Origin: Sphingomonadaceae bacterium 3R27E2-A | Lineage (GTDB): Bacteria; Pseudomonadota; Alphaproteobacteria; Sphingomonadales; Sphingomonadaceae | NCBI GenBank assembly: GCA_005503165.1 | Contig: SCNT01000002.1 | Location: 124,001 to 188,000 of the forward strand | DNA length: 64,000 bases | Direction of reading: 5' to 3' | Shown here: piece after piece, positions 1-64,000 of the stretch | Numbering within the stretch: position 1 is the first letter of the stretch | Layout of the letters: each line of letters starts with the position of its first letter | The notes under the pieces: generated by a model | What the model saw: only the letters and a program-made list of their open reading frames with translations | What the model was told of the DNA's origin: nothing | Database searches by the model: none | Made by a program: the position numbers and the translations under genes

Positions 1-2821
1 CGATCAGCACGATGAGGCCGATCTGGGTCAGGATATTATTGTCGAGACCGCGCAGGTTCACCCCCGCCATCGCGGCGAGCAGGGTCATCGGCACGATCAG
101 GATGATCGCGAGCGGCAAGGTCAGGCTTTCGAACTGCGCCGCGAGGACGAGGAAGACGAACACGACCGACAGCGCGAAGATCAGCGCGGCGATATTGCCC
201 GCCGCCTTCTGCTGGAAGGCGATGTCGGTCCATTCGGCCGCGAAGCCCGCGGGGAGCTCTTCGGCGACCTTTTCCATCACCGCGATCGCCTGGCCGGTCG
301 AGTAACCGGGCGCGGTCTCGCCATCGACCTCGACCGCGGGGAAGAGGTTGTAGCGGGTGACGCGATAGGGGCCGGTCCGGTCGCTGAAGGTCGCGACCGC
401 GCCGAGCGGGACCATCTCGCCGCTGTTCGAGCGCGTCTTGAGCTGCGCGATGTCGGACGGATCGTCGCGCGCCGCGGCATCGGCCTGCGCGGTGACGCGG
501 AAGGTGCGGCCGAGCAGGTTGAAATCGTTGACGTAAGCCGAGCCGAGATAGACCTGCAGCGCCTCGAACACCCGCGCCGGGGGAACGCCGAGCATGTCGG
601 CCTTGGCGCGGTCGATGTCGGCGTACACGCGCGGGGTCGCGGTGTTGTAGAGGGTGAAGACATTGGCGAGCTCGCGCTGCTGGTGCGCGGCGCCGATCAG
701 CTGGCCGCCCGCCTGTTCGAGCGCCTGATAGCCGGCGTCGCTGCGGTCCTGCACGATCATGCGATAGCCGCCGCCGTTGCCGATGCCCTGGATGACCGGC
801 GGCGGGATGACGAAGACGAAGGCGTCGTTCACGTCGGCGAGCGCCGCGCGCATGTCGTTCTCGATATTCGCCTCGGTCCGGTCGGTGCCCGCGCGCTCGG
901 CAAAGGGCTTGAAGGTGACATAGGCGGCGCCGGCGTTCGACGCCTGGGTGCCCGAGGCGCCGTCGAAGCCGGCGAACATCACCGCCGCCTCGGTGCCGGG
1001 CACCTCGAGCAGTTTCTTCACCACTTTCTTGAGCACCGCGTCGGTCTGCTGGATCGAGCTGCCCGGGGGAAGCTGGACCGCGGCGAGCGCATAGCCCTGG
1101 TCCTGCGCGGGAACGAAACCCGCCGGGGTGGCCCAGAAGATCGCGGCGGTGGCGACGATCAGGCCGCCATAGGTGGCGAGGGCCTTGCGCGGCGCGCCGA
1201 GGACGCGGCGCACGGTCGCCGCGTACCAGCCGCTCAGCCGGTCGAAGCTGCGGTTGAACTTATCGCCCGCCTGCCAGGCGTAGCGGCGCCAGCCCGTTGC
1301 GGGGGCTTCGGTGGCGCGCGGGTGGAGCAGCATCGCGGCGAGCGCGGGCGACAGGGTGAGCGAGAGGACCAGCGAGATCACGGTGGCGGTGGCGATCGTC
1401 ACCGCGAACTGGCGATAGAATTCGCCGGTGATGCCGGTGAGGAAGGTCGTCGGCACGAACACCGCGCAGAGGACGAGCACGATTGCCACCAATGCTCCCG
1501 ACACCTCGTCCATCGAGGTGTGCGCCGCCTCGCGGGGGCTGAGGCCATGTTCCATATTGCGCTCGACATTCTCGACGACGACGATCGCGTCGTCGACGAC
1601 GATACCGATCGCGAGCACTAGCCCGAACATCGACAGCGTGTTGAGCGAGTAACCGAGCGCGGCGAGCACGGCGAAGGTGCCGATCAGCGACACGGGGATC
1701 GCGATGACCGGGATGATCGCGGCGCGCCAGCTCTGCAGGAAGATCAGGATCACGAGGACGACGAGGATCATCGCCTCGAGCAGCGTCTTCTGCACCGCCG
1801 ACATCGATTCGCTGATGAATTCGGTCGGGTTCCAGATGATCTTGTATTCGAGCCCCTTGGGGAAGCTCTTCGATGCCTCGGCGAGCTGCGCCTTCACCCC
1901 CTCGGCGGCGGCGAGCGCATTGGTGCCCGGGCGCTGGGTGATCCCCATGATGATCGAATCCTGGCCCGAGAGATAGGCGTTCACGCCATAATCCTCGGCC
2001 CCCAGTTCGACACGCGCGACGTCGCTGAGGCGCGTGATCGCGCCGTCGGGCGCGGTGCGCACGATGATGTTGGCGAACTCGCCCGCGGTCTTGAAGCGGC
2101 CCTGCGTCTCGACGCTGAGCTGATGCGCGGCGCCGGTGTCGAAGGGCGGCTGGCCGACTGTGCCGGCGGCGACCTGGACATTCTGCGCGCGCAGCGCGGT
2201 GACGATGTCGCCCGCGGTCAGGTTCAGCGCGGCGGCGCGGCCGGGGTCGATCCACACGCGCATCGCATAGTCGCGCGCGCCGAACACCTGGACGTCGCCG
2301 ATGCCGTCGACGCGGGTCAGCCGGTCCTTGAGCTGGGTCAGCGCGTAATTGGAGACATAGCTGCGATCGAGCGAGCCGTCGGGCGAGAGGATGTTGACCG
2401 CCATCAGCCACGAGGGCGAGGTCTTGCGCACGACGACGCCCTGCCGCCGCACTTCCTCGGGCAGGCTGGGTTCGGCGAGCGCGACGCGGTTCTGGACCAG
2501 CACCTGCGCGGTGTCGAGGTCGGTGCCGAGCTTGAAGGTGACGGTGATCGTCAGCCGTCCGTCGCCGGTCGATTGCGACGACTGGTAGAGCATGTTGTCG
2601 ACGCCGTTGATCTGCTGCTCGATCGGCGCGGCGACGGTGTCGGCGACGGTCTCGGCCGAGGCGCCCGGGTAATTGGCGCTGACCGTCACTGTCGGCGGGA
2701 CGACCGCGGGGAATTGCGACACCGGCAGCCCGAAATAGGCGAAGGCGCCGACGATCGTGATGATGATCGCGATGACGCCCGCGAAGATCGGGCGGCGGAT
2801 GAAGAAATGGCTGAGACGCAT
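1..2821 (-). CDS. RND multidrug efflux permease, AcrB/MexF-like (HAE1), C-terminus beyond window
   Basis: Inner-membrane proton-driven pump that expels hydrophobic compounds through a tripartite complex. About 940 residues are visible, read from ATG at 2821. The start MRLSHFFIRRPIFAGVIA is the classical RND N-terminus, followed by the first membrane helix, the porter domain, and a helix block containing the proton-relay segment GIVVDDAIVVVENVERN. A second porter half follows, and reading ends in GLIVLI, just before the AcrB-like stretch leading into the last helices. Roughly 100-120 residues are therefore missing at the window edge; nothing suggests a real truncation. It lies 90 bases after the membrane-fusion gene (2912-4207) in the same direction, so the two form one operon, probably controlled by the TetR gene upstream. 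Substrate cannot be deduced. Confidence 0.95.
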   Translation of the reverse strand, partial: MRLSHFFIRRPIFAGVIAIIITIVGAFAYFGLPVSQFPAVVPPTVTVSANYPGASAETVADTVAAPIEQQINGVDNMLYQSSQSTGDGRLTITVTFKLGTDLDTAQVLVQNRVALAEPSLPEEVRRQGVVVRKTSPSWLMAVNILSPDGSLDRSYVSNYALTQLKDRLTRVDGIGDVQVFGARDYAMRVWIDPGRAAALNLTAGDIVTALRAQNVQVAAGTVGQPPFDTGAAHQLSVETQGRFKTAGEFANIIVRTAPDGAITRLSDVARVELGAEDYGVNAYLSGQDSIIMGITQRPGTNALAAAEGVKAQLAEASKSFPKGLEYKIIWNPTEFISESMSAVQKTLLEAMILVVLVILIFLQSWRAAIIPVIAIPVSLIGTFAVLAALGYSLNTLSMFGLVLAIGIVVDDAIVVVENVERNMEHGLSPREAAHTSMDEVSGALVAIVLVLCAVFVPTTFLTGITGEFYRQFAVTIATATVISLVLSLTLSPALAAMLLHPRATEAPATGWRRYAWQAGDKFNRSFDRLSGWYAATVRRVLGAPRKALATYGGLIVATAAIFWATPAGFVPAQDQGYALAAVQLPPGSSIQQTDAVLKKVVKKLLEVPGTEAAVMFAGFDGASGTQASNAGAAYVTFKPFAERAGTDRTEANIENDMRAALADVNDAFVFVIPPPVIQGIGNGGGYRMIVQDRSDAGYQALEQAGGQLIGAAHQQRELANVFTLYNTATPRVYADIDRAKADMLGVPPARVFEALQVYLGSAYVNDFNLLGRTFRVTAQADAAARDDPSDIAQLKTRSNSGEMVPLGAVATFSDRTGPYRVTRYNLFPAVEVDGETAPGYSTGQAIAVMEKVAEELPAGFAAEWTDIAFQQKAAGNIAALIFALSVVFVFLVLAAQFESLTLPLAIILIVPMTLLAAMAGVNLRGLDNNILTQIGLIVLI

Positions 2822-2911
2822 GGCGAGCCTCCTCGGCCCCACGGGGGCCGGCAAGATGGAAATCGAATTGGGCGAGGCCACGCCGGCCGGGGCCGGCGCG
2901 GGCCCGCGGAC

Positions 2912-4207
2912 CTAGGGCGCGAGGGTCGCCTGCGACGCGGCAGGCGGCTGGCTCGCCCCCGCCGGCGCGGCGGGCGCGGCCCTGGGCTGGATCGTCGTGG
3001 GCTTGGCGGTCACCTTCGCGCCCGGCTGGGCGAACTGGATGCCCTGCACGACCACCCGGTCGCCGGGCTTGAGGCCCGAGCGAATGACGCGGAGGCCCGC
3101 GACGAGCGGGCCGGTCTCGACCGGCCGCGCGGCGACGGTGCCGTCCTTGCCGACGACGAACAGCTGCTTGCGCGCCTGGTCGGTGCGCACCGCGGCGTCG
3201 GGGACGAGCAAGGCCGTCACCGTGCCGCCCTGCGCGAGGCGCATGTTGCCGAACATGCCGGGGGTCAGGAAATAGTCGGGATTGTCGATCACCGCGCGGA
3301 CGCGCAGCGTGCCCGAATTGGCGTTGATCGCATTGTCCGAGAAATCGACGCGGCCCTTCCAGCGATAGTCGATTTCGTCCTGCAGCCGGATCTCGACCTG
3401 CTGCGCCGCGGCGCCGCCGGCCTGTTTCTCGCGCTGGCCCTTGAGGAACAGGGCCTCCGAGCTGTCGAAGTTGAAATAGATCGGATCGAGCGCGTTGATC
3501 GTGGTGAGCAGGCTGCCGCCCGCCCCCTCGCCCGCGGCGACGAGATTGCCCGAATCGACGCGGCGGTCGGAGATGCGGCCGCCGATCGGCGCACGCACCT
3601 GGGTGAATTCGACGTCGAGCGCGCGCGAACGGACGCGGGCATCGGCCGCGGCGAGCGCCGCCGAGGCAGCGCGGACGCGGGCATTGAGCTGGTCGAGGTC
3701 GCTCTGCGACACCGCCTCGTCGGCGATCAGCCGGTTGGCGCGCGCGAGGTTGACCCGCGCGAGTTCGAGATCGCTGCGCGCGCTCGCGGCGTCGGCGCGC
3801 GCTTCGGCGAGCGCGGCGTTGAACGGCCGCGCGTCGATGGTGAAGAGCAACTGGCCCTTGCGGACGATCTGGCCGTCGGTGAAGTGGACGCCGACGAGCT
3901 GCCCCGAGACGCGCGGGCGCACCTCGACCGCGCGGCTCGCCTCGAAGCGGCCGACATAATCGTCCCATTCGGTGATCTCGCGCACCAGCGGCGCGGCGAC
4001 CGTTACGACCGGGAGCGAGGGTGCGGCGACCGCGGCGTGGTCGCGCGTCGAGAGCGCGTAGCCGCCGGCGACGACGAGCGCGATCGGCAGGCCGATCAGC
4101 GCCCGGCGACGCCAGCGGCTGGGGGTCTTGGCAGGGACGGGGGCGGCATCGGGGGCGAGTTCGACCTCCCGCGCTTTCGCGCGGTCGAAGGGGGAGAGCA
4201 TGTTCAT
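2912..4207 (-). CDS. RND efflux periplasmic adaptor (membrane-fusion protein, AcrA/MexE-like)
   Basis: 431-residue periplasmic adaptor linking the RND permease to an outer-membrane channel. An N-terminal cytoplasmic stretch precedes one membrane anchor (ALIGLPIALVVAGGYAL, about residues 35-52). Then come the beta-barrel/lipoyl part (VRPRVSGQLVGVHFTDGQIV), an alpha-hairpin rich in Ala/Arg/Asp (about residues 130-200), the second lipoyl half (IGGRISDRRVDSGNLV) and a C-terminal membrane-proximal domain ending in a Pro/Ala-rich tail. Length is normal for the family. It is the middle gene of the operon 4626 to 1. No outer-membrane factor gene is seen next to it, so one encoded elsewhere, or the TolC-like protein at 53464-54726, may serve; this last point is speculation. 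Confidence 0.93.
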   Translation of the reverse strand: MNMLSPFDRAKAREVELAPDAAPVPAKTPSRWRRRALIGLPIALVVAGGYALSTRDHAAVAAPSLPVVTVAAPLVREITEWDDYVGRFEASRAVEVRPRVSGQLVGVHFTDGQIVRKGQLLFTIDARPFNAALAEARADAASARSDLELARVNLARANRLIADEAVSQSDLDQLNARVRAASAALAAADARVRSRALDVEFTQVRAPIGGRISDRRVDSGNLVAAGEGAGGSLLTTINALDPIYFNFDSSEALFLKGQREKQAGGAAAQQVEIRLQDEIDYRWKGRVDFSDNAINANSGTLRVRAVIDNPDYFLTPGMFGNMRLAQGGTVTALLVPDAAVRTDQARKQLFVVGKDGTVAARPVETGPLVAGLRVIRSGLKPGDRVVVQGIQFAQPGAKVTAKPTTIQPRAAPAAPAGASQPPAASQATLAP

Positions 4208-4212
4208 GTCTT

Positions 4213-4626
4213 TTACTTTCGGAAGAGGCGGCTGCTGAGCACTTCGGCGACGCGGCGGCCGAGCAGGTCATAATGGTCGGCGGTGAAGCCCGCGGCGAGG
4301 AAGTCGGCGATCTGGCCCGAAGTCACGGCATAGCCATGGTGCCAGGTCAGCACCGCCATGCGGCGCAAGGCCTCGAGCTTCGGGTCGGCCAGGCGCCGGT
4401 TGTAGCTGTCGCCGAAGATCGCGCCGAGCAGCTTGCCCACGCGGCCGGGCTCGCGGAGCGATGATGGCCGGTCGTGACGCGCGAGCATCACGACCGAACA
4501 TTCGAGCGCCGAAAAGCCCGCGGGTCTGGCTTTCGGCGCTGCGGGGGCCGCCACGGGGGCAAGGGCGGCGACCCGGGAGGGAGCAAGCGCGAATTCCAGC
4601 GCTTCGTTGACGGCAAGATAGGCCAT
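4213..4626 (-). CDS. hypothetical protein, first gene of the TetR-controlled RND operon
   Basis: 137-residue protein I do not recognise. The start at 4626 (MAYLAVNEALEFAL) is chosen because an AAGGAGG sequence sits a few bases upstream; a longer in-frame start at 4671 lacks one. The sequence is Ala-rich with no signal peptide or membrane segment. It has a conserved-looking core (VVMLARHDRPSSLREP, then FGDSYNRRLADPKLEALRRMAVLTW). It ends six bases before the membrane-fusion start, so it is translated as the leading gene of the efflux operon. Its position suggests an accessory or small regulatory role, but no function can be assigned. Confidence 0.7.
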   Translation of the reverse strand: MAYLAVNEALEFALAPSRVAALAPVAAPAAPKARPAGFSALECSVVMLARHDRPSSLREPGRVGKLLGAIFGDSYNRRLADPKLEALRRMAVLTWHHGYAVTSGQIADFLAAGFTADHYDLLGRRVAEVLSSRLFRK

Positions 4627-4914
4627 GGCGGATCCTCCTTGGATGGCGGTGCCGGGCGCAAGGGGGCTCACGCCCCGGAACGCTTGCGCCCGGCGAGGGG
4701 AGATTTCGGATGAGCGGAAGGGTTCGGCGCCAAGGCGGTGCCGACCGATCTCGCCAGAATTTTCGGTTATTTGCCCGGGTGGTCCCTAGGCGGTTCTACA
4801 TGTCCGTTTGCGCATCGGCGTTCCCTTCGCGTCCTCGCAGCCGGTCGAACCGTCCAGCCACCTTCTGTACTAACCGGTATATATAACGCGGATCGGGACC
4901 GGTCAAGAGTTATA

Positions 4915-4926
4915 TACCGTGCGGTA
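4915..4926. promoter_or_regulatory. candidate TetR operator upstream of the RND operon
   Basis: TACCGTGCGGTA is a perfect 5-2-5 inverted repeat. It is preceded by TTATATA, and 40 bases away lies a related GGTATATATAAC arm at 4875-4886. It sits between the tetR stop and the efflux operon start. It matches the near-palindrome TAACGGTCGGTA that overlaps the tetR start codon (5585-5596). The same half-site, CGGTA, occurs in both. Repression by the TetR protein is inferred. Confidence 0.55.
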
Positions 4927-4961
4927 GGGAAATATTTTTAATGCGCCGTTCAGCCCAGCTT

Positions 4962-5585
4962 TCAGGGACTGGGCCAGAGCGTCATGCTGGTATCGACCAG
5001 TCGCTCGAGCTCGGCAGGGGTCGCCCCCGCGCCCGCCTGGACACTGATGCCCTGGAGCAACGCATAGAGCACGCTGGTCAGGCCCTCGGCATCGACATGC
5101 GCGGGGATGTCGCCCTCGGCCTTGGCGCGTTCGAAGCGCTCGACCAGCGCGCGCTGCGACGAGGCGCGGCGGCGCACGACATCGGCCTTGATCGACTCGG
5201 CCTCGGGGCTGCACGCGAGCGACGAGATCAGCCCCATGCACCCCTTGGGGTCGCTGGTGCCGCCATGCACATCGATCGCGCCGCGGAGATAATATTCGGC
5301 GACCTTGCGCGCGGTCGGCTGTTCGAGCGCGGCGCGGCCATATTCGAGCTTTTCCTGCTCGTAGAGGTCCAGCGCCTTATGAAACAAGGCTTCCTTGTTG
5401 CCGAAGGCGGCGTAGAGGCTGGGCTTGGTGATGCCCATCGCCTCGGTCAGGTCGGTCATCGACGCGCCGTCATAACCCTTGGCCCAGAACACATGCAGTG
5501 CCTCGGCAAGCGCCTGATCGACGCAGAATTCGCGCGGACGACCCTTTTGCGCAGCTGCCGGGGCGGGGATGACATCCTGTTCCAT
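4962..5585 (-). CDS. TetR/AcrR family transcriptional repressor of the RND operon
   Basis: 207-residue regulator. The N-terminal HTH is clear (residues about 18-60: RPREFCVDQALAEALHVFWA, then GASMTDLTEAMGITKPSLYA, then FGNKEALF), followed by a TetR_C-type ligand-binding domain ending in LVDTSMTLWPSP. The start at 5585 is preferred because longer versions begin inside low-complexity sequence; no good ribosome site is visible. The start codon overlaps a near-palindrome, so the protein probably represses itself, and the matching site at 4915-4926 would let it repress the efflux operon that follows in the same direction. A cluster of cysteines (CMGLISSLACSPEAE) in the sensor domain could matter for ligand sensing, though this is not shown. 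Confidence 0.88.
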   Translation of the reverse strand: MEQDVIPAPAAAQKGRPREFCVDQALAEALHVFWAKGYDGASMTDLTEAMGITKPSLYAAFGNKEALFHKALDLYEQEKLEYGRAALEQPTARKVAEYYLRGAIDVHGGTSDPKGCMGLISSLACSPEAESIKADVVRRRASSQRALVERFERAKAEGDIPAHVDAEGLTSVLYALLQGISVQAGAGATPAELERLVDTSMTLWPSP

Positions 5586-5596
5586 AACGGTCGGTA
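5585..5596. promoter_or_regulatory. candidate TetR autoregulatory operator
   Basis: TAACGGTCGGTA overlaps the tetR ATG and resembles the perfect palindrome TACCGTGCGGTA at 4915-4926 (one arm base differs). Adjacent TATATAATG is AT-rich in a GC-rich genome, as expected of a promoter/operator. Binding is inferred from the match. Confidence 0.5.
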
Positions 5597-5935
5597 TATA
5601 ATGTGGCGGCGGCGAAAGTCCAGAGGCGAGTGGCGCGGTCATTCCCCCTTCCGCGTGCGGGACGCGAACCGCGCCGGTCACGCCTGCGCCGGCCCTGACT
5701 CCCGGCGCCAGCGGCTGCCGCGACGCTCCGGCATGTCTTCAACCGCGATCCCGTGCGCAACGCGGTACCCGCGCTCGCGAAGGAGCTGCTGCGCAGGGCA
5801 TCGGCCCGACACGCCCCCCGGCGCCATGGGGTGCAATCTCCCGTGCGCGACGAAAAGCCAAATCCGCTCGTGCCCTCGCCAAAGATTTGGGTATAGAAAC
5901 AAGGACAAGGCGATTCTTCGGGGGGGAGAAGGGCT

Positions 5936-8935
5936 ATCACAGAACCGGTTTTTCGCTATGCCGCGTTCATAAGCTACAGCCACGCCGACGAAGAGGCGGC
6001 GACGTGGCTGCAGCGCGCCATCGAAAATTATCGCATCCCCGCCGCTTTCGTCGAACGCGAGCGGCGATCCCGGCTGTTCGGCAACCGCATCGGCAAAGTG
6101 TTCCGGGATCGCGAGGAACTCAGCAGCCAATCCAATCTTGCCGCGGCGATCCAGCAGGCGCTCGAGGAATCGGCGGCGCTGATCGTCATCTGCTCGCCCG
6201 CCGCGGCCCGCAGTCGCTACGTCAACGAGGAAATCCGTGCGTTCAAGGCCCAGGGCAAATCGGAGCGCATCTTTACGCTGATTGTCGACGGCGAACCCCA
6301 TGCGGAAGGCAAATCGATCGGCGGACGCCGGCTGGCTGCCGACGACGAATGTTTTCCGAAGGCGCTCACCCACACGCTCAGCCCCGACGGAGAGATATCG
6401 GACGCGCCGGAGAGTTATGAGCATATCGCCGCCGATATCCGGCCCGGAAAGGACGACCGCCAGTCGGCGCGGCTGAAGCTGGTTGCCGGCTTGCTGGGCG
6501 TCGGTCTCGACGATCTGATCCAGCGCGAGCGCGTTGCCGAAAGGCGGCGCGTTCGCATCGCGCTCGGCGCCGCGGGGGTTTTCGCATCGGTGGCGGCCCT
6601 GGCAGGCTATTTCGGATGGGATGCTTCGCGCAAAGGCGCGGCACTGCAGGTCGCTCTGGCCGATGCCCGCGAGCAACGCGACGAAGCGCGCGCGCAGCGC
6701 GGGATCGCGATCAGGGAGCGCAACCAGGCCGAATATCAGCGCGGGATCGCCGAACGGCAGACGCGCGTCGCCGAAGAGCAGAGAAAGCTCGCCGAACTGC
6801 GCCAGCAGGAAGCGATCCGTCAGCGCGACCGCGCCACCCTGGCCCAGCGCATGGAGCGCGAGGCGCGGGTGCAGGAGGCCGCCGCCCGGCAGGAAGCCGA
6901 TCGGCAGCGCGACGCCGTGCTGGTTCGCAGCAGCCAGGCGCTCGCGGCGAAAGCGCGGGAAGAGGCAGCGCTGGGACGCGGTTCGACGGCCTTCGCCCGC
7001 GCGCTCGAAGCGCGCATGACGGCCCCGGCCGCCCAGATCCCGCCCGAAGCCGACGCCGCACTGCTCGCCGCGCTCGCGGCCCCGGTCGAAAGCCTGTCGA
7101 TCACCCGGACGCAGGCGCCGCTCACCACCGTCCATTTCAGCGGCGACGATCATTGGCTGCTGACCACGGCCGGCGATGGCGATGCGCGGGTGATCGAACT
7201 CGACGACGACCCCACGCATTACGCCGAGCGCGCCGTCCGATTTCACGCGCCTGCCGTTACCGGGACGCTCTTCAACGACAGCCCGGGCAAGCTCGACGTC
7301 ACCCTGTTCCTGCCCCCGCGCAGCCTGGCCGGCGGCAAGACCTTCCAGGCGCATTACGACCTCTTCGAAACCGCCGTCTCGAATGCCGACGAACCCGCGA
7401 TCACGGATCATTCGACCGTCATCGCCGAGGGCCGATCGCGCGCGCTGATCCGGCGCCCCGACGGCGTCGTCATGGACATCGAGAAGACGACCCTGTCGGG
7501 CGATGTCGTCGCCGTCGCGGCCGACCGGGTCCGTGCAGCGGCGCCCGACGCGAGGCGGCTGCTCGACGCGTCCGGCGGCTCCTTGTCCATCGTCGATTAC
7601 CGGAGCGGACTGGTGCGAACCGCCCTGGTCCTGCCCTTTATTGCCGACAGGGCATCATTTTCGCGCGACGGTTCGAAACTCGTGCTGGTGGGGCAGGCGG
7701 AGGGCAACGGCTTCGGGCAGATCGTCGGGGCCGGCGGCGAACCGGTTGCCGCGCTGCAGTTTACCGACGGGATATTCCGGGGCGGCACAAGCTTTGTCGG
7801 CGTGGCGTTCCGCGACGAAGGCGACAATGTGGTCGCGCTTCGCGACGATGGCCGAACTTTTGTCTGGTCGGCTTCGGACGGGCGGCTCATCGACCATTTC
7901 GAAAAGCCCGAAGGGGTCTCCGGCACGGCCACCACGCTGTCGCCGGGTGGACGCTGGGCCCTGGCCCGAGACGGCATCGGCGGGTCGATATGGCGGACGG
8001 AGCGCCCGCTGACATTGACCAGCGTCACGGCCGACCGGGTCGATACCGGCCAGCCTCCTGAGCAATGCCGCCGCGATGAAGAAGCGCTGTGCCCCGCAGA
8101 TCGCGCAACGCCGCTGCCCCGCGGCATGGAATGGTATCGGTTCGGCGGCGACCAGATGGCGTCACAGGACGGGCGCTACCGCCTGGCGCAGGTCGCCGAC
8201 GACCAAGGCCGGCTGGCAGTCAGCCTCGTCGACGCAACCGGCGAACCCGCCGGCTGCGCCCGGCAATGGACCGACTGGCAATCGCGCCGCGCTTTCGTCC
8301 GGCAGGATGGCCGGATGATCCTTTTCGTGGACGGAGGGACCGGCTCGATCGTCGATTGCGACGGCGGCACCGCCGATCGCGCCATCGCCCACGGTCCATC
8401 GCGCCTGACCGGCATCAATGAAGCGATCCTGGCTGCAGCCTTTCTGCCCGGCGATCGCCTGGCGACCGCCGGCACCGATCAGCAACTCATGATCTGGGAT
8501 GCGCGAACGGGCGCCTTGCTGATGGAAAGCTCGACCAGCGACGTGATCGACGAGATCGGTCTTTCCGAGACCGGCCATTATCAAGGGCGCGAGTATCGCA
8601 CCGAAGAAGACCGCAAGTTGCTCGCCCTGATGATTCCCCCGGCGACGGCCGAAGCGCCATCATTCCACGGCAGGCGCGATTCGGCGCGCCACGCCCGGCG
8701 GCTCGTGCGCATCCCCGGTGGCGCCATGCCCAGCGCCCGCTTCATCGACAACGCCTTCGAGCTCGCGGGCCTCGACAAGGCGGTAGACGCGTCCGGGCTG
8801 GACAGGCTGGATCGCGATATCCTCTACATGCGCGCCGAAAGCCAGAGCATCGACGCCCTCCTCGAGCGCTATCCCTGGCTGCCCCGCGACGCTGTGCTCC
8901 GCCTGCGCCAGATACTCGGCATTCCCGGTCCCTGA
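5936..8935 (+). CDS. TIR-domain / transmembrane / coiled-coil / beta-propeller protein
   Basis: About 999 residues if read from ATC at 5936. Residues about 7-150 form a TIR domain (FRYAAFISYSHADEEAATWL, then FRDREEL, then SPAAARSRYVNEEIRAF); the glutamate after SRYVN is where TIR NADases carry their catalytic Glu. One membrane helix follows at about 207-227 (IALGAAGVFASVAALAGYF), then a charged Gln/Arg/Glu coiled coil (about 234-350), then a degenerate WD40-like propeller to the end. No in-frame ATG, GTG or TTG exists between the stop at 5894-5896 and GTG 6089-6100, which would delete half of the TIR domain. ATC at 5936 has GGGGGGGAGAAGG just upstream; otherwise an indel in that G7 run links TTG 5887 to this frame. 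Role in defence or signalling is inferred only from the TIR domain. Confidence 0.8.
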   Translation: MTEPVFRYAAFISYSHADEEAATWLQRAIENYRIPAAFVERERRSRLFGNRIGKVFRDREELSSQSNLAAAIQQALEESAALIVICSPAAARSRYVNEEIRAFKAQGKSERIFTLIVDGEPHAEGKSIGGRRLAADDECFPKALTHTLSPDGEISDAPESYEHIAADIRPGKDDRQSARLKLVAGLLGVGLDDLIQRERVAERRRVRIALGAAGVFASVAALAGYFGWDASRKGAALQVALADAREQRDEARAQRGIAIRERNQAEYQRGIAERQTRVAEEQRKLAELRQQEAIRQRDRATLAQRMEREARVQEAAARQEADRQRDAVLVRSSQALAAKAREEAALGRGSTAFARALEARMTAPAAQIPPEADAALLAALAAPVESLSITRTQAPLTTVHFSGDDHWLLTTAGDGDARVIELDDDPTHYAERAVRFHAPAVTGTLFNDSPGKLDVTLFLPPRSLAGGKTFQAHYDLFETAVSNADEPAITDHSTVIAEGRSRALIRRPDGVVMDIEKTTLSGDVVAVAADRVRAAAPDARRLLDASGGSLSIVDYRSGLVRTALVLPFIADRASFSRDGSKLVLVGQAEGNGFGQIVGAGGEPVAALQFTDGIFRGGTSFVGVAFRDEGDNVVALRDDGRTFVWSASDGRLIDHFEKPEGVSGTATTLSPGGRWALARDGIGGSIWRTERPLTLTSVTADRVDTGQPPEQCRRDEEALCPADRATPLPRGMEWYRFGGDQMASQDGRYRLAQVADDQGRLAVSLVDATGEPAGCARQWTDWQSRRAFVRQDGRMILFVDGGTGSIVDCDGGTADRAIAHGPSRLTGINEAILAAAFLPGDRLATAGTDQQLMIWDARTGALLMESSTSDVIDEIGLSETGHYQGREYRTEEDRKLLALMIPPATAEAPSFHGRRDSARHARRLVRIPGGAMPSARFIDNAFELAGLDKAVDASGLDRLDRDILYMRAESQSIDALLERYPWLPRDAVLRLRQILGIPGP

Positions 8936-9087
8936 GAACCGCCGCCGGTTGCCGCGGTCGCGCAGGATGCCGACGAATGCCCGGCTGCGCCGTCGCCGCG
9001 CAGACCCGCGATCATCGCCGGTCCGTCGCATCGGGGATGCCATGTACGGCCCGGCCGGGAATTTCGTCCGGCGGCGGGCGATCGACG

Positions 9088-10440
9088 TCAGGCTCCCGCC
9101 GCGCCGCCGGCGCAGAGGGGCGTCACAGGCTCGCGGTCATGACGCATGATCGCGCCTCGACGGCGGTCGAATTGGGCGGCGACCAGCCGGGCATAGGGCA
9201 GGCCATCGTCCTCGACGACGAGCCTGGCACCTTCCCAGTGAAGGATATGCAATCGCTCGAAGGGGGCGAGCGCCGTCCGCGCAGACCCGAGCCAACCCGG
9301 CTCAAGACGCGCGCTCCCCTGGCATAGCAACGCCTGGATGAGCCGTCCGCGCTCGCGGTCATCGGCGTCGATCGCAGCCCCCCGGACGGCGGGCAACCGA
9401 CCCGCCGCGATGAGGTCCCGATAGACGCCCGCGCGTTTTTCATTCTGGACGATGAGATCGGGAAAACGGCTGATCGCACTGGCGCCGATGCCGATCAGAA
9501 CGGGGCTGTCGTCTTCGGTGAAGCCCTGAAAATTGCGGCTCACCCGCCCTTCGCGCGCAGCGTCCGCCAGCGGATCGGACGGCAGCGCAAAATGATCGAA
9601 CCCGACGGGAACATAACCCGCGCCGGTGAGGCGCTCATGACCGCGCCTGGCCTGCTCGAAGCGCAGTTGATGGTCGGGCAGTCTGCCGGCATCGATCCGG
9701 CGCTGGCGCGGGATCATCTGCGGAAGATGCGCATAGCCGAAAAGCGAAATCCGGCTCGGCGCGAGACGGATCGTTTCGTCGAGCGTCTCATCGAGATCGG
9801 CGAGGGTCTGACCCGGCAGGCCGTACATCAGATCGAAATTGATGGCGTCGATATCGCGCAGCCGCAGCCCGGCCACGACCCGTTCGATATGCGACAGCGG
9901 CTGGATGCGCCCGATCGCCTCCTGGATATGCGGCGCGAACGTCTGCACGCCGAGGCTCACACGCGTCACGCGGGCGGCAGCCAGCACCAGCGCCCATTCG
10001 GCGGAGAAGCCGCGCGGGTCGAGTTCGATCGATATTTCGGGCCGGTGCGCATCAAACAGGGTGAGCAACAGGTCGAGCAGGCGCACCAGCTCGACCGGGG
10101 CGATCGCGTTGGGACTGCCGCCGCCGAAGGCAATGCGATGGACGCGCCCGCGGCCTCCGAGCCGCCGGGCGACAAGCGCAATTTCCGACTGGAGCGCCGC
10201 GAGATAGTCGGCCAGCCGATGCTTGCGTCCCGCCGCGCCCGTGTTGCAGCCGCAATACCAGCAGATCTGCTCGCAAAAGGGGATATGGACATAGAGCGAG
10301 ATCGGCGTCGCTGCCTCGACCGCGTCGAGCGCCTGCCCATAGGCGTCGGCGTCGACGTCGTCGGCGAATTCCATCGCCGTCGGATAGCTGGTGTATCGCG
10401 GCACGGGCCGGGCGAGAAGATCGGGATGATAGGACCACAT
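9088..10440 (-). CDS. hemN: oxygen-independent coproporphyrinogen III oxidase (radical SAM)
   Basis: 450 residues, normal HemN length. Converts coproporphyrinogen III to protoporphyrinogen IX without oxygen, supplying haem for the cbb3 oxidase in low oxygen. The radical-SAM cluster motif is CEQICWYCGC (about residues 60-69), preceded by SLYVHIPF and followed by the glycine-rich IAFGGGSPNAI. The N-terminal YTSYPTA typical of HemN is present. It follows the ccoNOQPGHIS operon in the same direction but has its own FNR box and -10, which place transcription start on or next to the ATG. No ribosome-binding site precedes the start, fitting a leaderless message. Confidence 0.94.
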   Translation of the reverse strand: MWSYHPDLLARPVPRYTSYPTAMEFADDVDADAYGQALDAVEAATPISLYVHIPFCEQICWYCGCNTGAAGRKHRLADYLAALQSEIALVARRLGGRGRVHRIAFGGGSPNAIAPVELVRLLDLLLTLFDAHRPEISIELDPRGFSAEWALVLAAARVTRVSLGVQTFAPHIQEAIGRIQPLSHIERVVAGLRLRDIDAINFDLMYGLPGQTLADLDETLDETIRLAPSRISLFGYAHLPQMIPRQRRIDAGRLPDHQLRFEQARRGHERLTGAGYVPVGFDHFALPSDPLADAAREGRVSRNFQGFTEDDSPVLIGIGASAISRFPDLIVQNEKRAGVYRDLIAAGRLPAVRGAAIDADDRERGRLIQALLCQGSARLEPGWLGSARTALAPFERLHILHWEGARLVVEDDGLPYARLVAAQFDRRRGAIMRHDREPVTPLCAGGAAGA

Positions 10441-10446
10441 GCAGCG

Positions 10447-10488
10447 ATGCTACGCAGCGCCGGCGGCGGCGACATTGACCGGGATCAA
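10447..10488 (-). promoter_or_regulatory. class II FNR-type promoter of hemN
   Basis: FNR/FixK box TTGATCCCGGTCAA (minus strand, 10488-10475) followed after exactly 22 bases by TAGCAT (10452-10447). A box centred at -41.5 would put +1 at 10440, the A of the hemN ATG. This geometry is that of class II FNR/CRP activation. Confidence 0.75.
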
Positions 10489-10500
10489 AACCCGCCCGCG

Positions 10501-10731
10501 TCAGCAGCATCCTCGCTTGCCGGACAGCCTGTCCCGGCGGTCGGTCATCGCATGACACGCCTTGGCGCAGTTGCCGCCATCGTCGCGCGGCCGGGCGGGA
10601 TCGGCGGGAACGACGAGATATTGCGCAGCGCCGCCGCACGCCCCGACGCGTAGGACCCGCGCGCCGGTCTCGAGCGGTGCGACAGCGAGGCCCGCCGCCG
10701 CCGCAAGGGCCGCGATCCGGCGAGCGATCAT
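10501..10731 (-). CDS. small exported cysteine-rich protein at the end of the cco operon
   Basis: 76 residues with an N-terminal signal-like stretch (MIARRIAALAAAAGLAVAP). The mature part contains GACGG, NCAKACHAM and a terminal GCC. Its ATG overlaps the ccoS stop (ATGA), so translation is coupled to cbb3 assembly genes. I do not recognise a family. Five cysteines plus a histidine in a short secreted protein, at the end of a copper-haem oxidase operon, suggest metal binding or thiol chemistry during assembly; this is inference from composition and position only. Confidence 0.65.
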   Translation of the reverse strand: MIARRIAALAAAAGLAVAPLETGARVLRVGACGGAAQYLVVPADPARPRDDGGNCAKACHAMTDRRDRLSGKRGCC

Positions 10732-10883
10732 GCGATCCGCTCCTCTTCATCCTCGACGAGGATTCGCAACGCCGCGCCGTCGAGATCCTCGAACTGCCCC
10801 TGGCGCAATGACCAGAAGAACGCCGCGAGCCCGAGCAGGCCGAGACCGAGCGCGATCGGAATGAGCAGTATGAGGCCGTTCAC
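10728..10883 (-). CDS. ccoS: cbb3-type cytochrome oxidase assembly protein CcoS
   Basis: 51-residue single-pass membrane protein read from GTG at 10883: NGLILLIPIALGLGLLGLAA, then FFWSLRQGQFEDLDGAALRI, ending in the acidic EDEEER. The pattern of one helix followed by FW(S)xxxGQFxDLxxxAxRIL is diagnostic of CcoS, needed for cofactor insertion into the cbb3 oxidase. The start overlaps the ccoI stop by four bases and the end overlaps the next ATG, so genes are tightly coupled. Confidence 0.92.
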   Translation of the reverse strand: MNGLILLIPIALGLGLLGLAAFFWSLRQGQFEDLDGAALRILVEDEEERIA

Positions 10884-12994
10884 CGGATTGCGCCTCTGAG
10901 GCGCAAGGCGTTGCCGACGACGAGAAGCGACGATCCCGACATGGCGATCGCGGCGATCAACGGGGTGACGAGTCCGGCGAAAGCAAGCGGCACGGCGACG
11001 ACGTTATAGACGATCGCGAGCATGAAATTCTGCCGCACGACCGCCTGGGTTCGCCGCGCCATGCGCACCGTCTCGACCACGGGCATCAACCGGTCGCCCA
11101 GAAAGATGCAGTCAGCGGCATTCTTGCCGGCGTCGCTCGCCGAGCCCGGCGCCATCGAGGCATGCCCCGCGGCGAGGGCGGGACCGTCGTTGAGGCCGTC
11201 GCCGAGCATCAGCACCTTGTGCCCGACCGCCGTCTGCCGTGCGATCGCGGCGAGCTTGTCCTGCGGACTCATGCCGGTCTGCGCCGTGAGGCCGAGCTCG
11301 CGCGCCACGGGCGCGACGGCTTCGGCGCGATCTCCTGACAGGATCATGGCCGCGATTCCGGCCTCGCGCAGCGCATCGACGGCACCGTGGGCGTCGGGGC
11401 GTAGCTGGTCGGCGAAGCGGATCGTCGCCACCGGACGCCCGTCGACGGCGAACTGGGTCGCGAGCGCATCGCCCAGCCCGGTGCCGACCGGCCGCCCGAG
11501 CGTCACGACATGGCCAGCCCAGCGGGCCTCGACACCGAACCCCGGGGTTTCGCGGATCGAAGCGAGCTCGGCGGGACGAACGTCAAAGGCTTGCAGCCCG
11601 CGGGTCAGCGCTTCACTGAGCGGGTGACGGCTCGACTGAGCCAGCGCGAGGATGAGCGACTTGACCCCGACATCGAGCTGCCCGAGATCGAGCGCTTCGG
11701 GGCGACCAAGCGTCAGCGTCCCGGTCTTGTCGACAAGCGCGAGGTCGACTTCGGACAGGCGCTCGAGCGCCGAGCCATCCTTGATGAGCACCCCCTTGCG
11801 CATCAGGGCCCCCGCGGCGACGATTTGTGCGGCGGGCACAGCAAGGCCGAGCGCACACGGGCAAGTGATGATCAGCACCGCGGCAGCGATGAGCAGGCTG
11901 TGATGCCAGCCGGCCCCCGCGACCATCCAGCCGGCAAAGGCAAGCAGCGCAAGGCAATGCACGGCCGGCGCATAGAGGCGGGCCGCGCGGTCGGCGATCC
12001 GGACATAGCGCGACTTGCCCTGCGCGGCCTCGCCCATCAGCCGCGCGATGTCGGCGATCGCGGTGTCGGCGCCCGCTGCAGTGACGCGAACCTTTAGCGG
12101 CGCATCGAGGTTGAGGGTGCCCGCATGAACGACGTCGCCCGGGCGAACCGCCTGCGGCGCGCTTTCGCCGGTCAGCAGCGACAGATCGACGCTGCTCGAT
12201 CCGCTTGTGACGACGCCGTCCGCCGCAAGCCGCTCGCCGGCGGCGACGAGCATGACCATATCGGGTTCCAGCGCAGTCGCGTCGACCCATTGCGTCGCGC
12301 GGTCGTGCTGAAAGACCATCGCACCCGTGCCCATGTTGCGCAGCAGCGCGGTGACGCCGCCGCGCGCGCGGTCGCGCATGACGCTGTCGAGCCAGCGCCC
12401 GCAAAGGAGGAAAAAGAGCAGCATCACCGCGCCGTCGAAATAGGCATGGGCGCCGTGCGTCGCCGTCTCGTAAAGGCTCATGACGCTGACGAGCAGCACC
12501 CCGATGCTGATCGGCACGTCCATATTCGTGCGGCGATGACGCAGCGCGCGCCAGGCCGAACGAAAGAACGGGCGTCCGGCATAGGCCACCGTTGGCAGGG
12601 CAATCGCCGCCGACAACCAGTGGAACAGGTCGCGCGTTGCCCCCGCGGCGCCCGACCAGACCGAAACCGACAGCAGCATGATGTTCATCATCGCGAAGCC
12701 CGACACCGCGACCGCCCGCAGTAATTCGCGGCTCGTTTCGGCTTCGGCGTCGGCTTCGTCGGGACCGGTCCCGATCGGGTGGGCCTCGAACCCCAGGCTC
12801 GAAAAGGCGCCGATCAGGTCGGGCATGCCGGTGTCGGGGGTGCACGACAGGTGCACGCGCCTTTCGGTGAAATTGACGCGCGCGGCGGCGATGCGCCTGT
12901 CGCGCACCAGCCCCTGCTCCAGCTTTGCGATGCAGCCGGCGCAGCGGATGTCGGGCACCGCGAAATCGCGCTCGACGAGGGCGGCGGCGGTCAT
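10880..12994 (-). CDS. ccoI: copper-translocating P1B-type ATPase CcoI/FixI
   Basis: 704-residue heavy-metal ATPase that supplies copper for cbb3 oxidase assembly. N-terminal metal-binding motif RCAGC (about residue 18), CPC transport motif in ITCPCALGLAVP, TGES actuator loop, phosphorylation motif DKTGTLTLG, and hinge LMLGDGLNDGPAL. Eight predicted helices. The ATG at 12994 overlaps the ccoH stop by four bases. An earlier in-frame start would overlap ccoH extensively and is rejected. It is the standard third gene of ccoGHIS, so the FixI assignment over a general copper exporter rests on both context and sequence. Confidence 0.95.
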   Translation of the reverse strand: MTAAALVERDFAVPDIRCAGCIAKLEQGLVRDRRIAAARVNFTERRVHLSCTPDTGMPDLIGAFSSLGFEAHPIGTGPDEADAEAETSRELLRAVAVSGFAMMNIMLLSVSVWSGAAGATRDLFHWLSAAIALPTVAYAGRPFFRSAWRALRHRRTNMDVPISIGVLLVSVMSLYETATHGAHAYFDGAVMLLFFLLCGRWLDSVMRDRARGGVTALLRNMGTGAMVFQHDRATQWVDATALEPDMVMLVAAGERLAADGVVTSGSSSVDLSLLTGESAPQAVRPGDVVHAGTLNLDAPLKVRVTAAGADTAIADIARLMGEAAQGKSRYVRIADRAARLYAPAVHCLALLAFAGWMVAGAGWHHSLLIAAAVLIITCPCALGLAVPAAQIVAAGALMRKGVLIKDGSALERLSEVDLALVDKTGTLTLGRPEALDLGQLDVGVKSLILALAQSSRHPLSEALTRGLQAFDVRPAELASIRETPGFGVEARWAGHVVTLGRPVGTGLGDALATQFAVDGRPVATIRFADQLRPDAHGAVDALREAGIAAMILSGDRAEAVAPVARELGLTAQTGMSPQDKLAAIARQTAVGHKVLMLGDGLNDGPALAAGHASMAPGSASDAGKNAADCIFLGDRLMPVVETVRMARRTQAVVRQNFMLAIVYNVVAVPLAFAGLVTPLIAAIAMSGSSLLVVGNALRLRGAIR

Positions 12995-13461
12995 TGCAGA
13001 TCCTCGCGATAGCGGGCTTCGTCGGCACCGTGCCGGACGATGAGGTCGAGCCGCCAGCGCCCCACCGCCAGCGGCTCGACCGAGCGCAGCACGCCGCCCG
13101 CCGCCGGCTCGAAACTGAGCGCGACGGGCGCGGTGCGCCCAACGGGATGGTTGATCGTCGCCGAGGCCCGGACGCCGCCCAGCGGCGCGCCGTCCTTGCG
13201 GACCGCCAGGAGGACGTGCCGGGTCGCATCGAGGGTGATGCGATCTTCCCATCCCAGGCGCTCCTGAGCGTCGGCGCGTTTCAGCCATTCGTTGTAATTC
13301 TGGCTCGCGACATAGCTGTTCTCGACGACCTTGCCGCCGAAGGTCGACATGGCGAAGCGCGCCATCAGGACATTGACCGCGATGACAACGGCAAAAAAAG
13401 CGACGAGGATCGCCGTCATGTCCCGGCCGGTGAAGGGCCTGGGTTTAAGCCTTTCGGTCAT
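12991..13461 (-). CDS. ccoH: cbb3 oxidase assembly protein CcoH/FixH
   Basis: 156 residues. A short cytoplasmic N-terminus (MTERLKPRPFTGRDM) leads into one membrane helix (about residues 16-36). The periplasmic FixH domain follows, with the typical MSTFGGKVVENSYVASQNYN stretch and a C-terminal beta-rich part ending in RWRLDLIVRHGADEARYRED. Needed for cbb3 assembly with CcoI. It overlaps ccoG upstream and ccoI downstream by four bases each, showing translational coupling. Confidence 0.93.
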   Translation of the reverse strand: MTERLKPRPFTGRDMTAILVAFFAVVIAVNVLMARFAMSTFGGKVVENSYVASQNYNEWLKRADAQERLGWEDRITLDATRHVLLAVRKDGAPLGGVRASATINHPVGRTAPVALSFEPAAGGVLRSVEPLAVGRWRLDLIVRHGADEARYREDLQ

Positions 13462-14915
13462 TGTCCTGCCTCCGGCCGGTCGAACTGGATGATATCGCTG
13501 TCGCCGCGCGGATCGCCGTCGAGCCCGCGCGTGCCGATCGTGAAATCCTGCCGCGCCGGGCCGGTGCCCGGTGCCGCGATGAAGAGCCTGAGGCGCGTAA
13601 CGCTATCGGGGGCGAGCGTCAGCGTCACCGCCTGCCTGGCGCCCGCGCGGGCACCGCCCTCGGTCCAGACGGCCGCCCCCGGAAGCCCGCTGACCGTCAC
13701 CGCGACGCGGCGCGGGCGCGTTTCCATGTTGCGCAATTTCAGCGTGTAATTGTTGCGGATGTGTCCGTCGGACAGCGGGACGTACAGCGGGCTGCGCTCG
13801 TGCTGGACGGCGAGGTCGAGCCGCGTGCGCTGGCCGAGCGAGAAGAGCATCGCGGCGCCGATCGCGCTCCAGACGCCGAAATAGATCAGGGTGCGCGGCC
13901 GCAACAGCGTCTTGCGGATCGGTCGGCCCGCGCCGCCCGCCTTTTCGCTCGCCGCGTCGTCGAGCGTGCAATAATCGACGAGGCCGCGCGGCCGCCCGAC
14001 CTGCGCCATCACCCCGTCGCACGCATCGATGCAGAGCGCGCAGGTGATGCAGCCGATCTGCGGGCCGGTGCGGATGTCGATCCCGGTCGGACACACCGCG
14101 ACGCACTGGTTGCAATCGACGCAGTCGCCGATGGCGCCCGGGTGCGCCTGCGCCTTCTTGACGCTGCCGCGGGGTTCGCCGCGCCAGTCCTTATACGTCA
14201 CCAGCAGTGATTTTTCGTCCATCATCGCGGTCTGGATGCGCGGCCACGGGCACATGTAGATGCACACCTGCTCGCGCATGAAACCGCCGAGGATGAAGGT
14301 CGTGGCGGTGAGGACGGCGACGGTGCCGTAAGCGATCGGCGCCGCCTGTCCGGTCCAGAACTGGGCGGTCAGTGTCGGCGCGTCGGCGAAATACATGATC
14401 CACGCGCCGCCGGTCCAGAAGGCGATGACGAGGTAGATCAGATATTTGACCGTCCGCTTGGACAACTTTTCGAATGTCCACGGGCCATTCGCAAGCCGCA
14501 CCTGCGCGTTGCGGTCGCCGTCGACGAGCCGGTCGACATGCTGGAACAGGTCGGTCCACACCGTCTGCGGACAGGCATAGCCGCACCAGGCGCGACCGAC
14601 CGCGCTGGTGACGAGAAACAGCCCGATCCCCGCCATGATGAGCAGGCCCGCGACATAGTAGAATTCATGCGGCCAGATTTCGATCTGGAACATGTAGAAG
14701 CGCCGGTTCGCGAGATCGACGAGCACCGCCTGATCGGGCGCATGGGGTCCGCGGTCCCAGCGGATCCACGGCGTCGCGTAATAGATCGCGAGCGTCACCG
14801 CCATGATCGCCCATTTGAAGCGCCGGAAGGGGCCGTTCACCGCCTTCGGATAAACGCCCTTCCGCGCTTCGTAGAGCGGCGCCGGCCGGCCGGAGAGGTC
14901 TTCAGGGCTGGCCAT
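13458..14915 (-). CDS. ccoG: CcoG/FixG/RdxA-type iron-sulfur membrane protein of cbb3 assembly
   Basis: 485 residues. The membrane helices, AWCGYACPQTVWTDLFQHVD and VCIYMCPWPRIQTAM segments are followed by two 4Fe-4S ferredoxin motifs (CVDCNQCVAVCPTGIDIR and CITCALCIDACDGVM). The C-terminal FixG domain is Ig-like (about residues 370-485). CcoG is a copper reductase-like factor that helps copper delivery to the oxidase. The start at 14915 (MASPEDLSGR) gives a 14-base overlap with ccoP; longer versions run further into ccoP. Confidence 0.95.
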   Translation of the reverse strand: MASPEDLSGRPAPLYEARKGVYPKAVNGPFRRFKWAIMAVTLAIYYATPWIRWDRGPHAPDQAVLVDLANRRFYMFQIEIWPHEFYYVAGLLIMAGIGLFLVTSAVGRAWCGYACPQTVWTDLFQHVDRLVDGDRNAQVRLANGPWTFEKLSKRTVKYLIYLVIAFWTGGAWIMYFADAPTLTAQFWTGQAAPIAYGTVAVLTATTFILGGFMREQVCIYMCPWPRIQTAMMDEKSLLVTYKDWRGEPRGSVKKAQAHPGAIGDCVDCNQCVAVCPTGIDIRTGPQIGCITCALCIDACDGVMAQVGRPRGLVDYCTLDDAASEKAGGAGRPIRKTLLRPRTLIYFGVWSAIGAAMLFSLGQRTRLDLAVQHERSPLYVPLSDGHIRNNYTLKLRNMETRPRRVAVTVSGLPGAAVWTEGGARAGARQAVTLTLAPDSVTRLRLFIAAPGTGPARQDFTIGTRGLDGDPRGDSDIIQFDRPEAGQ

Positions 14916-15828
14916 CGGCTCCCTGCTCCCCGACGGGCGGGGCAAGCCCCTTTTCACCGCCGCCCAGCGAATAGACATAGGCCGACAGCATCTTGATCGT
15001 CACCGGGTCGAGCCGGCCGCCCCAGCGCGGCATCACGCCGTTGCGCGGCTGGTTGACGGTCGCGGTCAGGCTGTCGCGGTCGCCGCCATAGAGCCAGATC
15101 GCGTCGGTCAGTTTCGGCGCGCCGACCTGCCGCCCGCCTTCGCCGCCCGCGCCGTGGCAGACCGCACAATTCGCCCCGAACAGCGCCGCGCCGCGCGCCG
15201 ACGCGGCGCTCGGCCGTTCCTGCTTGCTGATCGTGCGCACGAAGCTGACGACATCGCCGATCTGCCGGGCGTCGAGAATGCCGTCGCGGCCGAAGGCGGG
15301 CATCAGGCTGGTGCGCGTCGCCTTGTGATCGGGGTTACGGATGCCGTGCGTCACCGTATATTCGATGCTCGCAAGGTCGCCGCCCCACAGCCAGTCGTCG
15401 TCGGTCAGGCTGGGATAGAGGTTCCTCACGCCTGCCCCGCCCGCACCATGGCACTGGACGCAATGGACGCGAAACGCCGCGCCGCCGCCCTGCACCGCGG
15501 CCTGCATCAATTCCGGCTTCGCCGGCAGATCGGCGAGCGCCGTCGCGGCGATGGCATTGACCGTGGGCGCGCGGCGCTTCGCATCGGCCGCCATTTCCTT
15601 TGCGAGGTCGCCGCGGCTCGACCAGCCGAGCACGCCCTCGGTCGCGCTGCTCACCATCGGCCAGGCGGGGTACAGGACGACATAGGCCAGCCCCCAGACG
15701 ATCGTCGCATAGAAGGTCCAGAGCCACCAGCGCGGCAGCGGCGTGTTGAGTTCCTCGACGCCGTCCCATTCGTGTCCGACCGTGCTTGTCCCGGTGGCTT
15801 CGTCGATGCGCTGTTTCAGGTCAGCCAT
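14902..15828 (-). CDS. ccoP: cbb3 oxidase dihaem cytochrome c subunit III
   Basis: 308 residues. The cytoplasmic N-terminus VGHEWDGVEELNTPLPRWW is followed by a membrane anchor and two cytochrome c domains with haem motifs CVQCH (about residue 123) and CAVCH (about residue 219). Methionine ligands are probably in LMPAFG and VMPRWGG. It accepts electrons from the bc1 complex and passes them to CcoO/CcoN. It overlaps ccoQ (upstream) and ccoG (downstream), as in typical fixNOQP operons. Confidence 0.97.
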   Translation of the reverse strand: MADLKQRIDEATGTSTVGHEWDGVEELNTPLPRWWLWTFYATIVWGLAYVVLYPAWPMVSSATEGVLGWSSRGDLAKEMAADAKRRAPTVNAIAATALADLPAKPELMQAAVQGGGAAFRVHCVQCHGAGGAGVRNLYPSLTDDDWLWGGDLASIEYTVTHGIRNPDHKATRTSLMPAFGRDGILDARQIGDVVSFVRTISKQERPSAASARGAALFGANCAVCHGAGGEGGRQVGAPKLTDAIWLYGGDRDSLTATVNQPRNGVMPRWGGRLDPVTIKMLSAYVYSLGGGEKGLAPPVGEQGADGQP

Positions 15829-15979
15829 GCTCGTCGTCCTTGAAGATCATGTTCGCGGCCTCCTGGTTGCGCGCGCGGGCGCTCGGCCGGAACGGCCAGG
15901 CGATGAGGGTGAGGAACAGCAGCGCCATGGCGAGCAGGCCCCAGCTGTCGGCGAAATGGCGGAGCGCGTCGTAACTCAT
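15821..15979 (-). CDS. ccoQ: cbb3 oxidase subunit IV (CcoQ/FixQ)
   Basis: 52-residue single-helix protein: [20 protein letters not shown], then [20 protein letters not shown], then [12 protein letters not shown]. The final short motif with IFKDDE is typical of CcoQ, which stabilises the oxidase core. It overlaps ccoO by four bases and ccoP by eight. Confidence 0.93.
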
Positions 15980-16740
15980 CGCGCCGCCTCCGTTTCGCCC
16001 GGCCGTTCCTGCGGCGCCGCCTTGTCGACATCGACCAGCGTGCCGAGCATCTGGAGGTAGGCGATCAGGGCATCCATTTCGGTCACGCGGCCCGGATCGC
16101 CGTCGAAGTCGCGCACCTGCGCCTTCGGATAGCGTTTCTGCAGGTCGCCGGCGCCCGCGGCCGGATCGGCCTGCGCGCGGATGTCGTCATTGGCCTTTTC
16201 GATATCGGCCTTCGTATAGGGGACGCCGACGCGATAGAGCGCGGTCAGGTCGTTCGCCATGTCGCCGGTCCGAAGCTCGCGCTCCGCGAGGAAAGCATAA
16301 GGCGGCATGATCGATTCGGGCACCACGCTGCGCGGGTCGATCAGATGCGCCTTGTGCCATTCATCCGAATAGCGGCCGCCGACGCGCGCGAGGTCGGGTC
16401 CGGTGCGTTTCGATCCCCATTGGAACGGATGGTCGTACATGCTTTCGGCGGCGAGGCTGTAATGGCCGTAGCGTTCGACCTCGTCGCGGAACGGGCGGAT
16501 CATCTGGCTGTGGCAGGTATAGCAGCCCTCGCGCATGTAGATGTTGCGCCCCGCGAGTTCGAGCGGGGTATAGGGCCGCATCCCGTCGACTTTCTCGACG
16601 GTGTTGTCGATCCAGAAGAGCGGCGCGATCTCGACGATGCCGCCGATCGTGACCGTGAGCAGCGCGAGGGCGCCGAGCAAGGTCACATTGCGCTCGACCT
16701 TCTTGTGGCTGAAGCCCTTTTCGGCGGGTTGGGTGGCCAT
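15976..16740 (-). CDS. ccoO: cbb3 oxidase monohaem cytochrome c subunit II
   Basis: 254 residues. One N-terminal membrane anchor ([20 protein letters not shown]), then the family signature [20 protein letters not shown] with haem motif [15 protein letters not shown], then [21 protein letters not shown]-terminal extension carries Pro/Glu-rich residues. It transfers electrons from CcoP to the CcoN catalytic site. Spaced 12 bases from ccoN. Confidence 0.97.
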
Positions 16741-16752
16741 GGTCCGGGCTCC

Positions 16753-18411
16753 TTATTCGGCGGGAACGGGCACGAGCGGACGGTCGGCCGCGGCGTTGTA
16801 CGGGGTTTCGGCCATCGGCTTTTCGGTGCGGATTTTGCCGGCAAGCGTCGCCCAGACGTTGACGATCATGATCAGGAAACCCGCGAGGTACATCGCCCCG
16901 CCGGCGGCGCGGATCAGGTACATCGGATGCATCGCCGCCACGCTCTCGGCGAAGCTGTAGACGAGGTAGCCGTCGGCGCCATATTCGCGCCACATCAGCC
17001 CCTGCATGATGCCCGCGACCCACATCGACGCGGCGTAGAAGACGATGCCGACGGTCGCGAGCCAGAAGTGCCAGTTGACCATGCGCAGGCTGTAGAGCCG
17101 CGGCCGGCCCCACAGGCGCGGCACCAGATAATAGACGCAGGCGAAGGTGATCATGCCGTTCCAGCCGAGCGCGCCGCTGTGCACATGGCCGATCGTCCAG
17201 TCGGTGTAGTGCGACATCGAGTTGACCCATTTGATCGACATCATCGGGCCTTCGAAGGTGCTCATCCCGTAAAAGGCGAGCGCCATCACCATCATGCGGA
17301 TGATCGGGTCGGTGCGGATCTTGTCCCACGCGCCGTTGAGCGTCATCAGCCCGTTGATCATGCCGCCCCAGCTCGGCATCCACAGGATCACCGAAAACAC
17401 CATGCCCAGCGTCTGCGCCCAGTCGGGCAGCGCGGTGTAATGGAGGTGGTGCGGTCCCGCCCAGATGTAGAGGAAGATCAGCGACCAGAAGTGGATGATC
17501 GACAGGCGATAGCTGTAGACCGGCCGTTCGGCCTGCTTAGGCACGAAATAATACATCATCGCGAGGAAACCGGCGGTCAGGAAGAAACCGACCGCATTAT
17601 GCCCGTACCACCACTGCGTCAGCGCATCCTGCACCCCGGCAAAGGCGGCATAGCTCTTCGACCCGACGATGCTCGCGGGGATCGACAGATTGTTGACGAT
17701 GTGGAGCATCGCGATGGTGACAATGAAGCTCAGGTAGAACCAGTTCGCGACATAGATGTGCGGCTCGCGGCGCTTGACGATCGTGCCGACGAAAACGGCG
17801 AGGTACGCGACCCAGACGATGGTCAGCCACAGGTCGACATACCATTCGGGCTCGGCATATTCCTTCGCCTCGGTGACGCCCATCAGATAGCCGGTCGCGG
17901 CGAGGACGATGAAGAGCTGGTATCCCCAGAAGACGAAGCGCGCGAGGCTGGGAAAGGCAAGCCGCGCGCGGCAGGTGCGCTGGACGACATAAAAACTCGT
18001 CGCGATCAGCGCATTGCCGCCGAAGGCGAAGATCACCGCCGAGGTGTGGAGCGGGCGCAGGCGCCCGAAGGTCGTATATTCGAGATTGAGGTTGAGCGCG
18101 GGAAAGGCGAGCTGGAGCGCGATGAAGAGGCCTGCGGCCATCCCCGCAATGCCCCAGAACAGCGTGGCAACGACGCCCCAGCGCACCGGGCCGTCGTCAT
18201 AGAGGCCCTGATCGCCCGGCATCTTTAACAGGCCGCGCGCGATCGCCTCATAATCGGCGCGCGACACGGTTGCCCAGAGCATCAGCAAAGCGGCCAGCGC
18301 GACGATGATCATATGGACGGCGAAGGGCGCATCGACCGCGACCGCCGCCATCACCAGCGCGATCAGGGCTAGGCCGAGCCAGCCTCCCGCCTTTGCCACC
18401 AGAGTGTCCAT
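16753..18411 (-). CDS. ccoN: cbb3 oxidase catalytic subunit I
   Basis: 552 residues with about 12-14 membrane helices; haem-copper oxidase subunit reducing oxygen at very low concentrations. Seen motifs include [20 protein letters not shown] (haem b ligand region), [14 protein letters not shown] (copper-ligand histidine), [16 protein letters not shown] (two copper-ligand histidines) and [19 protein letters not shown] (haem ligands). The start at 18411 ([10 protein letters not shown]) is preferred to longer versions lacking similarity; the ribosome site is weak. It heads the ccoNOQPGHIS operon and lies 80 bases from a perfect FNR box shared with divergent ompW. Confidence 0.97.
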
Positions 18412-18490
18412 AACGCTTGCCCCTGTTTTCGCGCGGCTTCGCTGCCGCATGGTTCGGGACCGCTCTTGGGGGTGCAGCGGGGCAAAAACA

Positions 18491-18504
18491 TTGATCAGGA
18501 TCAA
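18491..18504. promoter_or_regulatory. FNR/FixK box between ccoN and ompW
   Basis: TTGATCAGGATCAA matches the FNR/FixK consensus TTGAT-N4-ATCAA perfectly and is symmetric. It lies 80 bases upstream of ccoN (minus) and 79 bases upstream of ompW (plus). One box could activate both divergent genes in low oxygen. The FnrL protein encoded at 19280-19969 is the obvious candidate. Confidence 0.85.
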
Positions 18505-18582
18505 GGATTAGATTGCGCGGCATCAATGCCCGGCGGGCAGGCCGGGTGCAGGGAGCCCGGGTCAACGCAAGGAGCAACGACC

Positions 18583-19254
18583 ATGAAAAAGCAGCATCTC
18601 TCCCTGATCGCGCTGGCTGCGGCCGCCGCGGTCCCCGGCCAGGCCGCGGCCAAGGCCGGCGATGTCCAGTTCAAGATCTTCGCGACCTATGTCGCGCCCG
18701 ACGGCAAGATCAGCGATCTGAAGCTCGACCGGATCGGCCTGCCGGCCGGGACGCAGGCGAAAGCCGACGACAATGTGACGCCGACGGTCGCGATCGAATA
18801 TTATGTCGCCGACCATATCTCGCTCGAGACGATCGCCGGGGTCACCCAGCATGACGTGAACGGCCGCGGCGCGCTGAACGGCGCGACGCTGGTATCGAAC
18901 GCCAAGATCGTGCCGGCAACGCTCACCTTCAAATATCATTTCGGCAAGGAAGGCGGAATCCAGCCCTATATCGGGGCGGGTCCGAGCTATTTCATCTTCA
19001 TCGACGAGAAGCCCGGCGCGACGACCCGGGCGCTCGGCGCGACGCGGCAGAAGATGGGCGACAAGCTCGGCGCCGCACTCCAGGCCGGGGTCGATATTCC
19101 GGTGAACGACAAGGGGCTTGCGCTATCCCTCGACGCCAAGCGCTATTTCCTGCGCCCGACCGCAACCTGGTATGCCGGAACGACCGAGGTGCTCAAGACG
19201 CGGCACAAGCTCGACCCCTGGGTAATCAGCGCCGGCGTCGCTTTTCGTTTTTGA
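18583..19254 (+). CDS. ompW: OmpW family outer-membrane beta-barrel protein
   Basis: 223 residues with a signal peptide (MKKQHLSLIALAAAAAVPGQ, cleavage near AAA-KAG). An eight-stranded barrel pattern follows: DVQFKIFATYVAPDGKISDL, TPTVAIEYYVADHISLETIA, IVPATLTFKYHFG, IQPYIGAGPSYF, and terminal GVAFRF ending in phenylalanine. An AAGGAG site precedes ATG 18583. OmpW proteins are small-molecule channels often controlled by FNR, and the FNR box 79 bases upstream, shared with ccoN, fits that. Confidence 0.92.
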   Translation: MKKQHLSLIALAAAAAVPGQAAAKAGDVQFKIFATYVAPDGKISDLKLDRIGLPAGTQAKADDNVTPTVAIEYYVADHISLETIAGVTQHDVNGRGALNGATLVSNAKIVPATLTFKYHFGKEGGIQPYIGAGPSYFIFIDEKPGATTRALGATRQKMGDKLGAALQAGVDIPVNDKGLALSLDAKRYFLRPTATWYAGTTEVLKTRHKLDPWVISAGVAFRF

Positions 19255-19279
19255 CCTCCCAACTCGCGCCGGTGGCCGG

Positions 19280-19969
19280 TCAGCCTGCCATTTCGTTCAG
19301 AGCCGCAAGGTCGTTGATGACGATTTTGCGGCGGGATGGAAGGTCGATCAGGCCAACGGCGCGCATTTTGGTGAGCTGGCGGCTCGTGGTCTCTATGGTG
19401 AGACCCAGGATGTCGGCGATCTGCTGACGGCCGAAGGGCAGCTCGAAGCCGCGCGCCGTATCCGCCGCACTCGGAGGAGGCGACAAGCGATCGGCCATTT
19501 CTAGCAGGAAGGATGCGACCTTCTCGGGCGCCGACTTGCGCCCGAGCAGCAGCATCCAGCGGCGCGCGCGATCGAGCTCCGCGAGCGTGCGGCACAGCAA
19601 TTTCTGCTGCAGGTCGGGGTGGTCGGCGGCGAACTCGTCGAACTGGTCGCGATGGAAGATGCAAAGCTCGGCCTCGCTGATCGCGCTGACGCTGTACGGG
19701 CTTTCCTTCCCGAACGGACGCCCGATGAAGTCCGACGGAAAGACGATCCCGACGATCTGCTCGCGCCCGTCGGCGGTGGCGGCGACGAGTTTCAATACGC
19801 CGTCGAGGACATTGGCGACGACGGGCGCGTCGTCGCCCTCCCACAGCAGCGTATGTCCGCTGCTCACGCGCTGGCGCCGGCCCATCCGGCCGAGCAGCCC
19901 GAGCTCGTCGGGCCGCAGGCTCGCACAGATGGCGCGGTTGCGCACGATGCAGGACAGGCAATCGGTCAT
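19280..19969 (-). CDS. fnrL: FnrL-type oxygen-sensing Crp/Fnr regulator
   Basis: 229 residues. Cysteines at 4, 7, 15 and 103 (MTDCLSC, RAICASL, ELCIFHR) have the spacing of a 4Fe-4S FNR sensor. The cyclic-nucleotide-binding-like beta roll spans about 25-140. The HTH is GRQQIADILGLTIETTSRQL (about 175-195), with the FNR recognition ExxSR read as ETTSR. It would bind the TTGAT-N4-ATCAA boxes near hemN, ccoN/ompW, the USP gene and the flavin monooxygenase. It is convergent with ompW. A close paralogue lies at 25487-26170 with identical cysteine positions. Confidence 0.93.
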   Translation of the reverse strand: MTDCLSCIVRNRAICASLRPDELGLLGRMGRRQRVSSGHTLLWEGDDAPVVANVLDGVLKLVAATADGREQIVGIVFPSDFIGRPFGKESPYSVSAISEAELCIFHRDQFDEFAADHPDLQQKLLCRTLAELDRARRWMLLLGRKSAPEKVASFLLEMADRLSPPPSAADTARGFELPFGRQQIADILGLTIETTSRQLTKMRAVGLIDLPSRRKIVINDLAALNEMAG

Positions 19970-20000
19970 GCGCCGGGCGCCCGGCAGGCATGTATCGCGG

Positions 20001-20810
20001 TCAATGGGCGAGCAGGAGCGGCGCCGGCGCGGCTTCGAGCAGATAGCGCGTCACTCCCCCGAACAGGGTCTCGCGCAGCCGCGCACGCCCATAGGCGCCC
20101 ATTACCACGAGCCCCGGCGCCAGCTCTTTCGCCGTTCGCTCGATAATCTCCTCGGGCGTGAGCGCCCCGCGATCGAGGCGGCGCAGTTCGCCATGAATGC
20201 CGTAACGCGACAGATAGCAAAGCGCGTCCTCGGCGGGCACGCGCCCCTCGTCCGCGCCGACCTGAACCATCGTCACGCTGCCCGCGCCCGCCATCAGCGG
20301 CGTCGCGGCGCGCAAGGCGTGCGCGGCTTGCGGGCTGCCGTTCCACAGGATCATCACCGGCGCGTCGAGATCGAGCGGCTTCGCTTCCGCGGGCAAGGCC
20401 AGCACGGGCGCCGGCACGGTCATCGCGAGGTCGCCCGCCAGCGTCGGCTGCGCGAGGCCGCGCCGGTCGCGGGGGCCCAGCGAAACGATGGCCAGATCGG
20501 CGAGCGTGGCGGCGAGCGAGAGCGACGCGAGGGCATCCCCGTCGGCGATTGCGACATCCCAGGGCACGTCCTCGCGCGCGAGCTGCGCCGCGAGCCGGCT
20601 CTCGAGCTCGGCATCGGCAAGCTGGGCCTTGGCGAGCTGTTCACGCGCCAGATACATGCCGCCAAAGGGGTCGGAAGCGATGAACTGCTGGAAGGGCGAG
20701 CAGATCAGGAAACTGAGATGGGCACCGAGGCGCCGTCCTATAGCGAGTGCCGTCTCGGTACGCGCGGCCATGGCCGGGCTCGCGTCGGCGTGTATCAAGA
20801 GATTTCGCAT
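20001..20810 (-). CDS. universal stress protein, tandem UspA domains
   Basis: 269 residues, about twice a single UspA domain. The start MRNLLIHADASPAMAARTET (20810) has GAAGGAG upstream. The second domain carries GAYGRARLRETLFGGVTRYL, the UspA loop G-2X-G-9X-G with glycine instead of Ser/Thr at the last position, so ATP binding is uncertain. The N-terminal domain is more diverged (LGAHLSFLICSPFQQFI). A good FNR box lies 53 bases upstream, so it is probably induced in low oxygen. It sits 31 bases before fnrL in the same direction and could be co-transcribed with it. Confidence 0.9.
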   Translation of the reverse strand: MRNLLIHADASPAMAARTETALAIGRRLGAHLSFLICSPFQQFIASDPFGGMYLAREQLAKAQLADAELESRLAAQLAREDVPWDVAIADGDALASLSLAATLADLAIVSLGPRDRRGLAQPTLAGDLAMTVPAPVLALPAEAKPLDLDAPVMILWNGSPQAAHALRAATPLMAGAGSVTMVQVGADEGRVPAEDALCYLSRYGIHGELRRLDRGALTPEEIIERTAKELAPGLVVMGAYGRARLRETLFGGVTRYLLEAAPAPLLLAH

Positions 20811-20862
20811 GTCTTGCCCTCCTTCAGGACCAAGAGGGAAGCGCTTATGCGGGGCGGCTTCA

Positions 20863-20876
20863 TTGACCCTGATCAA
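20863..20876 (-). promoter_or_regulatory. FNR box upstream of universal stress gene
   Basis: TTGATCAGGGTCAA (minus strand) fits the FNR/FixK consensus with one arm change. It is 53 bases upstream of the ATG at 20810. The region to the start contains CATAAG as a possible -10, but its spacing is not the ideal class II spacing. Confidence 0.75.
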
Positions 20877-20916
20877 CAAAGCCGCGCTTTCAGCCCGGGC
20901 CGCACGATGGCGCTGC

Positions 20917-20958
20917 TCCGTATTATTACGAAGTGCGCCGACCGCGCGGGGCGCTAGC
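20917..20958 (+). promoter_or_regulatory. TNCGNA-type promoter element before the GNAT unit
   Basis: TCCGTATTATTACGAAG (20917-20933) followed by GCTAGC at 20953-20958 as a -10. The same dyad-like pattern (CCGTAT-N-ATTNCGNA) precedes the USP genes at 24408 and 46608. The centre is near -40 from the predicted start point. Confidence 0.5.
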
Positions 20959-20981
20959 CTGACTTCGCAAAGGAGCAGGCG

Positions 20982-21149
20982 ATGCCGAAACCCCCTCCGG
21001 TGACACCCTGTCGCGCGCACCCGCGCCGGACCGCCGTGAACCGGGCGCCGGCGGACCCGCGGCGCGAGCAGAACCGCATCGCGGGCACCCTCACCCTGCG
21101 CCCTTCCCCGCTCCGGCGGTCCGACCCCAATCAAGGAGACAGAGGATGA
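20982..21149 (+). CDS. possible 55-residue leader peptide gene overlapping the GNAT gene
   Basis: Small reading frame from ATG 20982, with AAAGGAG seven bases upstream, ending in TGA that overlaps the acetyltransferase ATG (ATGA). The product is rich in Pro and Arg (MPKPPPVTPCRAHPRRTAVN at its start) and matches nothing I know. Good ribosome site, fitting promoter and coupled stop/start support translation; amino-acid composition argues against a folded protein. It may serve as a coupling leader. Confidence 0.35.
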   Translation: MPKPPPVTPCRAHPRRTAVNRAPADPRREQNRIAGTLTLRPSPLRRSDPNQGDRG

Positions 21150-21691
21150 CGCTCACCAATGCGCCCGACGCCACACTGAGCGAGGCGACCGAGACCTGCC
21201 TGCAGACCCGCAGCGGCGTAGACCTTCGGCTCCGGCCGGTCGCCGACAGCGACGCGGATATTGTCAATCATTTCTTCGACGGCCTGACGGCGGACGATAT
21301 GCAGTTCCGCTTCCTGAGCGGCCAGTCGCACCTGTCGAGCGCCCAGCTCGCCGCGATGATCGGGGTCGATCACCGGCACCGCGAGCATCTGCTCGCGTTC
21401 GATCGGGCGACCTCGGAGCTGATCGCAAGCCTGCTGATCGCCGCAGACGAGGCCTTTGTGACCGCCGAGGTCGCGATTTCGGTCGCGCCGGCGTATAAGA
21501 CCCGCGGGGTCGGCTGGACGCTGCTCAACCACGCCGTCGATCTTGCCCGCGCCCGCGGTCTCAAGCGGCTGCGGTCGATCGAAAGCCGTGCCAACCGGGG
21601 CGCGATGGAGGTCGAACGGACGCTGGGGTTCAAGGCGAGCGACTATGATGGCGACCCCACGCTGGCGCTGCTCGAACTCGAGCTTCGCTGA
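21146..21691 (+). CDS. GNAT family N-acetyltransferase
   Basis: 181 residues. An N-terminal extension leads into LRPVADSDADIVNHFFDGLT, then the acetyl-CoA-binding core: beta-strand VAISVAPAYKTRGVGWTLL, with pyrophosphate loop RGVGWT, and helix LLNHAVDLARARGLKRL. The C-terminus is GFKASDYDGDPTLALLELEL. The family transfers acetyl groups to amines, and the DIVNHFFDGLTADDMQFRF start is like the GNAT domains fused to Pat-type protein acetyltransferases. The substrate is unknown. It is downstream of a stress-type promoter and next to an alcohol dehydrogenase in the same direction. Confidence 0.88.
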   Translation: MTLTNAPDATLSEATETCLQTRSGVDLRLRPVADSDADIVNHFFDGLTADDMQFRFLSGQSHLSSAQLAAMIGVDHRHREHLLAFDRATSELIASLLIAADEAFVTAEVAISVAPAYKTRGVGWTLLNHAVDLARARGLKRLRSIESRANRGAMEVERTLGFKASDYDGDPTLALLELELR

Positions 21692-21742
21692 CCTTCGCCG
21701 TCGGTTCGGCGCCCGACAGGCCTTCGGCGGGAGACGCTGCCC

Positions 21743-22768
21743 ATGCACCAGGGCTTTCATGCCATGCAGCTCGGCTCGGCGGGGGCGCCGCTGCGCCGTG
21801 TCGAGCGGGCGATGCCGACGCCCGCAGACGGCGAAATCCGGATCGCGGTCACCGCCTGCGGCGTGTGCCGGACCGATCTCCATATCGCCGACGGCGACAT
21901 CGGCGACCGGCTTCCGATCATCCCTGGCCATGAGATCGTCGGCCGCGTCGATGCGCTCGGCCCAGGCGTCACGCGGTTCGGGCTGGGAGACCGGGTCGGC
22001 GTGCCGTGGCTCGGCAGGAGCTGCGATACCTGCCCCTATTGCGCCGCAGGCCATGAAAATCTCTGCGACGCGCCCGAGTTCACCGGTTTCACGCGCGACG
22101 GCGGTTTCGCTTCGCACGTCGTCGCCGATGCGCGCTTCTGTCTCGCAATCCCTGCCGCCTTCGACGACGTTCACGCGGCGCCGTTGCTCTGCGCCGGACT
22201 GATCGGCTACCGGGCCTATCGCATGGCGGGGGGCACGAAAAGGCTTGGCCTCTACGGCTTCGGCGCTGCTGCGCATATTCTCGCGCAGATCGCGATCGCC
22301 GACGGCGCCGACGTCTTTGCCTTCACGCGCGCTGGCGATGCGGCAGGCCAGGATTTCGCGCGCCGCCTGGGCTGCACCTGGGCGGGCGCATCGAACGAGG
22401 CCCCGCCCGCCGCGCTCGATGCCGCCATCCTCTTCGCGCCGGTCGGCGCGCTGGTGCCCGAAGCCCTGCGCCGGGTGCGGAAGGGCGGACGCGTCATTTG
22501 CGCCGGCATCCATATGAGCGACATCCCGTCCTTTCCTTATGCCGATCTTTGGGAGGAACGGTCGATCCACTCGGTCGCCAATCTGACCCGCGCCGATGGC
22601 GCGGCGTTCCTCGAAGCCGCTGCGCGCCGCGGCGTGCAGACGCATGTCACCGCGCTGCCGCTCGCCGAGGCCAACCATGCGCTCGACCGGTTGCGCGCCG
22701 GCGGGGTGGAAGGCGCGCTCGTCCTTATTCCCGAGGGAGCGGAAGCCGTGGCTAGGGGGAATCCCTGA
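21743..22768 (+). CDS. zinc-dependent alcohol dehydrogenase (MDR family)
   Basis: 341 residues. Catalytic zinc ligands are in CGVCRTDLH and GHEIVGRVDALG; the structural zinc loop is CDTCPYCAAGHENLC (four cysteines). The Rossmann nucleotide-binding part is GLYGFGAAAHILAQIAIADG (about 170-195), and C-terminal LPLAEANHALDRLRAG is typical of the family. Probably interconverts alcohol and aldehyde with NAD(P)H, useful for redox balance in low oxygen. It follows the GNAT gene by 51 bases and its end lies 65 bases before a small proline-rich gene. Confidence 0.92.
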   Translation: MHQGFHAMQLGSAGAPLRRVERAMPTPADGEIRIAVTACGVCRTDLHIADGDIGDRLPIIPGHEIVGRVDALGPGVTRFGLGDRVGVPWLGRSCDTCPYCAAGHENLCDAPEFTGFTRDGGFASHVVADARFCLAIPAAFDDVHAAPLLCAGLIGYRAYRMAGGTKRLGLYGFGAAAHILAQIAIADGADVFAFTRAGDAAGQDFARRLGCTWAGASNEAPPAALDAAILFAPVGALVPEALRRVRKGGRVICAGIHMSDIPSFPYADLWEERSIHSVANLTRADGAAFLEAAARRGVQTHVTALPLAEANHALDRLRAGGVEGALVLIPEGAEAVARGNP

Positions 22769-22833
22769 TGGCGCGCCGCCGCCAGCGGCGCGAAAGGAGC
22801 GAAGGCCAGGCCGGCCTGTCAGGAGACACTGCC

Positions 22834-23034
22834 ATGGATCGTTTCGAGCGAGACCCCGCCAGCGTAGCGCGCCCTCCCGAGTGTCCGGATTGCGACCCGC
22901 CGGCCCAGCCCGACAAGGTCTATCCCGAGACGCCCGCGCCGAGCCCCGATCGCCAGCCACTGCGCACGTCGCCCGAAGCGCCGGTGCTTCCCGACAGCCA
23001 CCCGGAAACCACCCCGCGCGAATATCCCGAATAG
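22834..23034 (+). CDS. small proline-rich acidic hypothetical protein
   Basis: 66 residues from ATG 22834, with AGGAGA upstream. The sequence is mostly Pro, Asp, Glu and Ser (RPPECPDCDPPAQPDKVYPE, ending REYPE), with a CPDC pair and no helix or strand pattern, so it is probably disordered. It follows the alcohol dehydrogenase in the same direction. Function unknown; coding status rests on the ribosome site and codon choice. Confidence 0.55.
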   Translation: MDRFERDPASVARPPECPDCDPPAQPDKVYPETPAPSPDRQPLRTSPEAPVLPDSHPETTPREYPE

Positions 23035-23054
23035 GCCCGCCCGCGGCCCGCAGG

Positions 23055-23480
23055 TCAAGGGTCGAGCGCCTGGCGATGCGCGCCGCTGCGTGTGAGACGT
23101 GTCACGGCGTCGACAAGCATATGCTCGCGCAGCGGCTTTTCGAGGACGAGTGCGAAGCCCGCCTCGCGCGCCCGCGCGCTCAATTCCCAGGACGGATAGG
23201 CCGAGATCAGGATGGCCGGCCCATCCCAGCCCTGCGCGCGCAGCGCGCCGAGCATTGCGATCCCGTCGCTGCTCTCGAGCCGGTAATCGGCGATCAGGCA
23301 GTCGGGCGCGGCGCGCGCCGCCTCGGCGAGCGCGGGACCGGCGGACGACCAGGCGTTGGCCGCAAATCCGCGTCCCTGCAACAGCAGCAGGAGCGAGCGC
23401 CGCACCGCCGGGTCATCCTCGACGATAAGGATGGTCGGCGGCGCCTCGCGCCCACCCGACCGGGCGATCAACATGTCCAT
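23055..23480 (-). CDS. receiver-only response regulator
   Basis: About 141 residues, one CheY-like receiver domain and no output domain. Acidic pocket VEDD (about 20-23), phospho-acceptor in LIADYRLES, conserved Ser in ILISAY, and Lys in LEKPLREH. It closely matches the receiver at 47557-47955 (shared VEDDP, RRSLLLLLxGRGF, PLREHxLVDAVxRL), so the two are paralogues. The start is uncertain: ATG 23480 is the first in a run (MDMLIARS) and no ribosome site is clear. It may act as a phosphate sink or partner for the FixL-type kinase; no kinase is adjacent. Confidence 0.85.
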   Translation of the reverse strand: MDMLIARSGGREAPPTILIVEDDPAVRRSLLLLLQGRGFAANAWSSAGPALAEAARAAPDCLIADYRLESSDGIAMLGALRAQGWDGPAILISAYPSWELSARAREAGFALVLEKPLREHMLVDAVTRLTRSGAHRQALDP

Positions 23481-23613
23481 GGCCGCGTTAGCAAAGCCAT
23501 TGGATGGCGGGCGGTTCCCGGCCATGTCCGCCGCCCGCTTCTTGTGAAACCCGCGGGCTCGCCCGGTCGGAGGCGCTAGCCCGAAGCCCGCGATCAGAAC
23601 GAGAGGCCATCGA

Positions 23614-24408
23614 TCAATGGCTCATCAGCAGGGGAAATTTGCTCGTGGAAAGCAGGTTCTTCGTGGTGCCGCCGAAGGTCTCGCGCAGCCGGCCGCGACC
23701 ATAAGCGCCCATCACGATATAGTCCGCACGGAACAGCTCGGCCTCGTCGGAGATCAGAATATCCGCGCGAAACGTGCCGATGTCGGTCGCGCGCACATTC
23801 GCCTTGATGCCGTGGCGCGACAAATAGGTCGCAGCATCCTCCGGCGCGACATGATCGGCAGGCCCTTGCGCGGTGAAGATCTCGACCTCCCTGGCAAAGG
23901 CGAGGAGCGGGAGCGCGGCGCGGAGCGCTGCCGCAGCCGAGGGACGGCCGTCCCATGCGACGAGCGCGCGCTCGAGTTCGAAGCGTTCGAGCGTCTCGGG
24001 CACCGCCAGCACGGGCGCGCTCGCACGCGCCACGATGCGGCTCGTTATGTCGCGCATGTCGGGCATCGCAAAGCCGTCGAGCGCGCGATTGAGGACGATG
24101 AGATCGGCGAGGTCGGCGGCGTCGAGCACCGCTTTCGCGATCTCGTCCGTCGCGTCGATCCAGCTCCAGCTGACATCCTCGCGCGACAGGCGGCCGCCGA
24201 TCACCGACTTGTTCTTCGTTTCGCTTTCGCGCTCGTCGAGAAGGACGACGGTTTCGGCGAAGCCGAACCCGTCGCCGGCAACGAGCGGATAGGGGGTGAC
24301 GTCGATACAGGTCAGATGGCCTTCGACCGCGCGGGTGATATCGAGCGCCGCCTGCACGCGGGCTTCCTGGCCTGCGTCGTCATGTATGAGCAACAGGATG
24401 TTCTTCAT
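23614..24408 (-). CDS. universal stress protein, tandem UspA type
   Basis: 264 residues from ATG 24408 (MKNILLLIHDDAGQEARVQA) with AGGAGACG upstream. The first UspA-like half is followed by a second with IVARASAPVLAVPETLERFE and GAYGRGRLRETFGGTTKNLL. The closest relatives in the window are 46608-47414 and 48266-49063, which share the whole layout, so these arose by duplication. The promoter element 24458-24480 is identical at 22 of 23 positions to that of the gene at 46608. Probable role in low-oxygen or stress survival. Confidence 0.92.
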   Translation of the reverse strand: MKNILLLIHDDAGQEARVQAALDITRAVEGHLTCIDVTPYPLVAGDGFGFAETVVLLDERESETKNKSVIGGRLSREDVSWSWIDATDEIAKAVLDAADLADLIVLNRALDGFAMPDMRDITSRIVARASAPVLAVPETLERFELERALVAWDGRPSAAAALRAALPLLAFAREVEIFTAQGPADHVAPEDAATYLSRHGIKANVRATDIGTFRADILISDEAELFRADYIVMGAYGRGRLRETFGGTTKNLLSTSKFPLLMSH

Positions 24409-24436
24409 GCGCCGTCTCCTTGATTCCCGCGCTGGC

Positions 24437-24480
24437 CTTAGGTGTCGCCGGGCAAAGCCGATATGCGCAATCATACGGAT
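24437..24480 (-). promoter_or_regulatory. conserved USP promoter element and -10
   Basis: On the minus strand the element starts ATCCGTATGATTGCGC and ends ATATCGG (24480-24458). After 15 bases comes CCTAAG (24442-24437), the likely -10. Element and spacing equal those at 46538-46581. Confidence 0.65.
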
Positions 24481-24504
24481 AGGTGGCGGCCGCCCGGACG
24501 TCGC

Positions 24505-25482
24505 CTAGCGATCCGGCACGCCTTCCTCGTCACCGCCCAGAATCTCCACGGGCACCGGGCTTCCGGCACGCAGCGAATCGGGCGTGATGATGACGCTGGT
24601 TCCCGCCGCCAGCAGCGGGACGAGCAGCGCGCGCAGGTCGGCCACGATATGAACGCGCCCGGCGAAGGACGTCGGCGCCCTCGCGGCGATCGCGCCCGGC
24701 AGCGGGACTTCGATCCATGATCCCGGCTCCTCAGCGTCCGACCGCCGGACGAAGGCCGAAGTGCCCGTTATCGGCCCCTCGATGCGCACGGGCGCCGACC
24801 CGATGATCGTGCCGTTGTGGAGGATCAGAATATGCTGGTCGGCGGCGCTGGCGATGATCGAGACGGGACCGGCAGGCGCGCGTTCGGGCGTCCAGCGCAT
24901 CGCGCCGTCCCCCGGGAGCGTTCCGGCCCCGGCGAGCGGGTCGGCGGGGGCCGCACGCGGCACCGCTGCCGCATCGGTGACGATGACCGTCATGCCGAGC
25001 CGGGTAACGCCATAGAGGAGGCGGGCGAAGCCGTGCGGCAGGCGGATGCAGCCGTGCGAGGCGGGATAGCCCGGCAAGGTGCCGCCGTGCAGCGCCACGC
25101 CGCCCCAGGTCAGGCGCTGCATATAGGGCATCGGGGCATCGTCGTAGAGGTTCGAGCGATGATCGACGTCGCGCTGGAGGATGGTGAAGACGCCGGTCGG
25201 GGTTTCATGGCCGGCCTTGCCCGTCGAGACGGTGGTGATCGCGATCGGGACGCCGTTGCGATACAGCGTGCCGCGCTGGGTCGCGAGGCTCACAATCATC
25301 ATCACGGGTCCGCGCGACGCGATCTCCGGCGCCCAGATATAATCTCCGGGCTTCAACCGCTCGGCCGCCTCGAGAACGCTCCCGCGCAATCCGGCGGGCT
25401 CGGCCGACGCCGCGAGCGGCAGCAGCAGCGCCGCTCCCAGCACAAGCGCCGCCCAGCCGGCCAGCTTTGCGCCCGCCCCCAT
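24505..25482 (-). CDS. L,D-transpeptidase (YkuD family), secreted
   Basis: 325 residues with a signal peptide (WAALVLGAALLLPLAASAEP). The YkuD catalytic site is seen as LHGGTLPGYPASHGCIRLPH, with the catalytic Cys in SHGC (about residue 145). Family members form 3-3 crosslinks in peptidoglycan or attach lipoproteins. The C-terminal half (about 190-325) is a second domain without a clear name. Its start lies four bases after the stop of the FNR paralogue gene, so both form an operon, linking wall remodelling to oxygen control. Confidence 0.9.
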   Translation of the reverse strand: MGAGAKLAGWAALVLGAALLLPLAASAEPAGLRGSVLEAAERLKPGDYIWAPEIASRGPVMMIVSLATQRGTLYRNGVPIAITTVSTGKAGHETPTGVFTILQRDVDHRSNLYDDAPMPYMQRLTWGGVALHGGTLPGYPASHGCIRLPHGFARLLYGVTRLGMTVIVTDAAAVPRAAPADPLAGAGTLPGDGAMRWTPERAPAGPVSIIASAADQHILILHNGTIIGSAPVRIEGPITGTSAFVRRSDAEEPGSWIEVPLPGAIAARAPTSFAGRVHIVADLRALLVPLLAAGTSVIITPDSLRAGSPVPVEILGGDEEGVPDR

Positions 25483-25486
25483 TGTC

Positions 25487-26170
25487 TCAACCGGCCATGG
25501 CCGCCACTCGGCCGCGATCGTTGATCCGCACCGCGCGCCGCGAGGGCAGGTCGACGAGGCCGTCGCTGCGCATGCGGGTCAGCTGCCGGCAGGTCGTTTC
25601 GATCGTCAGCCCCAATATGTCGGCGATCTGCTGGCGGCCGAAGGGGAGTTCGAACCCGCCGGGCGTCGCGCCGGCGTCGGCGGGCAGCCGCGCTTCCATG
25701 TCGAGCAGGAAGGAGGCGACCTTCTCGGGCGCCGACTTGCGGCCGAGCAGCATCATCCAGTGCCGCGCGCGGTCGAGCTCGTCGAGCGTGCGGTGGAGCA
25801 GTTTCTGCTGAAGATGCGGATGACGGGCGGCGAAGTCGTCGAATTGCTGGCGATTGAAGATGCAGACCTCGGCGTCGGTCATCGCGGTCACGCGATACGG
25901 GCTTTGCTTGCCGAACGGCCGGCCGATGAAGTCCGACGGAAAGACAAGCCCGACAATCTGCTCGCGCCCGTCGGCGGTGGCGACGACGAGCTTGAGGACG
26001 CCCGACAGGACATTCGCGACGGTGGGAGCTTCGTCGCCTTCCCACAGCAGGGTATGTCCGGCCTTCACGCGCTGCCGCCGCCCCATGCGCCCGAGTTCGG
26101 CGGCTTCGTCGACAGCGAGGCTGGCGCAGATGGCGCGGCAGCGCACGGCGCAGGAAGCGCAATCGCTCAT
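25487..26170 (-). CDS. second FnrL-type Crp/Fnr regulator
   Basis: 227 residues from MSDCASC at 26170. Cysteines at 4, 7, 15 and 103 match the FnrL at 19280-19969, plus an extra Cys at 11. The effector fold and HTH GRQQIADILGLTIETTCRQL are near-identical, but the recognition helix reads ETTCR rather than ETTSR. The serine of FNR that contacts the TTGA half-site is thus a cysteine here, which may alter target choice or make binding thiol-sensitive. Cotranscribed with the L,D-transpeptidase. Upstream lies a TACGTA/TNCGTA element with a CTATC-like -10. Confidence 0.92.
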   Translation of the reverse strand: MSDCASCAVRCRAICASLAVDEAAELGRMGRRQRVKAGHTLLWEGDEAPTVANVLSGVLKLVVATADGREQIVGLVFPSDFIGRPFGKQSPYRVTAMTDAEVCIFNRQQFDDFAARHPHLQQKLLHRTLDELDRARHWMMLLGRKSAPEKVASFLLDMEARLPADAGATPGGFELPFGRQQIADILGLTIETTCRQLTRMRSDGLVDLPSRRAVRINDRGRVAAMAG

Positions 26171-26273
26171 TGCCGTGCGCCCGCAAGGCATGCGCGCACG
26201 GCGCTCAGGCCCGGTTCCGGGCGGTGGCCGCCATGGCGGCGGGATGGATGTGGCTGACCCCTCATGCGGTCCG

Positions 26274-26318
26274 GATAGCGAACCGCCGCGCCCAGGTGAC
26301 TACGCAACTGTACGTATG
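26274..26318 (-). promoter_or_regulatory. TACGTA-type promoter of the second fnrL
   Basis: CATACGTACAGTTGCGTA on the minus strand (26318-26301), followed by GCTATC at 26279-26274. The centre is near -42 from the inferred start. The half-sites TACGTA and GCGTA match the recurrent element of this region. Confidence 0.5.
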
Positions 26319-26443
26319 CCGTCATCCGATGCGTCACAGGCACCGTCGTCGGCCCGGACGACGCCAGGCGCGAGCATTGCCTGACCTCGGGCGGCGCGTC
26401 CGGGCGCAATCCGGCGGGGCAAATCCACGACGAAAGAACCGAT

Positions 26444-26566
26444 CATGAGCCAAGTCCGCCGCGGTCTTCAGGCGCTGTTTCCCGATCGCGGCCCGGCGCT
26501 CCATGCGCTCGAGCGCTGCACCGGCTCCGACAAGACATGCCCGGCCCGGACGGCCTGGGGTCTGTA
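26444..26566 (+). CDS. possible 40-residue small protein
   Basis: Frame from ATG 26444 to TAA 26566 encoding MSQVRRGLQALFPDRGPALH and a C-terminal half with two cysteines (ERCTGSDKTCPARTAWGL). Codon third positions are GC-rich as in real genes here. The ribosome site is weak and no family is known. It is the only candidate in the 410-base gap between the second fnrL and the PhnA-like gene. Confidence 0.25.
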
Positions 26567-26580
26567 ACCGAGCACGGACC

Positions 26581-26886
26581 CTAGCGCTTGCGCACGAACT
26601 CGGCGCGCAGGACGAGGCCCCGGATGCTTTCGTGGCGGCAATCGATCTCCTGCGGATCGCCGGTCAGGCGGATAGACTTGATGACCGTCCCGACCTTGAG
26701 CGTCTTGCCGGCGCCCTTGACCTCGAGATCCTTGATCAGCGCAACGCTGTCGCCGTCCCCCAGCAGGTTCCCGACCGCGTCGCGAACCTCGACCCGCGAC
26801 GCTGCGGCCTGGCGTGAAGCAAGCTCCGACGCCGGCATCCATTCGCCGCTCTCCTCGTCATAGACATAGTCGTCGTTGGCACTCAT
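26581..26886 (-). CDS. PhnA-domain protein (YjdM-like), without zinc ribbon
   Basis: 101 residues from ATG 26886 with GGAGAATGAG upstream. The core VEVRDAVGNLLGDGDSVALI, DLEVKGAGKTLKVGTVIKSI and C-terminal VLRAEFVRKR match the PhnA C-terminal domain. The N-terminal zinc ribbon of longer PhnA proteins is replaced by a short acidic stretch (YVYDEESGEWMPASE). Despite the name, these proteins are not shown to act on phosphonates and no phn genes are nearby. It follows the SulP gene by 97 bases. Confidence 0.82.
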   Translation of the reverse strand: MSANDDYVYDEESGEWMPASELASRQAAASRVEVRDAVGNLLGDGDSVALIKDLEVKGAGKTLKVGTVIKSIRLTGDPQEIDCRHESIRGLVLRAEFVRKR

Positions 26887-26983
26887 CTCATTCTCCGGAC
26901 TTGATCGGAATTGGGTCTTCCCCGCCCGCCGGCGGCTCGACAAACGGAGCGCGCGAATAGCCTGTCGCTCACGGGAGCCACCG

Positions 26984-28645
26984 TCATTTCGCCTGCGCCA
27001 GATCGACCGCGAGCGCCTGCGCGCTCGCGTAATCGGCCGCATAGGCGACGCGCCGCGCGGTTTCGCCCAGTCCGATCCGCCCGAGCATCGCCCGCGGCTG
27101 GGGCTGAACGCCCGAGACGATCACCCGCGCACCCGCGAGCCGGGCCTGTTCGACAAATTCCTCAAGTGCCTGCGCGCCGCTCGCATCGAGGAGCGGCACG
27201 AGCCGCATCCGCAGGATGATGACGCGCGGCGACTGACCGACGCGGCGCAGCGTGTCGAGCAGCTCGCCCGCGACGCCGAAGAAGAAGGGGCCGGCGATCC
27301 GGAACACCTCGACCCCGGGCGGCAGGTCATCGCGCTGGTCGAGATCCTCGGCATCGAGTTCGGCGTCGCGCCGCCCGCTTCGATCGACCTCGACCGCTTC
27401 GGCCATACGCGCCATGAACAGCAAGGACGCAAGCGTCACCCCGACCGCGATCGCCACCGTCAGATCGACGAGGACCGTCAATCCGAAGGTGATGAGCAGC
27501 ACCGCGCGGTCGCTGTTCGGCATCCGCAGCAGCGTCAGGAAGCGCTGATACTCGCTCATGCCCCAGGCGACCATGAACAGGATCGCGGCGAGCGCCGCCA
27601 TCGGCACATAGGCCATCAGGTTCGTGCCGAAGAGGATGAAGACCAGCAGGAAAGCCGCGTGCATCATGCCCGCGACGGGCGTCTTCGCACCCGAACGGAC
27701 ATTGGTCGCGGTGCGCGCGATCGCTCCCGTGGCCGGCAGGCCGCCGAACAGCGCCGAACCGAGGTTGGCGACGCCCTGCCCGACCAGCTCCTGGTTCGAG
27801 CGATGCCGCGTCCCCGCCATGCCGTCGGCGACGACCGCCGACAGCAGCGCTTCGATCCCCGCGAGGAAGGCGATGGTGAAGGCCGACGGCAGGACGGCAT
27901 TGATCCTGGCGAGCGAGATGTCGGGAAACGACGGCGCCGGGAGCCCGGCCGGCATATCGGGAAAGCGCGATCCGATCGTATCCACGGGAAGGTTCAGAAG
28001 CGCGGCGGCGAGCGAGGTCGCGACCACCGCGATCAGGAAACCCGGCAGCCGCGGCGCGAATTGGCGGAGCGCGACAATGATCGCCAGCGCGCCGCCGCCG
28101 ACGCCTATCGCGGCCCAGTTCGCGCTGGGCAGCGCCCCCAGATAAGCCTGCCACTTGGGGAGGAAATCGGCCGGCACCTGATCGATGGCGAGGCCGAGAA
28201 AATCCTTGACCTGGCTCGAGGCGATGATGACCGCGATCCCCGCAGTGAAACCGGTCACCACCGGATGCGGGATATATTTGATCATCTGGCCGAAACGGAG
28301 CAGCCCCGCCGCGATGAGGATGAGCCCCGCGAGCAAGGTCGCGATCAACAGGCCGTCATAGCCGTGGCTCGCGATGACGTTGAAGATCACGACGACGAAG
28401 GCGCCCGTCGGCCCGCCCACCTGCACGCGCGATCCGCCCAGCGCCGAGATCAGAAACCCCGCTACGACAGCGGTAACCAGACCTTTGTCGGGCGAGGCGC
28501 CGCTGGCGATGCCGAGCGCCATGGCCAGCGGCAGGGCGACGATCGCAACGGTCAGCCCGGCGATCGCGTCGGCGCGAAAGGTGGCGGCAGAATAGCCTTC
28601 GCGAAAGACCGTAAAGAGCTTCGGCGTGTAGGCCCCGGACTTCAC
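26984..28645 (-). CDS. SulP family anion transporter with STAS domain
   Basis: 553 residues. About 11-12 helices with SulP signatures: ADAIAGLTVAIVALPLAMAL, VQVGGPTGAFVVVIFNVIAS and NQELVGQGVANLGSALFGGL. The C-terminal cytoplasmic STAS domain (about 440-550) contains VIILRMRLVPLLDASGAQAL. Transports sulfate, bicarbonate or dicarboxylate; the sequence does not decide. It starts with ATG overlapping the stop of the small HTH gene, so that regulator and transporter are one unit. Confidence 0.93.
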   Translation of the reverse strand: MKSGAYTPKLFTVFREGYSAATFRADAIAGLTVAIVALPLAMALGIASGASPDKGLVTAVVAGFLISALGGSRVQVGGPTGAFVVVIFNVIASHGYDGLLIATLLAGLILIAAGLLRFGQMIKYIPHPVVTGFTAGIAVIIASSQVKDFLGLAIDQVPADFLPKWQAYLGALPSANWAAIGVGGGALAIIVALRQFAPRLPGFLIAVVATSLAAALLNLPVDTIGSRFPDMPAGLPAPSFPDISLARINAVLPSAFTIAFLAGIEALLSAVVADGMAGTRHRSNQELVGQGVANLGSALFGGLPATGAIARTATNVRSGAKTPVAGMMHAAFLLVFILFGTNLMAYVPMAALAAILFMVAWGMSEYQRFLTLLRMPNSDRAVLLITFGLTVLVDLTVAIAVGVTLASLLFMARMAEAVEVDRSGRRDAELDAEDLDQRDDLPPGVEVFRIAGPFFFGVAGELLDTLRRVGQSPRVIILRMRLVPLLDASGAQALEEFVEQARLAGARVIVSGVQPQPRAMLGRIGLGETARRVAYAADYASAQALAVDLAQAK

Positions 28646-28962
28646 CGGATTGCGGGCCGGCTCGGAAATTTGGCGGACAGGAGGGCGCGGCCGGCCGCCT
28701 TGGGATCGGCGCCGGCGGGCTCGCGAAGCCGGACACCGCGTCCGGACCCGGCACTCGACGAATATTCGCCGAGCAGTTCGATGCCCGCGCCTTCCAGCGC
28801 CGCAATCACTTTCACCAGCGTGTCGACGACCCCGCGAACCTGACCGTTCGATGCTTCCATGCGCTGGATGGTCGGCAGCGAGAGACCGGCAAGTTCGGCC
28901 AGTTCGCGCTGGTCGATCCCGAGGAGCGCGCGCGCCGCGCGCATCTGCTGCGACGTGATCAT
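28642..28962 (-). CDS. small XRE-type HTH regulator coupled to sulP
   Basis: 106 residues. The HTH is ITSQQMRAARALLGIDQREL then AELAGLSLPTIQRMEAS (residues 2-38), followed by a short helical part ending near GIELLGEYSS and an Arg/Ala tail. It overlaps sulP by four bases (ATGA). AT-rich sequence just upstream with repeated ATGCATCAT could be its operator. Probably controls its own operon. Confidence 0.88.
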   Translation of the reverse strand: MITSQQMRAARALLGIDQRELAELAGLSLPTIQRMEASNGQVRGVVDTLVKVIAALEGAGIELLGEYSSSAGSGRGVRLREPAGADPKAAGRALLSAKFPSRPAIR

Positions 28963-28981
28963 ATCAGCCTATTGATGTTTC

Positions 28982-29035
28982 ATGCATCATTTATCATCAT
29001 TAACATTACAAATCGATGCTGTATATATGCATCAT
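28982..29035. promoter_or_regulatory. AT-rich promoter region with ATGCATCAT direct repeats
   Basis: ATGCATCAT occurs at 28982-28990 and 29027-29035, spaced 45 bases, in an unusually AT-rich stretch between the divergent XRE and DUF983 genes. Several further ATCAT units lie between. Likely XRE operator and divergent promoters; inference from spacing and symmetry. Confidence 0.4.
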
Positions 29036-29098
29036 GCTCGCAATTATATCGACCCGCCTTGCTCGGACGTGCGCCTGCCTTCGCGCAGGGGGCCGCTG

Positions 29099-29602
29099 AT
29101 GCCCGATAGCATGCAAACCCCTCTGGATCGCTCCTATCGGGCGGACCGTGCCCGAAAGTCGCCCATCTCTGGCGATCGCGGGCCCCTTGCGGCGGAGAGC
29201 GTGGATTTTCCCGCCTCGGCCTGGCAATCGATGCTCCGCGGCGCGCGGGGCCGCTGCCCCCGCTGCGGCGACGCGAAGCTGTTCCGTCATTTTCTCAAAC
29301 CCGTTCGGATTTGCCCCGCGTGCGAGCAAGACTGGACGCATCAGCAAGCCGACGATTTCCCCGCCTATGTCGCGATACTCCTGACAGGCCATATCATGGC
29401 GCCGGTCATCATTGCCCTCGTTCAGGAGACCGAGCTGTCGCTCGCCGCAATGGCCGGGATAATCGTGACCGCCATGCTCGTCTTGATGATCGGGTTCCTC
29501 CAGCCCGCCAAGGGCGCGATCATCGCCTTGCAATGGTGGTGGGGTATGCACGGATTCACCAGGGAACGACGCGCGCCGGAAATCGCCGGCCGCGACGAAT
29601 GA
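29099..29602 (+). CDS. DUF983 membrane protein with two CxxC zinc motifs
   Basis: 167 residues from ATG 29099 (a start at 29111 is also possible). A hydrophilic N-terminus is followed by RGRCPRCGDAKLFRHF and RICPACEQDW, giving a four-cysteine zinc ribbon. Two or three membrane helices follow (FPAYVAILLTGHIMAPVIIA; MAGIIVTAMLVLMIGFLQP) and the ALQWWWGMHG end typical of DUF983. The family is common in alphaproteobacteria and linked by others to cytochrome oxidase biogenesis, but unproved here. Divergent from the XRE/SulP operon. Confidence 0.88.
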   Translation: MPDSMQTPLDRSYRADRARKSPISGDRGPLAAESVDFPASAWQSMLRGARGRCPRCGDAKLFRHFLKPVRICPACEQDWTHQQADDFPAYVAILLTGHIMAPVIIALVQETELSLAAMAGIIVTAMLVLMIGFLQPAKGAIIALQWWWGMHGFTRERRAPEIAGRDE

Positions 29603-30020
29603 GGATATCCGGCAGGCCGCCCCCGCCCCTCGCGCGGGCCGTGGCTATCAGACGGGTCCGGCAGGGCGGCGCTGCATCCGGCGCGCGGCGGCGCGGCTGG
29701 CGGCCGTTTGCGATCGGGCCCCATCGACTATCGCCTTGAGGCCGCGCGCGCACTCGGGCGCCGGCCCGATCCATCCGATCGCCGAGCGCTGCGGCTCTTC
29801 GTGACACGCGCGGAAGCCGGTCAGGCCGAAAGCATGGCTGTTGCCGGGGCCAGCGACGGCATCGCCGATATGTCGGCGACGCGCAGGCCGGCCACGCCGC
29901 GCACCCTCAGGGGGCGATGCCTTCCGGGAATCTACGCATGCGCTGCGGACCCGCGGGGCGATAGTATGCGCTGGATGCGGTCCGGCGCCAATCCTGCGGC
30001 CACGCGACATCGGAGAAGAT
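29603..30020. other. 418-base gap with no supportable gene
   Basis: Open frames on both strands are Arg/Pro/Ala-rich and show no recognisable motif or ribosome site. The last 20 bases hold the GGAGAAGAT site of the downstream dehydrogenase. No promoter of the FNR or TACGTA type is seen. Confidence 0.5.
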
Positions 30021-31058
30021 ATGAAAGCGCTAGTCTATCACGGTCCGAACGCGAAATCGCTCGACGAGGTCGCCAGACCTTCAATCATCGATCCGGGCGA
30101 CGCACTTGTCCGCATCACGCACACGACGATCTGCGGGACCGACCTGCACATATTGAAGGGCGACGTGCCGAGCTGCACACCGGGCCGGATTCTCGGTCAT
30201 GAAGGCGTGGGCGTGATCGAACAAAAGGGCGCGGCGGTCACTTCGTTCGAGGTCGGCGACCATGTGCTGATCTCTTGCATCACCTCGTGCGGCCGCTGCG
30301 GCAATTGCCGGCGAAGCATGTATTCGCATTGCGCATCGGGCGGCTGGATGCTCGGCAACACGATCGACGGCACGCAAGCCGAATATGTCCGCATCCCGCA
30401 CGCGGACACGAGCCTTTATCCGATTCCCGCCGGAGCCGATGAGGAAGCCCTGGTGATGCTGAGCGACATCCTGCCGACGGGCTTCGAATGCGGGGTTCTG
30501 AACGGGAAGATCGCGCCTGGGGCCACGGTCGCGATCGTGGGCGCGGGTCCCATCGGGCTCGCCTGCCTGCTCACCGCGCGCTTCTATTCGCCGGCGGCGA
30601 TCTTCATGGTCGACGTCGACGACAAGCGGCTCGCCGTGGCAGGGCGGTTCGGCGCGACGCATCTCGTCAACAACAGCACGACCGACGCCGCTGCCGCGAT
30701 CGCTGCGCTGACGGAGGGCCGGGGCGTCGATACGGCGGTCGAAGCGGTGGGCATTCCCGCCACGTTCGAGCTGTGCCAGGACCTCGTGGCCGCGGGCGGA
30801 GTCATCGCCAATATCGGTGTCCACGGCGCGAAGGCCGATCTCCACCTCGAACGTTTATGGTCGCACAATGTGACGATCACCACGCGCCTGGTCGACACGG
30901 CGTGCACTTCCATGCTGCTGAAGACCGTGACGGCCAGGACGCTGGACCCTGCACCGCTCATCACGCATCGTTTCGCGCTGAGCGACGCTATCGACGCCTA
31001 TGATGTATTTGCCCGCGCCGCCGAGACCGGAGCGCTCAAGGTCATCATCACGCCATGA
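30021..31058 (+). CDS. zinc-dependent alcohol dehydrogenase (MDR family)
   Basis: 345 residues from ATG 30021 with GGAGAAGAT upstream. Catalytic zinc ligands in TTICGTDLHILKG and GHEGVGVIE; structural zinc loop CGRCGNCRRSMYSHC. NAD-binding VAIVGAGPIGLACLLTARFY followed by aspartate in VDVDDKR, suggesting NAD over NADP. The sequence resembles threonine/2,3-butanediol-type and S-isopropyl alcohol dehydrogenases of sphingomonads. It is unlike the dehydrogenase at 21743. It probably oxidises or reduces small alcohols; substrate unknown. A hairpin terminator candidate lies downstream. Confidence 0.92.
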   Translation: MKALVYHGPNAKSLDEVARPSIIDPGDALVRITHTTICGTDLHILKGDVPSCTPGRILGHEGVGVIEQKGAAVTSFEVGDHVLISCITSCGRCGNCRRSMYSHCASGGWMLGNTIDGTQAEYVRIPHADTSLYPIPAGADEEALVMLSDILPTGFECGVLNGKIAPGATVAIVGAGPIGLACLLTARFYSPAAIFMVDVDDKRLAVAGRFGATHLVNNSTTDAAAAIAALTEGRGVDTAVEAVGIPATFELCQDLVAAGGVIANIGVHGAKADLHLERLWSHNVTITTRLVDTACTSMLLKTVTARTLDPAPLITHRFALSDAIDAYDVFARAAETGALKVIITP

Positions 31059-31295
31059 CTTCGCGCGGGTCCGGGGCACGGCGGCAATGACCGCACGCAG
31101 GAAAGATCTCGCACGCCGGATCGTGCATCTCCACACCCAACTCGACCGCGAAAGCGAGAAACGCCGGCGGGCGTTCGGCTGGTCGATCGCGGGAAGCCGC
31201 CGCCGATCCGTCAGCCATCTCGTCGCAGACCCGTCCCGGCAAAGTCGGCAGTCGAACGGGCCGGGGCGGTTTCATGGCCCGCCGCTCGAGCGGCA

Positions 31296-31323
31296 CCGGG
31301 AGCGACGTTGCCATCGCTCCCGG
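31296..31323 (+). terminator. hairpin terminator candidate after the dehydrogenase
   Basis: CCGGGAGCGA (31296-31305), eight-base loop, TCGCTCCCGG (31314-31323): a perfect ten-base stem. It is followed by CCCTTTGG rather than a long T run, so termination is likely but not certain. Confidence 0.5.
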
Positions 31324-31391
31324 CCCTTTGGTCACCCGGGCCGAAACCCCGGCGACGGATTTGGTTTAGCGGAGGCCCGCGCCGGTCCCAA

Positions 31392-31432
31392 TACGCAATG
31401 ATCCGTAAGTATGTGCAGCCGCGCGACCCTAG
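31392..31432 (+). promoter_or_regulatory. orphan TNCGNA/GTAAGTA promoter ending at the IS remnant
   Basis: TACGCAATGATCCGTAAG (31392-31409) with GTAAGTATG continuing, and CCCTAG at 31427-31432 as a -10. The layout equals that of the USP and Hsp20 promoters, with the centre near -37. What follows is the end of an IS5-type remnant, so the gene it once served is missing. Confidence 0.55.
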
Positions 31433-31590
31433 GTCACCGACTCATTGTGTCGGAGCCAAATTCTGATGGAAGCGAGCTGGACGGAGGCTAGGAAGTTATC
31501 GTCGCGTTTGTCGTAGCGCGTGGCGACAGCCCTGAAGTGTTTGAGTTTGTTGAGGAAGCGCTCGATCAGATTGCGGTATCGAGAGGGGAA
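31429..31590 (-). mobile_element. remnant of an IS5-family transposase (C-terminal 50 residues)
   Basis: The frame encodes RYRNLIERFLNKLKHFRAVA, then TRYDKRDDNFLASVQLASIR, then IWLRHNESVT and a stop. This is the C-terminus of an IS5-family (DDE) transposase: the last catalytic Glu lies in the NLIERF block, and RxATRYDK is diagnostic. Nothing upstream resembles the rest of a transposase. The left part is fused to the truncated Pat-like gene, so an insertion was followed by deletion. The inverted-repeat end probably begins GGTCACCGACTC at about 31433, next to CTAG. Confidence 0.85.
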
Positions 31591-33836
31591 CGAGCTGAAC
31601 GCCGGTCGTCGTCGGAGCGCACGGGGCGCACCCGAAAGGCGAAACCGCTGTCGGTCACCGGGTCGCGGGCCCATCCCATCGGCGGCGCGCGGATGGCGAG
31701 CGGCGCCTCGGCCAGGGGCCGCTCTTCGAGCCGGACCCGCGCGTCGAGCGCGATGACCCCGGCCGGATCGGCGAGGAGCGGGTTGATGTCGAGTTCGGCA
31801 ATATCGGGCAGATCCTCGGCCATGGCCGAAAGCGCCTCGATCGTCGCCGCGATCGCATCGATGTCCGCTGCAGGCTCGGCGCGATAGCCCGCGAGCAGTT
31901 TCGAAATGCGGGTGGCCGCGATCATCGCGTGAGCTCCGGCATCGTCGAGGGGCGGAAGCGCCAACGCCTTGTCGGCCACGATCTCGACCGACGTCCCGCC
32001 TGCGCCGAACACGAGCAGGCGCCCGAAGACCGGATCGGTTGCGATGCCGGCGATCAGTTCGTGCGAATGAGGCCTGTCGATCATCGTTTCGACCGCGAAG
32101 CCCTCGATGCGCGCCTCGGGGTGCCGGGCGCGAACGCGGGCCTCCATCGCACAGGCGGCCCCAGCCGCGGCCTTGCGGCTCGCGAGGCCGAGGACGACGC
32201 CGCCGACGTCGGACTTGTGGCTGATATCGGGCGAGACCAGCTTCACGGCATAAGGGGGAGGAAGCCCGTCGACGGCATCGGGCATGACGTCCGGCGAGGC
32301 CGCGAACCGCGTGCGCACGACCGGAACGCCATAGGCCGCGAGCAATGCCTTCGCCTCGATCTCGCCGAGAAGCGTCCTGTTCGCCCTTCGCGCGCCGGCG
32401 ACGATCGCCCTCGCCTTGCCAACGTCCCGACGCAAGTCGCGGCGGCGCGCCGGTGCGTCGCGCAGCGCCGGACGCGCACGATCCGCCTCGAGCAAAAAGC
32501 CGAAGCCCTCGACCGCTTCCTGGGGCGTCGCGAACGACGGAATCCCGGCTTCCGCCAGAATCCGCCGCGCCGCTGCGCGATTGCCGTCTCCCAGCCAGCA
32601 GGCGATGACCGGCTTGGCGACCCCCTCTCGCCGCGCCGCACCGACCGCGCCCGCCACCGCCTCGGCGAAAGCCTCGGCCGGGGCCATGGCCGTCGGGCAA
32701 TTCATCACCAGCAGGGCGTCGACGCCTTGGTCCCCAAGCACGGGTCCGATGGCGTCCGCATATCGCGATGGGCCGGCATCGCCGACGATATCGACGGGAT
32801 TCGCGCGCGACCAACCCGGAGAAAGCCGGGAATCGAGCGTCGCGAGCGTCCCGGCCGACAGCCTCGCAAGTCCGGCAGGCGTGTCCTCGATCGCGTCGAC
32901 AGCGAGAATGCCGGCGCCGCCCCCGTTGGTGACGATGGCAAGACGGCCGCGCGGGCAGCGGCGATAGAAGGACAATATTTCCGCGGCGTCGAACAGCTGC
33001 GAAAGCGTGTCGACCGTGACGATCCCCGCGCGATCGAAGGCAGCGCGATAGACGTCCCACGTTCCGGCCAGCGTGCCGCTGTGCGACAATGCGGCCGCAG
33101 CAGCGGCGGGGGAACGCCCCGCCTTGATGGCGATGACCGGTTTGTTCGGCGCGGCGGCGCGAGCGGCGGACATGAACTTCGCGGCATCGCCGATTCCCTC
33201 GAGATAGAGCAATATGGCATCGGTCTGCGGGTCGACGGCAAACAGGTCGATGAGGTCGCCGACATCGACATCGGCCATGTCGCCGACCGAGACGATTGCG
33301 GAGAAACCGAGCGCCCGCGCGTCGGCCCAGTCCAGAAAGGCCGTCACCAACGCCCCGCTCTGCGATATCAGCGCGAGGCGGCCCGGCCGGGCCCGCGTCC
33401 GCGCGAATGTTGCATTGAGGCGGGCATGCGGCGCCATGATCCCGAGGCAGTTCGGCCCGACGATGCGAAGGAGGTGCGGTCTCGCCGCGTCGAGCATCGC
33501 CTGCCGCAGGCCGGAATCCGATGTGATGCCCGCACTGAGCACGACCGCGCACCGCGTGCCGAGAGCGCCGAGCTCGGATATGATCCCCGGCACCGTGGAC
33601 GCGGGCGTCATGATGATGGCAAGTTCAGGAGCGTCGAGAACCTCGCTGATCGAGGCGAACCACCGTGTTCCGGGAATATCGACCCGCTGAGGATTGACGA
33701 TAACGATGCTGCCTTCGAAGCCTTCTCGAAGAAGATTGCTAAGAACGAACGCGCCCAGCGACCCCGGTCTTCCGGACGCCCCCACCAGAAGAAGGCTTTG
33801 CGGTTTCAGAAGAAATTGGAGGTTTCGGATGGACAC
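31566..33836 (-). CDS. Pat-like acyl-CoA synthetase (ADP-forming type) truncated at its acetyltransferase domain
   Basis: 756 residues from GTG 33836 (SIRNLQFLLKPQSLLLVGAS). Order: CoA-binding domain (about 8-130), succinyl-CoA-ligase-like part (about 150-300) with phospho-His-type loop SHSGTLAG, and ATP-grasp domain (about 480-700, ISHKSDVGGVVLGLAS). It then begins FAFRVRPVRSDDD, where Pat/PatZ lysine acetyltransferases start their GNAT domain. Ten residues later the frame runs into IS-derived DNA and stops at TGA 31566. The enzyme therefore lacks the acetyltransferase part. It may still act as an NDP-forming acetate-CoA ligase or be inactive. Confidence 0.85.
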   Translation of the reverse strand: MSIRNLQFLLKPQSLLLVGASGRPGSLGAFVLSNLLREGFEGSIVIVNPQRVDIPGTRWFASISEVLDAPELAIIMTPASTVPGIISELGALGTRCAVVLSAGITSDSGLRQAMLDAARPHLLRIVGPNCLGIMAPHARLNATFARTRARPGRLALISQSGALVTAFLDWADARALGFSAIVSVGDMADVDVGDLIDLFAVDPQTDAILLYLEGIGDAAKFMSAARAAAPNKPVIAIKAGRSPAAAAAALSHSGTLAGTWDVYRAAFDRAGIVTVDTLSQLFDAAEILSFYRRCPRGRLAIVTNGGGAGILAVDAIEDTPAGLARLSAGTLATLDSRLSPGWSRANPVDIVGDAGPSRYADAIGPVLGDQGVDALLVMNCPTAMAPAEAFAEAVAGAVGAARREGVAKPVIACWLGDGNRAAARRILAEAGIPSFATPQEAVEGFGFLLEADRARPALRDAPARRRDLRRDVGKARAIVAGARRANRTLLGEIEAKALLAAYGVPVVRTRFAASPDVMPDAVDGLPPPYAVKLVSPDISHKSDVGGVVLGLASRKAAAGAACAMEARVRARHPEARIEGFAVETMIDRPHSHELIAGIATDPVFGRLLVFGAGGTSVEIVADKALALPPLDDAGAHAMIAATRISKLLAGYRAEPAADIDAIAATIEALSAMAEDLPDIAELDINPLLADPAGVIALDARVRLEERPLAEAPLAIRAPPMGWARDPVTDSGFAFRVRPVRSDDDRRSARSPLDTAI

Positions 33837-33975
33837 GGGCCTGCCTTGGACACGGGAGAAGCGACGCGATGATGATGGGGTCCGGCCCTGCATGGCTATC
33901 AGTAGAATCCCGCAATGAAGCAGCGCGCTGCCCGGTCTAAACCGTCTGGATCGATGTCGTTGCAGGCGAGGCGGT

Positions 33976-34536
33976 ATGCCGGGTTCCCATGCGTCCATCC
34001 GTCCGGTGCGTGACGGTTTCTGGAAAGAGGTCTCCGTCCTCGAGGTCGGCGTTGCCGCGGGCCTCCTCCTTCTCTTTTTCCTCTCGGACACGTTCGTCGA
34101 GACGATAGCGGGCATCTACATCCTGATGGCCGCGATGCTCTTCGCGGCGGCAGTCCAGGCGAGAATGGCCGCAGCGTGCCCGGCGCCCTTCGACCGCCGG
34201 CTCTGGCTCGCGGGGGCGACGGCGTGCCTCGTCGAAGCGGTCATTCTGTTCGTCGATCCGCTGCTTGGTGGCCAGGCCACGAGCCTCGCAATCGCAGCCG
34301 CCCTAGGCGCTGGCGCGGCGGCGCGCCTTGCATTGGCGCTCGTCCGCCAACACCCCGGGCGCGGCTGGCTATATGTTTCGGGTGCGGTCGGCATGGCCAT
34401 AGCCATGGCGATCGGTTTCGGCTGGCCCTTCGCGTCGATAATTCCGGCGGCGCAAACGCTTACCCTCGACCTTCTCGCCGTTGCGACCATGCTGGCGAGC
34501 GTGACCGGAAAGTTACGGACGACCCGCGCGGCATGA
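33976..34536 (+). CDS. HdeD/DUF308-like multi-pass membrane protein
   Basis: 186 residues with six predicted helices, the first VLEVGVAAGLLLLFFLSDTF and the next IYILMAAMLFAAAVQARMAA. The regular six-helix layout of about 180 residues with short loops resembles HdeD proteins, linked in enterobacteria to acid resistance. Motifs are weak, so family assignment is tentative. It diverges from the truncated Pat-like gene. Confidence 0.65.
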   Translation: MPGSHASIRPVRDGFWKEVSVLEVGVAAGLLLLFFLSDTFVETIAGIYILMAAMLFAAAVQARMAAACPAPFDRRLWLAGATACLVEAVILFVDPLLGGQATSLAIAAALGAGAAARLALALVRQHPGRGWLYVSGAVGMAIAMAIGFGWPFASIIPAAQTLTLDLLAVATMLASVTGKLRTTRAA

Positions 34537-34591
34537 CCGCGGCACCCGGCGCCGCCCTCCGCGTCGCATGGCCAGCCGGGCGTACCCCCGC

Positions 34592-35044
34592 TCAGGTTCC
34601 CTGATCGGCCTCAAAAGTCCGTTCGAGAAGCTTCATGCGATCGACGATCGAGAAGAAGAAGGCGGTCGACCAGCCGATCAGGATGATGCCGCTGGCCCCT
34701 TCGATCGCGCCGAGGATGCGCAGACCGGGCGGGAGGACGAGATCGCCGTAACCGATCGTGACATAGGTCGAGGTCGAGAAATAAAGCGCATGCTCGAAGT
34801 CCGCGAAAGCACCGAGCACCTCGTACAGCCCGGCCCAGATCCAGATTTCGGTCGAGTGGAGTCCGAAAAGGCCGAAGGCGGCGACGAGGATGGCTCCGCC
34901 GTTCAGCAGGACCACCAGGTAGCGCCGCGAAGCGCGGCGGTAACGGCGGAGTACAGCGAGCAGGAGCGCGAGCCCGGCAAGGTGCACGATGACCGTCACC
35001 CCGACGACGAGCGTGGCCAGGATGAGCTGATGCGCGAGGGTCAC
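34592..35044 (-). CDS. two-helix potassium channel (ion_trans_2)
   Basis: 150 residues from GTG 35044. Two main helix regions frame the pore: [20 protein letters not shown], where TIGYGD is the K+ selectivity filter, then [20 protein letters not shown] and a short cytoplasmic tail. An extra helix or two precede the pore ([20 protein letters not shown]). No RCK or cyclic-nucleotide domain is present. The start is uncertain: an ATG at 35113 would overlap the flavin monooxygenase gene. It probably helps set membrane potential. Confidence 0.85.
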
Positions 35045-35078
35045 CGCCCCGCATACGCGCGGAACCGCGACGTCCCCT

Positions 35079-36635
35079 TCATGCCGCGACGGCCGTCCCG
35101 GAGGGGACCGCATCGCGGGCAGCGTCGCCGTCATAGACGAACTCGGCACCCCTGAGGTCGATGCGAGGAAATGCGTCCTTCTCGGCCCAATAATCCTGGT
35201 TATGGCGCCACTCGGGCTTGTCGCCGCGCCGCGGCATCGCGTCGAGCGCGCGCATCAGATAGCCCGGATTGAAATTATCCTCCTCGATCCAGGGAAGGAT
35301 CGCCATGTCGGCATCCTCGGGCCGCAGCGCGACCTCGACCTTCTTTGCGCCGATGTCGTCCATATGATTGAGCAGATTGCAGACGAAGTCGCCCATCATG
35401 TCGACGCGCAGCGTCCAGCTTGCCCGGAAATAGCCCATCACCCAGGCGAGATTCGGCACGCCGGTCATCATCATGCCGCGATAGGTGACGGTCTTCGACC
35501 AGTCGACCGGGACGCCGTCGACCTCGAAAGGAATGCCGCCCATGACCGACAGGTTGAAGCCCGTCGCGGCGACGACGATGTCGGCCTCGATTTCCTCGCC
35601 GCCGGCCGTGAGGACGCCCTTTTCGGTGAAGCGGTCGATCGTGTCGGTGACGACGGTCAATTTGCCTGCCGTCGCCGCCTTGAAAATGTCGCCGTCGGGG
35701 CAGAAGGCGAGCCGCTGCTGCCAGGGACGATATTTCGGGGTGAAGTGCGGCTCGAGCGGGAAATCCGGATCGCCCGAATAGGCGCGGATCAGCGCCTTCA
35801 GCTCCTCGAACACGGCGTCGGGCTCGCTTGCGCAGCGTCGCGTCATCAGGTCCTGGTCGTGCATGATCTGCGCGCGCACGACGCGGTGCACCGTCGGCTC
35901 GTCGATTCCGATCTCGCGCAGCCGGTCGGCGAGTTCGTTCCGGTTCTCGCTGCAATAGAAATAGGTGGGCGAGCGCTGCAGCATCGTCACATGCGCCGCC
36001 TTTTCGGCGAAGGCCGGAACGATGGTGGCGGCGGTCGCGCCCGACCCGATCACGAGGATGCGCTTGCCCGCATAGTCGATCGCCGGATCCCAGAGCTGGG
36101 CGTGGACGAAGCGGCCGCGATAGTCGGAAATGCCCGGCCAGTCGGGAATATGGGGCTTTTCATGGTCATAATAGCCCTGGCACATCCAGAGGAAGCCCGC
36201 CGTGAAGACGACGATCGCGCCGTCCGGCGCGCGCACGGCCTCGACCGTCCAGCGATTGTCGGCGCTCGACCAGCGGCACGCGGTGATGCGGTGTCCGTAA
36301 TGGATATGGACGCCGATTTCGTTCTCCTCGATCACCTCGCCCATATATTTGAGGATTTCCGCACCACTCGCGATCGGCGCGCCGACCCAGGGCTTGAAGC
36401 GGTAGCCGAAAGTGTAGAGATCCGAGTCCGAGCGGACGCCGGGATATTTGTGCGTTTCCCACGTACCGCCGAACGTCGGCTTCGCCTCAAGGATCGCATA
36501 GGTCTTGCCGGGGCATTGCTGCTGGAGATGATAAGCCGAACCGATGCCGGAAATTCCGGCACCCGCAATCAGCACATCGACATGAGGCGCCTCGGCCCGC
36601 CCCGGGGCGCGGGATCGCTTTCCTTTTCCGGTCAT
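35079..36635 (-). CDS. flavin-containing / Baeyer-Villiger-type monooxygenase
   Basis: 518 residues from ATG 36635 with GGAGAG upstream. FAD-binding [15 protein letters not shown] (residues about 25-39), the family motif region [20 protein letters not shown], and the NADPH-binding [20 protein letters not shown]. The layout is that of class B flavoprotein monooxygenases; the exact BVMO signature FxGxxxHxxxW(P/D) is imperfect. It inserts one oxygen atom into a ketone, amine or sulfide. An FNR box lies 58-71 bases upstream, odd for an oxygen-using enzyme and suggesting a role at micro-oxic levels. Confidence 0.9.
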
Positions 36636-36692
36636 CCTTCGCACTCTCCGCAATGGGACCCTGTCAGATTGACGACGGCAAAATCGCCGGCA

Positions 36693-36706
36693 TTGATTTC
36701 GATCAA
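36693..36706 (-). promoter_or_regulatory. FNR box upstream of the flavin monooxygenase
   Basis: TTGATCGAAATCAA on the minus strand fits the TTGAT-N4-ATCAA consensus perfectly, 58 bases upstream of ATG 36635. A class II start would fall near 36658. Confidence 0.8.
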
Positions 36707-36737
36707 AAGCTGCAACGGTGGTGCTTTCGGTCGATGC

Positions 36738-36866
36738 TCACTGGCGGAAATGCATGAACCAGATGGTTCCCAGCACCGCAAAGACAAGGAAAACGATCCA
36801 GAAGCCGATGGCCGCCGCCCGTTCGCGCCGACGTTCGACCGGATCGTCGAGTTCGGGTGCCATCAT
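36738..36866 (-). CDS. 42-residue single-helix membrane protein
   Basis: [20 protein letters not shown] followed by one helix ([20 protein letters not shown]). Its ATG overlaps the stop of the gene before it (TGATG), so the two small proteins are co-translated. Positive residues before the helix predict an inside N-terminus. Function unknown. Confidence 0.6.
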
Positions 36867-37039
36867 CAGCGACCACGGCGCGCTATCGTCCGCGCGGCAA
36901 AAAATCCGGCAGTCAGAAACGGCACGAGAGCCGCCGCGATCTTCAGCTTGGGCGAATGCGACGCGCGCCGGATTTTCTTGCGCATCCGGCGTGGAACGCC
37001 GATCTTCGCGAGTGACTTGTCGACGTCCGGAATATCCAT
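36866..37039 (-). CDS. 57-residue basic small membrane-associated protein
   Basis: [20 protein letters not shown] start with GAGGAGG upstream, a basic middle ([10 protein letters not shown]), then a helix ([20 protein letters not shown]) and terminal RRGR. It is the first of a two-gene unit divergent from the haem sensor kinase. Upstream lies GTTACGTATATCGG, the same element type as at the USP promoters. Function unknown. Confidence 0.65.
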
Positions 37040-37091
37040 TTCGACCTCCTCGATCATGCTGGAGGCACAGGATGGGCGCTCGCGGCGGCAG

Positions 37092-37107
37092 CCGATATAC
37101 GTAACTT
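37092..37107. promoter_or_regulatory. TACGTA element between small-protein operon and fixL-like gene
   Basis: CCGATATACGTAACTT (plus strand) matches CCGATATGCGCAATC of the USP promoter at 24458-24472. It is oriented to serve the minus-strand small genes (15 bases to CCCATC, 37076-37071) but lies between divergent units. Confidence 0.45.
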
Positions 37108-37217
37108 CCGCATGGCCGCGGAAAGAATGGCGGCCGCATGGCTGTTCATGGTATATGCGGCGAATATTTTCGGGCAGCCTGCGCAGGGGAAAGAGGGAAA
37201 GGCCGTTGGAGAGAAAA

Positions 37218-39095
37218 ATGTCTCCGCCGGTTCCCCACCGGCCTTTTGCTATTCGCGTGGCTGTCGCCGTCGCGATTGTCGGCCTTGCAGCCCTCGTCCG
37301 CTTCGCCTTCGATCCCTGGCTCGGCACGCAGGCGCCCTATCTTCTGTTCGCGCTCGCGGTTCTGGGGGCGGCTATCGCAACGGATCCGCTAGCCGCGTCC
37401 TTCGCGACCCTCCCCGCGCTTGGTTTCGGGGTCTATTTTTCGAGCCGTCGCGGCTTCGACTCTGCCGATTCTCTGGAAATCGCTTTCTTTCTCGTCGTCG
37501 CCGGAGGGATCATTCTGCTCACGCGCGGCCTCCATCGGTCGCGAGCCCGGATGGACCAGAATGAACGTACGACAGCGACCGAGGCCGCAAAAGCGACGGT
37601 GATCGCCGAGGAGCTCAATCTGCTGATCGACGGCGCGCACGGTCACGCGATCTACCTGCTCGATGCGTCCGGCAAGGTTGCGATCTGGAACCAGGGCGCC
37701 GAGCGGCTGTTGGGCTGGAGCGAGGAGGAAGCCATAGGGCGCGAAGAGACGATCTTCTACCCCGCCGACGCGATTGCGGCCGGCAAGCCAGCGCACGACC
37801 TTCGCGAGGCGGCACGGTGCGGTAAACTGGCGACGGAGGATTGGCGCGTCCGCAAGAACGGCTCCGAATTTCTGGCCGACATTTCGGTGACCGCCCTCCA
37901 GGGTGAAAATGGCGTTCGCGGCTATGCCACCGTCGTGTCCGACATCACCGGCCGCCGCGCGACGCAGGATGCGCTGCGGGCGCAGGAAAGCCACTTGCGA
38001 TCGATCCTCTCGACCGTTCCCGACGCGATGATCGTGATCGACGACCAGGGCAAAATCCTGTCGTTCAGCGCCGCGGCCGAGCGCCTGTTCGGTTACAGCG
38101 AAGCCGAGTTGCTCGGCGCCAATGTCAGCGCGCTCATGCCCGCCCCCGACCGCGATCGCCACGACGGCTATATCGCGCGCTATCTCGCGACCGGCGAGAA
38201 ACGCATCATCGGCATCGGGCGCGTCGTTTTCGCGCAGCGCAAGGATGGCTCCACTTTCCCGATGGAACTGTCGATCGGCGAGGCGGCGGGCGATTCGCAT
38301 CCTTTGTTCACCGGCTTCATCCGTGACCTTACCGAACGGCAGAAGACCGAGGCGCGGCTGGAGTCGCTGCAGTCGGAGCTCATCCATGTCTCGCGCGTGA
38401 GCGCGATGGGCACCATGGCTTCGACCCTCGCGCACGAACTCAACCAGCCTATCACCGCCGTCGCCAACTATGTCGAGGCCATCCGCGACATGCTCGCCGC
38501 GCCCGATCCCGACGACATGCCGATGATCCGCGAGGCGCTCGACGACACGGCGAAAGAGGCCCTGAGGGCGGGACATATCGTACGCCGCCTGCGCGATTTC
38601 GTCGCGCGCGGCGAGGTCGAGAAAACGATCGAAAAACTGCCCGCGCTGATCAACGAAGCCGCCGTACTGGGGCTGATGGGCGCGCGCGAAAAAGGCATCG
38701 AACCGCGGTTCGACCTCGACCCCTATGCGTCGCCGGTTCTCGTCGACAAGGTCCAGATCCAGCAGGTGCTGATCAACCTCATCCGCAACGCGGTCGAGGC
38801 GATGGCGCCCGGCCCCGAGCGCCGGCTGACCGTCTCGAGCCGGCCCGACCAGCCAGGCTTCGTGCGCGTGATCGTCGCCGATACCGGACCGGGCGTTTCG
38901 CCCGAGGTCGCGGCGCAATTGTTCACCGCCTTCGTCAGCACGAAAGCCGAGGGCATGGGGCTCGGCCTGTCGATATGCCGCACTATCGTCGAGGCCCATG
39001 GCGGCCGGATATGGATGGAGCAGGCCAAGGCGGGCGGCACCGAATTTCATTTCACGCTTGTGAGCGCCAAGGCGGGGGACAAGGATGACGGATAG
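37218..39095 (+). CDS. fixL: FixL-like oxygen-sensing haem-PAS histidine kinase
   Basis: 625 residues from ATG 37218 (GGAGAG upstream). Three to four N-terminal helices to about 105, then one PAS (about 130-245), and a second PAS (about 255-375) matching the FixL haem domain: haem-ligand His315 in [17 protein letters not shown], and Arg335 in IIGIGRVV equivalent to the FixL oxygen-contact arginine. The kinase has phospho-His406 in [13 protein letters not shown]-box [18 protein letters not shown] and GMGLGLSI. Oxygen binding should inhibit kinase activity. It overlaps fixJ by 11 bases. This is the sensor for the low-oxygen response of the region. Confidence 0.93.
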
Positions 39096-39699
39096 GAAGC
39101 TGATCCATATCGTCGACGACGAAGATGCGATCCGGCGCTCGGCAAGTTTCATGCTGAAAACGTCGGGCTACGCCGTGCAGACATGGGCAACCGGGGTGGC
39201 TTTCCTGAAGGAAATCCGGCATGTCCCCGAAGGCTGCGTGCTTCTCGACGTGCGGATGCCGGAAATGGACGGACTCGAAGTCCAGGAAGCCCTGCGTGAT
39301 CGCGGCGTGACCATGCCGGTCATCATCCTGACAGGACACGCCGATGTATCGATCGCGGTACGCGCAATGAAGGCGGGCGCGGTCGATTTCCTCGAAAAGC
39401 CCTTCGAGAAGGCCGTCCTCATCGCCGCCATCGAAGCGGCGTTCGACCGGCTGAGTGCCGCCGGCGGCGCGGCGGCGCGCGCCGCCGAGGCGAATGTCGT
39501 TCTGGGCGTGCTGACACCGCGCGAGCGCGAAGTGCTGGAGGGGCTTGCGCAGGGACTGCCCAACAAGACGATCGCCTATGACCTCGGCATTTCCCCGCGA
39601 ACGGTCGAGGTCCACCGTGCCAATCTGATGGCAAAGCTCGAAGTGCGGAGCCTGTCCGACGCCCTGCGTCTCGCCTTCGCCGCCGGGCTCGGCGTCTGA
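39085..39699 (+). CDS. fixJ: FixJ-like response regulator (receiver + LuxR HTH)
   Basis: 204 residues. Receiver with DDED pocket, Asp55 in [13 protein letters not shown], Thr in ILTGHADV, Lys in FLEKPFEK. A linker follows, then the [43 protein letters not shown]. It overlaps the kinase gene by 11 bases, so they are a pair. FixJ proteins bind GTAMGTAG-like sites; TACGTA/GTAAGTA elements recur in front of many genes here. Confidence 0.95.
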
Positions 39700-39715
39700 C
39701 CCATATAGGGACCAA

Positions 39716-39748
39716 TACGTAACGACGGGAAATCGCCCTCCGGTACAA
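39716..39748 (+). promoter_or_regulatory. TACGTA element before the free HTH gene
   Basis: TACGTAACGACGG from 39716 (also CAATACGTAAC), with GTACAA at 39743-39748 as a weak -10. The predicted start point is about 24 bases before ATG 39779. Confidence 0.4.
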
Positions 39749-39778
39749 GGGAGGCATGATTGCAGAGGTTCCATCCGC

Positions 39779-40075
39779 ATGAGCGGTCCGGTTACCCCCC
39801 GCCGCTTGATCGAACTCCTCACCCTGCGCGAGCGCGAGGTCGTGGCAGGGTTGATGCGGGGCCTCACCAACAAGAAGATCGGGCAGGAACTCGGGATCAG
39901 TCATCGCACCGTGGAAATCCATCGCGCCCGCGCGATGCGGAAACTCGGCGCGCCTACGCTCGCCGCTCTGCTGACGCTGGTCCTGCCGCACCGCGGCGAG
40001 CTCCCCGATCTGCACAGGCAGGGCCCAGAATTGGTCCGGCCTATCCCTACCGAAGGGCGAAAGGGACCATCGTAA
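39779..40075 (+). CDS. stand-alone LuxR/FixJ-type HTH protein without receiver
   Basis: 98 residues from ATG 39779. The HTH ([40 protein letters not shown]) nearly fills the first 60 residues and resembles that of the adjacent FixJ. There is no receiver domain, and a Pro-rich tail follows. It could bind the same sites without phosphorylation, competing with or reinforcing FixJ. It overlaps the DUF4010 gene tail by 29 bases (convergent). Confidence 0.85.
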
Positions 40076-41324
40076 GACCGACGGCAACGCTGCCAAGCAG
40101 CGGCAGGGCGGCAACCCAGCCACGGCGCGTCCGCGTGATCACCGGCGGTATCGCAGCCTTGAAGAGCGTATTGGCCATCACGGGCGCGGCAACGACGAGC
40201 CCGGCCGTGCGTGCGTCCAGCACGCCAGCCGGAAGGCCGCCGATTGTGATGATCGCCGCGTCGACATCGGCGATACCGGAGATCGCCAGGATGATCGCCA
40301 TGGCCGACTCCCCGATCCGGTCGATGAACCAGCGGGCGACCAAGGCCATCGCCATGACGAGCGCCGTCAAGACGAGAGCGGATCCGAAATTGAGCGGGTT
40401 GCGGAGGTTTACGGGGTCTTCCGGCCCAGGCGGAGCCCGTCGTGCCAGCGCCACTGCCCAGGCGGCAGCGACGATGCTGGCCAGTGCGGCCGGCGCCAGA
40501 ATCAACGACAGCGCGCCGAGCGCTATCGGCGCAAGAAGGGCGACGAGGATGATGACGCGGACGATCATCACCGCCGAGGCCGCGGCGATGCCGGCGACCA
40601 GCGCCGGTGCGTTTTCCTGCTCGTCGCGCAGGCGGGTCGCAAGCGCCATCGTCACCGCGGTCGAGGACACCATTGCGCCGGTGCCGGCCATCGCCAGCGT
40701 GCCGCGCGTCGCGCCGAACCTTTTGGAGGCGATATAGCCCGCAAAGGAAAAGCCCGATACGAGAACGACGACCAGCCACAGCTGGCGCGGGTTCCAGGCG
40801 TCATAAGGACCAAGGTGGCGATCGGGCAGCAGCGGCAGGACGACGAGCGCGATCAGCGCGAAGCGCGCGATCGCGCTGACTTCCGCTTCGGTCATGCCTT
40901 CGACCCAGCGATGGAGTTGTGGCCGCAACGTGAGGAGCAGCGTGACGGCGACCGCGACGACGACCGCGAGCTGCCCTTCTCCCCGGGTCGCGAGAAAACC
41001 GGTCGCGAGCGCGACGAGCGCAGCAAGGCTGCTCGTGCCGCTGATGCGGCCGTCCCGGCCGGCAGTTCTGGCATAGCCGATGAAGACGAGGAGCGCGGCC
41101 GTTCCGAACAACAGCGCCGCCAAGGCCGCTTCGATCGGTTCCAGCACGCCTGCAAGACCGCCGACCAGCCCGAGGAGGCCAAAGGTCCGGACGCCCGCAA
41201 ACCGGCTGCCGTCGGCTTCATGGCGCAGCGTCCAGCCGCGCTGGATGCCGATCAGCAGTCCCAGTCCGAGCGACGTGCCGAGCCCGGCCAGAACCGGCCA
41301 TTGGTCAAAGGCGTTGGAACCCAT
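40047..41324 (-). CDS. MgtC/DUF4010 membrane protein
   Basis: 425 residues from ATG 41324 (a GTG at 41333 is also possible). The N-terminal MgtC-like part is [20 protein letters not shown], then [18 protein letters not shown], and a DUF4010 C-terminal half with about eight helices ([19 protein letters not shown]). These proteins are of uncertain transport function. It converges with the free HTH gene. Confidence 0.85.
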
Positions 41325-41400
41325 GACGGACACCGCCCTATGTCTCCCGGCGATGGGCAGACCGTCGGCCCGGTCCTCGCCTCACGGCCGCCTCACCGTT

Positions 41401-41733
41401 TCAATCGGCGTCGTCGCTGGCGCACGCGATGCACCGGGCCGCGGTGGGCGAGGCCCGGAGGCGCGCCTCGGCGATCGGTTCGCCGCAGGCCAGACATTGC
41501 CCAAAGGTGCCCGCTTCGATCCGCCCGATCGCCTGCCTGATACGGGCGATTTCCGCCATCGCGGCGCGTTCGACGCCGTCGAGCGCTTCGTCGTCCTCGC
41601 GAGCGACCGCCTGTTCGGAAAGATCGTCGTCGAGCGGTTCGCGCTGCGCCTCCTCGATCGCCTCGACGCGCGCCCCGAGCGCGGCGAGGCGCGCCTCGAG
41701 CGCGGTACGAATCGATATGGCGTCCGGTTTCAT
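41401..41733 (-). CDS. DksA/TraR-family zinc-finger protein
   Basis: 110 residues. N-terminal coiled coil with acidic stretch EPLDDDLSEQAVAREDDEAL, then the C4 zinc finger CLACGEPIAEARL and CIACASDD. Shorter than DksA (about 150) and resembling YbiI/TraR-like members that bind RNA polymerase through the secondary channel. Its start overlaps the stop of the DUF465 gene by four bases. Confidence 0.88.
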   Translation of the reverse strand: MKPDAISIRTALEARLAALGARVEAIEEAQREPLDDDLSEQAVAREDDEALDGVERAAMAEIARIRQAIGRIEAGTFGQCLACGEPIAEARLRASPTAARCIACASDDAD

Positions 41734-41981
41734 TTCTTGCCCTTTCGTTCGGCGATCATGACGGCGACTTCGTCGAGCAGATTGACGCGCTGCCGCTTCA
41801 GTTCCTCGAGCCGCTCGTCCGACGCTGCGTCGAGGCCGTTGTCGATCCGCGCGATTTCGCGTGACAAGCGGTGATGGCGCTCGGCGAGCGCGCGAAATGG
41901 ACCGCTCTCCAGCTTGAGGGCGTGGAGGTGCGTCGCTTCGCCGGGGAACATGGCGTGCAGATCGTGACCGACTTCGCTCAT
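41730..41981 (-). CDS. YdcH/DUF465 family small helical protein
   Basis: 83 residues from ATG 41981 with GGGAGGC upstream. Two long helices, HDLHAMFPGEATHLHALKLE and FRALAERHHRLSREIARID, match the DUF465 hairpin. The function of the family is unknown. Forms a two-gene unit with the DksA-like gene. Confidence 0.85.
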   Translation of the reverse strand: MSEVGHDLHAMFPGEATHLHALKLESGPFRALAERHHRLSREIARIDNGLDAASDERLEELKRQRVNLLDEVAVMIAERKGKK

Positions 41982-42092
41982 TACATTGCCTCCCGAACGA
42001 CTGAAAAGGAGCGCCCGCAATATCGCCTTCGGCGACGGGCGCACCGCATGCTGATGCGGCGGATTCGCCGCCGCGTCCTTACGCAATTCCCC

Positions 42093-43700
42093 TTATGCGC
42101 GGCGGCCGGGATGGCGGCTTCGGGCCGATCGCGCCTGCTGATAGCGGGTGAGCACGTCGCGCATCGCCGCGACAGCCTCGGCGCGCACCGCGGCATTGTC
42201 GATCCTTGCGAGTTCGGATTTGAGGTGGGTCGCGAAGTCGGCATAGCTGTTCTGCCAGTCGCGGCCGACCGCCGCCTGCAGCGCCGGGTCTCCGGTCTGC
42301 GTGCGTTTCGCGGGAACCCCGGCGGCGAGCCGGTAGCTTTCCCGCAACGCCGGTGCGACCACGGAGGCTGCGTACCCGCGCGACCGGGCCAGCCGGCGCA
42401 GCGCTTCGACAGACCCGGCCTCGCCATGCGAAAGGAACAGGCTGCCAGCAATCGGCCCGCGGTCGCCGATCCACGCGAGCAGATCATCCTGGTCGGCATG
42501 CGCCGAATAGGTATCGATTCGCCGGACCTGCGCGCGCACCGCAACATCTTCGCCCGACAGGCGGACGCGCGTGGCCCCGTCGAGAATGACCCGCCCCAGC
42601 GAACCCTCTGCCTGATAGCCCACGAAGAGGATGGTCGAGTCGCGCCGCGCGAGATTATGCTTGAGATGATGGCGGATACGGCCGCCTTCGCACATGCCCG
42701 ACGCCGCCAGGATAATCGCGCCCGAGACGCTGTTGAGGCGGATCGAGGCGTTGACGTCCTCGACGAAATGAAAGGCGGGATGGTCGAAAATCCTGCCGTC
42801 GACATCTTCGAGCGCGTCGGAATATCTGGCGAAGACTCTCGTCGCGCGGCTCGCGAGCGGCGAATCGATGAAGATGCGCGGCGCCGCCAACTGTCCGCCA
42901 TCGATCAGGGCAGCCAGGTCGAGCAGCAGCTCCTGCGTCCGCTCGAGCGCGAATACGGGGACGATGAGGTTGCCGCCGCGATCGAGCGCCGCCTTCACCT
43001 CGCCCCCCAGCAACCGGCGTCGTTCCGCGATCGTCACATGATCGCGCGCGCGATCGCCGTAGGTCGCTTCGCAAATGACATGATCGAAGCCCGCCGGACT
43101 TTCGGGATCGGGATGAAAGGCCTTGTGTTCGGGCCCAAGATCGCCCGAACATAGAAGATGGACGCCGCCAATTTCGAGCTCGACCGATGCAGAGCCAAGG
43201 ATGTGCCCCGCGTTCCACAGCCGGGCGCGAAATCCGGGAATCGGTTCGAACCATTTTTCAAGTTCGACGGACCTCGCAAGCCGCCACGCCGAAAGACCGT
43301 CCTCTTCGGTGTAAAGCGGCTCGAAGGGCGGCTGACCGGCGCGGTCGCGCCGGCGATTGTGGCGCATCGCGTCGCTTTCCTGGATCCGCCCTGCGTCGGC
43401 GAGCATATACTCGAGAAGGTCGGCGGTTGGCTCGGTACACCAGATGTCACCGTCGAACCCTTCGGACACGAGCCTCGGCAGCAGGCCGCAGTGATCGATA
43501 TGGGCATGGGTGAGAATGACGACGTCGACATGCCTCGCGTCGAAGGCAAAGGGTTCGCGATTGAGCGTCTCCAGCGTGCGCGATCCCTGGAACAGTCCGC
43601 AGTCGACAAGCAGGCGCCTGCCGCCGAAGCGATATTCCATGCACGATCCGGTAACCGTGCCGGCGGCACCGTGAAAGGCGACCGAAAGATCATTGCCCAT
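42093..43700 (-). CDS. beta-CASP metallo-beta-lactamase RNase-like protein
   Basis: 535 residues from ATG 43700 with GAGGAAAT upstream. The metallo-beta-lactamase motif THAHIDHCGLLPRL and NAGHILGSASVELEI (metal ligands) precede the beta-CASP domain (about 200-370) and the C-terminal RMMBL segment TYSAHADQDDLLAW with SHGEAGS. The family includes CPSF-like RNA nucleases and RNase J relatives. It is longer than the usual ~450 residues because of a C-terminal helical tail. Upstream lies a strong TACGTA element in an inverted orientation. Confidence 0.92.
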   Translation of the reverse strand: MGNDLSVAFHGAAGTVTGSCMEYRFGGRRLLVDCGLFQGSRTLETLNREPFAFDARHVDVVILTHAHIDHCGLLPRLVSEGFDGDIWCTEPTADLLEYMLADAGRIQESDAMRHNRRRDRAGQPPFEPLYTEEDGLSAWRLARSVELEKWFEPIPGFRARLWNAGHILGSASVELEIGGVHLLCSGDLGPEHKAFHPDPESPAGFDHVICEATYGDRARDHVTIAERRRLLGGEVKAALDRGGNLIVPVFALERTQELLLDLAALIDGGQLAAPRIFIDSPLASRATRVFARYSDALEDVDGRIFDHPAFHFVEDVNASIRLNSVSGAIILAASGMCEGGRIRHHLKHNLARRDSTILFVGYQAEGSLGRVILDGATRVRLSGEDVAVRAQVRRIDTYSAHADQDDLLAWIGDRGPIAGSLFLSHGEAGSVEALRRLARSRGYAASVVAPALRESYRLAAGVPAKRTQTGDPALQAAVGRDWQNSYADFATHLKSELARIDNAAVRAEAVAAMRDVLTRYQQARSARSRHPGRRA

Positions 43701-43798
43701 ATTTCCTCGCTCCATGCTCTGCCGGCAATGGGCGCGGGCCAGAGCCCCGCGAACCGCTTGGCCGCCCCGAGAGCATGGCCCGTCGGCGCCGCATTCCA

Positions 43799-43823
43799 CA
43801 TACGTACTGTTCCTGACTCACGG
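43799..43823. promoter_or_regulatory. TACGTA/CCGT element before the beta-CASP gene
   Basis: CATACGTACTGTTCCTGACT at 43799-43818, continuing to CACGG at 43823. It closely matches CATACGTAACAGTCCTGATA (61027-61046) read in the same direction. Here it lies about 100 bases upstream of the minus-strand beta-CASP gene; no good -10 is seen. Confidence 0.5.
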
Positions 43824-44029
43824 GCCCGTGCGGCTTTCCCGGGAAGGCGGGCATGACCCATGCGCCGGCCATTCCAGGCTCCCTTCGCGGCATGTCTGGG
43901 TGAGCGGTTGTTCGTCGTGCGGGGTGCACGGCCGCACGGCAGGCAATGCCGCCAAAGCGCGTGTCGCCGCGCCGCGCACCGGCGTGTCAACCGGCACGGC
44001 GTCCGTCCGGATCGCGGGCGATACCCCAA

Positions 44030-44058
44030 TCCCGAGCCGGACGAGCGTCCGTTCGGGA
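44030..44058 (-). terminator. hairpin terminator candidate after hsp20
   Basis: TCCCGA (44030-44035) pairs with TCGGGA (44053-44058), and inner CGGAC/GTCCG arms (44038-44042, 44047-44051) close on GAGC. It lies just past the hsp20 stop (44074) on the minus strand. No T run is obvious. Confidence 0.4.
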
Positions 44059-44073
44059 CTGGCGCATCGCCAG

Positions 44074-44565
44074 TCAGCCGTCGATCTTGATCTTCCGAAC
44101 GCGCTTGCGCGCGGCCGCATTCTTGCCGATCTCGAGAGTCAGCAGGCCATGTTTGAACCGGGCCTTGACCTTGTCCTCGTCGGCATCGACTGGCAGCGCG
44201 ATCTGCCGCGCGAAATGGCCGTGCCGGCGCTCGTTGATCAGGCAGCCTTCTTCGCGGCGCTCTGCCGACTCGTGTTTTTCGGCGGCGATGGTCAATATGC
44301 CCTCGGCGATCTCGACCTTGACATCCTTGTCCGTGAGGCCCGGGAGCTCGGCCGAAAGCCGGTAATTGTCGCCGGCATCGGTAAGTTCGATCGCGGGCTT
44401 CGGAATGACGAAGCGCGGCACGAAGCTCAACAGGCTGCGTCCGGGCTTGCCCATTTCCTCCACAAATCGATCGATTTCGGCACGAAACCAGTCACCGGCA
44501 CCAAAACCTGCCGGTGCAGCTGCGGGGGCGGACGCCTTTTCGGCGGCGGGGGCCATATCGTTCAT
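44074..44565 (-). CDS. Hsp20/alpha-crystallin small heat-shock protein
   Basis: 163 residues from ATG 44565 with CAGGAGAC upstream. Disordered Ala/Pro-rich start, then the alpha-crystallin domain: VIPKPAIELTDAGDNYRLSA, ELPGLTDKDVKVEIAEGILT, and RKIKIDG at the end. The consensus A-x-x-x-n-G-v-L motif is HGLLTLEI. ATP-independent holdase chaperone. Upstream at 44760-44742 is a TTCGCATTTATCCGTAAG element with TGTAAG as -10. Confidence 0.93.
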   Translation of the reverse strand: MNDMAPAAEKASAPAAAPAGFGAGDWFRAEIDRFVEEMGKPGRSLLSFVPRFVIPKPAIELTDAGDNYRLSAELPGLTDKDVKVEIAEGILTIAAEKHESAERREEGCLINERRHGHFARQIALPVDADEDKVKARFKHGLLTLEIGKNAAARKRVRKIKIDG

Positions 44566-44693
44566 GGTCTGTCTCCTGAGTGAAGCGAGGCTGGCGACGG
44601 GCTTCGGCGCCCCGACATCGCCGCCCGCGAACGCGCGCCGCAATCGGCGCAATCCCTGCCTATGGCGGCTGCCGCGCACACTGAATCGGGAAA

Positions 44694-44762
44694 CCTACGT
44701 AGGGGCGCCGGTTGGCGGCGCTTACACCGGCGCGCCGAACCCTTACGGATAAATGCGAATAG
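44694..44762. promoter_or_regulatory. hsp20/BON promoter region with two TACGTA-type elements
   Basis: CCTACGTAGG palindrome at 44694-44703, and CTTACGGATAAATGCGAA at 44742-44759. Read on the minus strand, the latter plus TGTAAG (44726-44721) forms a promoter for hsp20 centred near -37. The remaining sequence to the BON gene (45069) shows no other feature. Confidence 0.55.
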
Positions 44763-45069
44763 GCCGGATACGGCGGACCGACCAGATTGGCGGCGTTCGG
44801 AAAAGGCCAATGCGGCCCGTCCAGAAGATAGCCGGGCTCAGGCCCGGCAGGGCCCCGCGCCATGCGCAGTCGGCGCCGGTCTTCACGGACGCCGCGGCGG
44901 CCTTGCCGGAACATCCCCGAATCCATGTCAATCATCCGGCATCGGGTTTTTGACCGGTTCGTTCGGGGAACAGCGCTGCGGGGAGTTGTTTGCGACCCTG
45001 CTTCCCGCAGCGCCATTGCCCGGTCCGTGGCGCTTCGGCGCCGCTCCCTCGAATAAAAGGAGACGAGTG

Positions 45070-45726
45070 ATGAAGAAAACCGACAGCCAGCTTCAGCATG
45101 ACGTGATGGCGGAACTCGAATGGGAACCCGCCGTCGATCATGCCGACATCGGCGTCGCGGTGAACGACGGCGTTGTCACCCTCTCGGGCTATGTGAAGAA
45201 TTTCACCGAAAAGCTCGCCGCGGAAAAGGCGGTGCGCCGGGTAGCCGGCGTGCGCGCGATCGCCGAGGAGATCAAGGTCCGCCTCGCGTCCGACAGCAAG
45301 CTCGCCGACCACGAGATCGCCAAGCGCATTCTCGACATGATCGCATGGACGGTCTCGATCCCCAACGACGCGGTCAAGGTGAAGGTCGAGCATGGCTGGG
45401 TCACGCTCAGCGGGACCGTGGACTGGTATTTCCAGAGCAACGAAGCGCGCAAGGCGGCCGCCAAGGTATCGGGTGTCGTCGGGGTCAGCAACCTGATCGA
45501 GGTGAAGCAGCATCCGGCGCCCGCCGACGTCAAGGACCGCATCGTCTCGGCCTTCAAGCGGCAGGCGGATCTCGACGCCGCCGCGGTTACCGTGATCACC
45601 GACGGCGGCACGGTGAAGCTGAGCGGCAAGGTCCACGCCTGGAACGAACGCAGCATCGCCGAGCGCGCGGCCTGGTCGGCGCCAGGCGTCACCAGGGTCG
45701 AGGATCATCTGACGGTATCCTACTGA
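45070..45726 (+). CDS. triple BON-domain protein
   Basis: 218 residues. Three BON repeats: about 5-72 (DIGVAVNDGVVTLSGYVKNF), 78-145 (AVKVKVEHGWVTLSGTVDWY), 150-218 (AVTVITDGGTVKLSGKVHAW). No signal peptide, so cytoplasmic, unlike OsmY. BON domains bind phospholipids or ligands. AAAGGAGACG precedes ATG 45070. A strong terminator follows. Confidence 0.92.
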   Translation: MKKTDSQLQHDVMAELEWEPAVDHADIGVAVNDGVVTLSGYVKNFTEKLAAEKAVRRVAGVRAIAEEIKVRLASDSKLADHEIAKRILDMIAWTVSIPNDAVKVKVEHGWVTLSGTVDWYFQSNEARKAAAKVSGVVGVSNLIEVKQHPAPADVKDRIVSAFKRQADLDAAAVTVITDGGTVKLSGKVHAWNERSIAERAAWSAPGVTRVEDHLTVSY

Positions 45727-45739
45727 CCGCCGCCCCTCT

Positions 45740-45767
45740 GCGGCCACCCCGGAGGCGGGGTGGCCGC
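45740..45767 (+). terminator. rho-independent terminator after the BON gene
   Basis: GCGGCCACCCC (45740-45750), six-base loop GGAGGC, GGGGTGGCCGC (45757-45767): eleven-base-pair GC stem followed by CATTCCTTTTG. Located 14 bases after the BON stop. Confidence 0.8.
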
Positions 45768-45943
45768 CATTCCTTTTGCCGCTGGTCCGAACAACGGCCC
45801 ATAATTCGTGGCCGCCTTCGACCGCTTCGGCGACGCGCGGATCGTGCTGCTCGGTGACGGGCGGCATCTTCCGTGTCCAGCCGCCGAGCGGCGATAAAAG
45901 ATCATGCCCGCGCTGCCCGGATCTCCCGGCGGCGCTTCGGGAT

Positions 45944-46339
45944 TCAGCCGACGTTCGCGGCGCACAGCCCGCGCCCCAGGATCGTGTCCGACGCGCCGCG
46001 TCCCAGAGCGATATGGACGGCTTCATCGATCTCGCCAAGCGTGAAGGGACCGGCCATCGCGGTCGCCTCGCCGGAACGCGCAGCGGCTCGCGCCGGATCC
46101 CCGCTCACCAGGAGAAGAGGAATCGCGCCTTCCGAGGCGAGGGTCCGGGCGGCCTCCAGCGCTGGACCGACGGTATCGTCGCCGATGACGATCATGTCGG
46201 GGGCGTGTTTTCGCGCCGCTTCGAAGGCCTGCCGTCCGGTGCAGCTGTGGTCGAAAGAGCGAAAGCCGAGCGGTTCCAGATAATGCTGGATCGCGCGACT
46301 GACGATCCGGTTGTCGTCGATGATCAATGCATGTCGCAT
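45944..46339 (-). CDS. receiver-only response regulator (divergent)
   Basis: 131 residues from ATG 46339 with GAGGAGG upstream. Pocket IIDDN, possible phospho-acceptor in MIVIGDDTVG, and Ser in LLLVSGDPA, but the usual conserved Lys is absent; PFTLGEIDEAV stands where K-P is expected. It therefore may not work by standard phosphorylation. It is diverged from the paired receivers at 23055 and 47557. Start chosen by the ribosome site. Confidence 0.75.
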   Translation of the reverse strand: MRHALIIDDNRIVSRAIQHYLEPLGFRSFDHSCTGRQAFEAARKHAPDMIVIGDDTVGPALEAARTLASEGAIPLLLVSGDPARAAARSGEATAMAGPFTLGEIDEAVHIALGRGASDTILGRGLCAANVG

Positions 46340-46537
46340 GGCCGCCTCCTCGCGATGCAAAAGCGGAGAGTGGCGGGAATGGACCGTTCGCGCCCTCCGT
46401 AAATCACCCTAGTCGAGCGTTGGGCGATGCACCTGTCACAAGGCGCCTTGAGAGGATTCGGGGGCCGAGCTCCAAATCGCGGCTCGCGGCGATCGCCGAC
46501 GAGCCATGATGCGTGCCGGGCAGCGGGGCGGCCTTCC

Positions 46538-46581
46538 ATCCGTATCATTGCGCATATCGGACGGTTCGCGCCGCCTCTAGC
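46538..46581 (+). promoter_or_regulatory. conserved USP promoter element and -10
   Basis: Element starts ATCCGTATCATTGCGC and ends ATATCGG (46538-46560), followed after 15 bases by a CTCTAG-like -10 (46575-46580). It is identical at 22 of 23 positions to the minus-strand element at 24480-24458. Confidence 0.65.
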
Positions 46582-46607
46582 TTCGGGACAAACGAAGGAG
46601 ATGCATC

Positions 46608-47414
46608 ATGAAGAATATGCTGTTGCTCGTGCATGACGATGCCGGCCAGGAAGCCCGGCTTCAGGCGGCGCTCGACATAACGCGGGCTCTCGGCGGGCAT
46701 CTCGACTGCCTCGACGTCACGCCATATCCGGTGGTCGCCGGCGGCGCGGTGATGGGCTATGGCGAAAGCGTCGTGGTGATGGACGAGCGCGACAGCGAAG
46801 CAAAGAACAAGGCGGCCTTGACCGCACGGCTCGCGCGCGAGGACGTCAGCTGGGACTGGGCCGATACAATGGGCGAAATGGCGACCTCGGTTCTGGAGGC
46901 GGCCGACCTTGCCGATCTCATCATCCTCAATCGTGCCCTCGAAGGCTACCCGCTCCCGAACATGCGCGACATCACGAGCCGCATCGTCGCGCGCACCAAT
47001 GCGGGGGTGCTCGCGGTTCCCGAAACGCTCGAGCGCTTTGCATTCGATCGCGGGCTCGTGGCGTGGGACGGCGGGCGCTCGGCGGCGGCCGCGCTGCGCG
47101 CAGCGGTGCCGCTCCTCGCGCTCGCCAGCGAGGTCGAGATTTTCATGGCGCGCGACGATGGGGAGGAAGACGCGCGCAACGATCCCGAAAAGGCGGCCAC
47201 CTATCTGTCGCGCCACGGAATCCATGCGCGCGTTAAGATCGCCGACGGGGCCGGGGACCGGCCCGATGCGATGATCGCCAGGGAAGCCGAAAGCTGGCGG
47301 GCCGACTATATCGTGATGGGCGCCTACGGGCGCGGGCGACTGCGCGAAACCTTCGGCGGCGTTACCAAGCGCATGCTGATCGACAGCAAGCTCCCGCTGC
47401 TGCTCGGTCATTGA
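46608..47414 (+). CDS. universal stress protein, tandem UspA type
   Basis: 268 residues from ATG 46608 with GAAGGAGATG upstream (MKNMLLLVHDDAGQEARLQA). Two UspA halves, the second with GAYGRGRLRETFGGVTKRML, in which GGVT replaces the GSVT of ATP-binding members. It is about as close to the protein at 23614-24408 as the two shared segments permit (same DDAGQEAR, RDITSRIVAR, PETLERF). The promoter duplicates that of the same gene, so the duplicated unit includes its control region. Confidence 0.93.
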   Translation: MKNMLLLVHDDAGQEARLQAALDITRALGGHLDCLDVTPYPVVAGGAVMGYGESVVVMDERDSEAKNKAALTARLAREDVSWDWADTMGEMATSVLEAADLADLIILNRALEGYPLPNMRDITSRIVARTNAGVLAVPETLERFAFDRGLVAWDGGRSAAAALRAAVPLLALASEVEIFMARDDGEEDARNDPEKAATYLSRHGIHARVKIADGAGDRPDAMIAREAESWRADYIVMGAYGRGRLRETFGGVTKRMLIDSKLPLLLGH

Positions 47415-47556
47415 GCGCCCGGACGGCCGTTGCCGGCGGCTGGGAAAAATATCGCCCGTTCCGGGCGAGGCATGGCGCGGTTACGCGGCGCGGGCCAGTC
47501 GGCGCCAGCGGCCTTGCATGCTCGATATACGAAATATTGATACCGGACGCCCGGCG

Positions 47557-47955
47557 ATGGCCCAAGAGACGATTTCCGATAGGCCTGATGCGCACCGCGT
47601 TCTCATCGTCGAGGACGATCCGGGCGCGCGGCGATCGCTCTTGTTGCTCCTCACCGGTCGCGGCTTCGACGCGGTCGCCTTCCCGTCTTGCGATCAGGCG
47701 CTCGCCGATGCGGCCCGGCACCCCCCGGCCTGCCTCGTCGCCGATTACCGTCTCGAGGACCGCGACGGCATAGCCCTGCTGCTCGCGTTGCGTGCCGGCG
47801 GCTGGACAGGACCCGCGATCCTCATCTCCGCCTATAGTTCGCGCGGCCTCTCGGACCGGGCAAACACCGCGGGCTTTGCCGCCATTTTCGACAAACCGCT
47901 CCGCGAACATGCGCTCGTCGATGCCGTGGGCCGACTGATCGCGGGCGGAGCATGA
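47557..47955 (+). CDS. receiver-only response regulator, paralogue of 23055-23480
   Basis: 132 residues. VEDDPGARRSLLLLLTGRGF, ADYRLEDRDG (phospho-Asp in ADYR), ILISAYS and FDKPLREHALVDAVGRLI. No output domain. The start ATG 47557 lies just after an element TACGAAATATTGATACCGG (47528-47546), closer to it than expected for a promoter, so an alternative start cannot be excluded. It probably receives phosphate from a kinase encoded elsewhere. Confidence 0.87.
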   Translation: MAQETISDRPDAHRVLIVEDDPGARRSLLLLLTGRGFDAVAFPSCDQALADAARHPPACLVADYRLEDRDGIALLLALRAGGWTGPAILISAYSSRGLSDRANTAGFAAIFDKPLREHALVDAVGRLIAGGA

Positions 47956-48265
47956 GAGACAGGGCCGGATGGTCAGCCAAAGGGAAAGGTCATGCGCGAC
48001 ATCTATTGCCGGTGAACGGCCATCCCGAACCTGCCCCGGATCGGGCAATCGAGCAAAGCGCGAGTATCGCGGCCCGGCTTTGCCTGCGGTCCATCCTAGA
48101 CGATACGAAGCTTCGGTTGCTCATGTCGCATCGAGGACCGCGCGATTGGGAACGCATGACTGACTTCGGCGGGGCTGCCGCGATGCAGATGCGCGCCTCC
48201 GTAGCATTGCGAATGGCGCCAGGGCGCTCCGCCCCGCAACGTCCGGCAAAAGGCTGGAGGCGATC
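47956..48265. other. 310-base gap, no supportable gene
   Basis: A 105-codon frame (47952-48269) overlaps both neighbours with ATGA joints, but uses rare codons (AGA, CTA, TTG, TCA) and has no recognisable motif. Contains TACGAAG near 48105 and the ribosome site of the next gene (GGCTGGAGG). Confidence 0.5.
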
Positions 48266-49063
48266 ATGAAGACGATAGTCCTGCTGGTACATGACGACGA
48301 GGGACAGGATGCACGGCTCGAAGCCGGGCTCGGCATAGCGCGCGCGCTCGATGCCCACCTCCTTTGCGTCGAGGTGACCCCGGGCAAGGCGATGGCCACC
48401 GAGATCTACGCCGGCTTGGGCGAGACCTCCCTGATCGCGACGGCGCCAGCTGGCGCCGCGCGCGCCAGGGAGGCCGTGGGCGACAGGCTTGCGCGCGAGG
48501 ATGTCGCGTGGAGCTGGGCCGATGCAGAGGGCGATATCGCGAGTTGCCTCATCGCCGCGGCGAGGCTGGCCGATCTCGTCATCCTCAATTGCGCCCTCGA
48601 AGACCGCGCGATCCCCGACATGCGCGCCATCATCGCCCGGCTTCTCGCACATCGATGCCCGCCGATCGTGGCGGTTCCGTCGTCGCTCGAGCGCTTCGAG
48701 TTCGATCGCGCGCTCGTCGCCTGGGACGGGCGGCCGTCGGCCGCGACGGCGCTTCGCGCCAGCGTGCCGCTGCTCGCGCTCGCGAACCGGGTCGAATTGT
48801 TCACCGCCGGGCACGTTGCGGGCGACACCACCGCGGCCGAGGCGGCCGCCTATCTCGCACGGTACGGGATCAAGGTGGAAACCCGGCTCGCCGCGCTCGA
48901 TGGCGTCGGAGTCGAGGCGCTGATCCGGGGCGAGTGCGAGAGCTGGTGTGCCGACTATGTGGTGATGGGGGGTTTCGGCCGCGGCGCCTGGCGAGAGACA
49001 TTCGGCGGCGTCACGCGCGGCCTCCTCGATCAATGCCGGGTCCCGCTCATATTGTGCCATTGA
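48266..49063 (+). CDS. universal stress protein, tandem UspA type
   Basis: 265 residues (MKTIVLLVHDDEGQDARLEA). Same layout as the proteins at 23614 and 46608 but with altered loops: GGFGRGAWRETFGGVTRGLL replaces GAYGRGRLRETF, and several cysteines appear (LLCVEV, CALED, HRCPPI, CESWCAD, LILCH). These five to six cysteines could make it redox-responsive. Upstream ribosome site GGCTGGAGG. Confidence 0.92.
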   Translation: MKTIVLLVHDDEGQDARLEAGLGIARALDAHLLCVEVTPGKAMATEIYAGLGETSLIATAPAGAARAREAVGDRLAREDVAWSWADAEGDIASCLIAAARLADLVILNCALEDRAIPDMRAIIARLLAHRCPPIVAVPSSLERFEFDRALVAWDGRPSAATALRASVPLLALANRVELFTAGHVAGDTTAAEAAAYLARYGIKVETRLAALDGVGVEALIRGECESWCADYVVMGGFGRGAWRETFGGVTRGLLDQCRVPLILCH

Positions 49064-49105
49064 GGTATCGCGGCGTCCGGGTTTCGCAACTGGCGACCGC
49101 CAAGG

Positions 49106-49149
49106 TTACGTACTCTTCCTTACGGCGCGCCGTCTCTCCTTTGCCTAGG
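49106..49149 (+). promoter_or_regulatory. TACGTA/TTACGG promoter before small usp
   Basis: TTACGTACTCTTCCTTACGG at 49106-49125, then CCTAGG at 49144-49149. Element centre near -40 of the predicted start point. Same half-sites as at 61027 and 43799. Confidence 0.6.
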
Positions 49150-49206
49150 GTCGCCACGCGACGGCGCTCGTCGCGAAAACTGGCGCCACTTGCAGAGGAG
49201 GCCGAC

Positions 49207-49626
49207 TTGTTCCGCAGCATAGTTATTGCCGTCGATCCCGACCGGCGTGCGGACGCCCGGCGACTGCTCGCGCTCGCCGCCGAACTTCGCTGCTGTTTCG
49301 GCGCGTCGCTGACGGTGGCAACGGTGCTGACCGATTGGAGCATGGTCACCCGCGCGGAGCGCTCGCCGGGTGCCGCGGATCGGCTTTTCGAAGTGGCCCG
49401 GGCAAGACTGGCCGCGCTTACCCACAAGATCCCGGACATGGACGACGCCGAGCATCGCGTCGAAACAGGGCCCGTCCACCGCGGCATCTTGCGAGCCGCG
49501 GCGCATGCCGACGCCGACCTCATCCTCCTCGCATCCTCCGCCTCGGGTTGGCGAGCGATGCTGTTCGGAACCGCCGCGCGGGTGGCGCGCCGCGCCGCCT
49601 GTTCGGTGTTCATCCTCCGTGGCTGA
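49207..49626 (+). CDS. single-domain universal stress protein
   Basis: 139 residues from TTG 49207 with GAGGAGGCC upstream. Single UspA fold: LFRSIVIAVDPDRRADARRL, ADADLILLASSASGWRAMLF and GTAARVARRAACSVFILRG. The G-2X-G loop is imperfect. It overlaps the ATPase gene by eight bases, so both are one operon under the TTACGTAC promoter. Confidence 0.85.
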   Translation: MFRSIVIAVDPDRRADARRLLALAAELRCCFGASLTVATVLTDWSMVTRAERSPGAADRLFEVARARLAALTHKIPDMDDAEHRVETGPVHRGILRAAAHADADLILLASSASGWRAMLFGTAARVARRAACSVFILRG

Positions 49627-52210
49627 GGCAGCGAGGAACCCGGACCGCGCCGCATCCACGCCAACCGCCCCCGGCCAACCGGTCCCCGGCCTGACAGAAA
49701 GCGACGCGCGGGCCAGGCTCGCTGCGGACGGCCCCAACGCGCTGCCAGGCGAAAGACGGCGGACGACGGTGCGGATATTCGTCGATGTCCTGCGCGAGCC
49801 GATGCTGGCCCTGCTTGTCGCGGGCGGCGCCATCTATTTTGCGCTCGGCGACTTGCGCGAAGCCCTGATTCTCGGGCTTCTCGCGGGACTCTCGGTCGGG
49901 ATCACCGTCCTCCAGGAGGCGCGAAGCGAAAGGGCCCTCGAAGCGCTGCGCGACCTCGCCAGCCCCCGCGCCATCGTCGTACGCGACGGCGTGCGCCAGC
50001 GGATTCCGGGATGCGAAGTGGTTCGCGGCGACCTGCTTGTGCTTGCCGAGGGCGACCGTGTCCCGGCCGACGGCTGGGTGATCGAAGCCGACGGTCTCCG
50101 TCTCGACGAATCGCTCCTGACGGGCGAGTCGGTACCGGTCCGCAAATCGGGCTGCGCGGCGCCCTTTCCCCCCGAGGCGCCGCGCGCTGGAAGCGATGAC
50201 CTCGCATATGTGTTCTCGGGGACCCTGGTCGTGGCCGGCAGCGGACTATCTGTCGTACAGGCCACCGGCGCGCGCAGCGAAATCGGCCGGATCGGCCAGT
50301 CGCTCGCCGCCCTCGAAATCGAAGCGCCGCGCCTGTATCTGCAGACGCGGCGCCTCGTCCTGCTATTTGCCGCCGGCGGCGCCGGTGCGACCCTGCTCGC
50401 GGTGCTTCTCTACGGGTTGCTGCGCAACAATTGGCTGGAGGGAGCGCTCGCCGGGATTGCGCTTGGCATGTCGCTGCTGCCCGAAGAATTTCCGGTCGTG
50501 CTCGCGGTCTTCCTGGCGATGGGCGCGATGCGATTGTCGCGCGTTCGCGTGCTCGCGCGCCGCGCCGCCGCGATCGAGACGCTCGGATCGATAACGGTGC
50601 TTTGCACCGACAAGACCGGTACGCTGACCCAGAACCGGATGTCGATCGCCGAATTGCGCCTGCCCGATGGGCCCAGCTGCGACGTTCGCCCGGACGCGGT
50701 TCTGCCGGAGAGCTTCCGGCCGCTCGTCGAACTCGGCCGATTGGCGAGCGCGCCCGAACCTTTCGATCCGATGGAGATCGCCTTTCATGACCTGGGGGCG
50801 CGCGGGGTCGCGGATGCCCGTTCCCCTCGCCCTACCGACGGCTGGCGCTTGCAGCACCGTTATCCGCTCGATCCCGCGCTGCTCGCGGTATCGCACCTGT
50901 GGGAGACGGGCGGCGGCGATCGGATCGTCGCCGCGAAAGGCGCACCCGAGGCGATCGCCGATCTGTGCCGCCTCGGTTCGGAGGCGCGAGCCTCGATGCA
51001 AGCGGCGGCCGATGCGATGGCGGCGCGGGGCCTGCGCGTTCTCGGCATCGCCGAAGCCGCCTGGCGCGGGATCGCGCCGCCGCCGAGCGCCCGTGATTTC
51101 GGCTTCGCCTTTCGCGGCCTTGTCGGCCTTCATGACCCGCTACGCCCCTCGGTCCCCGACGCTATGGCCCAATGCCGCAGCGCAGGCATCCATGTGGTGA
51201 TGATTACCGGCGATTATCCCGAGACGGCGCGCGCGATCGCGCGCGAGGCGGGAATCGCGGAAGGCGACGTCGTGACGGGCGACCGGCTCGCGTCGATGGA
51301 TGACGTCGCACTCGGCGCCTTCATTCGGCGCACCACGATCTTCGCGCGGATCATGCCCGAGCAGAAGCTGCTCATCGTCGCGGCTTTGAAGGCGGCGGGA
51401 GAGGTCGTCGGAATGACCGGCGACGGCGTCAACGATGCCCCCTCGCTCAAGGCCGCTCATATCGGGATCGCCATGGGCGGACGCGGCACCGATGTCGCGC
51501 GCGAGGCATCGTCGATCGTATTGCTTGACGATGATTTCGGGTCGATCGTCACCGCGATCCGCGTCGGGAGGCGGATCTTCGACAATCTGCGCAAGGCGAT
51601 GGGATTCATCGTGGCGGTGCATATCCCGATCGCGGGCCTGGCGATCGCGCCGCTGCTTTTCGGCTTTCCGATCCTGCTCGGCCCCATTCACATCGCGCTG
51701 CTCGAGATGGTCATCGACCCCGTCTGCTCGCTCGTCTTCGAGTCCGAGGTCGAGGAGCGTAACGTGATGCGGCGCCCGCCGCGTGAGCCCGAGAGCGCGC
51801 TCATGCCGCGCGCCCTCGTCGGCTGGTCGATCGTGCAGGGTGCAACCGCCGTCGCGGCGATCGCCGCGCTGCTCTGCTGGGGTTGGATTTCGGGTCTCGC
51901 GGAGGCGCAGTTGCGCAGCCTTGTCTATTATGCGCTGCTGACGATCGTTCTCGGTCTCGTGCTCGTCAATCGGTCCTTTTCGACTTCGCTGGTGCGCGCG
52001 GTGATGCGCCCGAACAGGGCGCTCGTCGCGGTAGTCTCGACCGTATTCCTGTTCATCGCGGTGGCGCAATATGTTCCGCCGGTCGCCGGGTCGTTGTCGT
52101 TCGCACCGCTCGGGCTCCGCGAGTTCGTCGCGCTGGCCGCAGTCGCGCTGGCCGTTCTCCTTCTGCTGGAAACCCTCAAGCGCGGGATCAACGTCGGCGG
52201 CGCCCGATGA
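49619..52210 (+). CDS. P2-type cation-transporting ATPase with PEEFP transport motif
   Basis: 863 residues from GTG 49619. TGES actuator (LLTGESVPV), phosphorylation motif CTDKTGTLTQNRM, hinge TGDGVNDAPSLKAAHIGIAM. Helix 4 reads LLPEEFPVVLAVFLAMGAMR where Ca2+ pumps have PEGLP, placing it in the bacterial PEEFP subgroup with unsettled ion choice. Ten helices. It is coupled to a UspA gene, reminiscent of the CtpF-type ATPase among DosR-regulated mycobacterial genes; the comparison is an inference. Probably exports a divalent cation under stress. Confidence 0.92.
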   Translation: MAEAARNPDRAASTPTAPGQPVPGLTESDARARLAADGPNALPGERRRTTVRIFVDVLREPMLALLVAGGAIYFALGDLREALILGLLAGLSVGITVLQEARSERALEALRDLASPRAIVVRDGVRQRIPGCEVVRGDLLVLAEGDRVPADGWVIEADGLRLDESLLTGESVPVRKSGCAAPFPPEAPRAGSDDLAYVFSGTLVVAGSGLSVVQATGARSEIGRIGQSLAALEIEAPRLYLQTRRLVLLFAAGGAGATLLAVLLYGLLRNNWLEGALAGIALGMSLLPEEFPVVLAVFLAMGAMRLSRVRVLARRAAAIETLGSITVLCTDKTGTLTQNRMSIAELRLPDGPSCDVRPDAVLPESFRPLVELGRLASAPEPFDPMEIAFHDLGARGVADARSPRPTDGWRLQHRYPLDPALLAVSHLWETGGGDRIVAAKGAPEAIADLCRLGSEARASMQAAADAMAARGLRVLGIAEAAWRGIAPPPSARDFGFAFRGLVGLHDPLRPSVPDAMAQCRSAGIHVVMITGDYPETARAIAREAGIAEGDVVTGDRLASMDDVALGAFIRRTTIFARIMPEQKLLIVAALKAAGEVVGMTGDGVNDAPSLKAAHIGIAMGGRGTDVAREASSIVLLDDDFGSIVTAIRVGRRIFDNLRKAMGFIVAVHIPIAGLAIAPLLFGFPILLGPIHIALLEMVIDPVCSLVFESEVEERNVMRRPPREPESALMPRALVGWSIVQGATAVAAIAALLCWGWISGLAEAQLRSLVYYALLTIVLGLVLVNRSFSTSLVRAVMRPNRALVAVVSTVFLFIAVAQYVPPVAGSLSFAPLGLREFVALAAVALAVLLLLETLKRGINVGGAR

Positions 52211-52231
52211 CCGCACTTTCCGGTAGCGAGA

Positions 52232-52672
52232 TCAGTGCCCGGCCGCCGCTCGGGCCCAGCGGACCAGCGACGCGCGGTCCATCGCGCCCGATTGCCGCGC
52301 GACCTCGCGCCCGCCGGCGACGAGCACGAGCGTCGGGATCGAACGTATCGCATAGCGATGGGCGAGCGACGGCTGGGCCTCGGTGTCGATCTTCACGAGA
52401 CGCATGTGCGGCTCGAGATCGCGGGCCGCCGCCGCGAAGGTAGGCGCCATCGCCTTGCACGGCCCGCACCATTCGGCCCAGAAGTCGACGAGCACGGGCA
52501 AGGTGCCCACGCGGATCAACCGGTCGAAGCGCGGCGCATCGAGCGCGAGCGGCTCGCCCAGGAATAGCGCCGCCCCGCATTTACCGCAGCGCGGGCCGTC
52601 GGCCAGCCGCGCGCGCGGGACGCGGTTGCCTGCGTCGCAGTTCGGACAGATCAGGATTTCTGCTTCGCTCAT
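52232..52672 (-). CDS. trxC: thioredoxin 2 with N-terminal zinc ribbon
   Basis: 146 residues from ATG 52672. N-terminal CPNCDAGNRVPRARLADGPR, then CGKCGAALFLG forms a zinc ribbon, followed by a thioredoxin fold with active site FWAEWCGPCKAMAP and SIPTLVLV. Reduces disulfides in the cytoplasm, often in the stress response. It converges with the ATPase gene, 21 bases apart. Confidence 0.93.
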   Translation of the reverse strand: MSEAEILICPNCDAGNRVPRARLADGPRCGKCGAALFLGEPLALDAPRFDRLIRVGTLPVLVDFWAEWCGPCKAMAPTFAAAARDLEPHMRLVKIDTEAQPSLAHRYAIRSIPTLVLVAGGREVARQSGAMDRASLVRWARAAAGH

Positions 52673-52693
52673 CACCTCTGTTGTCCCTCGTCG

Positions 52694-52873
52694 CTACGGG
52701 TCCTCAAAGTCGTTGCTGGCCAATCTGCGGTATACTTGAACCCGTCGAAGAAGACCGACGACGCGAATGAGGAAGACCGTCGACCAGCCGATCATCATGA
52801 CAGTTGAAGGCGCCAGCTCGCGGATCATCGGAACCGCCACGGCATATTGTGCCTGCGGTGGCGAGCCCGTCAT
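52694..52873 (-). CDS. 59-residue single-helix small membrane protein
   Basis: MTGSPPQAQYAVAVPMIREL, a helix APSTVMMIGWSTVFLIRVVG and a basic tail (LLRRVQVYRRLASNDFEDP). IGWST also occurs in the K+ channel at 34592, but no pore motif is present. The start follows a stop directly (TGAATG). Function unknown; coding supported by stop placement and helix pattern only. Confidence 0.4.
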   Translation of the reverse strand: MTGSPPQAQYAVAVPMIRELAPSTVMMIGWSTVFLIRVVGLLRRVQVYRRLASNDFEDP

Positions 52874-52988
52874 TCATCGGGCCTGAATTGGAAACCGTCC
52901 GGAGGCCGCTCGCTGCAGCAATTCGTCCAAACAGGTAGCCAATGCTACGCTGATCGACCGCGCCCGAAACGGGTGAGAGCTCTCCTTC

Positions 52989-53216
52989 TCACGCAAACAG
53001 CGAAGGCGCTTCTTGCGCATTGAGCGGCTCGGGTATTGAAAGCTGCTCATGCGGACCATGGTGATGAGTTCGCGAACTGGACGGCAGCCACAGCATTGCC
53101 GCGCTATTCCACCAGAGCATCATGAACGAAACCGGGAGTCGCCAGCTCTGCAGCCAGGCCGACCACAAACGACCTTCGGACGACATTCTCGAATCCTCAG
53201 GAACCTCGTAGCGCAT
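52989..53216 (-). CDS. 75-residue small protein with hydrophobic middle
   Basis: Start MRYEVPEDSRMSSEGRLWSA from ATG 53216, chosen because AAGGAGG ends six bases before it. The middle has SWRLPVSFMMLWWNSAAMLW (one helix) and a Pro/His tail. No family recognised. GTAAGTAG, the FixJ-box consensus, lies about 60 bases upstream (53284-53277). Confidence 0.5.
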   Translation of the reverse strand: MRYEVPEDSRMSSEGRLWSAWLQSWRLPVSFMMLWWNSAAMLWLPSSSRTHHHGPHEQLSIPEPLNAQEAPSLFA

Positions 53217-53276
53217 GTCCATCCTCCTTGCGCGAAGAGACTGCACGGCGGCGACGGGCTCCGGAATCAGCAATGC

Positions 53277-53284
53277 TACTTACG
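53277..53284 (-). promoter_or_regulatory. GTAAGTAG (FixJ-box-like) site
   Basis: Exact match to the published FixJ-type GTAMGTAG consensus on the minus strand, about 60 bases before the small gene at 53216. No good -10 at the usual distance. Confidence 0.35.
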
Positions 53285-53412
53285 TCACAGGCAAAGACGT
53301 CGTGTCAGCCGAGCACTGCGGCCGCGCTGCGATAGAGCGCCGGTCGCGCGGCGCGCGGTTTCGACCATGACGGCGGCCGTATCCCGGCTAAGATCGGTCA
53401 CCGGCCACCCTT

Positions 53413-53435
53413 TAATATTAGTTATATCAAATATT
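53413..53435. promoter_or_regulatory. second ArsR-type operator (TAATATTAG-like)
   Basis: TAATATTAGTTATATC at 53413-53428, with AATATT again at 53430-53435. It matches TAATATTAGCAATATC at 56342-56357 at 14 of 16 positions, and is an AT-rich island in GC-rich DNA. It lies beyond the tolC-like gene stop. Confidence 0.5.
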
Positions 53436-53463
53436 GGGACCAAGTGGCGAAAGTCCGGGCGGA

Positions 53464-54726
53464 TTATTCGATCCCGCAAAGCAGGCGCAGCCGCCATGCG
53501 GCGACCTGCACCGCCGCCCGCGCCTCGGCAAGGCGCGCGGTCGCGGCGATCGCCTCGCGCTCGGCGTCGAGTTCGGCGAGCGGCGGCCTGGCGCCCGAAC
53601 GCACCTCGAGCCGCGTGCCGCGCAGCGCCTCGCGCGCCGCCGCGTCTCCCTCGTGCGCGGCCTCCAGTCCGCGTTCGGCGCTTTCGAGGCCGCTCCACGC
53701 TTCGATCACCGCCTGCGTCACGTCGTCGCGCGCCTGCCGCAGCCGCGCCGCGCTTGCCGACCGCTGCGCCTGCGCCTCGCGCACGCGCGCGCCGCTCGCG
53801 CCGCTGTCGAAAAAGGTCCAGCGGCCGCGCACCCCGACGGTCATGCTGTCGGCGCGATAGTCGGGGAAAAACTGGTCGCGCACGCGCGCGCCCTCGGCAA
53901 AGACGCCGATCGTCGGGCGGGTCGAAGCCCTCGCCGCACGCACGCCGGCGTCGGCGCCCTCGGCCGCCGCGCCGGCCTGGGCGAGCATCGCATTTGCAGC
54001 GACCGCCGTCTCGACGGCCTCAGCGAGCGTCGTTGGAACCTCGGGGCGCGGCGGCAAGGGGGCGAGCACGCCGAGGGCTTTTCCGGTCAAGCGTTCCAGC
54101 CGCGCCTCCGCTGCCGCGAGCCGGCCCTGCGCCTGGACGAGGCCCGCCTGTCCTTCGGCGCGGCGCGCCCTCGCCTGCGCTACGTCGCTGCTCGTCGCGT
54201 CGCCGACATCGTAACGCAGCGCCGCGTGGCGCACGATCTCGTCGAGCGCAGCGACCAGCCCGGCATAACTCGCGACCAGTTCGCGCGCGGTGAGGACCTC
54301 GGCATAGCTCGACACCGTGGCGAGCGTCAGGTTCTGCCGCGCCATGTCCGCGCCGATCTTCGCCGCGCGATGGCCCGCGACCGCCTGATCGAGGGCCGAG
54401 GCGATCCGTCCGCCGGCATAAAGCGGATATTCGCCGACGAACTGGACCGCACTCGGCGTCACATCGTCGGCGGACAAGCCGAAATAGCCGCCCGGATCGA
54501 GCCGGCCATAACCGACGCTGCCCTCGATCCGCGCGGTCGGCCCCGCCGCCGCGCGCGCCTGCGCAACCCTCGCCTCGGCAGCGTCGGCGTCGGCGGCCGC
54601 CGCATCGAGCGCCGGTGAATGCGCGCGCGCATCGGCGATCGCCGTTGCCAGATCCTGCGCCAGCGCCGCGCGCGGCAGCGCGACCGCAACGAGGCTCGCC
54701 GCAATCAGGACGGTGACGCGCTTCAC
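53464..54726 (-). CDS. TolC-like outer-membrane efflux protein
   Basis: 420 residues from GTG 54726, with a signal peptide (VTVLIAASLVAVALPRAALA). Two TolC repeats: ALDAAAADADAAEARVAQAR with YPLYAGGRIASALDQAVAGH, and later GRWTFFDSGASGARVREAQA. The start overlaps the DUF2892 stop (GTGA). Probably the outer channel of the divergent MFP/RND pump at 56407-60689. Confidence 0.9.
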   Translation of the reverse strand: MKRVTVLIAASLVAVALPRAALAQDLATAIADARAHSPALDAAAADADAAEARVAQARAAAGPTARIEGSVGYGRLDPGGYFGLSADDVTPSAVQFVGEYPLYAGGRIASALDQAVAGHRAAKIGADMARQNLTLATVSSYAEVLTARELVASYAGLVAALDEIVRHAALRYDVGDATSSDVAQARARRAEGQAGLVQAQGRLAAAEARLERLTGKALGVLAPLPPRPEVPTTLAEAVETAVAANAMLAQAGAAAEGADAGVRAARASTRPTIGVFAEGARVRDQFFPDYRADSMTVGVRGRWTFFDSGASGARVREAQAQRSASAARLRQARDDVTQAVIEAWSGLESAERGLEAAHEGDAAAREALRGTRLEVRSGARPPLAELDAEREAIAATARLAEARAAVQVAAWRLRLLCGIE

Positions 54727-54926
54727 CGAAAGGCGGCCCCCGCGCGCAGCCCGAGCCGCTTGAAGAGCATCGCGGCGGGGCAAAATCCGGTGAAGCTCGC
54801 CTGGATCAGATTGAGTCCGGCAAAGGCGGCGAGCGCGATCCAGTACGGATGAACGAACCAGGCGAGGCAAACCCCCAGCAGCACGACAAAACCGGCGAAG
54901 CGCAGCACGGCACGATCGAGATTCAT
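54723..54926 (-). CDS. DUF2892 small membrane protein (YgaP C-terminal-like)
   Basis: 67 residues, two helices (VLRFAGFVVLLGVCLAWFVH; ALAAFAGLNLIQASFTGFCP) followed by AAMLFKRLG. This is the DUF2892 pattern found at the C-terminus of YgaP rhodanese and in sulfur-regulated operons. It lies between sulfide reductase and TolC-like genes in one operon. Confidence 0.85.
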   Translation of the reverse strand: MNLDRAVLRFAGFVVLLGVCLAWFVHPYWIALAAFAGLNLIQASFTGFCPAAMLFKRLGLRAGAAFR

Positions 54927-54941
54927 CCCATTTTCCTTTCG

Positions 54942-56219
54942 TCAGAAGCGGAGCTTGCGGATTCCCAGCGCGTGCATCGCCAGCCTTTCGTAGAAGGGCT
55001 CGCTCTCGCCCTTGCGGACCTTGCGCAGGAAATATTTCTCGAAGCCGATTTTCGCGAGATGGACCCACTTGCCCGACGCGGACCAGTTCAGGTTGCGCGG
55101 CGGGATTTGCGGCTGCGCGACGAAGGCGACCCCGCCGTCGCCGAAATCGGCGAGGCAGACCGCGTTCCACGTCGCTTCGTGCACCGGCGGCTGCCCTGCG
55201 AGTTCGAGCTTCAGATTCTCGGCGATCGCCGCGACCATCGACTCGATCATGAAACCCGTCTTGGGCACGCCGACGGGCACCGGCGTCGGGCCGACCGGCG
55301 GGATCGCGACGCAGACCCCGAGCGAATAGATGTTGGCGAAGGCCGGATTGCGCTGGTGCTTGTCGGCGAGGATGAAACCCCGCGGGTTGGTCAGCCCGTC
55401 GATCCCGAACACCGCATCGACGCCGCGAAAGGCGGGCAGCAGCATGGCATAGCCGAAGGCCAGTTCCTGCTTCGCCTTGACGCTGCCGTCCGCGGCGACT
55501 TCCTCGACATCCGCCTTGCCCGGTTCGAATTTCGCGACGCGCGCATTGGTGATCCATTTGATGTGGCGATCGCGCAATTCGCTTTCGAGCAGGCTCTTGG
55601 TATCGCCGACGCCGTCGAGTCCGAGGTGGCCGATATAGGGCTCGGCGGTGACGAAGGTCATCGGAACGCGGTCGCGGATCTTGCGGCGCCTGAGCTCGGT
55701 GTCGAGGATCAGCGCGAATTCATAGGCAGGGCCATAGCAGGAGGCGCCCTGCGCCGCGCCGACGACGATCGGGCCGGGGTTCTCGCAGAACCGGTCGAAG
55801 GCCTCGGCCGCGGCGGACGCGTGACCGGTCGTACAGATCGAGACGGTATTCGCTTCGGGGCCGAAGCCTTCGATCTCGTCAAAGGCGAGCTTCGGCCCGG
55901 TCGCAAGCACCAGATAGTCATAGTCGACGAACGATCCGTCGTTGAGCTCGATCCGGTTTTCGAGCGGGCGGACCCGCCGCGCCCCGACCGCGGTGAAACC
56001 GATGCCCTTGCGTTTCATGACGGGAGGCAGGTGGACGCGGATCGCCTCGGGCTCGCGCCAGCGCACCGCCACCCACGGATTGGACGGCACGAACCAGTAA
56101 TTTTCCTGGTCGCACACGACCATGACCTCTGCCTTGCCCTTGACCGCATCGCGAATCTCGTAGGACGCGATCGTCCCGCCGAGCCCGGCGCCCAGGACAA
56201 CGATCTTCGGCAGCGACAT
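54942..56219 (-). CDS. sqr: sulfide:quinone oxidoreductase
   Basis: 425 residues. FAD-binding VVLGAGLGGTIASYEIRDA at the N-terminus, LATGPK, and ILADKHQRNPAFANIYSLGV near the C-terminus. Cysteines at 129, 161 and 355 correspond to the three redox cysteines of the A. ferrooxidans enzyme (128, 160, 356); the central one is in GASCYGPAYEF. Oxidises sulfide to polysulfide and passes electrons to the quinone pool. Divergent from the MFP/RND pump and controlled by the same operator region, so it is one sulfide-response locus with the pump and its ArsR regulator. Confidence 0.92.
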   Translation of the reverse strand: MSLPKIVVLGAGLGGTIASYEIRDAVKGKAEVMVVCDQENYWFVPSNPWVAVRWREPEAIRVHLPPVMKRKGIGFTAVGARRVRPLENRIELNDGSFVDYDYLVLATGPKLAFDEIEGFGPEANTVSICTTGHASAAAEAFDRFCENPGPIVVGAAQGASCYGPAYEFALILDTELRRRKIRDRVPMTFVTAEPYIGHLGLDGVGDTKSLLESELRDRHIKWITNARVAKFEPGKADVEEVAADGSVKAKQELAFGYAMLLPAFRGVDAVFGIDGLTNPRGFILADKHQRNPAFANIYSLGVCVAIPPVGPTPVPVGVPKTGFMIESMVAAIAENLKLELAGQPPVHEATWNAVCLADFGDGGVAFVAQPQIPPRNLNWSASGKWVHLAKIGFEKYFLRKVRKGESEPFYERLAMHALGIRKLRF

Positions 56220-56311
56220 TCGCTCTCTCCTTGCTCCGCATGGCGGCGCCCCATCGGGTTCGAAACCCAGACGGCAGGCCGGATCATGGCTTCCCGTCTC
56301 GATCGACGCTC

Positions 56312-56357
56312 ATATTAGGTATTTCTAATATGCGATATACGTAATATTAGCAATATC
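56312..56357. promoter_or_regulatory. ArsR operator array between sqr and MFP genes
   Basis: ATATTAG-N6-CTAATAT at 56312-56331 is a perfect inverted repeat. A third ATATTAG at 56344-56350 and GATAT...ATATC arms (56334-56357) follow. It is the AT-rich centre of the divergent promoter region, with CCCTAGG at 56374-56380 as a possible -10 for the plus strand. Similar sequence at 53413-53428. ArsR/BigR-type regulators bind such repeats. Confidence 0.65.
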
Positions 56358-56406
56358 TGAAATTGTCGGCCGTCCCTAGGATGCCGATCGATCGAGGAGT
56401 TTCACC

Positions 56407-57474
56407 ATGCTGAGCCTGTTCCGCCGTCCGCGATATACGGGAATATCCGCACCCGCCCTCGCGGCTCTCGCGCTGACGCTATCCGCGTGTGGCGGCAAGA
56501 CGCCGCCGCCGGCCGAGCGAGCCGTGGAGACGAAGGGCGAAACGCTGGTCCTTCGACCTACGACGGTCACCGAGTGGAAAGATGTCGGCGCGCTGGTGAC
56601 GAGCGTCGACATGGCCGACGCGCGGGCGCGCATTCCCGGCGTCCTCGAAAGCCTGACCGTCCGCGAGGGCGATCTTGTCCGCAAGGGGCAAGTGATCGGC
56701 CGCGTCGTCGACAGCAGGCTCGGCTATGAAGGCGCGGCTTATGGCGCGCAGGCGGCCGCGGCGACGGCGCAGGTCGCGCAGGCCGAGGCCGAGCTGGCGC
56801 GCGTCAGATATCTCCACGCCCACGGCGTCTACGCGCAGGCGCGGCTCGATCAGGCCGAAGCCGCGGCACGCGCCGCGCGCGCGCAGGTCGCCGCGGCGAA
56901 GGCGCAGCAATCGGCTGTCGGCGCGGTCGCGGGACAGGGCGCGGTGATCGCTCCATCCGCAGGCCGCGTGTTGATCGCGCAGGTGCCGGCGGGCTCGGCG
57001 GTTGCGGCGGGCACGTCGATCGCGACGATTACCTCGGGCCCGATGGTGCTGCGCCTCGAGCTTCCCGAAACGCTGGGATACAAGGTTCGTGTCGGAAGCG
57101 CCGTCCTCGCGACCGGGCTTGCCGAGGACAAGGCGGCCGCGGCGCCGCGCGCGACCGTCGGACGCGTCTATCCCGCGGTCAGCGGCGGGCAGATGTCGGC
57201 CGACGTCTCGCTTCCCGGCCTCGCCAGCGCAATGGTCGGCCGCCGCGTCACCGCGCGCGTCGCGGTGGGCGAACGGCAGGCGCTCGTCGTGCCGCGCCGC
57301 TTCGTCGAAACCAGCTACGGCATCGATTATGTGACGATCCCCGTGGCGGGGAACGCCCCGTCGCGCGTCCCGGTCCAGATCGCGCCGTCGGACGATCCGG
57401 CGCGCGTCGAAATCCTGTCCGGCGCCGCCAGCGGCGACACGCTGGTCGCGGCGCAGGCGGGGCCGCGCCCATGA
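56407..57474 (+). CDS. RND periplasmic adaptor lipoprotein (MFP)
   Basis: 355 residues. Lipoprotein signal ending in the lipobox LSAC (residue about 36), so the protein is lipid-anchored. Lipoyl half 1: GVLESLTVREGDLVRKGQVI; hairpin of Ala/Gln/Arg helices (about 105-170); lipoyl half 2: APSAGRVLIAQVPAGSAVAA. Its end overlaps the RND permease start by four bases. Partner of the permease and of the TolC-like protein encoded divergently. Confidence 0.92.
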   Translation: MLSLFRRPRYTGISAPALAALALTLSACGGKTPPPAERAVETKGETLVLRPTTVTEWKDVGALVTSVDMADARARIPGVLESLTVREGDLVRKGQVIGRVVDSRLGYEGAAYGAQAAAATAQVAQAEAELARVRYLHAHGVYAQARLDQAEAAARAARAQVAAAKAQQSAVGAVAGQGAVIAPSAGRVLIAQVPAGSAVAAGTSIATITSGPMVLRLELPETLGYKVRVGSAVLATGLAEDKAAAAPRATVGRVYPAVSGGQMSADVSLPGLASAMVGRRVTARVAVGERQALVVPRRFVETSYGIDYVTIPVAGNAPSRVPVQIAPSDDPARVEILSGAASGDTLVAAQAGPRP

Positions 57475-60400
57475 GCCTCGGCATCTCCGGTCGTCTGACG
57501 CGCGCGACGATCCAGAGCCCGCTGACGCCGCTGATGCTGCTCGCGGCGATCCTCGTCGGGCTGCTCGCGATTCTGACGATACCGCGCGAAGAAGAGCCGC
57601 AGATCAGCGTGCCGATGGTCGACCTGCTGGTCGCCGCGCCCGGCCTGTCGGCGAGCGATGCGGTCGAACTGGTCGGCAAGCCGCTCGAGACGATCGTGAA
57701 GAGCGTCGACGGCGTCGAGCATGTCTATACGCAGGCGGAGGATGACGGGGTGATGGTCACCGCGCGCTTCCTGGTGGGGTCCGACCCCGACGATGCCGCG
57801 ACGCGCATCAACGAGCGACTGTCGGCGAACATGCACCGCATCCCGGCGGGCATCCAGCCGCCGCAGGTGACGGTGCGCGGGATCAGCGACGTGCCGATCG
57901 TCGTGCTGACGCTGTCGCCGAAACCCGGAGCGCGCGGCGAATGGACGGGGCAGGCGCTCCACGCGCTCGCGACCCGGCTGCGCACCGAGGTGGCGAAGGT
58001 CGACGATGTCGGGCTGACCTTCATCGCGGGCGGGCAGGAGGAACAGCTTCGCGTCACGCCCGACCCCGCGAAGCTCGCCGCGCATGGGGTGTCGCTCGGC
58101 GCGCTGATGGACGCGGCGGCGCAGGCGAACCGCAGCTTTCCGCTCGGCACGGTGCGCGAAGGCGGGGCGGCGACGGCGGTGGTTGCGGGGCAGACGGTGC
58201 GCAGCGCCGCCGAGCTGGCCACCATCACCGTGCGCGCCGCGAACGGCAGCCCCGTCTATCTGCGCGACGTTGCGACGGTGACGCAGGGGCCGGGCGAGGC
58301 GCAGGCGCGCGCGTGGCGGTGGGCAAAGGCCGAAGCCGGACATTGGGCGATGGCGCCCGCAGTCAGCCTCGCCGTCGCCAAGCGTTCGGGCGCCAACGCG
58401 GTCAACGTCTCGCACGCCGTCGTCGCGCGCGTGGAGGCGCTGCGCGGCACGCTGATCCCGGCCGAAGTCGAGGTCGCAGTGACGCGCAATTACGGCGAAA
58501 CCGCCAACGAAAAGGCGAACGAACTCATCTTCCACCTCGGCCTGGCCACCGTGTCGATCGTCATCCTGATCGGCTTCGCGATCGGCTGGCGCGAGGCGGC
58601 GGTGACCGCAGTGGTGATCCCGACGACGATCCTGCTCACCATGTTCGCCTCGAACCTGATGGGCTTCACGATCAACCGCGTCAGCCTGTTCGCGCTCATT
58701 TTCTCGATCGGCATCCTCGTCGACGACGCGATCGTGATGATCGAGAATATCGCGCGCCACTGGGCGATGGCGGGCGCGCGCAGCCGGATCGACGCGACGG
58801 TCGATGCGGTCGCCGAGGTCGGGAACCCGACGATCGTCGCTACGCTCACGGTGGTTGCGGCGTTGCTGCCGATGCTCTTCGTCTCCGGGCTGATGGGCCC
58901 CTATATGGCCCCGATCCCGATCAATGCCTCGGCGGCGATGCTCTTTTCCTTTTTCGTCGCGGTGATCGTCGCGCCATGGCTGATGGTGCGCTTTGCCAGA
59001 AATGCGTTGGCGCACGGCCACGACGACCATGCGACCGGCGGCAAGCTGGGTGTGCTTTACGGCCGCGTCGCGGCGCGCGTGATCCGCGACCGCAAGAGCG
59101 CGCGCCATTTCCTGATCGCGGTCGGCGTCGCGACGCTCATTGCCTGCTCGATGTTCTATTTCAGGGCGGTGACGGTGAAACTGCTCCCCTTCGACAACAA
59201 GTCGGAGGTGCAGCTCGTCCTCGACATGCCCGAAGGCACCTCGCTCGAAACCACGGGACGCACGCTCGACGCCGCCGCGGCGATTGCGCGGCGATTGCCC
59301 GAAGCGCGCTCGATGGAGGCTTATGCGGGCACCGCGGCGCCGTTCAATTTCAACGGCCTCGTCCGCCACTATTTCCTGCGCAGCCGTCCCGAGATGGGCG
59401 ACGTGATGGTGACGCTCGCGCCCAAGGACGAGCGCGACCGGTCGAGCCACGCGATCGCGCTCGACCTGCGTGAGAAGCTGCAGAAGGCGTTGCCGCTGCC
59501 ACCGGGCGCGTCGATCAAGGTCGTCGAGACGCCGCCGGGGCCACCGGTGCTCGCGACGATGCTCGCCGAAATCTACGGCCCCGACGAGGCGACCCGGCGC
59601 AGGACCGCCGAACAGGTCGAGAAATTGTTCCGCACCATCCCCTATGTCGTCGACGTCGACAACAGCTTCGGCGCGCCGCGCCCACGGCTGCGCCTCGTCC
59701 CCGACCGCGCGCGGATGGATGCCTATGGCATATCGGAACGCCAGCTTTTCGACAGCATCGGCGCGCTGCTCGGCGGGCAGACCGTCGGCTATGCGCCGCG
59801 CGGGCAGGGGCGCGACCCGCTGCCGATCCGCATCGCGCTAGATCAGGCGCAGCGGACGTGGAGCGCCGGCCTCGCCGCGACCCCGGTCGCGAGCATGGGG
59901 CCGGGCGGCCGGCTCGTGCAACTGGGCGAGGTCGTCGAGGCGCGCGAGGAAAGGGGCTCGGCGACGCTGTTCCGCCGCAACGGCCGCGCCGCCGACATGG
60001 TCACCGCCGAGCTGGCGGGCGATTATGAGGCGCCGATCTATGGCATCTTCGCCGTCGACGACGCGATCGAGGCGTTCGACTGGAAGGCGCACGGGATGAC
60101 GAAACCCGTCATCCGCTTCAACGGCCAGCCCGATAACGAACAGGTGCCGACGCTGCTCTGGGATGGCGAGTGGGAGATCACCTGGGTGACCTTCCGCGAC
60201 ATGGGCGCCGCCTTCATGGTCGCGCTGCTCGGCATCTATGTGCTCGTCGTCGGGCAGTTCCGCAACTTCAAGGTCCCGTTCGTCATCCTGACCCCGATCC
60301 CCCTGACGCTGGTCGGCATCGTGCTCGGGCACATGCTGTTCGGCGCGCCTTTCACCGCAACCTCGATGATCGGCTTCATCGCGCTCGCGGGGATCATCGT

Positions 60401-60689
60401 GCGCAACTCGATCCTGCTCGTCGATTTTATCAACCATGCCAAAGGGGCAGAAAAGCCGCTGCGCGACACGTTGCTCGAGGCCGGGATGATCCGTTTCAAG
60501 CCGATCGTGCTGACCGCCGCGGCGGCGATGATCGGCGCGGCGACGATCCTGACCGACCCGATCTTCCAGGGTCTCGCCCTATCTTTGCTGTTCGGGCTTG
60601 CCTCCTCGACACTGCTGACCGTGCTGGTTATTCCCGCGATCTACATCGTCCTGCGCGACGATGGCCGCGAAGGGACTCTCTCTCCATGA
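57471..60689 (+). CDS. RND efflux permease (second pump)
   Basis: 1072 residues. Start LTRATIQSPLTPLMLLAAIL, helix block with ILVDDAIVMIENIARHWAMA (proton-relay Asp pair), and a C-terminal repeat with IVRNSILLVDFINHAKGAEK. The N-terminal IPREEEPQISVPMVDLLVAA places it in the cluster of RND permeases (often annotated acriflavin resistance) found beside sulfide/ArsR genes. Its end overlaps the arsR-like start by four bases. The exported compound is unknown; sulfide-linked products are suggested by the neighbours. Confidence 0.93.
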   Translation: MSLGISGRLTRATIQSPLTPLMLLAAILVGLLAILTIPREEEPQISVPMVDLLVAAPGLSASDAVELVGKPLETIVKSVDGVEHVYTQAEDDGVMVTARFLVGSDPDDAATRINERLSANMHRIPAGIQPPQVTVRGISDVPIVVLTLSPKPGARGEWTGQALHALATRLRTEVAKVDDVGLTFIAGGQEEQLRVTPDPAKLAAHGVSLGALMDAAAQANRSFPLGTVREGGAATAVVAGQTVRSAAELATITVRAANGSPVYLRDVATVTQGPGEAQARAWRWAKAEAGHWAMAPAVSLAVAKRSGANAVNVSHAVVARVEALRGTLIPAEVEVAVTRNYGETANEKANELIFHLGLATVSIVILIGFAIGWREAAVTAVVIPTTILLTMFASNLMGFTINRVSLFALIFSIGILVDDAIVMIENIARHWAMAGARSRIDATVDAVAEVGNPTIVATLTVVAALLPMLFVSGLMGPYMAPIPINASAAMLFSFFVAVIVAPWLMVRFARNALAHGHDDHATGGKLGVLYGRVAARVIRDRKSARHFLIAVGVATLIACSMFYFRAVTVKLLPFDNKSEVQLVLDMPEGTSLETTGRTLDAAAAIARRLPEARSMEAYAGTAAPFNFNGLVRHYFLRSRPEMGDVMVTLAPKDERDRSSHAIALDLREKLQKALPLPPGASIKVVETPPGPPVLATMLAEIYGPDEATRRRTAEQVEKLFRTIPYVVDVDNSFGAPRPRLRLVPDRARMDAYGISERQLFDSIGALLGGQTVGYAPRGQGRDPLPIRIALDQAQRTWSAGLAATPVASMGPGGRLVQLGEVVEAREERGSATLFRRNGRAADMVTAELAGDYEAPIYGIFAVDDAIEAFDWKAHGMTKPVIRFNGQPDNEQVPTLLWDGEWEITWVTFRDMGAAFMVALLGIYVLVVGQFRNFKVPFVILTPIPLTLVGIVLGHMLFGAPFTATSMIGFIALAGIIVRNSILLVDFINHAKGAEKPLRDTLLEAGMIRFKPIVLTAAAAMIGAATILTDPIFQGLALSLLFGLASSTLLTVLVIPAIYIVLRDDGREGTLSP

Positions 60690-60994
60690 CCAAGCCGACC
60701 GACCTCTCGATCCTCAAGCGCGATGCGCATGAAATGGCGGGTTATCTGAAGCTGCTCGCGAACCCCGAGCGCCTGCTGATGCTGTGCCAGATGGACGAGC
60801 GCGAGGTATCGGTCGGCGAACTGACCGAGATTTCGGGGCTTTCGCAGTCTGCGGTGTCGCAGCATCTGGCGCGCTTCCGGAAACAGGGAATCGTGTCGCT
60901 GCGCGGCGAGGCACAAACGCGCTACTACACATTGGCCGACCCGAAGATGCAGCGGATCATCGCAGCGCTATGCGAGGCATGCAGCGGAGCATAG
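60686..60994 (+). CDS. ArsR-family repressor, BigR/SqrR-like, persulfide-sensing candidate
   Basis: 102 residues from ATG 60686, overlapping the permease stop. wHTH: LKLLANPERLLMLCQMDERE, VSVGELTEISGLSQSAVSQH, LARFRKQGIVSL. Cysteines at 34 (LMLC), 96 and 99 (LCEAC) sit as in BigR/SqrR, where one Cys in the HTH and one near the C-terminus form a (tetra)sulfide bridge that releases DNA. It lacks the metal-binding ELCVCDL motif of ArsR proper. It probably represses both divergent operons through the ATATTAG repeats. Confidence 0.88.
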   Translation: MTKPTDLSILKRDAHEMAGYLKLLANPERLLMLCQMDEREVSVGELTEISGLSQSAVSQHLARFRKQGIVSLRGEAQTRYYTLADPKMQRIIAALCEACSGA

Positions 60995-61026
60995 TCGGCA
61001 GGGGCATCCCGGCCAAGCGCGCCGCG

Positions 61027-61070
61027 CATACGTAACAGTCCTGATACGGGGCTTCCGGCCCGCCTGCTAA
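61027..61070 (+). promoter_or_regulatory. TACGTA/TACGG promoter of the AMP phosphorylase operon
   Basis: CATACGTAACAGTCCTGATA (61027-61046) continuing to CGG, then TGCTAA at 61065-61070. The inferred start point is 61076-61078, two to four bases before ATG 61080, so the message should be near-leaderless; no ribosome site is seen. Confidence 0.6.
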
Positions 61071-61079
61071 CTCCGGGCC

Positions 61080-62645
61080 ATGAAAGCCGCGCCACGCACC
61101 CTTTCGCCTCCGGCCGCCACCGCCGACCCAGCGGTTGATCGCGCGCCTACGGGAAATGGCTTCAAGATCCGCGGGCTTCCCATCGACACTTATCCCGAAA
61201 ACACGGCGTTCCTGCTGCGCGGCGGCGGCGACTTCGCGCCCGAGCAATTCCAGGCGATGCGCAAGGTCGCCATCGGCGACGGCAAGAAGTCGATCCTCGC
61301 CACGCTGGCGATCGTCGATGGCGAGGGCCTGCTGGCGCCGGGCGAAATCGGGCTTGGCGAACAGGCTTTCCGGCGTCTCGGCGTGCCGGAGGGGCGCGAG
61401 GTTAGCGTCCGCCAGGCTCCGCCGCCGCACAGTCTCGAGTTCGTCCGCCGCAAGATCGATGGCGACACGCTGGACGACGCCGAGATCGGGGAGATCATCC
61501 GCGACATCGCCGCCTATCGCTATTCGCCGATGGAGATCGGGGCCTTCCTCGTCGCCTGTGCGGGCTTCATGACCACCCAGGAGACGCTTGCGCTGACGCG
61601 CGCGATGGCGGACGCCGGCAGCCGGCTGCATTGGCCGCCCGGTCCGATCGTCGACAAGCATTGCATAGGCGGCGTGCCGGGCAACCGCACATCGATGATC
61701 GTCGTGCCGATCGTTGCCGCGCACGGCCTCGTCATGCCGAAGACGTCGTCGCGCGCAATCACCTCGCCCTGCGGCACCGCCGATACGATGGAGGTGCTGG
61801 CGTCGGTCGATCTGTCTGCCGAACAGCTGACTTCGGTCGTCGAACGCGAGCATGCCGCGCTCGCCTGGGGCGGACGCGTCAACCTGTCGCCCGCGGACGA
61901 CATCCTGATTTCGGTCGAACGCCCGCTGCGCATCGATACGTTCGACCAGATGGTCGCCTCGATCCTCTCGAAAAAGCTCGCGGCCGGATCGACCCACCTT
62001 CTCATCGACATTCCGGTCGGACCGAGCGCCAAGGTGCGTTCGCAAGCCGAAGCCATCCGGCTGCGCAAGCTCTTCGAATATGTCGGCGGAAAGCTCGGTC
62101 TCACGCTCGACGTGCTATTCACCGACGGGACGCAGCCGGTGGGGCGGGGGATAGGACCGGTCCTCGAGGCCCGCGACGTCATGGCGGTGCTCCGGCGGGA
62201 TCCAGCCGCGCCGGCGGATCTGCGCGATCGCGCGCTCATGCTCGCGGGGCGTGTGCTCGACTTCGATCCATCGCTGAAGGGGGGCGCCGGCCTGGCCCGC
62301 GCCCGCGCCCTGCTGGATTCGGGAGCAGCGCTGACGGCCATGGAAAGGATCATCGATGCGCAGGGACGGCGCGCGATCGCGATCGAGGCCGGCCCCCTCC
62401 ATCACGACGTTCCCGCCAGCCATCGCGGGACCGTGACGGCGATCGATTGCCACCTCATTTCCCGCATCGCGCGCGCCGCAGGCGCACCGATGCACAAAGG
62501 CGCCGGGATCGACCTGCTGCGCAAGATCGGCGATCGTGTCCTCCAGGGTGACATTCTGTGTCGCATCCATGCCGAATCGCCGACCGGCCTCGCCTTCGCG
62601 CGCGAGCTCGCAGAAGGCTCGCCAGCCTACACGATCGCACCATGA
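61080..62645 (+). CDS. AMP phosphorylase-like enzyme of the thymidine phosphorylase family
   Basis: 521 residues. The conserved block [20 protein letters not shown] and [20 protein letters not shown] matches archaeal-type AMP phosphorylases rather than thymidine phosphorylase, which has STGGVGD and a shorter N-terminus. The N-terminal extension is also AMP-phosphorylase-like. Such enzymes release ribose-1,5-bisphosphate and base from nucleotides. Overlaps the PRPP synthetase gene by four bases, suggesting nucleotide/PRPP recycling. Near-leaderless start predicted. Confidence 0.88.
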
Positions 62646-63553
62646 CCACTGCGATCTTCGCCTTCGCGGAATGCGTGACACAGGCACAGGCGCTGGCCCG
62701 GGAACTCGCGGTGCCCCTCCGCCCGATCGAGTGCCGGGCCTTTCCCGACCGCGAAAGCCTCGTTCGCGTACCGGTCGACGCCCCACCGGTCACGAGGGCC
62801 ATCCTCTTTCGCTCGCTGCACGAGCCCAATGCGAAACTGGTCGAGATCCTGCTGGCTGCTGCCGCGCTGCGCGCCAACGGCGCGCGGCGCGTCATGCTCC
62901 TCGCGCCCTATCTCGGCTATATGCGCCAGGACATGGCCTTCCGTCGCGGCGAGGCCGTCAGCCAGCGGGTTATCGGCCGGCTCATCGCCGACCATTTCGA
63001 CGGCCTGGTCACCGTCGACCCCCATCTCCACCGCACCGCTTCGCTGGACGAGGTTGCGCCTTCCATCGCCGCGATGGCGGTTCCGGCGGCACCGGCGCTG
63101 GTGACCGCCCTCCGCCGCGATTTCGATCCCGGCACCATGATGGTCGGCCCCGACCGGGAAGCGCTGCCCTGGGTCCGCAAGATCGCCGAACCCCTGGGGG
63201 CCGCGATGCTGATCGGGGAAAAGTGCCGCAGCGGGGACCGGGATGTCGCGCTCGCCCTGCCCGGCATCGAGCGGGTGCGCGGTCGCCCGGCGATCATCGT
63301 CGACGACCTTGTGTCGAGCGGGTCGACGCTGGTCGGCAGCGCCGCGATGCTCCATGCCGCGGGCGCGACGCGCGTCGAAGCCATCGTAACCCATTGTCTC
63401 GCCGACGCCGTCGATCTCGCGCGGCTGCATGGCGCGGGCATCGATCGCATCCGCGCGAGCGATTCGGTGCCGGGACCGGCCGCCACGATCCCTCTCGCGG
63501 CGATATTGGCCGATGCGATACGCACGCTCGGCTGGACGGACGGCGCACAATGA
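62642..63553 (+). CDS. ribose-phosphate pyrophosphokinase (PRPP synthetase), archaeal-like
   Basis: 303 residues. N-terminal PRS half with [20 protein letters not shown] and [14 protein letters not shown]-binding loop [15 protein letters not shown] (VDDxxSSG), and a catalytic flexible-loop region EKCRSGDRD. Forms PRPP from ribose-5-phosphate and ATP. Shorter and differently spaced than the E. coli-type PRS; coupled by overlap to the AMP phosphorylase and ABC ATPase genes. Confidence 0.9.
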
Positions 63554-64000
63554 CCGTCACCGGCCCTGATGACGTGCCCGCGTTTCGCTGCTCGGGCCTG
63601 GCCAAGATCTACCGGACCGGCGAGACCGAAGTCCACGCGCTCCGCGGCGTGGACCTCGTCATTCCCGCCGGCGAGATTCTTGTCCTTCTCGGCCCTTCGG
63701 GCAGCGGCAAATCGACGCTGCTCAACATCATCGGCGGACTCGACCGCCCCTCCTCGGGGACACTGCTTTATCGCGACCTCGACCTCACCGCGATGGACGA
63801 TCGCGAATTGACCCGGTTCCGGCGCGCGGACGTCGGTTTCATTTTCCAGTTCTACAATCTGATTCCCAGCCTGACCGCCGAAGAGAATGTGCGTCTCGTC
63901 ACGGACATCGCCGAGCGCCCGATGAACGCCGCCGAAGCACTGGAAATGGTCGGCCTCGCCGATCGGCGCGACCATTATCCCGCGCAGCTGTCGGGCGGCG
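63550..64000 (+). CDS. ABC transporter ATP-binding protein (LolD/MacB-like), 3' end beyond window
   Basis: 150 residues visible from ATG 63550, which overlaps the PRPP synthetase stop (ATGA). Walker [13 protein letters not shown], the MacB/LolD-type [21 protein letters not shown]-loop [10 protein letters not shown], and the signature beginning LSGG at the window end. The rest of the gene and its permease lie outside. Confidence 0.92.

Follow-up and report, generated by a model that had tools for sequence, protein, structure and literature searches.

A 16-bp imperfect dyad, T(A/C)CGTA-N4-T(G/C/A)C(G/T/C)NA, recurs in a 64-kb stretch of Sphingopyxis DNA ('the window', the whole stretch analysed), and it is very probably a FixJ box through which phosphorylated FixJ, encoded at 39085, would carry out class II activation of island genes at low oxygen. 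FixLJ is the oxygen switch of nitrogen-fixing rhizobia.

The repeated dyad

A first-pass annotation had listed ten places with a recurrent dyad-like element. The observation is confirmed, and nine of the places (20917, 24464, 26301, 31392, 43801, 44744, 46539, 49107 and 61029) resolve to this single dyad. The tenth, 37092 (at 37098), has a 3-bp spacer and a matrix score of 4.6 bits and was excluded as a member; of ten loci inspected in relatives, six (G005, G007, G024, G001, G003 and G015) do have better boxes upstream of fixL. A matrix trained solely on other Sphingopyxis genomes and then applied to the window recovered the window sites and added four to the earlier list (39706, 44686, 48198 and 56338), for an accepted total of 13 (Table 1). 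Two doubtful sites, 34504 and 53267, are kept outside this count. The right half-site is highly variable among boxes.

The pattern TNCGNA-Nk-TNCGNA has seven matches in the window at k = 4 compared with 1.1 in Markov (dinucleotide) shuffles, and 0 to 4 matches at the other values of k from 0 to 13, the 4 being at k = 3; single TNCGNA is not enriched in the window (226 observed, 263 expected). Above 11.5 bits the matrix yields 21 oriented matches in the window, a place scoring on both strands being counted twice, while 60 shuffles gave a mean of 2.2 and a maximum of 9.

Genome matches are not randomly spread, as would have spoken against the element. TMCGTANNNNTNCNNA has 13 matches in the 4.5-Mb genome, 10 of them inside the window (binomial P ~1e-16), and since the reversed control has 14, it is not the genome number but the concentration in the window that is raised. 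All five genome matches of TACGTANNNNTCCYNA are in the window (control, 1). The loose TNCGNANNNNTNCGNA, with 57 matches genome-wide and 24 for its reversed control, is weak on its own, and TACGTANNNNNNCCGTA, the first exact pattern tried, has none. None of the three TMCGTANNNNTNCNNA matches outside the window has TA at offset 22-23 in the printed orientation. In other stretches of the same genome (L046-L049, 72.6 kb) two sites exceed 13.5 bits, and both lack TA at 22-23; the surroundings of this genome's second FixJ (L046, L047) have one site over that threshold (16.7 bits, ~13.6 kb off), which lacks a -10.

Ten of the 13 accepted sites have the TA of a -10 beginning 22-23 nt downstream (P ~2e-11, either orientation allowed; 10 of 15 when the doubtful sites are included), which puts the predicted site centre near -42.5. 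Constant spacing, in most cases with the centre about 35-42 bases upstream of the start point, had been claimed earlier; by sequence it stands near -42.5 at these ten sites, which have the class II arrangement of a site near -41.5 with a -10 downstream, and fails at the three without a -10 (43801, 44744 and 48198), where no TA occurs at offset 22 or 23. The -10 letters are CTAG or CTAA at seven of the ten, CTAT at 26301, ATAG at 44686 and TACA at 39706, the last only on that site's weaker strand (9.6 bits). In 21 held-out named loci TA falls at offset 23 in 13 of 55 oriented sites, and no other offset between 10 and 39 has more than four.

Several boxes are conserved. The 20917 promoter is near-identical in eight relatives, the 26301 16-mer is identical in eight, and 14 of 16 columns of the 46539 box are invariant across nine aligned promoters. 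The 26301 box precedes a fixK-like gene, an arrangement also found in relatives; FnrL and FixK models match this gene below their cut-offs. In relatives a fixK-like gene follows the 43801 box (the same box in G012, near-same in G010), which in the window is probably a relic.

Table 1. Predicted FixJ boxes, a neighbouring FNR/FixK box and associated genes, in window coordinates
Feature	Position	Strand	Remarks
FNR/FixK box TTGACCCTGATCAA	20863..20876	.	adjoins 20917 FixJ box; faces USP gene (20001 to ~20810, -)
FixJ box TCCGTATTATTACGAA	20917..20932	+	21.0 bits; CTAGCCT 21 nt downstream
GNAT operon behind 20917 box			55-aa ORF (20982) overlaps GNAT gene 21146-21691
USP gene at 24464 box	likely 23614-24408		ATG 55 nt downstream of box
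FixJ box TCCGTATGATTGCGCA	24464..24479	-	17.0 bits; CTAAGG 22 nt downstream
FixJ box TACGTACAGTTGCGTA	26301..26316	-	22.1 bits; CTATCC 22 nt downstream; FixK/FnrL-like gene 25487-26191
FixJ box	31392..31407	.	18.3/16.5 bits; -10-like CTAGGT on +, CTAAAC on -; no clear flanking gene
Doubtful box TCCGTAACTTTCCGGT	34504..34519	-	14.9 bits; no -10; within possible ORF
fixL	37203..39095	+	DUF4118-type N-terminus, PAS, heme-type PAS, HisKA, HATPase; 630 aa from inferred start
fixJ response regulator	39085..39699	+	REC + GerE
FixJ box in slot behind fixJ	39706..39721	.	TACGTATTGGTCCCTA on -, 18.0 bits; TAGGGACCAATACGTA on +, 9.6 bits
Stand-alone GerE/HTH protein	39779..40075	+	98 aa
FixJ box TACGTACTGTTCCTGA	43801..43816	+	22.4 bits; no -10
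Hsp20 gene at 44686 box	ORF 44074-44679		likely start near 44565
FixJ box TACGTAGGTTTCCCGA	44686..44701	-	17.0 bits; ATAGGC 22 nt downstream
FixJ box TACGGATAAATGCGAA	44744..44759	+	16.3 bits; no TA at usual offset; BON-domain gene side (start uncertain)
FixJ box TCCGTATCATTGCGCA	46539..46554	+	18.5 bits; CTAGCTT 22 nt downstream; USP gene 46608-47414
FixJ box TCCGTAGCATTGCGAA	48198..48213	+	18.9 bits; no TA at usual offset; USP gene 48266-49063
FixJ box TACGTACTCTTCCTTA	49107..49122	+	23.6 bits; CTAGGG 22 nt downstream; cation P-type ATPase ORF 49370-52210
Doubtful box TAAGTAGCATTGCTGA	53267..53282	-	15.8 bits; no -10
FixJ box TACGTAATATTAGCAA	56338..56353	+	17.2 bits; CTAGGA 22 nt downstream; HlyD-type + RND efflux genes 56407-60689
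FixJ box TACGTAACAGTCCTGA	61029..61044	+	20.5 bits; CTAACT 22 nt downstream
Genes behind 61029 box			thymidine phosphorylase 61080-62645; PRPP synthase-like 62558-63553

FixLJ and its probable boxes in relatives and on plasmids

In FixL the heme-type PAS, followed by HisKA and HATPase, matches the FixL heme domain 1dp6 (E 3.8e-51) and retains the RHD and IIGIGR stretches, with an aligned His that we take to be the heme ligand. The mechanical fixL ORF starts at 35202; annotated plasmid homologues are of similar length to the 630 aa. The fixL and fixJ ORFs overlap by 11 bases. FixJ, with its REC Asp in VLLDVRMP and its GerE domain, matches 5xso (E 3.5e-51). Its 11-residue recognition helix is identical to that of S. 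meliloti FixJ and differs from that of the 5xso chain at 2 of 11 residues.

At least two strict-motif matches are present in 13 of 60 genomes of the genus (this one included), all of them among the 17 whose FixJ is at least 87% identical, and in none of the 43 others (Fisher 5e-10). This co-occurrence is not independent of the island's shared ancestry. Four genomes with a close FixJ lack the strict pattern (G015, G030, G073 and G074), G015 and G030 having a near-match. A box with TA at 23 lies 55-82 bp upstream of a usp-like gene at 7 of 26 loci (L123, L132, L134, L136, L141, L142 and L153), and the training genome L121 likewise has a box with TA at 23 upstream of such a gene. Named loci with a 67-68% FixJ (L126-L129) hold 0-1 site, and L223 none.

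Eight sphingomonad plasmid loci were compared, five scored against gene tables and three scanned without them. On the five annotated loci 23 of 25 sites are intergenic, intergenic bases making up 10-18%; the tables omit an edge gene in L218, two genes in L219 and five in L220, none covering a found site, so that these fractions are slightly high. Only 8 of the 25 sites have TA at 22-24, and L216, with three sites, is near the 1.5 oriented hits that its shuffles average. The other three loci have two places in L221, five in L222 and, as stated, none in L223; by eye six of the seven are intergenic, and TA at 22-23 is found at none.

The boxes resemble the experimentally defined FixJ site of S. 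meliloti. That site, TAAGTAATTTCCCTTA (PMC4999443), located before fixK in pSymA, scores 14.5 bits (random P ~1e-5), at the low end of the training range of 14.1-23.8; the score is reached in 136 of 500000 permutations of the same letters. In the pSymA stretch it ranks third, the best site lying between fixL and a USP gene. Two diverged Sinorhizobium alleles do not retain this best site, so even a high score is no proof by itself. An ancestral FixJ-USP link in Sinorhizobium, considered for the strong site L201:4964, was rejected: two diverged alleles lack the site and keep the adjoining FixK box.

The probable reader of the element

The first-pass annotation had named two possible readers, FixJ and the HTH-only protein encoded at 39779. 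Co-occurrence with FixJ, the match of the S. meliloti site and the identical recognition helix all support FixJ. At low oxygen FixL, a heme-PAS kinase, would phosphorylate FixJ, a dimer of which would sit on the 16-bp dyad near -42.5, overlapping the -35 region, and recruit RNA polymerase to a -10, mostly CTAG or CTAA. The sequence itself shows the motif, its spacing, clustering and conservation; binding, phosphorylation, activation, the oxygen signal and the start points are inferred. Likely direct targets in the island, as read from the sequence, are three genes for universal stress proteins (USPs), the FixK/FnrL-like regulator, Hsp20, the GNAT operon, the P-type ATPase, RND efflux, thymidine phosphorylase and the slot behind fixJ. 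The FixK/FnrL-like regulator would form a second tier, acting through TTGAY-N4-RTCAA boxes.

The HTH-only protein may still take part. It is a candidate feedback protein: FixJ would activate, and the 39779 protein, itself under a FixJ box, would compete for the same boxes, so that both read the motif. The 39706 box does have a -10-like TACAAG 22 nt downstream on the + strand, toward 39779; the protein is a GerE domain without a receiver; the same slot holds fixT in Sinorhizobium; and the slot ORF resembles a single-domain receiver in ~14 of 22 named loci (by eye). We nevertheless regard such competition as unlikely, as 39706 is stronger on the opposite strand and the helix residues of the protein differ. 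TACGTA occurs within ~50 nt behind fixJ in 14 of 22 named loci (counted by eye).

That the 39779 protein rather than FixJ is the main reader we consider very improbable. It shares ~50% identity with the output domain of FixJ in the window, and a homologue lies behind fixJ in 11 of 13 Sphingopyxis loci compared, but among 30 named loci the fetched DNA of only L121, L218 and L219 contains a protein of this type (flanks being 10-20 kb, a distant copy could escape). Boxes spaced in the same way are present in L123, L132, L134, L141, L142 and L153, whose fetched DNA has no such protein; its 11-residue recognition helix differs from that of FixJ, and it is the S. meliloti FixJ site that fits the matrix.

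An unlinked regulator or alternative sigma factor serving the island by happenstance is scarcely credible: a sigma element would likewise show a constant distance to the -10, but the dyad spans ~1.5 helical turns at -42.5, clusters beside fixLJ, co-occurs with FixJ and matches a FixJ site defined by biochemistry. In an AT-poor genome, chance or reader bias could appeal to the only ~twofold genome-wide excess of the loose motif; it is a negligible prospect against a matrix from other genomes, held-out spacing, genome clustering, intergenic plasmid sites and the column conservation at 46539.

Known systems and significance

FixJ as reader places the window beside the FixLJ-FixK systems of S. meliloti and Caulobacter, with which, in the part of PMC4999443 consulted, it shares a heme-PAS FixL, FixJ, a FixJ box before a fixK-like gene and a 16-18 bp imperfect dyad; like S. 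meliloti, which has fixT there, it has a small gene behind fixJ. That text describes the direct FixLJ regulon as fixK and very few other genes, with FixJ sites before four genes in Rhizobiales (nifA, fixK, fixX and a proline hydroxylase gene) and consistently only at fixK in Caulobacterales, whereas the window has 13 accepted boxes, mostly before stress-survival genes. The FixJ box itself is already known; what would go beyond the same text is an extensive direct FixJ regulon packed next to fixLJ, carried on plasmids too. The literature matches listed, with most subscription journals outside coverage, include no sphingomonad FixJ box or FixJ regulon.

Caulobacter FixT is a single-domain receiver under FixLJ with a 4-Cys Fe-S motif (PMC7078487, as far as excerpted). 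Many sphingomonad loci have receiver-like ORFs behind fixJ, and the window has them next to USPs; the two translated, at 23055 and 47518, contain one and two Cys and were not classed as FixT of the Caulobacter type. The FnrN/FixK regulon and anoxic response of Sphingopyxis granuli TFA share the genus and the induction of USP genes in the absence of oxygen, one USP promoter having an Fnr site with its centre at -41.5 (PMC7713065, PMC6472365, in the sections available); the boxes described there are Fnr boxes, and the PMC7713065 main text, so far as available, names FixLJ once and FixJ never. The lxa locus of Burkholderia cenocepacia and the DosR/DevR regulon also cluster USPs and other genes raised at low oxygen, by analogy only; B. 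cenocepacia locus tags place FixLJ away from the lxa genes (PMC6127331, portions available).

More tentatively, and with rather more doubt than confidence, the window may be read as a portable, self-contained low-oxygen survival regulon, with sensor, response regulator and nearly all its promoters in ~40 kb, of an island kind also found on sphingomonad plasmids typed as conjugative. It would have a FixJ-box-controlled feedback slot behind fixJ, occupied by a receiver or, as competitor, by a copy of the FixJ DNA-binding domain that lacks the receiver, and be an independent counterpart of the mycobacterial dormancy regulon. For the FixJ boxes themselves, the matrix allows the prediction to be tested for each promoter. 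If they are FixJ sites, sphingomonad FixLJ would have a dozen dedicated promoters (USPs, a small heat-shock protein, ion pumps, efflux), and the same switch would also directly run a survival programme in pollutant-degrading bacteria and on their plasmids.

Form, spacing and concentration of the box

The first-pass annotation had described a recurrent dyad at ten places, nine of which carry one 16-bp imperfect dyad, here called the box. Read toward the gene, it consists of a left half T(A/C)CGTA, a 4-base spacer and a right half T(G/C/A)C(G/T/C)NA, in two flavours, TCCGTATnATTGCGnA (e.g. site 46539) and TACGTAnnnTTCCYnA (sites 49107, 61029 and 43801). A spacer of 4 is conspicuous in the window (7 matches versus 1.1 in shuffles); a spacer of 3 gave 4 matches versus 1.1, and the remaining spacers 0 to 2. 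To avoid circularity the scoring matrix was trained on relatives only (18 distinct 16-mers, no sequence from this genome, each with TA 21-23 nt downstream). It marked 15 places in the window at 14.8 bits or more, of which 13 were accepted and two, 34504 and 53267, were graded doubtful because they have no -10. Four accepted sites (39706, 44686, 48198 and 56338) were missing from the earlier list of ten. There were 21 oriented matches above 11.5 bits, while 60 shuffles averaged 2.2 and reached at most 9.

The TA of the -10 lies 22 or 23 nt downstream of the box at 10 of the 13 accepted sites, the -10 being CTAG or CTAA in seven of these ten; reckoned backward from it, the box centre would fall near -42.5, in keeping with the constant spacing proposed earlier. 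Sites 43801, 44744 and 48198 have no -10 at the usual offset, and at 39706 the TA spacing fits on the weaker strand. In 21 held-out named loci, with offsets 10 to 39 compared, TA occurs at offset 23 in 13 of 55 oriented sites and at most 4 times at any of the rest. An alignment of nine usp promoters from the genus shows no variation in 14 of the 16 columns of the box, nor in the TATCG after it, the -10 TA or the ribosome site.

Genome matches to the box were not randomly spread. All five to the strict pattern TMCGTANNRTTRCGNA fall inside the window, as do all five to TACGTANNNNTCCYNA and 10 of 13 to TMCGTANNNNTNCNNA (P about 1e-16 for concentration); since the reversed control of TMCGTANNNNTNCNNA gave 14 genome matches, it is the concentration that is raised and not the total. 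Elsewhere in this genome (loci L046-L049, 72.6 kb) two sites exceeded 13.5 bits, and both lack a TA at 22-23.

Candidate readers of the box

Both FixL and FixJ are encoded in the window. In FixL, the PAS domain matches the 1dp6 FixL heme domain (E 3.8e-51) and the entire protein matches FixL kinase chimeras; FixJ matches full-length FixJ 5xso (E 3.5e-51), with the recognition helix of Sinorhizobium meliloti FixJ. The 1297-aa open reading frame spanning fixL is a mechanical extension, with no Pfam match at E 1e-4 before about 37203, and 35202-37202 may be non-coding in the fixL frame. The site of S. meliloti FixJ given in the accessible portion of PMC4999443, TAAGTAATTTCCCTTA, scores 14.5 bits under the matrix, close to the lowest score in the training set (random P about 1e-5). 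In pSymA it lies 38-59 bp upstream of the extrapolated fixK alignment start and ranks third by score within a 20-kb stretch, where a strong site adjoining a USP gene showed no conservation in two diverged alleles.

We surveyed 60 genomes of the genus, probably Sphingopyxis, this one included, taking at least 87% identity as a close FixJ. At least two strict matches were found in 13 genomes, all among the 17 with a close FixJ (0 of 43 others), counts that are non-independent because the island is shared by descent. Four genomes had no strict match despite a close FixJ, and seven had a single match without one, in four of these the identical 16-mer TCCGTAAGGTTGCGAA. Loci of the 67-68% FixJ lineage have few boxes. 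This co-occurrence, the FixLJ pair of the window, the shared helix and the score of TAAGTAATTTCCCTTA all point to FixJ as the likely reader, as had been suggested.

The 16-mer TCCGTAAGGTTGCGAA occurs in seven genomes of the genus (G003, G010, G013, G018, G033, G062 and G082), four without a close FixJ, and is possibly a conserved coding stretch. A second FixLJ pair of this genome, on contig C13 (54230-54838; L044, L046, L047), has a FixJ 66-67% identical; near it are further homologues of P-type ATPase, ADH and thymidine phosphorylase, and one box above 13.5 bits lies about 13.6 kb away.

The stand-alone GerE/HTH protein encoded behind fixJ had been named as the other obvious reader. It shares about 50% identity with the FixJ output domain encoded in the window. 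Against that role, its recognition helix is different, it was seen in only 3 of 30 named loci (within the fetched DNA), and boxes are present in loci without one; we hypothesize a role in feedback. The slot it occupies holds fixT in Sinorhizobium and, by eye, a single-domain receiver-like frame in about 14 of 22 named loci. On plasmid locus L219 fixJ, receiver and HTH-only gene are consecutive. By hand count, TACGTA lies within about 50 nt behind fixJ in 14 of 22 named loci, and TACGTA-RCGAC in the window and 8 of 22 (two of the eight identical in sequence).

Putative targets and possible traces of rearrangement

Features of the window associated with the putative FixJ regulon
Feature	Position	Strand	Remark
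GNAT operon	20982/21146		putative FixJ target
Receiver-like protein	23055-23525	-	single domain; one Cys
USP gene	23614-24408	-	putative FixJ target
FixK/FnrL-like gene	25487-26191	-	putative FixJ target
Hsp20 gene			putative FixJ target
BON-domain gene side			putative FixJ target; box 44744 without -10 in place
Receiver-like protein	45944-46360	-	single domain; receiver model matched weakly
USP gene	46608		putative FixJ target
Receiver-like protein	47518-47955	+	single domain; two Cys
USP gene	48266		putative FixJ target; box 48198 without -10 in place
P-type ATPase	49370		putative FixJ target
HlyD/RND genes	56407-60689		putative FixJ targets
Thymidine phosphorylase + PRPP synthase-like	61080-63553		putative FixJ targets

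FNR/FixK boxes at 10475, 18491, 20863 and 36693 would fit a cascade from FixJ through FixK to the FNR box. Two of the three receiver-like proteins adjoin USP genes; those at 23055 and 47518, given their Cys counts, are not FixT of the Caulobacter Fe-S type.

Judged by its counterparts, site 43801 looks like a relic: an identical box in G012 and a near-same one in G010 each lie upstream of a fixK-like gene, and around it a 29-bp stretch of the window still matches G012 (93% identity), but there is no fixK. The interval 43780-44080 holds an orphan FixJ box and what may be a remnant of the fixK start (E 0.05). Because of this remnant, and because the FixK-like gene at 25487 shares 95-97% identity with its counterpart in another island type, the island looks mosaic. 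Adjoining the bidirectional box 31392 is a reading frame at 31440-31600 (-), RNLIERFLNKLKHFRAVATRYDKRDDNFLASV, which resembles the C-terminal end of a transposase; the gene that the box once controlled in this direction may have been lost.

Other genera and plasmids

A box with TA at 23 upstream of a usp-like gene was found in seven of 26 loci (Sphingomonas, Sphingorhabdus, Caulobacter MAG), training genome L121 providing an eighth. Five annotated plasmid loci hold 25 sites, 23 of them intergenic and eight with TA at 22-24; the genes that follow include USP, mgtA-type and other P-type ATPases, BON, MBL hydrolase, ppsA, succinate-semialdehyde dehydrogenase and phbB. Three more plasmid loci hold seven sites, none with TA at 22-23, and the number of sites in L216 is barely above that in its shuffles. 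The eight sphingomonad plasmids of L216-L223, all with FixLJ loci, were typed as conjugative (seven) or non-mobilizable (one), and copper-resistance genes adjoin FixLJ on L221 and L223.

Neither the FixJ box nor the FixLJ-FixK cascade is new; the portion of PMC4999443 available names FixLJ orthologues for Caulobacterales and Rhizobiales, and lists one FixJ target for the former and four for the latter. Since box and cascade are known and an open-access literature search found no sphingomonad FixJ regulon, the regulon predicted here would be a sphingomonad variant on the known FixJ theme.
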